A program made the position numbers and the translations under genes. From assembly GCA_020341755.1 (NCBI GenBank), contig CP070834.1:1366257-1399277 (forward strand): a DNA stretch of 33,021 nucleotides, read 5' to 3'. This document shows positions 1 to 33,021 of this stretch, piece by piece; positions within the stretch are counted from its first letter, which is position 1; the number at the start of each line of letters is the position of its first letter. The stretch comes from Caldifarciminota bacterium. GTDB taxonomy: Bacteria; Hydrothermota; Tepidihabitantia; SM23-42. The notes under the pieces are model-generated. The model did not search any database and was not told the DNA's origin. It saw nothing but the letters and a program-made list of their open reading frames with translations.

Positions 1-1076
1 GAATCCCAGACACCATAGTAATAACCGCCCTGGTCAGTGGTATAGTGCTTGACCAGGTCATAGTTCCAGGAACCATCATAATAGGCAATGACGACATCGA
101 CCCAGTCCGAACCGATGTTATTGTAGCCAACACCCCAGTACAGCCAGTCTCCGGCAAACTCGGTGAATATCGGCGAGATTGCCGTGTCAATGACCGAGGT
201 ACCACTGCCCGCGGCGTCATCGTCGAGCGCCAGCAGATAGCTGCCCATGTCGGGCGGCGGCCAGTTGACCGTACCGGCACCGATCACATCCCAGCCTGCC
301 GGATAGGCGAGGCCGTTGGTGTGCGTCCAACCCTGCCATGTACCATCCTCAAAGTCCCAGGTAACTTCCGCACCACCGTTTTCCGAACCATATAACACAA
401 ATCCTGCTTCAAATGCCTGTCCGTGAACGACCGACGATGCGGTCCAGACGTCATACCCGAGTAATGGAAAGCGGCTATAGCCTTCCTGACCATTGCCAAT
501 GCCGACATTGCACATCCAGCCGGTCTGACCATTGCTCGTAAATACATTAGCAGGTTGGACCTCAATCCAGTGCCGCTGACCGGACACGAGGGTAATTTCT
601 TCGGGGAGTTTCATTTCAACGATCCATTGATTATTGCCGATGACAGTTGCCGAGTATGCGGATTGGTCAACCATCACCTCGACGAACGGCGAATCCACCG
701 GTTGCGGAGGATTGGTGCCGCTGTCCGCGTACACGATGAAGTTGATGTACGGAACCGCATACCATGAAGTAAAACTCCAGTTCTGCCACCAGGATGTCAC
801 GGAATCAATACACCAGCCGCCGCCGGTCGGTTCGATGTCGTCCGTGAAATCCGCCTCGAACGGATACACAGAATCGAGCTGGCAAGCGACACCGGTTGCA
901 CCGACCGGATCAGGTTCCTGACGGTACAATTCGGTCCGTGAAATTTCTCTATCCAGCGGGGTGAAGGCTGCAGATCGCGGTGCACGAAGGGTGAGATGGG
1001 ATTGTATCGGGACAGTAGATTCAGCCTGGTCGGCATTTATGTTTTGTGCGAATAACATAATAATCATGAACATCAT
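1..1076 (-). CDS. Secreted protein, 5' part only (runs off the left edge)
   Basis: Reading the minus strand from 1076 gives an open frame of about 358 codons that reaches the window edge without a stop. The start is an ATG at 1076 preceded by GTGAGG about 6 bases upstream; ATGs follow at 1073 and 1064. The N-terminus is a short hydrophobic signal (MIIMLFAQNINA) followed by a polar mature chain rich in Trp, Tyr, Asp and Gly with almost no Lys, as expected for an exported beta-rich protein. A stretch reading WDFEDGTWQGWTHTNG resembles the lead-in of jellyroll modules in FCB-type surface proteins. No catalytic motif is visible, so I assign no function. The C-terminal part, where a sorting tail like those of the proteases at 19710-31109 would sit, lies outside the window. 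Confidence 0.8.
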   Translation of the reverse strand, partial: MMFMIIMLFAQNINADQAESTVPIQSHLTLRAPRSAAFTPLDREISRTELYRQEPDPVGATGVACQLDSVYPFEADFTDDIEPTGGGWCIDSVTSWWQNWSFTSWYAVPYINFIVYADSGTNPPQPVDSPFVEVMVDQSAYSATVIGNNQWIVEMKLPEEITLVSGQRHWIEVQPANVFTSNGQTGWMCNVGIGNGQEGYSRFPLLGYDVWTASSVVHGQAFEAGFVLYGSENGGAEVTWDFEDGTWQGWTHTNGLAYPAGWDVIGAGTVNWPPPDMGSYLLALDDDAAGSGTSVIDTAISPIFTEFAGDWLYWGVGYNNIGSDWVDVVIAYYDGSWNYDLVKHYTTDQGGYYYGVWD

Positions 1077-1125
1077 AATCCCTCACTTTGTTTTTTCTAT
1101 ACAAAAACTGCTATGAATACAATAA

Positions 1126-1153
1126 AGTATACGATGTGTATGGGGTATGTCAA
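1126..1153 (-). promoter_or_regulatory. Promoter of the 1076 gene
   Basis: On the minus strand TTGACA (1153-1148) and TATACT (1131-1126) are separated by 16 bp. The expected transcript start near 1119 leaves a leader of about 43 bases that includes the GTGAGG ribosome site. It is divergent from the promoter at 1173-1200, with the two -35 boxes 19 bp apart. Confidence 0.7.
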
Positions 1154-1172
1154 GGTACGACCTGACGATTTG

Positions 1173-1200
1173 TTGACAGCATAGTCTTTTCGCCTATAAT
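1173..1200 (+). promoter_or_regulatory. Promoter of the 1229 lipoprotein gene
   Basis: Perfect consensus boxes, TTGACA at 1173-1178 and TATAAT at 1195-1200, with a 16-bp spacer. The expected start near 1207 gives a leader of about 22 bases containing AAAGGAGGT at 1217-1224 before the ATG at 1229. This is the conventional arrangement, in contrast to the leaderless promoters elsewhere in the window. Confidence 0.8.
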
Positions 1201-1228
1201 TACACAGCGGCAGTGAAAGGAGGTATGA

Positions 1229-1900
1229 ATGCGTAAGATAGTATGCTGTATCACCCTGATGACAATAATGTTCCTTGTGTCATGCGGCATCGAACCGACG
1301 ATCTCTCTGGAAAAACAGACCTTTGCTCCCGGTGAAGAGATACGACTGACGTTCAAGGCACCTAAGTATGACGAGAGCGGCTGGATCGGTATTATTCCAT
1401 CGAATGTACCTCATGGCAGCGAGGCTACGAATGATCAGTATGATCTTGACTATCAGTACCTCGATGGTCAGACATCGGGCGTCATGATATTCATTGCGCC
1501 CGGTCAGGAGGGTTCGTATGATTTTCGCATGCATGATACAGATGGTGACGGTAAAGAGGTAACATATACGACCTTCAATATTAAAATCGTCATCGAAGGT
1601 GCATCCCTGAAGATCGAAAAGGAAACGTTCGCGCCGGGTGAAGAGATCAAGGTCGAGTTCGAGGCACCGCCGGTATTCGGTAACGGCGCGTGGATCGGGA
1701 TCATTCCTGCGGACATCCCGCACGGCAGCGAGAGCAAGAACGACGAGCACGATATCGAATATCATTACATCGAGAAGCGAACATCGGGGATGATGTTCTT
1801 TGTCGCACCTGATGAAGCTGGCAAGTATGATATACGCATGCATGATACGGACAACAATGGTAATGAGATCATCTTCGTCTCGTTCGAGGTGGTTGAGTAG
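1229..1900 (+). CDS. Lipoprotein with two tandem beta-type repeats
   Basis: A protein of 223 residues with a lipoprotein signal peptide: basic N-terminus, hydrophobic core and lipobox LVSC with the lipidated Cys at 19. The rest is an internal duplication of a unit of about 95 residues (about 25-118 and 127-221). Both copies contain TFAPGEEI, then WIGIIP and PHGSE, an ND-D-Y patch, TSG, an AP-G-YD stretch and RMHDTD. The conserved acidic HDTDxxGxE segment could bind a metal such as calcium, which is inference only. The start is set by the AAAGGAGG site; the ATG four bases upstream runs into a stop after three codons. I do not recognise a named family. The protein is probably anchored in the periplasm or outer membrane. 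The gene may be cotranscribed with the DUF3795-type gene 69 bases downstream. Confidence 0.85.
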   Translation: MRKIVCCITLMTIMFLVSCGIEPTISLEKQTFAPGEEIRLTFKAPKYDESGWIGIIPSNVPHGSEATNDQYDLDYQYLDGQTSGVMIFIAPGQEGSYDFRMHDTDGDGKEVTYTTFNIKIVIEGASLKIEKETFAPGEEIKVEFEAPPVFGNGAWIGIIPADIPHGSESKNDEHDIEYHYIEKRTSGMMFFVAPDEAGKYDIRMHDTDNNGNEIIFVSFEVVE

Positions 1901-1969
1901 TAATCAAACAAGGAAGAGCAAGACAGTAATCGATCATTATCTGGATTATCTGGTGGAGTGTATAGCATC

Positions 1970-2356
1970 ATGAAGCAAGCCCGCCGCTGGTTCCTGACCC
2001 CGTGTGGGCTGGACTGTTATCCTTGCAGTATCAGACTGCGCACCGATGAGGAGCTCGAGTACTGGCGCACGCAGGGTGTTAATCCGGATAAGATACGCTG
2101 CAATGGCTGCCGTTCAGACCGCAGCGGCGATCACTGGGATGCCGAATGCAAAATACTTCAGTGCTGTGTGTACGACCGTAAATACGAATTCTGCGCAGAG
2201 TGTCCGGATTTCCCATGCGAGGCGCTCGAAGACTGGGGCAAACAGTATGAACATCATGCAAAAGCGATAAAGAGATTGCATGCCATGAAACAGACCGGTA
2301 TAGAAGAATGGTTGGGGATACACGGTCGGTCTGAAAATGACACAGAAGCCGATTGA
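1970..2356 (+). CDS. DUF3795-type cysteine-rich protein
   Basis: A protein of 128 residues from the ATG at 1970, which has GGTGGAG 11 bases upstream; a GTG at 1958 lies inside that site and is less likely. Eleven cysteines sit in the first 83 residues: C12, C16 and C19 in a PCGLDCYPC motif, C44 and C47 (CNGC), C60, C65, C66, C75 and C78 (CAEC), and C83 in FPC. This order and the closing C..CPDFPC are typical of DUF3795 proteins, small cytoplasmic proteins presumed to bind metal or an Fe-S cluster, with no established reaction. The C-terminal third is a charged helix. The gene overlaps the next one (alkyltransferase-like) by 20 bases, so the two are probably translationally coupled. I do not know what joins them functionally. 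Confidence 0.85.
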   Translation: MKQARRWFLTPCGLDCYPCSIRLRTDEELEYWRTQGVNPDKIRCNGCRSDRSGDHWDAECKILQCCVYDRKYEFCAECPDFPCEALEDWGKQYEHHAKAIKRLHAMKQTGIEEWLGIHGRSENDTEAD

Positions 2357-2678
2357 GCAGAACTTTCAGGAAAAGGTCATACGGCTAATCCGGAACATCC
2401 CCTCCGGGATGGTTGCCACCTACGGTCAGATCGCAAAGTGTGCCGGCAATCCCCGGGGAGCGCGGCAGGTTTCCTATATTCTGCATGCGCTGTCAGGTAA
2501 GGAAAAACTGCCCTGGCACCGCGTGATCAACAGCAAGGGCGGTATATCGTTGAAACCCCGACACGGCTATGAACTGCAAAAGCAACTCCTCGAGGATGAG
2601 GGGATCGTGTTCGATGACGATGACCGGGTAGACCTGAAGCGGTTCGGCTGGTTGAACCAGGGCAGGCTTGACAAATAA
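2337..2678 (+). CDS. atl: Alkyltransferase-like (ATL) DNA-binding protein
   Basis: A protein of 113 residues matching the DNA-binding domain of O6-alkylguanine-DNA alkyltransferase. A helix-turn-helix region (about 24-50) contains TYGQIAKCAGNPRGARQV, followed by the active-site segment, which reads PWHRV (59-63). Trp60 replaces the reactive Cys of PCHRV, the hallmark of ATL proteins such as E. coli YbaZ and fission yeast Atl1. These cannot transfer the alkyl group; they bind O6-alkylguanine in DNA and hand it to nucleotide excision repair (established for the family). The length fits ATLs, which lack the N-terminal Ada/MGMT domain. The gene overlaps the DUF3795-type gene by 20 bases, and its last codons contain the -35 box of the next promoter. 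YedK, another DNA-damage protein, lies two genes downstream. Confidence 0.9.
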   Translation: MTQKPIEQNFQEKVIRLIRNIPSGMVATYGQIAKCAGNPRGARQVSYILHALSGKEKLPWHRVINSKGGISLKPRHGYELQKQLLEDEGIVFDDDDRVDLKRFGWLNQGRLDK

Positions 2679-2695
2679 CGAGGTTTGCCTACAAT
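2668..2695 (+). promoter_or_regulatory. Promoter of the MshEN-domain gene
   Basis: TTGACA at 2668-2673, inside the last codons of the atl gene, and TACAAT at 2690-2695, with a 16-bp spacer. The expected start near 2702 leaves only about 6 bases before the ATG at 2708, and no Shine-Dalgarno sequence is present. The downstream gene is therefore probably an independent unit with a very short leader. Confidence 0.65.
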
Positions 2696-2707
2696 ACATA
2701 CAATTCT

Positions 2708-3196
2708 ATGAAGAAAGAACGCCGGAGCAAGAAACAGAAGATCGGGGAAATGTTGATCAAGGCGAAGCTGATCACCAAGAGTCAGTTGGAAAAGGCACTG
2801 CGCAATCAGAAAAAAACCAGAAAACGTCTGGGTGAGATACTCATGGAGATGGGGTATATAAAGTCAGCCGATCTCGTGCGTATGCTCAGCCAGCAGGCTG
2901 CGATCCGGTTCCTTGAACTACGGGTTGAGATGCTGAATGAGAAACTGATCAAGTCGTTTCCCGAGAGTTTTCTCTATCGTAATTATGTGATCCCTGTTAT
3001 TGAGACCGGAAAAAAACTCACGGTAGCCGTGGGCGACCCGATCGATCATACCATTGCTGCGGGTATCGCCAAATATAGTGACAAGGAAATTGAACTTACC
3101 GGTGCAGACCCCAAACAGATCATACGGCTGCTGGATAGATTCTTCCTTGCAGAACAGACCGAGGGGATTCTGAAGAAAACAAAACGATCTCGGTAA
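2708..3196 (+). CDS. Stand-alone MshEN / GspE N-terminal domain, candidate c-di-GMP sensor
   Basis: A protein of 162 residues corresponding to the N-terminal domain of type II secretion / type IV pilus ATPases (GspE, PilB, MshE) with no ATPase attached. After a basic start come two 24-residue helical motifs (11-34 and 40-63) separated by 5 residues, the layout described for the c-di-GMP-binding MshEN domain. The second copy keeps RLG, the Gly at its position 10, the spaced leucines and the final Gln. The first is degenerate, with KIG for RLG and Lys for Gly. The alpha/beta part (about 66-150) shows the family order: a short IPV strand, LTVAVGDP and a final helix. Cytoplasmic. It could signal to a pilus, motility or secretion ATPase encoded elsewhere; ligand binding is inference. 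It begins without a ribosome site. Confidence 0.8.
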   Translation: MKKERRSKKQKIGEMLIKAKLITKSQLEKALRNQKKTRKRLGEILMEMGYIKSADLVRMLSQQAAIRFLELRVEMLNEKLIKSFPESFLYRNYVIPVIETGKKLTVAVGDPIDHTIAAGIAKYSDKEIELTGADPKQIIRLLDRFFLAEQTEGILKKTKRSR

Positions 3197-3219
3197 AAAA
3201 AATATCATCACTACCCAGG

Positions 3220-3247
3220 TTGACAATCCGTACGTAATACATAGAAT
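3220..3247 (+). promoter_or_regulatory. Promoter of the YedK gene, predicted leaderless
   Basis: TTGACA at 3220-3225 and TAGAAT at 3242-3247, with a 16-bp spacer. The -10 box ends 5 bases before the ATG at 3253, so transcription should begin at or within a base of the start codon. There is no room for a Shine-Dalgarno sequence. Confidence 0.7.
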
Positions 3248-3252
3248 ATTCT

Positions 3253-3951
3253 ATGTGCGGACGATTCGTACGCAAATGTTCGCTCGATGAGATCAAAGAC
3301 GAGTTCGACGTCTTTGAGATACAGTGGGCGTGGGAACCCAGTTACAATGTTGCCCCGGGGCAGGATATCGCCGGGATCATCAATGACGGAAAGAATATAC
3401 TCACGACATTCCGCTGGGGCTTGATACCGTGGTGGGCGAAAGAGGAATCGATCGGCTACAAGATGATCAATGCCCGGGCAGAGACACTCGCCGAGAAACG
3501 AAGTTTTTCCAAGGCGTTCAAAACACAACGATGTCTGATCGTTGCCGATGGATTTTACGAATGGCGCAAGGTCAGTACGAAAAAGTTTCCTATGTACATA
3601 CATCTTCGGTCGGGAAAACCGTTCGGGTTCGGCGGGCTGTACGATACCTGGAAAGCACCGGATGGTAAGAAGATAATTTCATGTACGATCATCACGACCG
3701 AACCGAACGATGTCGTACGTCCGCTCCATAACCGGATGCCGGTCATTATTCCCCGTGATGCGCGCTCGCTGTGGCTGGACAGCTCTGTAGAGGATCCCGC
3801 AGAGCTCATGCCGATCATGCAGCCATATGATTCAGGTGAAATGGAAGCATATGATGTCTCCCTGCAGGTCAACTCTCCGAAGGTTAACCGGCCTGAAAAC
3901 ATCAAGCGTATTCCGAGACCCGAGGACGTCGAACAGAATCTTTTTGAATAA
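3253..3951 (+). CDS. yedK: YedK/HMCES-type abasic-site crosslinking protein (SRAP)
   Basis: A protein of 232 residues starting MCGRF, the SRAP signature: after removal of Met the Cys2 amine and thiol form a thiazolidine with abasic sites in single-stranded DNA (established for YedK and HMCES). Other active-site residues are in place: Asn73 in NARAET, Glu103 in FYEW and His159 in HNRMPVI, close to the Asn, Glu and His of E. coli YedK. WGLIPWWA (about 55-62) is also typical. The length is normal for bacterial members. It shields abasic sites during replication. The start is fixed because Cys must be residue 2. It is transcribed from its own promoter, apparently without a leader, just downstream of a run containing another DNA-damage protein (ATL). 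Confidence 0.95.
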   Translation: MCGRFVRKCSLDEIKDEFDVFEIQWAWEPSYNVAPGQDIAGIINDGKNILTTFRWGLIPWWAKEESIGYKMINARAETLAEKRSFSKAFKTQRCLIVADGFYEWRKVSTKKFPMYIHLRSGKPFGFGGLYDTWKAPDGKKIISCTIITTEPNDVVRPLHNRMPVIIPRDARSLWLDSSVEDPAELMPIMQPYDSGEMEAYDVSLQVNSPKVNRPENIKRIPRPEDVEQNLFE

Positions 3952-4010
3952 CTGAGCAACAAGAAATACGGTATCTCAAAAATATGGCAGAGAAATATTG
4001 ATATCCATTT

Positions 4011-4092
4011 TGTCATTGCGAACCCGCCTTTTAATTTTGGGGTGTGGCAATCTCGAAGATTGCTTCGTTTCCTATAGTCGCTCGCAATGACA
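4011..4092. repeat. Palindromic extragenic repeat (82 bp)
   Basis: The element is bounded by a perfect 11-bp inverted repeat, TGTCATTGCGA (4011-4021) and TCGCAATGACA (4082-4092). Near the centre is a nested inverted repeat, GCAATCT-cga-AGATTGC (4047-4063), so transcripts could fold into a two-level hairpin. Elements of this wording (TCATTGCGA ... GCAATC ... GATTGC ... TCGCAATGA) are, from general knowledge, recurrent intergenic palindromes in many unrelated bacterial genomes, comparable to REP elements. It has no coding capacity. It may be a miniature mobile element copied by a transposase elsewhere. Confidence 0.75.
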
Positions 4093-4279
4093 GAGAATAG
4101 GTTGATTTCATTGAAGGTGTTGGGAAGTTCCTTTTGTTGCGACCGTGTTTCCATGATTCACCTGTTTTGTTATGTCATGCCTTAATTCTGCCGGGTGGCA
4201 CTTCATAGTATAACGTTTCGCCAACTAATACAGGTAAGGGTAATCGATCTTCAAAGAAAAATGCATTTTTAACATATCC

Positions 4280-4307
4280 TTGACAGTGGGCGTATTTCCA
4301 CTATGAT
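4280..4307 (+). promoter_or_regulatory. Promoter of the ACT-domain gene and probable operon
   Basis: TTGACA at 4280-4285 and TATGAT at 4302-4307, with a 16-bp spacer. The expected start near 4314 gives a leader of only about 12 bases before the ATG at 4326, with no purine-rich ribosome site. Confidence 0.65.
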
Positions 4308-4325
4308 TAGATAACAATCATCTAT

Positions 4326-4712
4326 ATGGGTCAGAGAAAAGAATTCCGCATCACTATTCCCAATGAAAAAGGTCAGATCTGGCGCCTGTGTGATGCGTTG
4401 TTTCAGCGAAAAGTCAATCTCAAAACGGTCGCGGGATTTGCTGCACATTACGGAATACTCGCTATCATAACCGACAAGGAAGACGTTACACGCGAAGTAC
4501 TGAAGGATTTGGGGCTCAAGTTCCATGAGATCGAGCTGCTTACGATAAAACTTTCCAATATGCCGGGCGAGATCGCCTACTATGCGAAAAAATTATATGA
4601 TGCAGATATAAATATCGAGGCACTGTATATGGTCGGAGAGTCGACGAGCGAAGGAGAGATCGCAATTGCGGTCAGTGATCTCGAACGCGCACTGAAGGTG
4701 TTGGGGCAGTGA
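4326..4712 (+). CDS. Tandem ACT-domain protein
   Basis: A protein of 128 residues made of two ACT-like beta-alpha-beta-beta-alpha-beta units. The first (about 5-65) opens with FRITIPNEKGQIWRLCDAL. The second (about 70-126) has the ACT core ITIKLSNMPGEIAYYAKKL followed by DINIEALYMV and EIAIAVSD. There is no attached enzyme domain. Stand-alone tandem ACT proteins usually bind amino acids or other small ligands as regulatory modules; the ligand here is unknown. The protein is cytoplasmic. It is the first gene of a likely operon: the next gene starts 42 bases downstream, and the run ends with a PurF paralogue. The start has a promoter just upstream and no ribosome site. Confidence 0.85.
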   Translation: MGQRKEFRITIPNEKGQIWRLCDALFQRKVNLKTVAGFAAHYGILAIITDKEDVTREVLKDLGLKFHEIELLTIKLSNMPGEIAYYAKKLYDADINIEALYMVGESTSEGEIAIAVSDLERALKVLGQ

Positions 4713-4754
4713 GTTTAGAAGTTATTCCGGACATACAGGGAAATCCGAATACCG

Positions 4755-5648
4755 ATGTATAAATATGCAGTTAGCGCGGTCATCGTTACTTCGATCATGG
4801 TACATTGCGGTAATGTAACCAAGGCAGATTCCGGGTCGCCCGAGATGGCAGATAAGGTGCTTGTGTTGGCCGACAGCGTCTTTGATGAACATGTGAAGGC
4901 ACTGAAAGCGCGGGTGCCGGATGATTTCACCATCTTCGTTCAAAGACCCTTTGTCGTTATCGGTAATGAAGAACCCGACAAAGTAAGGCACCGGAGCACG
5001 AGGACCGTGAAATGGGCGATCGACCTTCTCAAAAAGGATTTTTTCACGAACGACCCCGCGTACATCATTGATATCTGGTTGTTCAGGGACAAGACTTCTT
5101 ATGAAAAATACGCATGGGAGTTGTTCAATGACAAACCAGAAACACCTTTTGGCTACTATCTCGAGGAGGAGAAAGCACTGCTTATGAATATCAGTACCGG
5201 TGGAGGAACGCTGGTGCATGAAATGGTACATCCATTCATGCGTGCGAATTTCCCGGGCTGCCCGCCGTGGTTCGATGAGGGCATGGCATCACTCTATGAG
5301 CAGTGCGGCGAAAAGGGCGGTCACATCTACGGGTATACGAACTGGCGGCTCGAGGGGCTTCAGGAGGCTGCCGAAAGTGGTCGTGTTCCCTCATTCAAGA
5401 CACTCACTGCAATGAGAGCGACAAAATTCTACCTTCAGGACAAGGGTACCAATTACGCTCAGGCACGGTATCTCTGCTACTATTTACAGGAACAGGGTCT
5501 TTTGGTGAAATACTATCACGAATTCCACGAAAATGTCGATGATGATCCTACGGGATATATAACTTTGCAGAAGGTGCTCGGAGTGGAGGATATGAAGGCG
5601 TTCAAGAAGAAATGGGAAACGTTCGTGATGAAACTGAGTTTCCCGTAA
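4755..5648 (+). CDS. Putative lipoprotein zinc metallopeptidase (HExxH)
   Basis: A protein of 297 residues with a hydrophobic N-terminus and a possible lipobox ending at Cys18 (IMVHC; His before Cys is unusual, so lipidation is uncertain). Residues 155-159 read HEMVH, with a further acidic cluster FDEGMASLYE where Glu175 could be the third zinc ligand, the gluzincin arrangement HExxH...E seen in peptidase-MA-like and DUF1570-type proteins. The preceding part (about 50-150) resembles the pro-region of such proteins, with a mixed alpha/beta pattern. It is probably periplasmic or surface-anchored. The substrate is unknown. Spacing to the lipoprotein gene downstream is 13 bases, consistent with one operon. 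The ATG at 4755 has only a weak upstream site (CAGGGA), so initiation may depend on coupling. Confidence 0.75.
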   Translation: MYKYAVSAVIVTSIMVHCGNVTKADSGSPEMADKVLVLADSVFDEHVKALKARVPDDFTIFVQRPFVVIGNEEPDKVRHRSTRTVKWAIDLLKKDFFTNDPAYIIDIWLFRDKTSYEKYAWELFNDKPETPFGYYLEEEKALLMNISTGGGTLVHEMVHPFMRANFPGCPPWFDEGMASLYEQCGEKGGHIYGYTNWRLEGLQEAAESGRVPSFKTLTAMRATKFYLQDKGTNYAQARYLCYYLQEQGLLVKYYHEFHENVDDDPTGYITLQKVLGVEDMKAFKKKWETFVMKLSFP

Positions 5649-5661
5649 TTGAGAATGTGAA

Positions 5662-6633
5662 GTGAGAAAAGTACTCACGATAATCTGTGCGGCGATTGCT
5701 ACAGGGATGGTGTTTACCGGCTGTGGTAAATCGATCGAGGTGGAACTCGTTTACCCTGAAGACGGTGCTGTGGTCAGCAGTATAGTGACACTCTATGCCG
5801 AGGTGTTCAATACGGTCGCTACACGTACTGAATTTTACATTGATGATTCACTTCACTGTACCGTGCTCATAGAACCGTACGAGTGTTTGTGGAGCACGTA
5901 TGATCTTGACGACAATTCTGTTCACGAGATCTACGTGATTGCCTATGACAGGGACGTGACCATCGATACATCACCGGTGGTGCAGGTGACCGTGATGAAC
6001 GGCAGTGTGCGCTTTGCCGATGATTTCGAAATGTATTTACCGTTTGGCTATCCGTACCCGACCTGGTATAATATCTGGCACGGCATGGACACTGCATATG
6101 TGACCGACTATGTCGCTCATTCGGGTAACCAGAGTTTTAGGCTCGGCGGTTCATCCCAGTATCCGCGTGTCGATGCCGTGGACCTGGTGCTCGATGATGT
6201 GAACCTTCTCACATATGAATATTCGGTCATGGTCTCAGACAGTACAACCGGTACCCAGACCGGATTCTTTGTATTCATCAGTCCCGATCTCGGGGCGGTT
6301 GTGAACGGTGTTCAGTTCAATTTCGAAGATGGCTACATACACGTGCGGGGGGTCTACGACTATAATACCGGTCAGCCGTGGTTCCAGGATACCTGGTATA
6401 ACGTTCGCGTTGAAGTGGATTATGACAGCCTTTTCATGGCAGTGTGGTTCGACGATTCATTGATCGTCAGCGGACTCCATGCGGCATCCCGCGATACATC
6501 ATCCATTTTCATGCTCGCGACGCAGTTTGCCGGTGGTGGTATTGCGTATTATGATGATATATACATCATGTCTGGTGAGAATTTCGACGCATCGCGTCCT
6601 GTGGTGATCGATGAAAGGCAGGGAATACGATGA
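5662..6633 (+). CDS. Lipoprotein with Ig-like and jellyroll-like domains
   Basis: A protein of 323 residues from a GTG at 5662, 13 bases after the previous stop; the ATG at 5655 is immediately followed by a stop. The lipobox is FTGC with Cys21. Residues about 26-112 form an Ig-like module (VELVYPEDGAVVSSIVTLYA ... IYVIAYD), of the kind found as spacers in surface proteins. Residues about 115-310 look like a concanavalin/LamG-type jellyroll: FADDFE, HSGNQSFRLGG, WYNVRVEVDYD and IAYYDDIYI are characteristic beta-strand edges. No catalytic residues are evident, so it may be a binding or structural lipoprotein. Its stop overlaps the start of the PurF-like gene (ATGA), so the two are translationally coupled even though one product is exported and the other cytoplasmic. 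Confidence 0.8.
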   Translation: MRKVLTIICAAIATGMVFTGCGKSIEVELVYPEDGAVVSSIVTLYAEVFNTVATRTEFYIDDSLHCTVLIEPYECLWSTYDLDDNSVHEIYVIAYDRDVTIDTSPVVQVTVMNGSVRFADDFEMYLPFGYPYPTWYNIWHGMDTAYVTDYVAHSGNQSFRLGGSSQYPRVDAVDLVLDDVNLLTYEYSVMVSDSTTGTQTGFFVFISPDLGAVVNGVQFNFEDGYIHVRGVYDYNTGQPWFQDTWYNVRVEVDYDSLFMAVWFDDSLIVSGLHAASRDTSSIFMLATQFAGGGIAYYDDIYIMSGENFDASRPVVIDERQGIR

Positions 6634-8042
6634 GTGGAATAGTTGGTATTGTCTCCAAGAAAGAATGCAAGAACGATCTTTTCTACGCAACAGATTATCA
6701 CTCCCATCTCGGGACATCATACGGCGGCATCGCCGTTTTCGACGGTAAGCACTTTCAGAAAAAGATACATACCATTGCCAAGGCTCAGTTCAAGTCACGA
6801 TTCTCCGAGGATCTCGATTTCGTGCACATGCAGGGCAACCGCGGTATCGGTGTTATCAGCGACCGGGATACCCAGCCCTTGATCATGCGGTTGAAATTCG
6901 GCGAATATGCTATGTGCGGTGCAGGATTTATCGACAATCAGAATGCACTCGCTCAGGAACATATTGATAAAGGGGTCGTTTTTTCCGAGATGCCCAATGG
7001 TCAGGTGAATCAAATAGAACTGGCGGCAAAACTCATCAACCAGGGCAAGACACTCCCCGATGGTATCGAGTATCTCCATGACCGGATAGACGGATCATTC
7101 TCCCTGCTCTTACTCGGCCAGGAAGGACTGTACGCGGCACGGGACCGCTATGGGAGGAGTCCATTGGTCCTTGCCAGGAAACATGATACCCGTATCGTTG
7201 TCCTGGAGAGTTGTTCATTCAAGAATCTCGGATTTGAGATTGAACGTTTCCTGGGGCCTGGTGAGATCATCTTGCTCAACGAGGGCAAAGTGGAACAGGT
7301 GAAAAAACCGCGCTCCTTGCTGCAATTATGCACTTTTTTATATGTATATGCAGGTTTCCCCGCATCAGAATATGAAGGCAAGAACGTGGAAGAATTCCGT
7401 GAGTATTCAGGCAGGATCATTGCGCAGCGCGATAACGTTGAGATCGACCTGGTTGCCGGAGTAGCGGATTCGGGTACCGCGTATGCGCACGGGTATGCCC
7501 ACGAGTCCGGGGTGCCGGTACGCATTCCGCTCCTCAAGTATACACCGGGGTGGGCGCGCAGTTATGTACCGCCGTCCCAGGAAACAAGGGACCTGGTGGC
7601 ACTCATGAAACAGATCACTGCTGATGCATTGATAAAAGACCAGCGCATACTCATTACCGAAGACTCGATCGTGCGTGGAACCCAGCTCAAAAATTACCTG
7701 CTGGTAAAACTGTGGGATGCCGGCGCACGAGAGGTTCATGTCAGACCGGCATGCCCGGCGTTAATGTACCCGTGCAAGTTCCTGTATTCGACCCGTCAGC
7801 TGGATGAGCTCTTCGCACGGAGGATCATCAAGAACATGCACGGTAAACACATAGACGATATCACGGTGTATCTCGATCCTGATTCCAACCAGTACAAAGA
7901 GATGATCACCGAAATGGAGAAAGACCTTCATGTCACGACTCTGCGATACCAGCGCCTGGAGGACATGATGGGGGCGACCGGTTTGCCCAAAGAGAATCTG
8001 TGCACGTACTGCTGGACCGGTGAGGAACCGGAAAAAGCGTAA
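6630..8042 (+). CDS. PurF-family amidophosphoribosyltransferase paralogue with an inactive glutaminase domain
   Basis: A protein of 470 residues with the PurF order: N-terminal Ntn glutaminase-like domain (about 2-220) and phosphoribosyltransferase domain with the PRPP loop EDSIVRGT (344-351). The nucleophile Cys that should follow Met is Ser2 (MSGIVGIV). The Arg of the RYST-type motif is absent (GIGVISDRDTQP), and the HNGN-type oxyanion motif reads CGAGF. Glutamine hydrolysis is therefore very unlikely. Four cysteines (C234, C382, C458 and C461 in LCTYCWTG) match the positions that bind the [4Fe-4S] cluster in B. subtilis-type PurF. The enzyme may use ammonia, act on another ribosyl substrate, or be regulatory. 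Paralogues with an altered N-terminus (starting MGG...) occur in other FCB bacteria, from memory. The start overlaps the preceding stop, with GGCAGGGA as ribosome site. Confidence 0.85.
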   Translation: MSGIVGIVSKKECKNDLFYATDYHSHLGTSYGGIAVFDGKHFQKKIHTIAKAQFKSRFSEDLDFVHMQGNRGIGVISDRDTQPLIMRLKFGEYAMCGAGFIDNQNALAQEHIDKGVVFSEMPNGQVNQIELAAKLINQGKTLPDGIEYLHDRIDGSFSLLLLGQEGLYAARDRYGRSPLVLARKHDTRIVVLESCSFKNLGFEIERFLGPGEIILLNEGKVEQVKKPRSLLQLCTFLYVYAGFPASEYEGKNVEEFREYSGRIIAQRDNVEIDLVAGVADSGTAYAHGYAHESGVPVRIPLLKYTPGWARSYVPPSQETRDLVALMKQITADALIKDQRILITEDSIVRGTQLKNYLLVKLWDAGAREVHVRPACPALMYPCKFLYSTRQLDELFARRIIKNMHGKHIDDITVYLDPDSNQYKEMITEMEKDLHVTTLRYQRLEDMMGATGLPKENLCTYCWTGEEPEKA

Positions 8043-8074
8043 ATTATCGATTAATCACGAGTCCAAACCTACAC

Positions 8075-9745
8075 TTATTCCCAGTTATCTGACGGTGTTT
8101 TTTCTATGAGTTTTTTCTCGATGAGATATTTATAAGCAGCGATCGCTGCTTTCGCGCCTTCGCCAGCAGCGACGATGATCTGCTTCTCGGGTACATCGGT
8201 CGCATCGCCGGCGGCAAAGAAGCCCGGAATATCCGTGCTGTTGTCGCTGTGTACGGGGATCTCACCCCGTTCGTTCAGTTTGACAAGATCCCGGACCGCG
8301 TCCGTATTCGGACTCAACCCGATCTCGAGAAATACACCATCGACTTTGATGCTGGTGGTTCCTGGATCTTTAGTCGATGACAAAGAGATACCCTGCAGTT
8401 TCTCATCCCCCAGGAATTCGGATACCGACATGTTTTTATGGAAGGTAACGTTCGATGCCTTTTTTACTTCCCTGATAAGGGCATCATCCGCCGAAAACCT
8501 GTCACGGCGGTGAATGACATGGATCTCTTTGGCATACCCGACCAGATCACGTGCTGCGGTGAATGCGGAGTTACCTCCGCCCACAACGGCTACTTTTTTG
8601 TTTTTGTACAGCGGGGCATCGCATGTTGCACAGAACGCAATTCCGTGTCCGATAAATCGGTCTTCACCGGGTACGCCCAGTCGTCGGTACTCTTTACCTG
8701 TACAGAAGATAACGGAACGTGCCTTATACATTTTATCATCTTCGGTTTTCACGAAAAGCAAATCCGTATCCGTGCTGACCGTCACGACATTGGCACCGAT
8801 ACTCTCGGCGATCGGGTATGCCTCGGCGTGGAACATGAACTGTTCTTTTAATTCTTCACCACTTATCCCGGGAAGACCGAGGTAATTGTCGATCGAAGCA
8901 GTATACGCGATTTGTCCACCAATATCTTTGCTTACGAGCAGCACGTTCATCTGCTTCCGTGCTGCATAGACCGCTGCCGAGAGCGCTGCCGGACCACCTC
9001 CGACAATGATCGTATCGTAGACCGCTTTCGCCTCAGGCTTGCGGACGTGACGGTGCCCCTGCGCTTCACGGATCATGGTCTTGATTCTTTCGTATTCTTG
9101 GACGTCGACCGCCTTGAGTACTTCAAGATACACGGCTTGTACTGGTTGTGCGCCCTCAAAACTATGTTTTCCGTTGATCATGGTCTTGGGTACGCCATAG
9201 ACTTCGTATTTTTGTGATAGGTCGGGGAATTCCTCGCTCTCTATCATGTCTGCCCGTATATTCTCGTTGACCATGGCGAGTTGATGCGCAGCGTGAACCG
9301 CTTTGGGGCAGTAGGGGCAGCTTAAGGTGGTCATAACCTCGATGTGCACCGGTTTTTTTATTTCCCGTATCATCTGTTCCAGATCCAGGTGGATACCAGA
9401 AGTCCCTGTGCCGACCATGACGATCGCTTGCATGAGCGAGGTGAATTCATGTCCGGCGGTTAGACCAAAAAAACGGATATCGTAGTCCTGTTTACCGATG
9501 ATGGCTGTCGCGGGCACTTTATCGATATTGTATTCATGAGCTTTGTCCGTATGTTCTGTGCGATCATAGATCTGTAGTTTCAGGTTGTTTGATAGCGATG
9601 TTAGTTCTTCGAGCAGTTCCTGTTGTTTGCCGCAGAACTGACAGTTCTTTTTATCCATAAAAAAAATGATCTCTACATGACGTTTTAGTTTCTCGAAGAG
9701 GGGGATGACTTCTTTTTTGACCTTATCATCGATTATCTTGGCCAC
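8075..9745 (-). CDS. Protein disulfide oxidoreductase-thioredoxin reductase fusion
   Basis: A protein of 556 residues. The N-terminal part (about 1-225) contains two thioredoxin-fold units with redox motifs CQFC (35-38) and CPYC (143-146), each followed by a cis-Pro segment (VPAT, VPKT); this is the layout of archaeal-type PDO and of the AhpF N-terminus. The C-terminal part (about 242-545) is a flavoprotein of the thioredoxin reductase family: FAD site IIVGGGPAA, redox CATC (372-375), NADPH site VVGGGNSA (387-394), HRRDRFSA and FFAAGDAT. One chain can therefore pass electrons from NADPH through FAD and CATC to CPYC and CQFC. It reduces cytoplasmic disulfides or, if AhpF-like, a peroxiredoxin; no AhpC gene is visible nearby. 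The GTG start at 9745 sits 5 bases after a perfect -10 box and lacks a ribosome site. Confidence 0.92.
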   Translation of the reverse strand: MAKIIDDKVKKEVIPLFEKLKRHVEIIFFMDKKNCQFCGKQQELLEELTSLSNNLKLQIYDRTEHTDKAHEYNIDKVPATAIIGKQDYDIRFFGLTAGHEFTSLMQAIVMVGTGTSGIHLDLEQMIREIKKPVHIEVMTTLSCPYCPKAVHAAHQLAMVNENIRADMIESEEFPDLSQKYEVYGVPKTMINGKHSFEGAQPVQAVYLEVLKAVDVQEYERIKTMIREAQGHRHVRKPEAKAVYDTIIVGGGPAALSAAVYAARKQMNVLLVSKDIGGQIAYTASIDNYLGLPGISGEELKEQFMFHAEAYPIAESIGANVVTVSTDTDLLFVKTEDDKMYKARSVIFCTGKEYRRLGVPGEDRFIGHGIAFCATCDAPLYKNKKVAVVGGGNSAFTAARDLVGYAKEIHVIHRRDRFSADDALIREVKKASNVTFHKNMSVSEFLGDEKLQGISLSSTKDPGTTSIKVDGVFLEIGLSPNTDAVRDLVKLNERGEIPVHSDNSTDIPGFFAAGDATDVPEKQIIVAAGEGAKAAIAAYKYLIEKKLIEKTPSDNWE

Positions 9746-9750
9746 TTCGT

Positions 9751-9778
9751 ATTATAGTAGAGATACATGACATGTCAA
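9751..9778 (-). promoter_or_regulatory. Promoter of the PDO-TrxR gene, predicted leaderless
   Basis: On the minus strand TTGACA (9778-9773) and TATAAT (9756-9751), both perfect, are 16 bp apart. Five bases separate the -10 box from the GTG start at 9745, so the transcript should begin at the start codon itself. It is divergent from the pseudouridine synthase promoter. Confidence 0.8.
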
Positions 9779-9797
9779 CGGAAAAACCCAGGATGTC

Positions 9798-9824
9798 TTG
9801 ACGGTGTGCGAAAAAATCTATACA
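9798..9824 (+). promoter_or_regulatory. Promoter of the pseudouridine synthase gene
   Basis: TTGACG at 9798-9803 and TATACA at 9819-9824, with a 15-bp spacer. The expected start near 9831 gives 0-4 bases of leader before the ATG at 9834. An in-frame TTG at 9798 is therefore the -35 box rather than a start codon. Confidence 0.55.
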
Positions 9825-9833
9825 CTGTATGAA

Positions 9834-10577
9834 ATGACGTGCGAACGATTGCAGAAAATAATTGCGCGGGCGGGCATTACGTCGCGGCGCAGGGCTGAAA
9901 CGCTTATCAGTCAAGGGCGCGTGAGCGTAAACGGAAAGATCGTCGACACACTCGGCATGAAGGTCGATCCTGACCGGGATGTCGTTACGGTCGATGGTCA
10001 GGTCATCAGCAGAGAGCGTGTACCGCACCGTTATTTTCTCGCCTATAAACCGAAGAACATGATCACCTCCCTGGCCGATCCCGAAGGGAGGCCGACTATC
10101 ACGCAACTGCTGCGTACTCATAGAATCCGTACCAGGGTCTATCCGGTCGGCAGGTTGGACTGGGATGCAGAAGGATTGCTTTTTCTGACCAATGATGGTG
10201 ACATGGCTCACCGGGTCATGCATCCCCGCACGCATTTTGTGAAGGTGTATTTGGTGAAGGTAAACGGGCATCCCACAGGTGACGATATACGCCTGCTGCG
10301 CAGGGGGGTGAGAATCAGTCCTCGGATCAGGACGCTTCCAGCAAAAATAGTGATAGAGAAGCGCGGCAAGATCCATACCTGGTTCCGTGTGTCCTTGCGA
10401 GAGGGACGCCAGAACCAGATCAAGCGGATGTTCGCAGCTGTTGGACATATGGTACTGCATATCAAACGGATTGCGATCGGTCCGCTAAACATTGGCCGGC
10501 TGCGCGTGGGTGAGGTACGACCGCTGACCGTACGTGAATTCAGATTGCTAAAAAGATCCCTCGACAAGCAAATATGA
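9834..10577 (+). CDS. RsuA/RluB-family rRNA pseudouridine synthase
   Basis: A protein of 247 residues from the ATG at 9834. It begins with an S4 RNA-binding domain (about 3-50: RLQKIIARAGITSRRRAETLI ... GRVSVNG). The RsuA-type catalytic domain follows, with YKPKNMITS, the signature GRLDWDAEGLLFLTNDGD (catalytic Asp109) and RQNQIKRM near the end. It isomerises a specific uridine in ribosomal RNA to pseudouridine. The target (16S as RsuA, 23S as RluB/E/F) cannot be told from sequence alone, though the S4 plus short C-terminus suits RluB or RsuA. I choose 9834 because the in-frame TTG upstream lies within the -35 box. Translation factors and an RNA methyltransferase follow, so this is a ribosome-maintenance neighbourhood. 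Confidence 0.9.
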   Translation: MTCERLQKIIARAGITSRRRAETLISQGRVSVNGKIVDTLGMKVDPDRDVVTVDGQVISRERVPHRYFLAYKPKNMITSLADPEGRPTITQLLRTHRIRTRVYPVGRLDWDAEGLLFLTNDGDMAHRVMHPRTHFVKVYLVKVNGHPTGDDIRLLRRGVRISPRIRTLPAKIVIEKRGKIHTWFRVSLREGRQNQIKRMFAAVGHMVLHIKRIAIGPLNIGRLRVGEVRPLTVREFRLLKRSLDKQI

Positions 10578-10619
10578 CCGGTGGCGCGATGCTCATAGTA
10601 TTTTTTCAATGAAGATTCG

Positions 10620-10647
10620 TTGACCAGGTATGAACAAACAGTATTAT
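10620..10647 (+). promoter_or_regulatory. Promoter of the m5C methyltransferase gene, predicted leaderless
   Basis: TTGACC at 10620-10625 and TATTAT at 10642-10647, with a 16-bp spacer. Five bases separate the -10 box from the ATG at 10653. The in-frame TTG at 10620 is the first triplet of the -35 box and not a credible start. Confidence 0.65.
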
Positions 10648-10652
10648 ATCAT

Positions 10653-12035
10653 ATGAAACTAGAAAAACTTTTTTCCCGCTACAAACCGATTATCGCGGAT
10701 TATGAGAGTTTTCTCAGTATGCTGCGCAAGCCGCTTGTGCAGAGTTTTCGTATTAACACGCTCAAGGCGAGACCAGACGATATCGCCTTGCTGACAAGCG
10801 ATCTCAAGACCTGCCGGCTGCCTTTTTATGAACACGGGTTCAGACTCGAACGAAAAATGTCCCTGGGGAATCACCCGGCGCATATGCTGGGACTTCTTTA
10901 TATTCAAGAAATAGCATCTATGCTGCCAGTACTCGTACTCGATCCTAAACCCGACGAGGTAGTCCTCGATCTGTGCGCAGCTCCGGGTTCAAAGACAACC
11001 CAGATCGCCCAGGCAATGGATAACCGCGGTCTTCTGGTCGTGAACGAGGTAAATAACCGCAGGAAGCAGGGTCTGCTTCAGAACATCAAACGCTGTGGTC
11101 TGCTGAACGAAGTCGTGATCGGTCTGCGTGGTCAGCGGATCGACCGTGTGTTCCCGGATTACTTTGATCGTATCTTGATCGATGCACCGTGCAGTGCCGA
11201 GGGAACAGTACGCAAGTCAAAGGCAGTACTCTTTCACTGGGGTGTCAGGAATATCGAGCGGATGGCACGGATACAGAAAGGATTGATCGTCTCTGCATTC
11301 CGGGCGCTCCGTCCCGGCGGGGTGATGGTGTATTCCACCTGTACCATAGCGCCGGAAGAAAATGAGGCTGTCGTTGCGTACCTTCTGGAACGTTTTCCTG
11401 AAGCCGATCTCCTGCCGGTATCAATACCGGGGATAAAACTGCGACCAGGCATCACTACGTGGCAGGTGGAGAATTTTAATGAGAGAATAAAAAGATGCGC
11501 TCGAGTACTACCGCAGGACAACGATACTGCTCCCTTCTTCATCGCCAAGATATCCAAGATGGGTCTGCAGAAGAAACGCGTCGATTACCTGGGGAAGATC
11601 GTATACGAACACAGTTACGTGGTTGCCCTATCGAGGCGCTTCGGCATTGATAATGCACGCTTCCAGGAATATGCGGTTTTTCATGGTCAGGACCGGGATA
11701 CTACGTATATTGCGACACCACAGGTTTTTAGTTTCCGGGAGGTGAGGACTTCGCGCAAGGGACTGGAATTCGGTAAAATGTACGGTCAGGACATAAAGCC
11801 GGATAATGACTGCATACAGATATTCGGCAAAAACGCGAAGGAAAATATCTACGAAATGACCGGAAGTGAATTACGACGTTTTCTGAAAGGTGAGACGGTG
11901 AAACCGAGTTCCCCGCGCGATATGACCAAGGGATTTGTCGTGCTTGTATACAAGAAACTTCCCGTAGCGATCGGCAGGTATAACGGTCAGACGATCAAAT
12001 CAGCAGTAAAACGAGACCGTAGGATTCCACAGTAA
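10653..12035 (+). CDS. NSUN/RsmF-like RNA cytosine-C5 methyltransferase
   Basis: A protein of 460 residues from the ATG at 10653. The N-terminal region (about 25-100) includes SFRINTLKA and YIQEIASMLP, typical of the RsmB/RsmF/NSUN family. The SAM domain has VLDLCAAPGSKTTQIA (104-119), DAPCSAEG (177-184, with the product-release Cys180) and YSTCT with the nucleophile Cys230, then PEENEAVV. The C-terminal region (about 310-460) fits the RsmF-type extension carrying a PUA-like RNA-binding domain. It methylates C5 of cytosine in rRNA or tRNA; RsmF modifies 16S C1407, but the target here is not provable. It starts 75 bases after the pseudouridine synthase, from its own leaderless promoter. Confidence 0.9.
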   Translation: MKLEKLFSRYKPIIADYESFLSMLRKPLVQSFRINTLKARPDDIALLTSDLKTCRLPFYEHGFRLERKMSLGNHPAHMLGLLYIQEIASMLPVLVLDPKPDEVVLDLCAAPGSKTTQIAQAMDNRGLLVVNEVNNRRKQGLLQNIKRCGLLNEVVIGLRGQRIDRVFPDYFDRILIDAPCSAEGTVRKSKAVLFHWGVRNIERMARIQKGLIVSAFRALRPGGVMVYSTCTIAPEENEAVVAYLLERFPEADLLPVSIPGIKLRPGITTWQVENFNERIKRCARVLPQDNDTAPFFIAKISKMGLQKKRVDYLGKIVYEHSYVVALSRRFGIDNARFQEYAVFHGQDRDTTYIATPQVFSFREVRTSRKGLEFGKMYGQDIKPDNDCIQIFGKNAKENIYEMTGSELRRFLKGETVKPSSPRDMTKGFVVLVYKKLPVAIGRYNGQTIKSAVKRDRRIPQ

Positions 12036-12040
12036 AACCG

Positions 12041-12106
12041 TAGAGCGTAGTGCGTGAAGCGTAAGGCGAAATAAAGCCTTGTGCGTAACGCGTAAAGCGT
12101 ATTGCG
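12041..12106. repeat. Heptanucleotide repeat, consensus TARNGCG (two 4-unit runs)
   Basis: Four 7-base units from 12041 to 12068 (TAGAGCG, TAGTGCG, TGAAGCG, TAAGGCG), a 10-base interruption, then four more from 12079 to 12106 (TTGTGCG, TAACGCG, TAAAGCG, TATTGCG). The GCG is invariant while the middle base drifts. It lies directly after the m5C methyltransferase stop codon and does not encode protein. The origin is unknown; such degenerate 7-mers behave like low-complexity intergenic tracts. Confidence 0.7.
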
Positions 12107-12120
12107 AGAATAATTTTTTT

Positions 12121-12158
12121 GGTTCATAGTTCTTAGTTTTTAGTTCCTAGTTCGTAGT
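12121..12158. repeat. Heptanucleotide repeat, consensus AGTTCNT (five units)
   Basis: Consecutive 7-base units GGTTCAT, AGTTCTT, AGTTTTT, AGTTCCT and AGTTCGT, then a partial AGT. It is separated from the TARNGCG tract by a short AT-rich segment with a T7 run. Different motif, same period. The EF-G promoter begins about 55 bases further on. Confidence 0.7.
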
Positions 12159-12212
12159 ATACAGTGTCTCCGTTACTCCGTCACCCCGGTACTCTCATAC
12201 TATCTTCTTTAA

Positions 12213-12240
12213 TTGACTATTACGAGAAATTCACTATACT
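12213..12240 (+). promoter_or_regulatory. Promoter of the EF-G gene, predicted leaderless
   Basis: TTGACT at 12213-12218 and TATACT at 12235-12240, with a 16-bp spacer. Six bases lie between the -10 box and the ATG at 12247, so the transcript should start on the initiation codon. No ribosome site is present. Confidence 0.75.
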
Positions 12241-12246
12241 AACAGC

Positions 12247-14298
12247 ATGATTGATTTGAAGACCATCAGGAATATAGGTCTTGCCGCGCATATCGATGCT
12301 GGCAAGACAACGACAACCGAGCGTATCCTGTATTATACCGGAAAGATCCGTCGTATGGGTGAGGTAGACGAAGGTTCGGCGACCATGGACTGGATGCAGC
12401 AGGAGCGGGAACGTGGTATCACCATCACCTCGGCGGCGACCACATCGCATTGGAAAAAATACCGCGTCAACATCATCGATACGCCCGGACATGTCGATTT
12501 CACGGTCGAGGTTGAGCGGTCGATGAAAGTCCTCGATGGTCTCATAGCGATTTTCTGCGCCGTGGGCGGGGTTCAACCCCAGTCAGAAACGGTGTGGCAT
12601 CAGGCAGACAAGTATCGCGTACCGCGGATTGCATTCGTCAATAAAATGGACCGTATCGGCGCCGATTTCTTCCGGGTGATCAAGCAAATGCACGATAAGC
12701 TCTCACTCGTGCCGATAATACTCCAGGTACCCATTGTCGATCACGGTGGATTCCACGGCGTTATCGATCTTGTTGAAAACAAAGCGTACTTTTGGGACGA
12801 GGAGACGCTCGGAGCGAAATACCGGGTGGAGGAGATCCCGGATGATTACCGGGAACAGGCAGATGAGTACCGAACAAAGATGTTCGAGGCGATCGCTGAA
12901 CACGATGAGGAGATATTTGAGAATTATTTTGCCCGCAAGCCGATTCCGATAGACAGGATCAAAAAGATCATACGGAGAGAAACGATCACGTTGAATCTTG
13001 TACCCGTACTGTGCGGGTCTGCCTTGAAGAACAAGGGAGTGCAGACGCTGCTCGATGCGGTCATCGATTATCTTCCGTCACCGGTCGAGGTCCCGCCCGT
13101 ATATGCACTGAACCCGAAGACGGGTAAGATGGAAGAACGCAAACCATCGATCGATCAGCCGTTCTCGGCATTTCTCTTCAAGGCACAAACAGATCCACAC
13201 ATGGGACTGTTGAATTATATCCGGGTGTACTCGGGTGAGGTGAAAGCCGGGGACAAGATACTCGTGTACCCACCGGAAAGATTGGATCGTGTCAGTAAGC
13301 TGCTGCTCATGCACGCCAACAAACGTGAGGAACGCCCGTCACTATCGGTCGGTGAGATCGGCGTGATAACGGGACTGCGTGAATGCAAAACAGGCTATAC
13401 CCTGTGTTCCCGGAAAAATCCGGTTACGTTCGAGGCGATGAAATTTCCCGAGCCGGTCATCTACGTGTCATTAGAACCCAAGACGAAAATGGATGATGTG
13501 AAACTCGACAAGACATTGAAACAGATACAGATCGAAGATCCGACGTTCAAGGTCAGGACAGATGAAGAAACGTCCCAGCGGATCATATCGGGGATGGGTG
13601 AGTTGCATCTTGAGATCATTGTCGATCGTTTGAAGCGGGAGTTTGGTGTAGCATGTAATGTTGGAAGACCTCAGGTATCGTACAGGGAAACAGTGACCGC
13701 AGAGGCGCGCGCCGAAGGTCGATTTATACGGCAGACCGGAGGTAAAGGGCAATACGGCGTGGTCCGGCTCAGTCTTACGCCAGGAGAACGTGGTGATGGA
13801 GTCGTCATCGAGAACCGTCTCAAAGAAGGCACCATTCCGCGGCAGTTCGTCCCCTCGATCGAAAAAGGCATACGCGAACAGGCAGAGGTCGGGGTATACT
13901 GGGGGTACCCCGTCATAGATATCAAGGTGGCCATACTCGATGGGGCTTTTCATCCGATCGATTCGTCGGAGATGTCTTTCAAGGTAGCGGCACAGATGGC
14001 ATTCCGGGATGCTTTCATGAAGGGAGAACCGGTCCTCCTGGAGCCGATCATGTCTCTGGAGATCATTGTTCCGGAATCATATATGGGCGATGTCATCAAC
14101 GATCTCAATGCCCGCAAGGGTAAGATCATCGAGATCGAGGCGAACAAGCGTGAGAAAATAATCACTGCAAGCCTTGCCTTGGAAAAGTCGTTCGGCTACG
14201 CAACGGACCTGCGTTCAGTAACACAGGGACACGGGATTCACACGATGCAATTTTCGCATTACGCACCCAAAGAACAGAAGCCCGAAGTTCAAAGTTAA
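12247..14298 (+). CDS. fusA: Elongation factor G
   Basis: A protein of 683 residues, the ribosomal translocation GTPase. G motifs are all intact: AHIDAGKT (14-21), RGITIT (56-61), DTPGH (78-82), NKMD (132-135) and GSALKNKGV. Domain II (DQPFSAFLFKAQTD ... YIRVYSGEV), domain III (GMGELHLEIIVDRLKREF), domain IV (RQTGGKGQYG and HPIDSSEMSF, the tip loops that enter the A site) and domain V (PIMSLEIIVPESYMGDVINDLNARKG) follow in order. The length is normal. The gene is not beside rpsL, rpsG or tuf, the usual str-operon partners. It may therefore be either the only copy, relocated, or a second EF-G paralogue; the intact motifs favour an active translocase. The start lies 6 bases after a -10 box with no ribosome site. 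Confidence 0.95.
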   Translation: MIDLKTIRNIGLAAHIDAGKTTTTERILYYTGKIRRMGEVDEGSATMDWMQQERERGITITSAATTSHWKKYRVNIIDTPGHVDFTVEVERSMKVLDGLIAIFCAVGGVQPQSETVWHQADKYRVPRIAFVNKMDRIGADFFRVIKQMHDKLSLVPIILQVPIVDHGGFHGVIDLVENKAYFWDEETLGAKYRVEEIPDDYREQADEYRTKMFEAIAEHDEEIFENYFARKPIPIDRIKKIIRRETITLNLVPVLCGSALKNKGVQTLLDAVIDYLPSPVEVPPVYALNPKTGKMEERKPSIDQPFSAFLFKAQTDPHMGLLNYIRVYSGEVKAGDKILVYPPERLDRVSKLLLMHANKREERPSLSVGEIGVITGLRECKTGYTLCSRKNPVTFEAMKFPEPVIYVSLEPKTKMDDVKLDKTLKQIQIEDPTFKVRTDEETSQRIISGMGELHLEIIVDRLKREFGVACNVGRPQVSYRETVTAEARAEGRFIRQTGGKGQYGVVRLSLTPGERGDGVVIENRLKEGTIPRQFVPSIEKGIREQAEVGVYWGYPVIDIKVAILDGAFHPIDSSEMSFKVAAQMAFRDAFMKGEPVLLEPIMSLEIIVPESYMGDVINDLNARKGKIIEIEANKREKIITASLALEKSFGYATDLRSVTQGHGIHTMQFSHYAPKEQKPEVQS

Positions 14299-14350
14299 CG
14301 ATCGCTGCAGGCTCTGATATTCTGTAAGTCATGGGTCAAGGAGAGGATGT

Positions 14351-15226
14351 ATGAAAAAGGAATGTTTATTCATCGATGTTTTCACCGATATCCCGTACAC
14401 CGGCAATCAGCTTGCGGTCTTTCCTGACGTTGTGCAGCTTACTCAGGATAACATGCAGGCGCTTGCCAACGAGATAAATTATTCGGAGACCACTTTCATT
14501 GTTGAAAGCCAGGACCCGTCGTACGATTTTCAAGTGAGGATCTTCAATCCGAAGAACGAGATGCCGTTTGCCGGTCATCCCATACTCGGTACCGCGTTTG
14601 CCATAATACATATCCTGAAACGATGGGATAGCACGCGCGGGCTTCTGCGGTTAAAAACACAGGTCGGGGTCATACCGATCGAAATTGTCGATGGGGTTTT
14701 GTGGATGCAGCAGAATCAACCGGAATTCTACGGTGACCATACAGATAAGGAAAAGCCGGCGAACTTCATTGGTTTATCGCCCGACGATCTCATGGATGAG
14801 CTTCCCGTGGAAGAGGTTTCAACCGGTAACCGCATGATGATAATTCCCGTTAAAACACTCGATGCGGTTCGGCGCGCTGAGGGGAACGTTCTGCATCTGA
14901 AGCAGTTTTTCGGTGAACGAAATGCCGGACCGTACCTGTTCACGTTCGAGACCACGCGACCAGAAGCAAAGGTGCACACGCGCTTCTTTGCACCGCATCT
15001 GGGTATCATTGAGGATGCGGCGACCGGTTCGGCAGCAGGGCCCTTGACCGCATACTTACTCAAACATAGCGTATTCGGCGAGCGTTTCGAGATTATCAAT
15101 GAACAGGGTGTTGAGATGAATCGACCTTCACAGATACATATGAAGGGCGAGAAACACGATGATCAGTACGTGGTCAAGATCGGCGGCAGGTGTGTCTTTG
15201 TCGGGACGGGTGAATTTACAGTTTAG
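14351..15226 (+). CDS. PhzF-family isomerase-like protein
   Basis: A protein of 291 residues of the PhzF / diaminopimelate-epimerase-like fold. N-terminal features are FTDIPYTGNQLAVF, YSETTF with the likely catalytic Glu46, and RIFNPKNEMPFAGHPILGTA (the GHPxxG motif). The second half mirrors it with ARFFAPHLG-type wording (TRFFAPHLGIIEDAATGSAAGPL). Only the phenazine-pathway PhzF has an assigned reaction; no phenazine genes are visible here, so the substrate is unknown. It is cytoplasmic. The start has a good AAGGAGAGG site, unlike the leaderless genes nearby. It lies 52 bases after EF-G and converges with the Rsm22-like gene, with 46 bases between the stops. Confidence 0.9.
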   Translation: MKKECLFIDVFTDIPYTGNQLAVFPDVVQLTQDNMQALANEINYSETTFIVESQDPSYDFQVRIFNPKNEMPFAGHPILGTAFAIIHILKRWDSTRGLLRLKTQVGVIPIEIVDGVLWMQQNQPEFYGDHTDKEKPANFIGLSPDDLMDELPVEEVSTGNRMMIIPVKTLDAVRRAEGNVLHLKQFFGERNAGPYLFTFETTRPEAKVHTRFFAPHLGIIEDAATGSAAGPLTAYLLKHSVFGERFEIINEQGVEMNRPSQIHMKGEKHDDQYVVKIGGRCVFVGTGEFTV

Positions 15227-15272
15227 CATACGTATAATGTAGCAATTATTTGTATTTGCGATCGGTGAGGGT

Positions 15273-16412
15273 TCACCAGGGCATTGAAGGTTTGAGGGAG
15301 ACGCGGCTCGATGGTTCGATCCTCCATGTGTCCTGACGCTTCCTTTTAACATCATCGAGGGTAATGATGTCACCCCGCGCGATGCGGTCAAAATCGTCAT
15401 TCTGTAAATTCCTTGATGTGTCCAGGCGTACAAGCTCGACCCGCCCTGTGGGGGTACATAAATAACACCTCTTCCTGCCCTTCTCTTTCAGCAGATTGCT
15501 GACCACCAGAAAGTCCGACCTGCTTCTTTCCCGATACTTTCGTTTCGACAGTACGAGATACGAGAACTTCAAGCGATCGATTTCCCGGTGCAAGGTCTTG
15601 TTGAGCATCTGTATGTAGTGGGGTGGTTGCCATACGCGTGATTGATGACACCATTCTTTACCCTTTCGCACGGCAGCGAGTGGACAGGTGCGTTCATGCA
15701 AGCATGGGAGGAGTATATGGTACGTATGTTCCTGCAGGAGTGAATCCCTCAAGCGCATGAGCCTGCGGGACAAGATGCGGGACGCAGGTTCGATGATGAC
15801 TACGATGCCGTCATCGGTTGCGTACCGGAAGATCTGCCCAATATATTTCTTTGGTATAACCTCGTCCTGTTCGATTTCTGCCAGTGCGTTGGCAAGAATG
15901 ACTACATCGAATTTTCTCCGTGTCTTCAGCAGGAGTGCCCCGTCTAGTTGATGCCGGCGCAATGTGACACGGAGCCGACTGTCGTCTTTTTTGACAAGGA
16001 ATGCGATCTGTCGGCATGCCTTCAGCACAACAGCCGACCGGTCGATGCCGGTTAGTGAGATTCTATGATTTTTTTTCAGCGCATAGTATGTTCCGAACAT
16101 CCCTGCTCCGTGCCCGCAGCCAATATCGAGTACGTGTAGTGTTTTCTTACCTGTAAAACAGAGGGGAAATCGATTCTGTAACCACCGGGTAATCATCCAT
16201 GATTTCATAAGATTTATAGGGAAATGATATGCGAGGTAGGCATCACTGTATTTGTCTTTTCCAGATTTTGTGTGTATGAATTCGTGCGTTAATCTGTGTA
16301 ACTGGGCGCTCAAAGACCTGATTCTTCGCACATCAAAAACTTTTCGGGCATGGTCATGTAATCCAAGTAGTCTGAGCAACATGGATTCGATCTCGGGCAG
16401 CAGCCGTATCAT
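15273..16412 (-). CDS. Rsm22/METTL17-like methyltransferase-fold protein with Fe-S-type cysteines
   Basis: A protein of 379 residues. After a helical N-terminus comes a Rossmann methyltransferase core with motif I LDIGCGHGAG (95-104), GIDRS (122-126) and a motif IV-like VVILANALAEI. The C-terminal half carries the Rsm22 hallmarks: LPCLHERTCPL, EWCH, SYLVLSK and a terminal RKRCYLCTPTGRVELVRLD segment. Cysteines C237, C243, C255 and C316 (or C319) have the spacing reported to bind a [4Fe-4S] cluster in METTL17/Rsm22. Those proteins assist mitochondrial small-subunit assembly (family knowledge); the bacterial role is presumably on the small ribosomal subunit. The start is 15 bases after the stop of the Rad50-like gene, so it is probably cotranscribed with the nuclease pair. 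Confidence 0.82.
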   Translation of the reverse strand: MIRLLPEIESMLLRLLGLHDHARKVFDVRRIRSLSAQLHRLTHEFIHTKSGKDKYSDAYLAYHFPINLMKSWMITRWLQNRFPLCFTGKKTLHVLDIGCGHGAGMFGTYYALKKNHRISLTGIDRSAVVLKACRQIAFLVKKDDSRLRVTLRRHQLDGALLLKTRRKFDVVILANALAEIEQDEVIPKKYIGQIFRYATDDGIVVIIEPASRILSRRLMRLRDSLLQEHTYHILLPCLHERTCPLAAVRKGKEWCHQSRVWQPPHYIQMLNKTLHREIDRLKFSYLVLSKRKYRERSRSDFLVVSNLLKEKGRKRCYLCTPTGRVELVRLDTSRNLQNDDFDRIARGDIITLDDVKRKRQDTWRIEPSSRVSLKPSMPW

Positions 16413-16427
16413 TGTGGATATTGCTGA

Positions 16428-18509
16428 TTATATGGGTACGATCTCGGCACCTGCTTCTTTGAGTATGTCCCGCGTGTGGTCATCCGAGGTGAAATAGATG
16501 ATCTGATTGCCCTCGTCTACGTATTTTTTCAACAACTTCACCAATCTCGAACGGCGGTTCCAATCTGCAAAGATGAATGCATCGTCAAGGATCAGGAAGC
16601 TTCCCCGTTCATATAAACGTTTCAGTGCTGCAATCCTGAAACAGAGCAGGAGTTGATCACGGGCGCCACTGCTCAGATCGTTGACATTATAGACATGATT
16701 GGAATTGTCGGTTGCGAGGAAGTCTTGTTTTTTTATTTCAACCTTAATGTACCGTTCGGATACAAAATGGAAATAATCACTAAGGCTGTCATCGCCTGTG
16801 ATGATTGTTTCCAGCAGTTTGTCGTATTCGATGCTCATCTGTTTCAAGATATCCCTTGCGGCATGTGCCGCTTTTTTCTCCAGTTCATAATTGTTCAGGG
16901 CATTGGTCAAGGTGTTGTATTCGATGAAGGCATCGTATTCAGATTCTACTCCGAACTTAGCTTTGTACGTTTCTTTGAAGATCGTGATATCACTCTTCAG
17001 TTTATCGATTTTTTGCTGGACTTGTTTGATTTGACTTCGTGTGGGCTCTTCTTCGGTGATATCTATGTCATCCTCCGGCGGTTCTTGATGAAGCTTTTCG
17101 ATCATCCGCTTCCACTTTCGATCGTCCTTTTCATGGAGCATGCCAGCCAGTTTACCGTGCACTATGCTCATATTATTTTCCAGTTTTCGTTTTTCATCGA
17201 TTTTCTGCTTCAGATCAGCAATCTCGGCGCAGCCGGTTTTATCTCTGATCTCGGAAAGTTTCTGATCGCTCCTGGACTGTTCTATTGCCTGTGTGAGATG
17301 CTCTGTGAGTTTTGATTTTTCCTGCAGCAGGGTCTCTTTCCTGATCGTCTCGTCACGCATTGTTTCGATGCGCTCGGCAACTTCTTCCAGGCTGTTTACA
17401 TCCGGAAAAACTTTCTGAGCTTTCCTTAGCGCTGTGTCTTTTTCGGTCACGAGTGTCAACATTACATGTCGTCTATACAGGGTGAAGATGAAGAATATAC
17501 AGCTGAAACCGAAGAGCACGAATGCCGGGACCTTAAGAAAACCGGACACGAAGGAGAAGGCGACGAGTAACGCGGCAGCCACACATATGATCCCGGGATA
17601 CACCAGGCTCGGAATGCGGACTTCATCTTCGGCACGCATGATGCAAGCATGAAGACCTTCTGTCTGGACACGTTTTTCCTGTTTTCTGAGTGTGCCGATC
17701 TCCTCTTTCAGTTCGGACATTTCCCGCTGTGTGGTCTCTAGTTTGTCCTTATCGCGCTGTTGTGATTTTCGAGCCGCTTCGCATTCCTGCCATGTATTAA
17801 GATACTCGTATTTGTAACGTTCATATACCTGCAGCTGATTGGACAGGTCAGTGTACTCGTCGTACAATGATATGAGCTGTTTGTATGTGCGATAATTTTT
17901 CATGTGTTCGATGGAATCGAGTCGGTGCTGGTTTTCTTGGTGGTATTCCACGAGTCTGGTCAATTCAGTTTCCTGTTTTTCTATTCCATCCATTTCGGTG
18001 ATATACTTCTTCAATTGTTCCTTGCGCAGTGTTTCCTGTTCCACGAGATGCTGTTTTTTTTCTTTCCACTCACCGCGTCGGTCTGTGAGTCCTACGGCGT
18101 TGAATATTTTCGCGTCGATCTTGGTAAAGGATATGTCTTGATCCATGTGACTCAATAATGCCTTCAAACTGTCCCAGAAATGCTCTCCGCCCGATCGATC
18201 AAAGATAGCGGACTCTGCTGCCTCTATGTACATGATATGTGCAAGGTCGCCGATGGGAAGTTGTGCGATTTTTTTTCTGCTCGGAAGTGTGATCCGTCTG
18301 TCATCGGCAAGTATCTCGATCACAACATCGGCCGGTTTGCCATAGCGAAGCCCTTGCGGATTCCTGCGGAATATGATATAAGCCATGGCTTCGACGATCG
18401 TAGTTTTACCGGATTCGTTCTGACCGAAAATACAAACAAAATGACCGGGCTTGAGCACAAATTTCTTGATCGGTCCATAGTCGTGTATAGCGATCCTGTC
18501 TATCTTCAT
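16428..18509 (-). CDS. YhaN/Rad50-like ATPase with two central membrane segments
   Basis: A protein of 693 residues with a split ABC/SMC-type ATPase. The N-terminal lobe has Walker A GQNESGKT (29-36). The C-terminal lobe has the signature LSSGARDQLLL, Walker B FLILDDAF and a final TSDDH switch. Charged heptad-rich coiled coils (about 145-285 and 345-570) connect them. At the tip of the coil, where Rad50 has its CxxC zinc hook, there are instead two hydrophobic spans (about 302-322 and 327-345) with a few polar residues between, which should be membrane-inserted. This is the architecture of B. subtilis YhaN. It pairs with the Mre11-like gene upstream (4-base ATGA overlap). It presumably acts with that nuclease on DNA ends or hairpins at the membrane; the function is inferred from homology. 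Confidence 0.88.
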   Translation of the reverse strand: MKIDRIAIHDYGPIKKFVLKPGHFVCIFGQNESGKTTIVEAMAYIIFRRNPQGLRYGKPADVVIEILADDRRITLPSRKKIAQLPIGDLAHIMYIEAAESAIFDRSGGEHFWDSLKALLSHMDQDISFTKIDAKIFNAVGLTDRRGEWKEKKQHLVEQETLRKEQLKKYITEMDGIEKQETELTRLVEYHQENQHRLDSIEHMKNYRTYKQLISLYDEYTDLSNQLQVYERYKYEYLNTWQECEAARKSQQRDKDKLETTQREMSELKEEIGTLRKQEKRVQTEGLHACIMRAEDEVRIPSLVYPGIICVAAALLVAFSFVSGFLKVPAFVLFGFSCIFFIFTLYRRHVMLTLVTEKDTALRKAQKVFPDVNSLEEVAERIETMRDETIRKETLLQEKSKLTEHLTQAIEQSRSDQKLSEIRDKTGCAEIADLKQKIDEKRKLENNMSIVHGKLAGMLHEKDDRKWKRMIEKLHQEPPEDDIDITEEEPTRSQIKQVQQKIDKLKSDITIFKETYKAKFGVESEYDAFIEYNTLTNALNNYELEKKAAHAARDILKQMSIEYDKLLETIITGDDSLSDYFHFVSERYIKVEIKKQDFLATDNSNHVYNVNDLSSGARDQLLLCFRIAALKRLYERGSFLILDDAFIFADWNRRSRLVKLLKKYVDEGNQIIYFTSDDHTRDILKEAGAEIVPI

Positions 18510-19540
18510 TTTAAAATATCGTTGAATATAGGAAACATCAGTTCGAGCAGTTTGATCCTTGTGGTCTCATCGAGATGAGCCGATTTGTCGACGAAATCCC
18601 GGACAAGCTTGTGTTCGATAATGACGTCCCAGGGCTGCGGTTCGATTTCGATTCTACGTTGAACGAATTTCTGCATAAGGGGTTCGATCATCTTTGAGGC
18701 GCGCTCTTTGAACGTCCTGTCCTTTTCAGCGGTATATCCACGGACAGCAATGTACGGCAGGGAGGTGTGTGTGTCGAGTCCGGCGAGAAAGGTCTCAATC
18801 TCCTGGAGGGTACGTTCTTCCACGCCCGGAAATATATAAAATATTTTGCGCACCCAGTAAGGAGCACTGTCTATCAAAACTCGTTCGATCTGGAGGGTGT
18901 TCTTGTCGATGGTTACAAGGGAGCACGCGCGCGGCTCGGTACACTTGGTATCGAGCGCGCTCGGTGAACCGGGATACACGACATGGGTGTCGCCGTATGT
19001 AGCTGCAATATACCGTGCATGAAGATGACCAAGGGCAACATACCGGGCGCGATTTTCCAGATGTCCGGGCAAAATAGGCATATAGCGGGTCTCAATATCA
19101 TCGAGCATGGAAAAAATGAAGGATTGATCGTAGAGCGTGCCGTGGGCGATGAGGATATCCGGCTGTTCATGCAGGTCCTGGAGACAGGTATTGAATCTGG
19201 TCTCTGCATAGGGCACGCCGCATATGTGAATGCCTTCATGCTCTGAGATTTCAAATGGCGTACTAACCAGTTGAACGACATTATTTCCGTAATCATACTC
19301 ACGGCTGTACGATTTTCTGTCATGATTACCCGGTATGACAAAGAATCGAAAATCCGTACGGTTTGCCATGGCAGCTACCTGTGATCTCAATAAACTGGCG
19401 TCCTTGTCTGAGTTGAAGAGATCTCCGGCGACAATGATCCCGTTCACTCCCAGGTCTTCTGCCTTGGTGATGAGCCAGCCGAAAGCGTCTAGATCCTTCC
19501 CCGCTTCGAGGTGTAGATCGGCAGTGTGAAGGTATTTCAT
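18506..19540 (-). CDS. YhaO/Mre11-like metallophosphoesterase nuclease
   Basis: A protein of 344 residues with the calcineurin-type dimetal signatures in order: ADLHL (7-11), AGDLF (38-42), GNHD (71-74), AHG (132-134) and GHLH (171-174). It ends with a C-terminal region (about 245-344) that likely contacts its ATPase partner. Shorter than E. coli SbcD (400 residues), similar to YhaO. In complex with the Rad50-like protein it should process double-strand breaks or DNA hairpins using Mn2+. The stop overlaps the start of the Rad50-like gene. The ATG lies 6 bases after a perfect TATAAT and has no ribosome site. The gene is divergent from the M14 peptidase gene, with the two -35 boxes only 3 bases apart, so the two transcripts may compete. 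Confidence 0.9.
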   Translation of the reverse strand: MKYLHTADLHLEAGKDLDAFGWLITKAEDLGVNGIIVAGDLFNSDKDASLLRSQVAAMANRTDFRFFVIPGNHDRKSYSREYDYGNNVVQLVSTPFEISEHEGIHICGVPYAETRFNTCLQDLHEQPDILIAHGTLYDQSFIFSMLDDIETRYMPILPGHLENRARYVALGHLHARYIAATYGDTHVVYPGSPSALDTKCTEPRACSLVTIDKNTLQIERVLIDSAPYWVRKIFYIFPGVEERTLQEIETFLAGLDTHTSLPYIAVRGYTAEKDRTFKERASKMIEPLMQKFVQRRIEIEPQPWDVIIEHKLVRDFVDKSAHLDETTRIKLLELMFPIFNDILK

Positions 19541-19546
19541 CGCTCT

Positions 19547-19574
19547 ATTATAGACGGTTTTTGGGTAGAATCAA
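19547..19574 (-). promoter_or_regulatory. Promoter of the Mre11-like operon, predicted leaderless
   Basis: On the minus strand TTGATT (19574-19569) and TATAAT (19552-19547), with a 16-bp spacer. Six bases lie between the -10 box and the ATG at 19540, so translation would start at the mRNA 5' end. Confidence 0.7.
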
Positions 19575-19577
19575 TAC

Positions 19578-19605
19578 TTGACACACGCAATAAATTGATT
19601 ATGCT
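19578..19605 (+). promoter_or_regulatory. Possible promoter of the M14 peptidase gene
   Basis: TTGACA at 19578-19583 with a weaker TATGCT at 19600-19605, again 16 bp apart. The leader would be about 98 bases and contains the AAGGAGG site at 19699-19705. The -10 match is only partial. Confidence 0.45.
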
Positions 19606-19709
19606 TTATTGTGGGGTATGGGTCGCCGTCTGGATGGTTGACGTCGAGCAAGATGGCGATTGACTTGTGTTTGCGTGCCGTCGGGCAACGCAATCCATAA
19701 GGAGGTGTC

Positions 19710-21956
19710 GTGAAACGAACGTTGTTGGTCATCACTTTATTGACAGCAATAGCTTTTTCCCAGACCATGATTGTGCGCGTGTATGTGCCGACCCGGCAGG
19801 ATCTCAAGGTGCTCACTATGAGGTCCCTGGATATTGCCGCCGGACGGTACGGTGAGTGGTTTGATTTGGTTGTCGATCAGGAAGGCCTGAGCACGGTCAT
19901 GGCATCGGGACTGCCGTATGAAGTCACGGTTCCCAGTATCGATCTTGCACGCGATGAGGTGCGTGGTGAATATTGTTCATATGCGGACATGGTGGACTCA
20001 TTGATAACCCTGTCCTTGAACTACCCGGATCTCTGTCAACTCGATTCATTGCCATTTCCCACCTATGAAGGCAGGTGGATATACGGCGTTAAGATCTCTG
20101 ATAATGTTTGGCTCGAAGAGTATGATGAGCCGAAGTTCACGCTCGATGGCTGTCATCATTCCCGTGAATGGGCTACGCCGCAGGCAGTATTGTTCTTCGC
20201 CGATTCCATGCTGACTTCCTACGGCATCGTCAGCGAATTGACCGAGATCATCAATACCACTGAACTATACTGTTTTCCGGTTATCAATGTCGACGGCTAT
20301 GTCCATGACTACGGCGCCGGCGGTGACATGTGGCGCAAGAACCGTGAACCGTTCGGAGGCTATATCGGGACGGATTGTAACCGGAATTACGGCGGTGCCT
20401 GTAATGGTGAGGTCGATGGTTACTGGGGCGCTGCGGATGAGGACCAGTTGTCGCACCGTCCGAGCCGCGAGACATTTTGCGGGCAGTATGCGTTCTCGGG
20501 TGATGAGATATGGTCATATACGACATTCATTCGGGAGCGCAGGATAAGCACGGGTTTTTCCCTGCACAGTTACGGTGAACAGGTAATGTACCCGTGGGGG
20601 TACAAGGCTGCCGGCACACCTGATGCTGCGCTGTACGATGCTAAGGGTGCCCACATGGCGGGAATGATGCAGGGGGTATACGGCGGTACGTACACGCCGG
20701 GACAGTCGTATTACAATCCCTATCCGACATGCGGCAATACCCGGGACTGGGTGTACGGGTACAACAAATGGGTGGCAGGTGTTTCGTCCCTGTTCTACGG
20801 TGCCGAGATCGGCACCTGGTTCTATGAAGATGTCGGCAATCTCGATTTCATCTCACGGCAGGTGTTCAAGGCGGCGTCATATCTTGCCGGTTTCAGCGAC
20901 AGCCTGGTACTCGTTGCCGATGGATTTGTCGCGCCGCCGGTCATATACTCCCTTGGTACCGTGGACGAAGATTTTACGATTTTTTGGCATGCCAAAAACA
21001 GTTTTGACAATAACCCCGAGCAGTGGGAACTGGTAGAACTTTCAGGTCTCACCGTAGTCCTTGATGACCTGGAAACCGGTACAGAACGCTGGATACTCGA
21101 GGGATTCACCCATACGACCGCGCAGTCGCACAGTGCGACGCACAGTTTCTTCTCGGGCGACTCTCCCGACATGAACCACGCCGTACGTACGGCATTTCCC
21201 TATGTTGTGCAGCCCGGCGACAGCCTGACCTTCTGGTGCCGATATGACCTGGAGACCAATTATGATGTGGCGGTGGTTGAGATATCGGAGAACACCAAGG
21301 AATGGTTCTGTCTTGCTGACCGTTTCAACGGGTCGAGTGCATGGACGCGCAAGGCGTATTCGCTCGAGGACTGGGTCGCTACATCAGTGTATTTCAGGTT
21401 CCGGGCAATGACCGACGGTCTCTATAATAATGGAGGGTTCTATGTCGATGATATTTCACCGGTGTGCGTATATGAAACAGTCGATACCATAACATCGACC
21501 CATCCCGATACGTCATACACCTTTGTCAACCATGAACCGGGCATATTCTACTATTATATAAAGGGTTATAATGCTGCCCACGGCTGGGGTGATTATTCGT
21601 GTCTAGAGCAGGCTGACGTGACGGTCGGTGTTGCTGAAATCCCTGACCATGAGTCATTCACTGACCGACTTACCTTTCAGGTACGACCGAACCCGTTCCA
21701 GAGTAAGGCACTGCTGTGTGTCGGCGGTTTGAACAGCGATGATCGCATGCACGCACGGTTTTCCGTTTATAGCAGTACCGGACAGATGATCAAAACCATC
21801 GCCCAAACTGTGCAGGGTGGTCGTCTGGTCTGTGAATGGGATGCTACCGATCAATTGGGTCGAACTGTTCCAGCGGGTGTGTACTTTGTCCGGTTACGAA
21901 TCGACGGAAAGAGCACTGCCTATGATGCAGTGGAGCGCATCGTACTGGTGCGTTGA
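19710..21956 (+). CDS. Secreted M14 zinc carboxypeptidase with C-terminal FlgD-like tail
   Basis: A protein of 748 residues from a GTG at 19710, with AAGGAGG upstream. Signal peptide 1-18 (ending AFSQ); short prosequence (about 19-80); M14 catalytic domain (about 85-385) with zinc ligands His150 and Glu153 in HHSREW and His286 in LHSYGE, a conserved CNRNY (223-227), and probable catalytic Glu366 in GAEIG. Residues about 440-610 form a jellyroll of the kind in immune inhibitor A-type peptidases (VYFRFRAMTDG ... GFYVDDIS). The last 90 residues carry the FlgD-Ig/Por-tail pattern: RPNPF, FSVYSSTGQMI, VPAGVYFVRLR, ending IVLVR. It should cleave C-terminal residues from extracellular peptides. It opens a run of five secreted peptidase genes. 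Confidence 0.92.
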   Translation: MKRTLLVITLLTAIAFSQTMIVRVYVPTRQDLKVLTMRSLDIAAGRYGEWFDLVVDQEGLSTVMASGLPYEVTVPSIDLARDEVRGEYCSYADMVDSLITLSLNYPDLCQLDSLPFPTYEGRWIYGVKISDNVWLEEYDEPKFTLDGCHHSREWATPQAVLFFADSMLTSYGIVSELTEIINTTELYCFPVINVDGYVHDYGAGGDMWRKNREPFGGYIGTDCNRNYGGACNGEVDGYWGAADEDQLSHRPSRETFCGQYAFSGDEIWSYTTFIRERRISTGFSLHSYGEQVMYPWGYKAAGTPDAALYDAKGAHMAGMMQGVYGGTYTPGQSYYNPYPTCGNTRDWVYGYNKWVAGVSSLFYGAEIGTWFYEDVGNLDFISRQVFKAASYLAGFSDSLVLVADGFVAPPVIYSLGTVDEDFTIFWHAKNSFDNNPEQWELVELSGLTVVLDDLETGTERWILEGFTHTTAQSHSATHSFFSGDSPDMNHAVRTAFPYVVQPGDSLTFWCRYDLETNYDVAVVEISENTKEWFCLADRFNGSSAWTRKAYSLEDWVATSVYFRFRAMTDGLYNNGGFYVDDISPVCVYETVDTITSTHPDTSYTFVNHEPGIFYYYIKGYNAAHGWGDYSCLEQADVTVGVAEIPDHESFTDRLTFQVRPNPFQSKALLCVGGLNSDDRMHARFSVYSSTGQMIKTIAQTVQGGRLVCEWDATDQLGRTVPAGVYFVRLRIDGKSTAYDAVERIVLVR

Positions 21957-22024
21957 AGAACATGAAATGCACAATTTGTAAATATACCTTTATTTTCATT
22001 TTCAATTGGCCATAAGGAGGCATA

Positions 22025-25000
22025 ATGAGAAAGATCTTTTTTCTCGTGATACTTTTCTCTCTTCCTGTTTTTGCTCTGATGAGCCCTGACCTTATACAGG
22101 TTATGTCATCCCGGGATGCAGACGATCTTATCCCTGTGGATATTGTGTTCAAGGCTCAGATGGATATACGTGAGCTTGAGAGTGCGGTCGCGGGTCTGTC
22201 CCGGTCTGAACGACGGGTTCTCGTCGCACAGCTCCTCACTGAGTTCTCGCGGGAACATCAATTCGAGGTGCTCGCGTATCTCCGTGAAATGGAGCAGCAG
22301 GGAAAGGTTCAAGAAATACGAACGTTCTGGATCAATAACGCGATATACTGTGAAGCAACACCAGAAGTGATACTGGCACTCGATATACATGATGATATAT
22401 ATTACGTTGACTACGACCTGAAGCACATGAAACTCGAAGAACCCCTGTATCAGGCAGCTCCACCTGACCGGACACGGGAGATTGCCTGGGGAGTACTTAA
22501 GGTCCGTGCCGATCAGGTGTGGTCGCTTGGGTATACTGGTGACGGCATCGTGGTCGGCGTCATCGACACGGGCGTCAATTATAATCACGTCGATCTTGCC
22601 AGCCATATGTGGACCGATCCGAACTACCCGAATCACGGGTGGAATTTCGAATATAATAATGATGATCCCATTGACCAACAGGGACATGGAACTCATTGCG
22701 CAGGCTCGGTCGCATCAGACGGAACTGCCGGTTCACAGTGCGGGGTTGCCCCCGAGGCGCAGATCATGGCATTGCGCGTACGCACCCAGGTTGATACTGT
22801 TGCCGAAAACCAGATATGGGCGGCAATGGAATTCGTCGTTTCACCACCCCTGTCACCGGCAAATGGCGGAGACCTGATTTCGATGTCTCTGGGATTCCGC
22901 TATATCTGGAACCCGCGTCGTTCTACCTGGCGCACGAACTGCGACAATATTGGTGCTGCCGGTGTGGTCATGATCGTGGCCGCGGGTAACGAGCGGCAGT
23001 ACAGTACACCCCCGGAGGAAGTGCGCTGTCCTGGTGATGTTCCATCGCCCTGGCCTAATCCTGAGAACGGTTCGACCGGTGCGCAGTCAGCCGTGGTGAC
23101 CATTGGTGCAACCGATATCAATGATTATATCGCTAATTTTTCCAGTGCCGGTCCCGTGACCTGGCAGAGCATAGATCCGTTCTACGACTATGCCTATCCG
23201 CCGGGTCTGGTCAAACCCGATGTTTCGGCACCCGGTGTCAATATTAAATCCTGTTCGTACACCAGTAATACCGGTTATCTTGACGGCTGGGACGGGACAT
23301 CCATGGCGACGCCGCATGTTGCCGGAGCGGTTGCCCTGATGCTGGAAAAAAATTATCTGCTCACGACCCGCCAGATCGATAGCATTTTGCAGACCACCGC
23401 GGTCGATCTCGGTACGACCGGCAAGGATAATGATTTCGGTGCCGGTAGGATAGATGCCCTCAATGCCGTCAATGCGACGCCGGGCATGGGCGTATATTTA
23501 ATGCTCGCTGATTACTGGCTGGTCGATACTGCACCCGGCGGCAATGGCAACGGCTGGTGGGAAAGCGGCGAAGAAATTGATCTTGTGGTCGAGATATACA
23601 ATGCCGGTCTTGATACTGCCCAGGATGCATATGCAGTGCTCGGCACGACCGATCCCTACGCCACGGTCATCAGTGACAGCGTTTATATTGGTCAGATGCT
23701 GCCGTATGACACGATCGAGGTATCATATCGCGTTGGCGCATCCGTGTCTGCGCCGGCTGTGCATTCTGTTGATTTCGACCTTGCCTTAGATGCTACAGGC
23801 GGCTCATGGGATTACGGGTTCAGTATGTATATCAACCCGCTTCCCCTGCTCACCTATCAGTACCTGGAGATCAGTGGCGGTAATGGCGACGGTATTCTGG
23901 ACCCTGGTGAGACCGTGGACATGGTGATTACGGTCAAGAACGAAGGCGTCCGTGATGCAGAGGACGTCACGTCGACCCTGCTGTGCGGTTCATCGTATAT
24001 CACCGTCGATGATGACTCGGGATATATAGGCTTCATTGCGATAGATGATACGGCAAGTAATGCCGGTGACCCCTTTACCGTGACTGCAGACAGCGCGACA
24101 CCGACCGGTACCGAGGTTGCGTTCGAGGTCGAGGTGGTGTCGGGAACATATATTGATACGCTCGATTTCTCGCTGGTCGTGGGCAAGAAGCATTACTTCC
24201 TGTGGAATCCGGACGAGACCCCGACGCCCGGGCAGAACATGCATCAGATCCTGGGTAATCTTGGGTATGAGGGGGATTACAGTGCGACGAGTCTCGCCAG
24301 TGATCTTTCCATGTACCAGGCGGTGCTCGTATGTGTCGGCATATACAGCAACAATTACGTCATCGACGCGGCCAGCCCGGAGGCGGCCGCCCTCGTCGAT
24401 TTCCTGCAGAATCAGAACGGCAGGATGTATTTAGAAGGCGGTGATGTCTGGTACTATGATCCATCATGGGGTGGGTATGACTTCTGTCCTCTGTTCGGTA
24501 TCAATGCAGTGGCTGATGGTAGTGATGATCTCGGTCCGGTGATCGGCGAGTCGAATGCCTTTACCACGGGTATGAATTTCAACTATGGCGGTGAGAACAA
24601 CTGGATAGACCATATCGATCCCCAGGGATCCGGGTTCCTCATTTTCCATGACGGCGACGACAGTTACAATTGCGGAGTGGCGAACGATGCCGGTACGTAC
24701 CGGACAGTAGGTACATCGTTCGAGCTCGGACTCCTGACCGATGGCAGCGGTGTTTCCACCCGTGAAGCACTCATCGATTCGGTCATGAAATTCTTCGGTA
24801 TCGTACTGAACCCGGGTGTAGAGGAGTATCCGGGAACGACTACGCTGCCCCTGGTTACGCAGATGAATGCCGTGTATCCTAATCCCATGGTTCGCACGGT
24901 TCACATTTCGTACCAGCTGGCACGCCAAACATCGGTTTCTCTGACAGTGTACGATGCAGCAGGTCGCCTCGTGCAGAGGCTGGAACATAGTGTGCAGGAC

Positions 25001-25129
25001 CCGGGTCTCTACACGACATCATGGGATGCAAGGGACATGCGCGATCGCAGTGTGCCTGCGGGTATTTACTTCATCAGTTTCCGCGCCGATGAGAACAAGA
25101 AGGTTGAAAAAGTCGTGCTGATGCGTTAA
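22025..25129 (+). CDS. Secreted subtilisin-like S8 protease with shared C-terminal cassette
   Basis: A protein of 1034 residues; AAGGAGG precedes the ATG. Signal peptide about 1-17, I9-type propeptide (about 30-130), and S8 domain (about 150-490) with the triad Asp181 (VIDTGVN), His221 (GHGTHCAG) and Ser426 (GTSMATPHVAG), plus the oxyanion-type Asn in VAAGNE. Two Ig-like/CARDB-style repeats follow (about 493-608 and 610-720), each opening with a GNGxG...GE(E/T)xD segment. A Rossmann-like module follows (about 721-926: YFLWNPDETPTPGQNM, AVLVCVGIY, RMYLEGGDVWYYDP, DLGP, WIDHI), then an FlgD-like tail (YPNP ... VPAGIYFISF ... VVLMR). From about residue 609 to the stop it matches the C25 protease downstream. 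A broad-specificity exported protease is the likely role. Confidence 0.93.
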   Translation: MRKIFFLVILFSLPVFALMSPDLIQVMSSRDADDLIPVDIVFKAQMDIRELESAVAGLSRSERRVLVAQLLTEFSREHQFEVLAYLREMEQQGKVQEIRTFWINNAIYCEATPEVILALDIHDDIYYVDYDLKHMKLEEPLYQAAPPDRTREIAWGVLKVRADQVWSLGYTGDGIVVGVIDTGVNYNHVDLASHMWTDPNYPNHGWNFEYNNDDPIDQQGHGTHCAGSVASDGTAGSQCGVAPEAQIMALRVRTQVDTVAENQIWAAMEFVVSPPLSPANGGDLISMSLGFRYIWNPRRSTWRTNCDNIGAAGVVMIVAAGNERQYSTPPEEVRCPGDVPSPWPNPENGSTGAQSAVVTIGATDINDYIANFSSAGPVTWQSIDPFYDYAYPPGLVKPDVSAPGVNIKSCSYTSNTGYLDGWDGTSMATPHVAGAVALMLEKNYLLTTRQIDSILQTTAVDLGTTGKDNDFGAGRIDALNAVNATPGMGVYLMLADYWLVDTAPGGNGNGWWESGEEIDLVVEIYNAGLDTAQDAYAVLGTTDPYATVISDSVYIGQMLPYDTIEVSYRVGASVSAPAVHSVDFDLALDATGGSWDYGFSMYINPLPLLTYQYLEISGGNGDGILDPGETVDMVITVKNEGVRDAEDVTSTLLCGSSYITVDDDSGYIGFIAIDDTASNAGDPFTVTADSATPTGTEVAFEVEVVSGTYIDTLDFSLVVGKKHYFLWNPDETPTPGQNMHQILGNLGYEGDYSATSLASDLSMYQAVLVCVGIYSNNYVIDAASPEAAALVDFLQNQNGRMYLEGGDVWYYDPSWGGYDFCPLFGINAVADGSDDLGPVIGESNAFTTGMNFNYGGENNWIDHIDPQGSGFLIFHDGDDSYNCGVANDAGTYRTVGTSFELGLLTDGSGVSTREALIDSVMKFFGIVLNPGVEEYPGTTTLPLVTQMNAVYPNPMVRTVHISYQLARQTSVSLTVYDAAGRLVQRLEHSVQDPGLYTTSWDARDMRDRSVPAGIYFISFRADENKKVEKVVLMR

Positions 25130-25212
25130 ACTATATGAAACGTGGATTTCAGAAAGAGGTTTTATAAAAAACTTTGGGTTTGTGACAGATATGTGATTAA
25201 AGGAGGTTTGGT

Positions 25213-28200
25213 ATGCAAAGGTTAACCCTTGTGTTGACGTTGCTGCTGGCGGTCGGCTTTGCTGCGACCGAAGTGGTGACGTTTGAGGACAACTGGGCAC
25301 CGAATCCACTGTTCAACATGGTTTCCGAGACCTCAATAGGGTGCGAGCTGGTATTCAGCATGCACCAGATGGTCATCGAGGATCAGGAACTGGACGGCGT
25401 GATGATGAACGCCTATGGTGTACCGGCAGTGTTTTTACCGAGACCGGGTGCACCGAATATAAACGGTGCGTCGCGGTATATAGCAGTACCGCAGGGTGCC
25501 CGGGTACAGGTGACGGTCCTGGACCAGAGGACCGAGGTTATACACGGTGTCGAGGTGCCGCCGGCACCAGCGTATCCCCTGGAACACGATGAGCCACCAC
25601 TTCTCTATGAAAAGGATACGAAGATCTACAATGTGGATGCCTTTTTCCCGGCTACACCTGTGATCATCTCGGATAGACGGACCGTGCGTGGTGTGGACAT
25701 GGTCCTTGTGACCGTGATGCCGTTCCAGTATAATCCGGTCACCAAAGAATTGCTCGTACACAAGGATATCAGGTTCCGGATCGATTTTGTGGGCGGGAAC
25801 GGCCGGTTCGGCGAGGACCGTCTGCGCAGTCGTTTCTGGGAGCCGATCTTCCGTAATAATCTGATCAATTACAGTTCATTGCCGGTCATCGACTTCTATG
25901 CTCCCGAGCGTCTGGAGCGCGACGGGTATGAATATGTCATCATCGTACCCGATGACGCGGTGTTCGAGGCATGGGCGGATACGATCAAGACATGGCGTAA
26001 ACTCCAGGGCATATCCTGCGAGATCTATACTCTGACCGAGGTCGGTGGTTCGAGTGCGACTGCGATCGAGAACTTTCTGAACAACGCGTACTCGACCTGG
26101 AGTACGCCGCCGGCAGCATTCTTGCTGCTGTCAGATTATCCATCCTCTGGCGAACTGTACGGGATCACCTCGCCGATGTGGGACAATTACTGTGTTTCTG
26201 ACAACATCTATGCCGACTATGACGATGATGATCTTCCAGACATGCATCACGGCAGAATATGTGCTCAGAACGAAGATCAGTTATCGCGCATCATAAACAA
26301 GTTCCTGGGTTATGAGCGTGAGCCCTACACGCACGCGCCGTTTTATGATAATCCATTGGTGGCGTGCGGATGGCAGGATGATCGATGGTTCCAGCTTGCC
26401 TCTGAGGTCGTACGCGGTTTCTTGATCAACGATCTCGGTAAAACTCCCGCGCGTGAGTACAATGTCGGTTCGGGTAATCCGTATGTCGGCGGCCCGTGGT
26501 CGACCCGTACCGGTACGACGCCGGTCGTGGCATACTGGAACGCATACGGGTACGTGCCGCTTACCAATCCCTATAATTATCAATGGTGGGATGAGGGGTC
26601 GGCAGGGGGTATCAATGACGCGATCAACAGCGGCGCATTCTTCATTCAGCACCGGGATCACGGCGCGACCTATGGATGGAGTGAGCCCAATTACGGCCTG
26701 GCTGACCTGAACGGTCTTGATAACGCATATTTTACCTTTGTCAATTCGACGAACTGTTTGACCGGAGCGTATGATTATTATACCGAGGTATTCGCCGAGA
26801 AGTTCTACCGGATAGAATACGGTGCCTGGGGTGCGAATGCGGCAAGCGAGGTGAGTTATTCCTTTGTGAATGATACTTATATTTGGGGCATGTGGGATTG
26901 CCTGTATCCGGAGTTCGATCCGGGGTATCCAATGGCTGATCTGACCGGGCAGGATGATCTGCGTCCCTGCATGGCAATGACCAGCGGCAAGATTTACCTG
27001 CATGCGATGTGGTTCCCTGACAGTGTCCCCGGCGTCAGCGGGTACCGCGTGTACACGGATCATCTGTTCCATCATCATGGTGACTGTTTTACCACCCTGT
27101 ATTCAGAAATGCCACAGACCCTGAGCGTGAGCCATCCCGCGACCCTGTTGGCCGGTATGACCTCGTTCACCGTGACCGCGAATGACGGTTCGGTGATCGC
27201 CCTGACCGTTGGTGGTGAGATCATCGGGGTTGCCGAGGGTACGGGCAGTCCGGTCGTCATCACGATCTCCCCTCAGGTACCGGGTACGGACATGAAGGTG
27301 ACCGTTACCAAGGCAAATTATTATCGCTATGATGTAGATGTGCCCGTGGTCTCGGGATCGTATGCGTACGTGACCATGATTGCCGGTATTATCGACGATG
27401 CGACCGGTAATGGCGACGGTTTGATCAATCCCGGAGAGAATATCGATTTCGGCGTCTGGGCGAAGAATGTCGGTGTCGGTACTGCCGATAATATATACGG
27501 CATGCTTTCGGAGTCAGACGAGTACGTGAGCATCGCCGTGGACTCGAGCTGGTACGGCGACATCGCCCAGGACGACTCGACCTTGTCTGATCCGTACTAT
27601 GATTTCACCGTGGATGCTGATTGTCCGGATGGTCATATGATCGACTTCACGCTCGAGTTTTATGATAGCAACGACAGCATCTTCATATCATATCCTTCAT
27701 ACATGGTCTATGCTCCGGTACTGACCTATGAAGGTATCGTGGTCGAAGGCGGCAACGGCGACGGCATTCTCGATCCGGGTGAGACCTGTGATCTGGTAGC
27801 CACCCTCATGAACGAGGGCGGTGGCAGTGCGACCAATGTCACCTCGACCCTGCTGTGTTCATCACCGTACATCACGATCAATGATGACTCGGGTACATTC
27901 GGTACGATCCTGCCGGACAGCAGCGCGACGAATGCCGCTGATCCCTATAGCGTAACAGCAGACAGTACGACACCGATGGGGACCAACATTGATTTTGAAA
28001 TCGAGGTCATTGCGGATAATTACGCCGATACGTTCGGTGTTTCACTGGTCGTGGGTAAGAAGCATTACTACCTGTGGAACCCGGATCCGACCCCCACGCC
28101 TGGTCAGAACATGCATGAGATCCTGGGTAATCTGGGATACAGCGGTGATTACAGCACATCGAGCCTTGCCAGCGATCTTTCCATGTACCAGTCGGTCATC

Positions 28201-29001
28201 GTCTGCGTCGGGATATACAGCAACAACTATGAAATCAGCGCGGGCAGTCCTCAGGCAAGCGATCTGGTCGATTATCTGCAGGACCAGAACGGCCGCATGT
28301 ACTTAGAGGGCGGTGATGTCTGGTACTATGACCCGATGTGGGGCGGCTATGACTTTTGTTCCTTGTTCGGTATCAATGCAGTAGCTGATGGTAGTGATGA
28401 TCTCGGTCCAGTGGTCGGTGAAACAAATGCCTTTACGACCGGCATGAATTTCAATTACGGCGGTGAGAATAACTGGATCGATCATATAAACCCGAGCGGC
28501 TCAGGATTCCTCATTTTCCATGACGGGAATGATAGTTACAATTGCGGGGTAGCGAACGATGCCGGTTCATACCGGACCGTAGGTACCTCCTTCGAACTCG
28601 GATTGTTGACCGACGGCAGCGGTGTCTCGACACGAGCAGCACTCATCGACTCGATCATGAAATTCTTCGGTATCGTGCTGAATCCCGGTGTCGAAGAAAA
28701 TCCGGGCAGCGCCGGTCTGCCGATGGTGACCAGAATGAATGCTCTGTATCCGAATCCACTCGTCCGTCACGCGGCGATCCGTTACCAGCTGGCATCCACC
28801 GAGCACCTCCGCGTTCAGGTATACGACGCGGCTGGTCGTGTCGTTACAACCCTGGTCGATGAAGTCCGTGAGCCCGGGTATTACATGACTCAGTGGCATG
28901 GCACAGACAGTCAGGGGCGAGCAGTTGCTGCTGGTGTTTACTTTGTGCGTTTTGTTACCGAGTCCCACCATCAGGTGGAAAAGGCAATTCTGTTGCGGTA
29001 A
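25213..29001 (+). CDS. Secreted gingipain-like C25 cysteine peptidase with shared cassette
   Basis: A protein of 1262 residues; AAAGGAGG precedes the ATG. Signal peptide about 1-18. The pro-region (about 19-230) contains the C25 pro-domain wording (ATPVIIS, VTVMPFQYNP, RFRIDF). The catalytic domain (about 235-620) opens with YEYVIIVPDD and has the dyad His483 (HRDHG) and Cys515 (NSTNC). A C25-type Ig-like domain (about 625-720) is followed by two GNGDG-type Ig repeats (about 728-836 and 840-948), the Rossmann-like module (about 949-1153) and an FlgD-like tail (YPNP ... VAAGVYFVRF ... AILLR). The Arg/Lys specificity of true gingipains cannot be judged. PorU, the type IX sortase, is also C25, but this protein has its own tail and looks like a client rather than a sortase. 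Confidence 0.92.
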   Translation: MQRLTLVLTLLLAVGFAATEVVTFEDNWAPNPLFNMVSETSIGCELVFSMHQMVIEDQELDGVMMNAYGVPAVFLPRPGAPNINGASRYIAVPQGARVQVTVLDQRTEVIHGVEVPPAPAYPLEHDEPPLLYEKDTKIYNVDAFFPATPVIISDRRTVRGVDMVLVTVMPFQYNPVTKELLVHKDIRFRIDFVGGNGRFGEDRLRSRFWEPIFRNNLINYSSLPVIDFYAPERLERDGYEYVIIVPDDAVFEAWADTIKTWRKLQGISCEIYTLTEVGGSSATAIENFLNNAYSTWSTPPAAFLLLSDYPSSGELYGITSPMWDNYCVSDNIYADYDDDDLPDMHHGRICAQNEDQLSRIINKFLGYEREPYTHAPFYDNPLVACGWQDDRWFQLASEVVRGFLINDLGKTPAREYNVGSGNPYVGGPWSTRTGTTPVVAYWNAYGYVPLTNPYNYQWWDEGSAGGINDAINSGAFFIQHRDHGATYGWSEPNYGLADLNGLDNAYFTFVNSTNCLTGAYDYYTEVFAEKFYRIEYGAWGANAASEVSYSFVNDTYIWGMWDCLYPEFDPGYPMADLTGQDDLRPCMAMTSGKIYLHAMWFPDSVPGVSGYRVYTDHLFHHHGDCFTTLYSEMPQTLSVSHPATLLAGMTSFTVTANDGSVIALTVGGEIIGVAEGTGSPVVITISPQVPGTDMKVTVTKANYYRYDVDVPVVSGSYAYVTMIAGIIDDATGNGDGLINPGENIDFGVWAKNVGVGTADNIYGMLSESDEYVSIAVDSSWYGDIAQDDSTLSDPYYDFTVDADCPDGHMIDFTLEFYDSNDSIFISYPSYMVYAPVLTYEGIVVEGGNGDGILDPGETCDLVATLMNEGGGSATNVTSTLLCSSPYITINDDSGTFGTILPDSSATNAADPYSVTADSTTPMGTNIDFEIEVIADNYADTFGVSLVVGKKHYYLWNPDPTPTPGQNMHEILGNLGYSGDYSTSSLASDLSMYQSVIVCVGIYSNNYEISAGSPQASDLVDYLQDQNGRMYLEGGDVWYYDPMWGGYDFCSLFGINAVADGSDDLGPVVGETNAFTTGMNFNYGGENNWIDHINPSGSGFLIFHDGNDSYNCGVANDAGSYRTVGTSFELGLLTDGSGVSTRAALIDSIMKFFGIVLNPGVEENPGSAGLPMVTRMNALYPNPLVRHAAIRYQLASTEHLRVQVYDAAGRVVTTLVDEVREPGYYMTQWHGTDSQGRAVAAGVYFVRFVTESHHQVEKAILLR

Positions 29002-29010
29002 GTAATACTA

Positions 29011-29039
29011 CAGGGAGGGCTCGTCCCGAGCCCTCCCTG
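29011..29039. other. Perfect 13-bp hairpin between the C25 and M14 genes
   Basis: The arms CAGGGAGGGCTCG (29011-29023) and CGAGCCCTCCCTG (29027-29039) pair perfectly around the loop TCC. It begins 9 bases after the C25 stop and ends 15 bases before the next ATG. No T-run follows, so an ordinary intrinsic terminator is doubtful. It could be an RNA-stabilising or processing hairpin, or partial terminator, between operon genes. Confidence 0.6.
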
Positions 29040-29054
29040 AGCATCCAGTAATAC

Positions 29055-31109
29055 ATGAATATAATGAAGATATATCTAATAATTATCCTCTGTACCTTTG
29101 CGGGCATCACACAGTCGCTCGAAGCGGTTAGTCTTACCCGTATCTCCCTTGCCAGGGAAGATATTGCGGCATTAGCACGTAGCGGTATCACGGTCATGGA
29201 CGCCGGCGATGGCTGGGTGCACGCTCTCATGTCCGATGAGGAAATTCGATCCCTCCAATCTGAAGGATTTGCGCTGGATATTCTAATTGCTGATTACCAG
29301 GCATATAAGGATGCTATCTTCACTCGTGGTTTTTACCATACCTATGAGGAATTGTATGCGGAGCTGGACTCATGTGCCAGTCAGTACCCGACGCTCTGCC
29401 GACTCGATACGATCGGTTACAGTATACAGAACCGTGCAATATGGGCAATGAGGGTGACCGATTATCCGGACAGCGAAGAGTATGAACCAGAGATACGTCT
29501 GGCCGGTAATATGCACGGAGATGAGCATATCGGTACTGAGATCACTCTGTATTTTTTGAAATATATTTTGCAGAACTACACCTCAAATACGATCGTTCAG
29601 GATATTATCGACAACCATGAACTGTGGATACTGCCGACCCTGAATCCGGACGGTAAGGTCGCCAATACCAGGCGGAACGCTAACAGCGTTGACCTTAACC
29701 GCGACTATGGATATTTCTGGGACGGCTGGGGCGGTAGTCCAGCGCCAGTATCCCAGATCGAAAACAAGGTCATTGTAGAGCATCTCCTCCAGAACAATAT
29801 CAGTCTCGAGTATAATTATCACTCAGCGGCTCAGTATGTCAATTATCCCTGGGACTATCATGATGCTGATCCTCCGGACAGCCAGCACATTATTATGCTC
29901 TCGGATATATACGAAGATTCCACCGGACTGGTGGCGATCAACGGGTATGACTGGTATCAGACGACCGGTGGCCTGCAGGATCATACTATCGGAACGAGTG
30001 GTGCGCTAGCATGGACCATCGAGACAATGGAACCGCCGAGTTCTGGGCAGATCGATGAAATTTGTTATGAAAACCGTGATGCGCTGCTTGAGGTATGCCG
30101 GCGCGCGGGTTGGGGCATGCAGGGTATGGTCAAGGATTCGGTTACGGGCGAACCACTCTATGCCCGAATCGAATGCATCCAGCCGGAACGGATCGATGTT
30201 TACAGCGATCCCGGACTCGGTGATTTTCATAAATTGATCGAACCAGGCATGTATGATGTAAGGATATCGACGAACGGGTACGCACCCGCATCGATATTCG
30301 ATGTTAGCGTTCCTGCGACCGGCAGTGTCGATGTCGGTGACGTGCTCCTGACAGAGGATACCACGTATCAGTATGCGTTCATGGTTGTCCTATGTCGCTA
30401 TGCCAATCATGCCGAACAGGATAATACGACACAGCCCCGCTACGCACTCGGTGCCCAGGACGATGTTTTCTTCTCGCTCGGGCAGAGCGGGTATATGGTG
30501 CTCGATATGGGACACGATACACCGATCCACGATGTCGGGGGTGATGATTTTACGGTCTTCGAGGGCGATGACGGTCTTGATGAAGGATATACGGTATCCG
30601 TGAGTAACACATGGGATGCAAACTGGTTGTCGTGCGGCAGTGCGACGGGCACGGCATCATTTGATCTGGCAACAACCGGTCTTACCACTGCACGCTATGT
30701 CCGGATAACCGATGACGGCACTTCGTCTTCCGGACCATATGCGGGATTTGACCTCGATGCGATCAGCGGATATTATGTGAGTCCGGGGATTGTCGACGAG
30801 AATGTCGGTACCGAGATGCCATCAGCGAAGATCCTCTCTATACAGCCGAGTCTTTTTAATATCAAAACCACAATACATTATGAATTAACATCACAGGCCA
30901 ATGTTGAACTCACTATTTTTGACGTGAGCGGCAGGCTGGTAACCGTGCTGGCACGTGGCATACGTGAACCAGGCATACATACTGCGGTGTGGCTCGCTCA
31001 CGATGGGCAGGGTCGACAGATTGCCCCGGGTGTCTACTTCGTACGGTTCTCAACCCGTGGCAAGGATATGCACCACGAAAGTCTGGAAAAAGTAGTAGTG
31101 ATGCGATAG
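29055..31109 (+). CDS. Secreted M14 carboxypeptidase with regulatory and discoidin-like domains
   Basis: A protein of 684 residues. Signal peptide about 1-24 (an ATG at 29064 is an alternative start; neither has a ribosome site). Prosequence (about 25-90) similar to those of the other M14 and M28 proteins. M14 domain (about 92-355) with zinc ligands His154 and Glu157 (MHGDE) and His256 (YHSA), conserved NPDG and DLNRDY, and probable catalytic Glu323 (WTIET). A carboxypeptidase regulatory-type beta domain (about 357-435: MQGMVKDSVTGEPLYARI) and a discoidin/carbohydrate-type domain (about 460-575: GDDFTVFEG, ARYVRITDDG, DLDAI) follow. The tail (about 593-684) retains FDVSGRLV, APGVYFVRF and VVVMR, but the usual PNP is replaced (QPSLFN). 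It differs clearly from the M14 protein at 19710, so the two are not a recent duplicate. Confidence 0.9.
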   Translation: MNIMKIYLIIILCTFAGITQSLEAVSLTRISLAREDIAALARSGITVMDAGDGWVHALMSDEEIRSLQSEGFALDILIADYQAYKDAIFTRGFYHTYEELYAELDSCASQYPTLCRLDTIGYSIQNRAIWAMRVTDYPDSEEYEPEIRLAGNMHGDEHIGTEITLYFLKYILQNYTSNTIVQDIIDNHELWILPTLNPDGKVANTRRNANSVDLNRDYGYFWDGWGGSPAPVSQIENKVIVEHLLQNNISLEYNYHSAAQYVNYPWDYHDADPPDSQHIIMLSDIYEDSTGLVAINGYDWYQTTGGLQDHTIGTSGALAWTIETMEPPSSGQIDEICYENRDALLEVCRRAGWGMQGMVKDSVTGEPLYARIECIQPERIDVYSDPGLGDFHKLIEPGMYDVRISTNGYAPASIFDVSVPATGSVDVGDVLLTEDTTYQYAFMVVLCRYANHAEQDNTTQPRYALGAQDDVFFSLGQSGYMVLDMGHDTPIHDVGGDDFTVFEGDDGLDEGYTVSVSNTWDANWLSCGSATGTASFDLATTGLTTARYVRITDDGTSSSGPYAGFDLDAISGYYVSPGIVDENVGTEMPSAKILSIQPSLFNIKTTIHYELTSQANVELTIFDVSGRLVTVLARGIREPGIHTAVWLAHDGQGRQIAPGVYFVRFSTRGKDMHHESLEKVVVMR

Positions 31110-31120
31110 GAACGTGGATT

Positions 31121-33021
31121 ATGAAAAAATTATGTGCAGTTTTATTAATGGTAAGTGCCCTGAGTTTTTCTACGCAGCTCGTACGGGTAGAACTGGGTAC
31201 TGATCGGCTGATGCCCTTGTTCGACCGCGGACTCAGTATCCTTGCGGAGTTCGAGACATGGGCACTGTTGTATGTGGCCGATCATGATATGTTTAAACTG
31301 GAGAGCCATCGCTATACGGTTCTGGAAACGGACCCGGTGGAAGGTGTTCACTATCTGGTGAAGGTTCTCGATCCAGAGATCGACATGGGAGTATACGGCA
31401 CCATCCTGACATCGAGTGACAATGACGTTCTCGTCAGGATTCATGAGGGCATGCTGGAACCGCTTATCAGGAACAGGGTCCAGGTGAAGAGAGTTTTCTT
31501 CACTCCGCTACACAGGGGCGGCGGGTGGTCGGGTCGGTTCACCTATGACCCGCTCGTGCAAAACATCGTCGACATGGTAGATCCGGACAGCGTACTCGCA
31601 TGTGTGCAGAGACTTCAGGATTTTAGGTCACGTTATTCCACGTACGACTCTTGTTTTGCAGCAGCCACGTACATTGCGAACAAGTTCAGCGAATATGGTT
31701 GTGACTCGGTATATTTCCAGTATCATACCGGCGGTCATGCACCCAATGTGATCGCGGTGAAACGGGGAATAGTCCAACCGGACAGTATCTATGCGGTGGT
31801 CTGCGGTCATTTCGATGCGACATCGAGCATGGCACCGACCGTTGCACCTGGTGCCGATGATAATGCCAGCGGTACCGCGAGCACGATCGAAGCAGCCCGG
31901 GTCATGAAGGATTTTCTCTTCGAACATTCCATACGGTATATGGCATTTTCCGGTGAAGAATTCGGTCTGTACGGCAGTGAGTATTATGCCGCGCAGGCGT
32001 ATGCACAGGGCGATAGCATCCTGGGTGTTTTGAACGCCGACATGATCGCTTACGCCAATACCCTTCCCGAAAGTCTTGAGGTCATCGGTAAGATATCGAA
32101 TCCGCCGTGCGAAACGTTCGCTGATTTCTTTATCGCCTGTGCCGATTCGTATACAACGCTCCTAACTGATAAACATATGACGAGCAGCTGGATCCCGTCT
32201 GACAACCAGAGTTTCCTCGATTATGGATATGTGGCACTATGCAATATCGAGGACTACGGCTTGACGAACCCACATTATCATCAGCCGAGTGATACGATCG
32301 GAGCGGGTTACAATAACAATGATTTCTGCACCGAGGTCATCAAGGCCCAGGTCGCCGCACTCGCGGTCATGGCTGTGCCGAGCACGAGTGTATACCTTCA
32401 GCTTGTGGATTTCTGGATAGTCGATACGGCATACGGTGGCAATGGTAACGGCTGGTGGGAAAGCGGTGAAGAGGTCGACCTCGTTGTCCGGCTCTATAAC
32501 GCAGGGATCGACACCTCCTTCAATACCTATGCTGTGCTGAATACATCAGATCCCTACGCGACGATCATCGAAGACAGCGTGCATGTTGGAATACTGCTGC
32601 CGCGTGATACGACCGAGGTGTCTTTCAGAGTCGGTGCAGCGGTATCAGCACCTTCTGGACATCTCGTCGATTTCAACCTCATTGCGGGTACCACCGGCGA
32701 TTCGTGGGATTACGGGTTCAGTATGTACATCAACCCGCTACCGCTCATCACCTTTCAATTTCTCGAGATCATCGGTGGGAATGGCAACGGCATTCTGGAT
32801 CCGGGCGAGACCGCTGACGTTGCGGTCACGGTCAAGAACGAAGGTCATCGCGATGCACTGGACGTTACCTTGACCCTGCAGTCGGGCTCATCGTATTTAT
32901 CGGTCGATGACGGCTCAGGGTACATTGATTTCATCGCCATCGATGATACCGCGAGTAATGCCGGTGATCCTTTTACGGTGACGGCCGATAGTGGGGCGTC
33001 TTACGGCACCGATGTCTGGTG
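31121..33021 (+). CDS. Secreted M28 aminopeptidase with shared repeats (3' end outside the window)
   Basis: Open from the ATG at 31121, 11 bases after the previous stop, to the window end (633 codons). Signal peptide 1-17 (ending SFST); prosequence about 18-85. The M28 domain (about 145-415) has all five zinc-ligand positions and the catalytic Glu: His230 (GHFD), Asp246 (GADDNASG), Glu279 catalytic and Glu280 (SGEEFG), Asp307 (NADM) and His387 (HYHQPSDT). From about 423 two GNGNG-type Ig-like repeats follow; they match the S8 protein at constant offset, including GGNGNGWWESGEE and YGFSMYINPLPL. The gene should continue into the same cassette and tail as the S8 and C25 proteins. It should remove N-terminal residues from extracellular peptides, complementing the two M14 carboxypeptidases. 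Confidence 0.9.
   Translation, partial: MKKLCAVLLMVSALSFSTQLVRVELGTDRLMPLFDRGLSILAEFETWALLYVADHDMFKLESHRYTVLETDPVEGVHYLVKVLDPEIDMGVYGTILTSSDNDVLVRIHEGMLEPLIRNRVQVKRVFFTPLHRGGGWSGRFTYDPLVQNIVDMVDPDSVLACVQRLQDFRSRYSTYDSCFAAATYIANKFSEYGCDSVYFQYHTGGHAPNVIAVKRGIVQPDSIYAVVCGHFDATSSMAPTVAPGADDNASGTASTIEAARVMKDFLFEHSIRYMAFSGEEFGLYGSEYYAAQAYAQGDSILGVLNADMIAYANTLPESLEVIGKISNPPCETFADFFIACADSYTTLLTDKHMTSSWIPSDNQSFLDYGYVALCNIEDYGLTNPHYHQPSDTIGAGYNNNDFCTEVIKAQVAALAVMAVPSTSVYLQLVDFWIVDTAYGGNGNGWWESGEEVDLVVRLYNAGIDTSFNTYAVLNTSDPYATIIEDSVHVGILLPRDTTEVSFRVGAAVSAPSGHLVDFNLIAGTTGDSWDYGFSMYINPLPLITFQFLEIIGGNGNGILDPGETADVAVTVKNEGHRDALDVTLTLQSGSSYLSVDDGSGYIDFIAIDDTASNAGDPFTVTADSGASYGTDVW

Follow-up and report, generated by a model that had tools for sequence, protein, structure and literature searches.

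Promoters of one stereotyped layout placed at start codons predict leaderless genes in a probable WOR-3 bacterium

The window, the whole stretch of 33,021 nucleotides analysed here (G000:C1:1366257-1399277), lies in a 2.38-Mb genome designated G000. Five of its genes are preceded by a whole sigma-70-type promoter of one layout, in which a -35-like hexamer, TTGA(C/T)N, is followed by exactly 16 bp, a -10 box, 5 or 6 bases and the start codon. The gene for an SRAP (YedK) protein (Pfam SRAP; plus strand, 3253..3951), predicted to be leaderless, has its promoter at 3220..3247, with TTGACA at 3220-3225 and TAGAAT at 3242-3247, 5 bases before ATG 3253. A minus-strand gene with a thioredoxin and a pyridine nucleotide-disulphide oxidoreductase domain by Pfam (PDO-TrxR, 8075..9745) starts with GTG at 9745, and its promoter at 9751..9778 on the same strand consists of TTGACA at 9773-9778 and TATAAT at 9751-9756, again 5 bases from the codon. 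The plus-strand gene at 10653..12035 was assigned by Pfam to the RsmB/F-type rRNA m5C methyltransferases; the promoter upstream of this RsmF-type gene (10620..10647, plus strand) has TTGACC at 10620-10625 and TATTAT at 10642-10647, 5 bases before ATG 10653. Elongation factor G (EF-G; Pfam; plus strand, 12247..14298) is encoded by one of the genome's two full-length EF-G-like genes and has a promoter at 12213..12240, composed of TTGACT at 12213-12218 and TATACT at 12235-12240, 6 bases before ATG 12247. Finally, a calcineurin-like (Mre11-like) phosphoesterase gene by Pfam on the minus strand (18506..19540), which shares 4 bases with the gene that follows it on this strand (16428-18509), is preceded on that strand by a promoter at 19547..19574, with TTGATT at 19569-19574 and TATAAT at 19547-19552, 6 bases before ATG 19540. 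The five -10 boxes were confirmed at the positions claimed in the initial annotation, with gaps, defined as the bases between the end of the -10 box and the start codon, of 5, 5, 5, 6 and 6. Its statement that no Shine-Dalgarno (SD) sequence is present also holds, since an SD core was found in none of the five genes in the 18 bases upstream of the start. The -35 hexamers were unmentioned in that annotation, yet its end coordinates match two of them.

Related promoters lie at other distances from plus-strand genes of the window. A weaker case precedes a pseudouridine synthase gene (9798..9826; TTGACG at 9798-9803, 17 bp, TACACT at 9821-9826, 7 bases, ATG 9834). Short-leader promoters were found at 2668..2695 (TTGACA, 16 bp, TACAAT, 12 bases, ATG 2708) and at 4280..4307 (TTGACA, 16 bp, TATGAT, 18 bases, ATG 4326). 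A promoter with a leader provides the contrast, a perfect TTGACA, 16 bp and TATAAT at 1173..1200, separated by 28 bases containing AAGGAG from ATG 1229. The genes at 2708, 4326 and 9834 had all been described as near-leaderless; the description suits 9834 (gap 7, predicted leader of about 0-1 nt) but not 2708 (gap 12, about 5-6 nt) or 4326 (gap 18, about 11-12 nt). Most secreted-protein genes had been said to carry AAGGAGG sites instead, and this was true of part of them: ten N-termini in the window were inspected by eye, seven were signal-peptide-like, and four of these seven genes have the site (1229, 19710, 22025 and 25213) but 4755, 5662 and 29055 do not. AAGGAG also precedes a PhzF-like gene at 14351, the N-terminus of which is not signal-peptide-like. 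Between 3951 and 4326, the bases at about 4012-4092 have by eye the look of a dispersed repeat with complementary ends, TGTCATTGCGA ... TCGCAATGACA. An Rfam search of the window gave no match.

The EF-G proteins of the closest named relatives are 74-76% identical to that of G000 and come from MAGs titled candidate division WOR-3 or Candidatus Stahlbacteria, and from these relatives we infer the phylum name WOR-3 used for G000. The single contig looks scaffolded. The sole 16S rRNA match in the genome (L001, G000:C1:947239-947414) is a partial gene, model 9-546, at a locus with 200 N, and Ns are present in the hundreds in most of the stretches sampled.

The genome was sampled as 20 stretches of 20 kb (400 kb) plus the window, 433 kb in total, in which 355 genes, window included, were called by a hexamer model blind to the bases upstream of starts. 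A TATAAT-like box was defined by at most one mismatch and the form TA...T, with the expectation computed from gaps 12-45, and a TTGACA-like box by at most one mismatch and a spacer of 15-18. The genome-wide search for -10 boxes suggested in the initial annotation, run on this sample, revealed a peak at gap 5-6, as its claim predicts. With the window excluded, 24 of 336 called genes had a TATAAT-like box at gap 5-6 compared with 5.2 expected (p=1.1e-8). Boxes of the -10 type reached 4.8% at gap 5 and 3.4% at gap 6 before 354 genes, against 0.0 and 0.4% before internal ATGs (n=2,153), and -35-like boxes peaked at gaps 27 and 28 before called starts when compared with the same 2,153 controls. This positional signal bears on the possibility that the arrangement arose by chance, because AT-rich upstream regions often give TATAAT-like boxes, and the good ones were picked. 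The five genes had indeed been chosen by eye from about 22 in the window, but the probability obtained outside the window, together with an at least twofold excess of gap 5-6 over gap 10-11 in 26 of 26 genomes of seven families (see below), makes chance the least credible of the explanations considered here, with next to nothing left in its favour.

A three-way mixture fitted to 354 genes placed 13.1% in a -10-adjacent class, 36.8% in an SD class and 50.1% in neither; the half of the calls with neither signal likely comprises wrong starts and genes with weak operon-internal signals. TTGACA-like -35 boxes, which were unused in the EM fit, were found in 31 of 43 -10-adjacent genes, 5 of 128 SD genes and 5 of 183 unassigned genes. 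When the EM mixture was fitted with a different training threshold, on 359 called genes, 37 were -10-adjacent and 30 of these had the -35 box. In the sample, 199 sites match TTGACA/TATAAT at 10 or more of 12 positions. A called start on the same strand follows within 200 bp for 106 of these, 26 of them at gap 5-6, and for the other 93 it does not, so the consensus alone is no proof of a promoter. A spacer of 16 was present in 71 of 87 strong-promoter genes of G000, leaderless or not, and was the commonest in all six genomes checked (G000, G003, G005, G008, G018 and G033). E. coli promoters prefer a spacer of 17.

By a strict joint call, 29 of 359 genes were classed as leaderless (three at gap 8) and 74 as SD. 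The window methyltransferase falls below this threshold, and the strict call is therefore conservative. The 87 G000 genes with a strong promoter within 100 bp were distributed over the gaps as follows: one at 0-4, 26 at 5-6, 11 at 7-12, 12 at 13-19 and 37 at 20-100. Predicted leaderless genes make up about 8-13% of those called, and about 30% of those that have a clear promoter no more than 100 bp away. At 8-13%, and with SD genes outnumbering them, leaderless initiation as a main mode for intracellular genes, as first proposed, is too strong a statement; only where genes have a promoter of their own that can be recognised does it count as a major mode. With E 0.001 as the cutoff, all strict leaderless calls except L019:5609 (28 of 29) have a match to a Pfam family. 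Among them are EF-G, ribosomal protein S20, SmpB, a NusG-domain protein and two tRNA synthetases, and also a DNA polymerase III delta'-like protein, IMPDH, YgbB (IspF) and regulators resembling ArsR and MarR. A small number are assigned by family to the envelope or membrane (SLBB/polysaccharide export, LEA_2, DPBB_1 and PAP2).

The division into secreted and intracellular genes was recovered in G000, where signal-like N-termini, called by a simple ad hoc rule, were found in 3 of 29 leaderless and 28 of 74 SD genes (p=0.008). It was not significant in four relatives (6 of 36 versus 46 of 149, p=0.10). Leaderless and SD genes are told apart better by whether the gene heads a transcription unit than by secretion. 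Among the strict leaderless calls of five genomes (n=65), 54 were first and none lay within 25 bp of an upstream same-strand gene, compared with 132 and 60 of the SD genes (p=4e-8); calls lying 25-60 bp from such a gene or at the edge of a stretch (11 leaderless, 31 SD) were excluded from this test. The looser EM assignment put 3 of 43 leaderless genes within 25 bp of an upstream same-strand gene, and these three are probably false calls. In six genomes, SD sequences accompanied none of 71 promoters at gap 5-6, an absence that is partly forced because SD and -10 would share the same bases, and 62 of 136 promoters at gap 20-100.

On the ribosome side, the anti-SD tail GATCACCTCCTTT (CCTCC) ends five of five full-length 16S genes of relatives, which alone were used for this reading since the 16S gene of G000 is partial. 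G000 carries infC and a frame of 532 aa that has five S1 domains and probably encodes ribosomal protein S1. The SD peak in upstream regions indicates that SD initiation is in use, and the two modes thus coexist.

The geometry was followed in orthologs from the related families f1 and f2. For EF-G, 17 genomes were considered, two of which (G007 and G009) were left out as being without a close ortholog. All 15 genes (G000 included) have a TATACT or TATAAT box, at gap 6 in ten, gap 7 in two and gap 8 in three, and a -35-like hexamer, weak in one case, lies 16-17 bp above the box, while the spacer bases differ. A near-fixed distance between promoter and codon despite differing spacers is expected under selection on a leaderless start, and a leadered promoter needs no such distance. 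In one f3 and two f4 genomes, no box was seen by eye and an upstream frame seems to end just before the EF-G gene. The methyltransferase has a -10 box at gap 5-6 in 12 of 13 f1/f2 genes (G000 included), the exception being G010 with a poor box at gap 7; this set covers 15 genomes, of which G001 and G007 had a distant match only and were left unscored. No such box was found at the aligned start of the f3 methyltransferase gene. All four full-length PDO-TrxR genes found (G000 included) have a -10 box, at gaps 5, 5, 5 and 8. The geometry of the Mre11-like gene was present in G000 and G001 only among the 12 genes shown (one of 11 orthologs), and eight of the other ten orthologs have, by eye, a similar coding-looking tail up to the ATG, as if operon-internal. 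For YedK, gap 5-6 was found in G000 and in none of four orthologs, and G002 has a box at gap 9. The patterns of EF-G and the methyltransferase on the one hand, and of the Mre11-like gene and YedK on the other, indicate a mode that is stable for some genes and switching for others.

The spread across the phylum was studied in 120 genomes with the pattern TTGA-N18-TATNNT-N5/6-ATG and an N10/11 control, and a genome was counted as enriched at an at least twofold excess and p<0.05/120. The control is conservative, as gap 10-11 may hold real short-leader promoters. G000 had 115 pattern matches versus 35 for the control. Within its sample, 17 of 25 matches at gap 5-6 and 3 of 7 at gap 10-11 fell on a called or nearby alternative start. 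Enrichment was observed in 26 of 26 genomes of families f1-f5, f7 and f9, in one of four in f8 and in none of ten in f6, all of the same class, and in six of 80 genomes outside the class. For relatives with gene-called samples, fixed-motif counts replaced free EM fits. Free EM fits on small samples were dropped because the motif drifted (to gaTaaT in G005 and to ttTtat in G033). Boxes at gap 5-6 numbered 13 versus 2.8 expected in G003, 13 versus 2.5 in G008 and 7 versus 1.1 in G018; the excess was weak in G005 (6 versus 1.9, p=0.02) and not significant in G033 of f6 (4 versus 1.8, p=0.13). Strong promoters in G033 are spread over gaps 5-12, with five at 5-6 and 11 at 7-12. Judged by these gaps, leaders in f6 may be very short (about 0-6 nt) rather than missing, perhaps as a variant of the same habit. 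G071 (f29) had no box at gap 5-6 versus 0.6 expected in a sample of 51 genes and 63 kb. This AT-rich genome (34% G+C in the sample) from outside the class gave 118 pattern matches versus 20 despite the zero boxes at gap 5-6. In a further scan of 32 genomes, corresponding to 32 of 80 EF-G relative loci, raw counts without the gap 10-11 control were 92-164 in six of the seven WOR-3- or Stahlbacteria-titled genomes and 20 in the seventh, compared with 42 in one Latescibacterota and 0-23 in the other 24, among them Mycobacterium with a single match; the Mycobacterium count means that this TTGA-containing pattern does not detect leaderless genes in general.

At its usual distance downstream of a -10 box, transcription would start on the first base (A or G) of the start codon. 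We consider it highly probable that these are ordinary primary-sigma promoters placed so that transcription would start on the start codon, giving leaderless mRNAs and leaderless initiation; both the transcription start point and the initiation pathway we infer from the DNA. The leaderless reading of the initial annotation gains good support from the -10 and -35 peaks, the conserved distance in EF-G and the methyltransferase, the absence of SD sequences and the absence of strict calls at closely spaced operon-internal genes. With a -35, a 16-bp spacer and a -10, the primary-sigma promoter would make the A or G of the start codon the first transcribed base, and the resulting mRNA without a 5' leader would be bound at its 5'-terminal start codon by a 70S ribosome or a 30S-IF2-fMet-tRNA complex. 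In other systems, 70S and IF2-assisted complexes are established routes of leaderless initiation. The same promoter further upstream would yield a leadered mRNA, often one using an SD sequence. Leaderless genes would then head transcription units, and closely spaced operon-internal genes would rely on other signals.

Two further explanations accept the boxes as real signals. The boxes could be secondary or internal promoters, the main mRNAs being longer, started upstream and translated by means of an unrecognised leader element. Some genes could be co-transcribed in this manner, such as that at 3253, which begins 56 bp after a same-strand gene. However, an incidental internal promoter is not required to keep the near-fixed promoter-codon distance of the EF-G and methyltransferase orthologs or to produce a genome-wide peak, and by our own gene calls the upstream intergenic space is 211 bp for EF-G, 58 bp for PDO-TrxR and 226 bp for the Mre11-like gene, the last two behind divergent neighbours. 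We regard this explanation as improbable. Less probable again, and to be given very little weight, is the proposal that the AT-rich box acts in translation, as is the case in SD-poor Bacteroidetes, and is not a -10 box. The box does occupy the position of a ribosome binding site, and AT-rich sites are among those reported for the FCB group (PMC9581028), but it is accompanied by a -35 at a 16-bp spacer, and the same promoter also occurs well upstream of the SD gene at 1229.

Leaderless genes of this kind are already known in Actinobacteria and Deinococcus-Thermus. Zheng et al. 2011 (PMC3160421) described TA-led (leaderless) genes in 207 of 953 bacterial genomes, with a TA-like -10 signal, its first T about 12 bp upstream of the start, that was likewise read as leaderless. 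As in G000, leaderless genes were mixed with SD genes there, and operon-distal genes need an SD sequence. WOR-3 is absent from the groups listed in that survey for the 207 genomes, one of which is unclassified. According to the survey translation genes are less often leaderless, whereas the translation genes named above are among the strict calls of G000; a strong -35 at 16 bp also joins the box in G000. In Deinococcus-Thermus, Zhong et al. 2025 (PMC12340547) reported a -10 motif adjacent to about 30% of ORFs, with expression tests, and also scanned species across the bacterial domain in a supplementary figure. The box described there lies 6-7 bp before the ORF, is kept in orthologs and occurs alongside RBS-led genes, all of which resembles the present case. 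It reads TANNNT, most often TACACT, in contrast to the TATAAT with a TTGAC-type -35 at 8-13% of called genes in G000. A leaderless transcription class of bacterial genomes is defined in GeneMarkS-2 (Lomsadze et al. 2018), as cited in PMC9581028. A full-text search of non-subscription papers found no literature pairing "leaderless" with WOR-3 or Stahlbacteria, and the lineage appears to be new for leaderless genes. The features of its own are the stereotyped full promoter and the frequent switching of mode.

Leaderless initiation is a known minority way of starting protein synthesis, and its known mechanism is unchanged by the WOR-3 case. Gene finders that expect SD sequences can misplace starts in such genomes. 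Because orthologs in one family switch mode, apparently in step with their position in operons, close relatives offer a test of the proposed co-evolution between operons and the way translation is initiated. A broader hypothesis, to which we give roughly even chances, is that leaderless initiation is old and lineage-wide in one WOR-3 class, and that the spacing between the start codon and a single stereotyped promoter (TTGAC, 16 bp, TATAAT) would act as the switch between leaderless and SD initiation. Genes would then convert on joining or leaving operons, as for the Mre11-like gene and EF-G, or by a move of the promoter, as for YedK and the short-leader genes, and WOR-3 would join Actinobacteria and Deinococcus-Thermus as another deep lineage in which core translation genes are leaderless. 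The present results extend the prediction of widespread leaderless mRNA use to a further bacterial lineage, an uncultured one, in which the mRNAs concerned include those for EF-G, S20, a NusG-like protein, SmpB and tRNA synthetases.

What the first reader, a model, noticed from the sequence alone, without database searches (positions are those of the whole stretch)
23848..29001. 427-residue C-terminal cassette shared by unrelated proteases S8 and C25
From about 23848 to the S8 stop at 25129, landmarks throughout reappear in the C25 gene at a constant offset of 3872 bases (ending at its stop, 29001), so there is no net indel over about 1280 bases. Protein segments around RMYLEGGDVWYYDP and SFELGLLTDGSGVST are nearly identical, while DNA differs mainly at third positions. 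The catalytic halves are unrelated. This indicates recent duplication or ongoing gene conversion of a whole C-terminal delivery or anchoring unit between neighbouring genes of different peptidase clans.
Basis: seen in the sequence. Interest (0 to 1): 0.7.

Follow-up and report, generated by a model that had tools for sequence, protein, structure and literature searches.

The report
Swappable protease tail module, not recent
Two neighbouring, unrelated secreted proteases in a WOR-3 bacterium do share a C-terminal piece, but it is an old module that has been moved among many kinds of secreted enzymes across the lineage, rather than a recent copy or ongoing gene conversion between neighbours.

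Summary
The last 427 codons of the S8 gene (22025-25129) and C25 gene (25213-29001) align without indels at offset 3872, at 71% DNA identity. The reading needs correcting. (1) It is not recent: synonymous divergence in the best part is about 1.07, and no conversion tract shows. (2) It is not one unit. Only a 226-aa core module (24152-24829 / 28024-28701; 86% aa) is specially similar. The T9SS-type tail is no closer between the pair than to other tails, one of about 100 in the genome. The repeat before the core (23840-24151) is closer to that of a third neighbour, an M28 peptidase at 31121-33021. The S8 C-terminus is therefore a mosaic. (3) Neighbourhood is not the key. The core occurs 8 times in this genome and in 32 of 61 genomes searched. 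It sits on S8, several C25 types, M14, a phosphatase, a kelch protein, and as stand-alone proteins. Orthologous S8s carry a different module; C25s swap among three. No Pfam or PDB family matches the core. Best reading: exchangeable surface modules with T9SS tails, as in gingipain/HagA modularity. Side find: a homologous secreted family with a conserved in-frame TGA, probably selenocysteine.

The parts
22025..25129 (+). S8 (subtilase) secreted protease gene, 1034 aa
   Evidence: Pfam PF00082 E=2.7e-53 aa 172-474; ORF
23495..23839 (+). S8 repeat 1 (aa 491-605), CARDB/DUF11-like; closest to the neighbouring M28 gene
   Evidence: 70% aa identity to M28 aa 425-539
23840..24151 (+). S8 repeat 2 (aa 606-709), first part of the reported cassette; closest to the M28 gene, not C25
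   Evidence: 75% aa to M28 vs 60% to C25; tree S8+M28 100/98; AU rejects S8+C25 p=0.0037
24152..24829 (+). Core module of S8 (aa 710-935), undescribed 226-aa domain
   Evidence: 86% aa to C25 copy; 8 copies in genome; no Pfam match
24857..25129 (+). T9SS type A sorting / FlgD-Ig tail of S8
   Evidence: TIGR04183 37.1 bits; 48% aa to the C25 tail, same as to other tails
25213..29001 (+). C25 (gingipain-family) secreted protease gene, 1262 aa
   Evidence: PF01364 E=8.9e-39, Propeptide_C25 E=1.6e-17, C25_C Ig E=1.5e-8
27358..27717 (+). C25 repeat 1 (aa 716-835)
   Evidence: phmmer segment map
27718..28023 (+). C25 repeat 2 (aa 836-937)
28024..28701 (+). Core module of C25 (aa 938-1163)
   Evidence: (87% over 224 aa)
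28729..29001 (+). T9SS type A sorting / FlgD-Ig tail of C25
   Evidence: TIGR04183 28.6 bits
31121..33021 (+). M28 peptidase gene, cut by a 100-N scaffold gap just beyond the window end; carries the repeat pair shared with S8
   Evidence: PF04389 E=3e-28; gap and alignment
32393..33016 (+). Repeat pair of M28 (aa 425-632), sister to S8 repeats 1-2
   Evidence: 73% aa identity over 208 aa; ungapped 221-aa block
19710..21956 (+). Neighbouring M14 carboxypeptidase with its own FlgD/T9SS-like tail, no core module
   Evidence: PF00246 E=4.1e-49
29055..31109 (+). Neighbouring M14 carboxypeptidase with tail, no core module
   Evidence: PF00246 E=8.1e-45; TIGR04183 26.2 bits

Best explanation
The shared C-terminus is a product of old, repeated domain shuffling among secreted enzymes of the WOR-3 lineage. 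Each protein is built as signal peptide, enzyme, one or two Ig/CARDB-like repeats, one exchangeable module in a fixed slot (the 226-aa core, or alternatives I call X and Y), then a generic type IX secretion sorting tail. Shown: the tail type, the SprA translocon gene, the slot, the three alternative modules on both S8 and C25, and the conflicting segment trees. Inferred: the tail directs export and surface attachment; the core is an alpha/beta, non-proteolytic recognition or docking module that works on the cell surface independently of which enzyme carries it. The window's S8 gained the core within its own lineage, since its orthologues carry Y, from the same within-genus pool as the C25 copy. 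Purifying selection has kept the core similar while flanks and synonymous sites diverged.
For: Copies: 8 in own genome, 32 of 61 genomes searched. Carriers: S8, C25, M14, metallophosphatase, kelch, enzyme-free proteins. S8 orthologues at 75-77% catalytic identity carry Y instead. The C25 catalytic tree has core, X, Y or none in 10 changes over 21 tips. Grouping the core of the window C25 with the cores of its C25 orthologues is rejected (p-AU 3e-24). The own-genome core clade 100/98 spans S8, C25, another C25 and a gap-truncated fragment. Repeat 2 of S8 is sister to M28. Core dN 0.085, dS 1.07. T9SS: 100 tails over cut-off and SprA 372.5 bits.
Against: The function of the core is not shown. 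The structure prediction failed (pLDDT 31) and there is no Pfam or PDB relative. The S8-C25 core pair is slightly closer than other own-genome pairs, also in codon choice (0.61 same codon vs 0.50-0.56), so an old conversion or a direct neighbour-to-neighbour copy is not excluded. No same-genus genome was available to date the S8 gain.
Confidence: 0.82

Rival explanations
1. One reading: recent duplication or ongoing gene conversion of the whole C-terminal unit between adjacent S8 and C25 genes.
For: Ungapped colinearity over 427 codons at one offset and highest core identity of all own-genome pairs; S8+C25 core sister at 91/84.
Against: dS about 1.07 in the core, 1.29 in repeat 2, near saturation in the tail; no identity tract (P=0.45); repeat 2 groups with M28; tail not specially close.
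Confidence: 0.06
2. Old gene conversion or a direct neighbour-to-neighbour copy of the core alone from C25 to S8 (or the reverse), early in this genus, with no later exchange. This is compatible with the best explanation as its last step.
For: S8-C25 are the closest own-genome core pair in aa, dN and same-codon fraction; S8 orthologues lack the core.
Against: The S8+L010 pairing is not firmly rejected (p-AU 0.056); distant loci are nearly as close; boundaries cannot be placed sharply.
Confidence: 0.35
3. Simple vertical inheritance: S8 and C25 both had the module anciently and similarity is only constraint.
For: The core is under strong purifying selection (dN/dS about 0.08) and widespread in the family.
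Against: None of the S8 orthologues found with 75-77% catalytic identity carries the core; five carry Y. The four own-genome copies form one clade across unrelated enzymes (100/98). The C25-vertical tree is rejected.
Confidence: 0.03

Closest known systems
Porphyromonas gingivalis gingipains RgpA/Kgp and HagA with shared cleaved-adhesin and DUF2436 modules (PMC5266723)
   Same: C25 peptidases and enzyme-free proteins share exchangeable C-terminal modules before a T9SS C-terminal domain; combinatorial module order. Module Y weakly matches Pfam Cleaved_Adhesin (E=4.3e-5).
   Different: Here the core is an unrelated module. Swaps cross peptidase clans (S8, C25, M14) and non-peptidases. Copies are old and divergent rather than near-identical repeats.
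T9SS type A sorting domain (TIGR04183 / PF18962)
   Same: The last 75-85 aa of both proteins match, over the curated TIGR04183 cut-off; about 100 such tails in the genome and a SprA gene.
   Different: Explains delivery only; it is not the part that is specially shared.
CARDB / DUF11 Ig-like repeats
   Same: Repeats before the core match weakly and have the GNGDGxLDPGE signature.
   Different: Most matches are below the curated cut-off; the repeats have their own history (S8 with M28).

Membership tests
T9SS type A cargo | C-terminal domain over the TIGR04183 curated score | tested here: met
   37.1 and 28.6 bits vs cut-off 23
T9SS type A cargo | Genome encodes the SprA/Sov translocon | tested here: met
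   1820-aa frame, 372.5 bits vs cut-off 200
T9SS type A cargo | Tail is cleaved and protein exported or anchored | not testable with these tools
   needs proteomics
Gingipain-like C25 peptidase | Peptidase_C25 catalytic domain, C25 propeptide and C25_C Ig | tested here: met
Gingipain/HagA adhesin module (CAD, DUF2436) | Core matches Cleaved_Adhesin or DUF2436 | tested here: not met
   no such match to the core in 46 members at E<=10
Class I amidotransferase-like / ThuA domain (considered from the beta-alpha-beta pattern) | Detectable profile match | tested here: not met
   no ThuA match to the core or its TGA-type relatives; ThuA hits in only 1 of 61 genomes, not in the own genome
Flavodoxin/Rossmann-like alpha/beta fold | Confident predicted fold | tested here: inconclusive
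   AF2 pLDDT 31; only one TGA-type relative has a weak Flavodoxin_5 match, E=0.013
Gene conversion tract | Identity run longer than expected | tested here: not met
   26 nt, P=0.45

The most novel reading that the evidence does not exclude
The core belongs to an undescribed domain superfamily of WOR-3 surface proteins. One branch is a previously undescribed, T9SS-exported selenoprotein family with a Cys-Sec motif (G[WF][FY]RC-U-GD), and the other branch lacks that motif and became a swappable module on unrelated hydrolases. That would link a redox module to extracellular protein breakdown.
Probability: 0.5. Interest if true: 0.75.

Novelty: new variant of a known kind. Interest (0 to 1): 0.45.

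Why it matters
It shows, with segment-by-segment trees, that secreted proteases of an uncultured phylum are assembled from exchangeable parts across peptidase clans. It defines at least one abundant domain family absent from Pfam. It also warns that ungapped colinearity with third-position differences can be very old. The homologous in-frame-TGA family would add an extracellular selenoprotein family.

Tried and rejected
AlphaFold2 on the six permitted core sequences failed (pLDDT 30.7, pTM 0.21), so no fold search was run. PDB profile search of the core gave only chance-level hits (best E=0.12; single-sequence). ThuA was tested as the nearest familiar fold without support. A viral-contig scan found no relative. 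Recent conversion was tested by identity runs, windowed codon identity and dS, and rejected. Misassembly between copies was rejected because core copies differ at about half of the synonymous sites or more. Papers on WOR-3 peptidases, T9SS or selenoproteins: none found in the library with those terms.

Full report
Observation. The S8 ORF (22025-25129) and C25 ORF (25213-29001) share their last 427 codons without an indel at offset 3872. DNA identity over 23848-25129 is 0.713, against 0.26-0.29 at other in-frame offsets. The profile is uneven: about 0.52-0.75 before 24200, 0.75-0.88 from 24200 to 24799, 0.45-0.70 after 24800. Pfam assigns the N-terminal halves to unrelated families and both C-termini to a FlgD-Ig/Por secretion tail. 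Homology runs back to S8 aa 499 with two small indels, so 23848 is not a boundary.

Age. Divergence by segment (Nei-Gojobori, own script): repeat 2, dS 1.29 and dN 0.34; core, dS 1.07 and dN 0.085; tail, dS 2.8 (close to saturation) and dN 0.49. Among codons for the same residue in the core, 61% are the same codon, against 40% expected from independent draws and 50-56% for other own-genome pairs. The longest identical run is 26 nt, what codon shuffling gives (mean 25.3, P=0.45). Recent duplication and ongoing conversion are therefore rejected. The sharp identity peak is explained by strong constraint on the core.

Not one unit. The tail is 48% identical between the pair, and S8 is 48-51% identical to several tails elsewhere; 100 proteins in this genome have such a tail over the cut-off. 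Repeats 1-2 of S8 match a third neighbour, an M28 peptidase (31121-33021), in an ungapped 221-aa block at about 73%. In the repeat-2 tree S8+M28 is 100/98 and S8+C25 is rejected (p-AU 0.0037). M28 is cut by a 100-N scaffold gap immediately after the window, so whether it carries the core is unknown.

Distribution of the core. There are eight copies in the 2.38-Mb genome, the other seven at 41-87% identity to the S8 copy, and matches in 32 of 61 genomes searched. Named records identify the lineage as candidate division WOR-3, with one TA06 record. Carriers include several C25 types, S8 (only the window's gene among those found), M14 (three), a purple-acid-phosphatase-like protein, a kelch protein, and many proteins with no recognised enzyme domain. 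Enzyme-free carriers argue that the module does not need a protease partner (inference).

Swapping. S8 proteins with 75-77% identical catalytic domains in five genomes carry module Y, and one further S8 carries X. C25 proteins carry core, X, Y or none of these, with 10 changes over 21 tips of the catalytic tree. The same X and Y modules sit on both clans. Cores of window-type C25s do not form a clade (p-AU 3e-24). The four closest own-genome cores form one clade (100/98) across S8, the window C25, another C25 and a gap-truncated fragment. So lineage-specific spread of the core among enzymes is the supported history. Within it, S8+C25 as sister copies is likely but not firm (91/84; S8+L010 p-AU 0.056).

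Mechanism. Delivery: tail plus SprA make type IX export the likely route; cleavage and anchoring are inferred from the known system. The core: no Pfam or PDB relative, and AlphaFold2 failed with the few sequences allowed. Conservation in the core (YLEGGDVW; invariant W18, Y93, E95, W100, D153, E191, D197) and its residence on chemically unrelated enzymes suggest a recognition or docking module. That is inference, with moderate confidence. The nearest precedent is adhesin-module shuffling in gingipains and HagA (PMC5266723).

Side result. A homologous family (profile-profile probability 99.6, E=4.9e-25) in 17 genomes has exactly one in-frame TGA in each of 19 copies. In all 15 copies read in detail it falls at the same place, mostly in the motif G[WF][FY]RC-U-GD. 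Hairpins 16-19 nt after the TGA occur in all five of the first copies, with compensatory changes. Over 15 copies the mean z against synonymous recoding is -1.6, which is supportive but not strong. tRNA-Sec is found in 14 of 17 of these genomes and SelA in 14 of 17; neither is found in G000 or G027. No Cys version was seen, and no Pfam or NCBIfam family covers the module. A 2026 review of prokaryotic selenoproteins (PMC13188914) had no mention of type IX secretion when searched. A new selenoprotein family is likely but unproven.

Noticed in passing
L080-L084, L173-L189; own genome G000:C1:528957-529958 (L183): Secreted relatives of the core (signal peptide, core-like domain, usually a T9SS-like tail) each have one in-frame TGA at a conserved place, mostly G[WF][FY]RC-U-GD, with a hairpin just after it. 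Candidate new selenoprotein family; tRNA-Sec in 14 of 17 carrier genomes, no Sec genes detected in two (G000, G027).
   Followed up: partly
window 31121-33021: M28 peptidase whose repeat pair is the closest relative of the S8 repeats; the gene is cut by a 100-N scaffold gap right after the window.
   Followed up: yes
L009:6975-8504 (G000 near 1537000): A core-bearing gene fragment truncated at its 5' end by another scaffold gap, so its enzyme part is unknown.
   Followed up: partly
L158:2797-3516, L147:10447-11751 and other loci: Two further exchangeable modules in the same slot: X (about 240 aa, no Pfam match) and Y (about 435 aa, weak Cleaved_Adhesin match), each on both S8 and C25 peptidases.
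   Followed up: partly
window 19710-33021: Run of five adjacent secreted peptidase genes of four kinds (M14, S8, C25, M14, M28) on one strand.
   Followed up: partly
L048:3106-6672 (G020) and L055:698-4555 (G021): Very similar cores (sister at 100/100) on C25 proteins of different catalytic subtypes in two species of one genus: the same kind of exchange seen elsewhere.
   Followed up: partly
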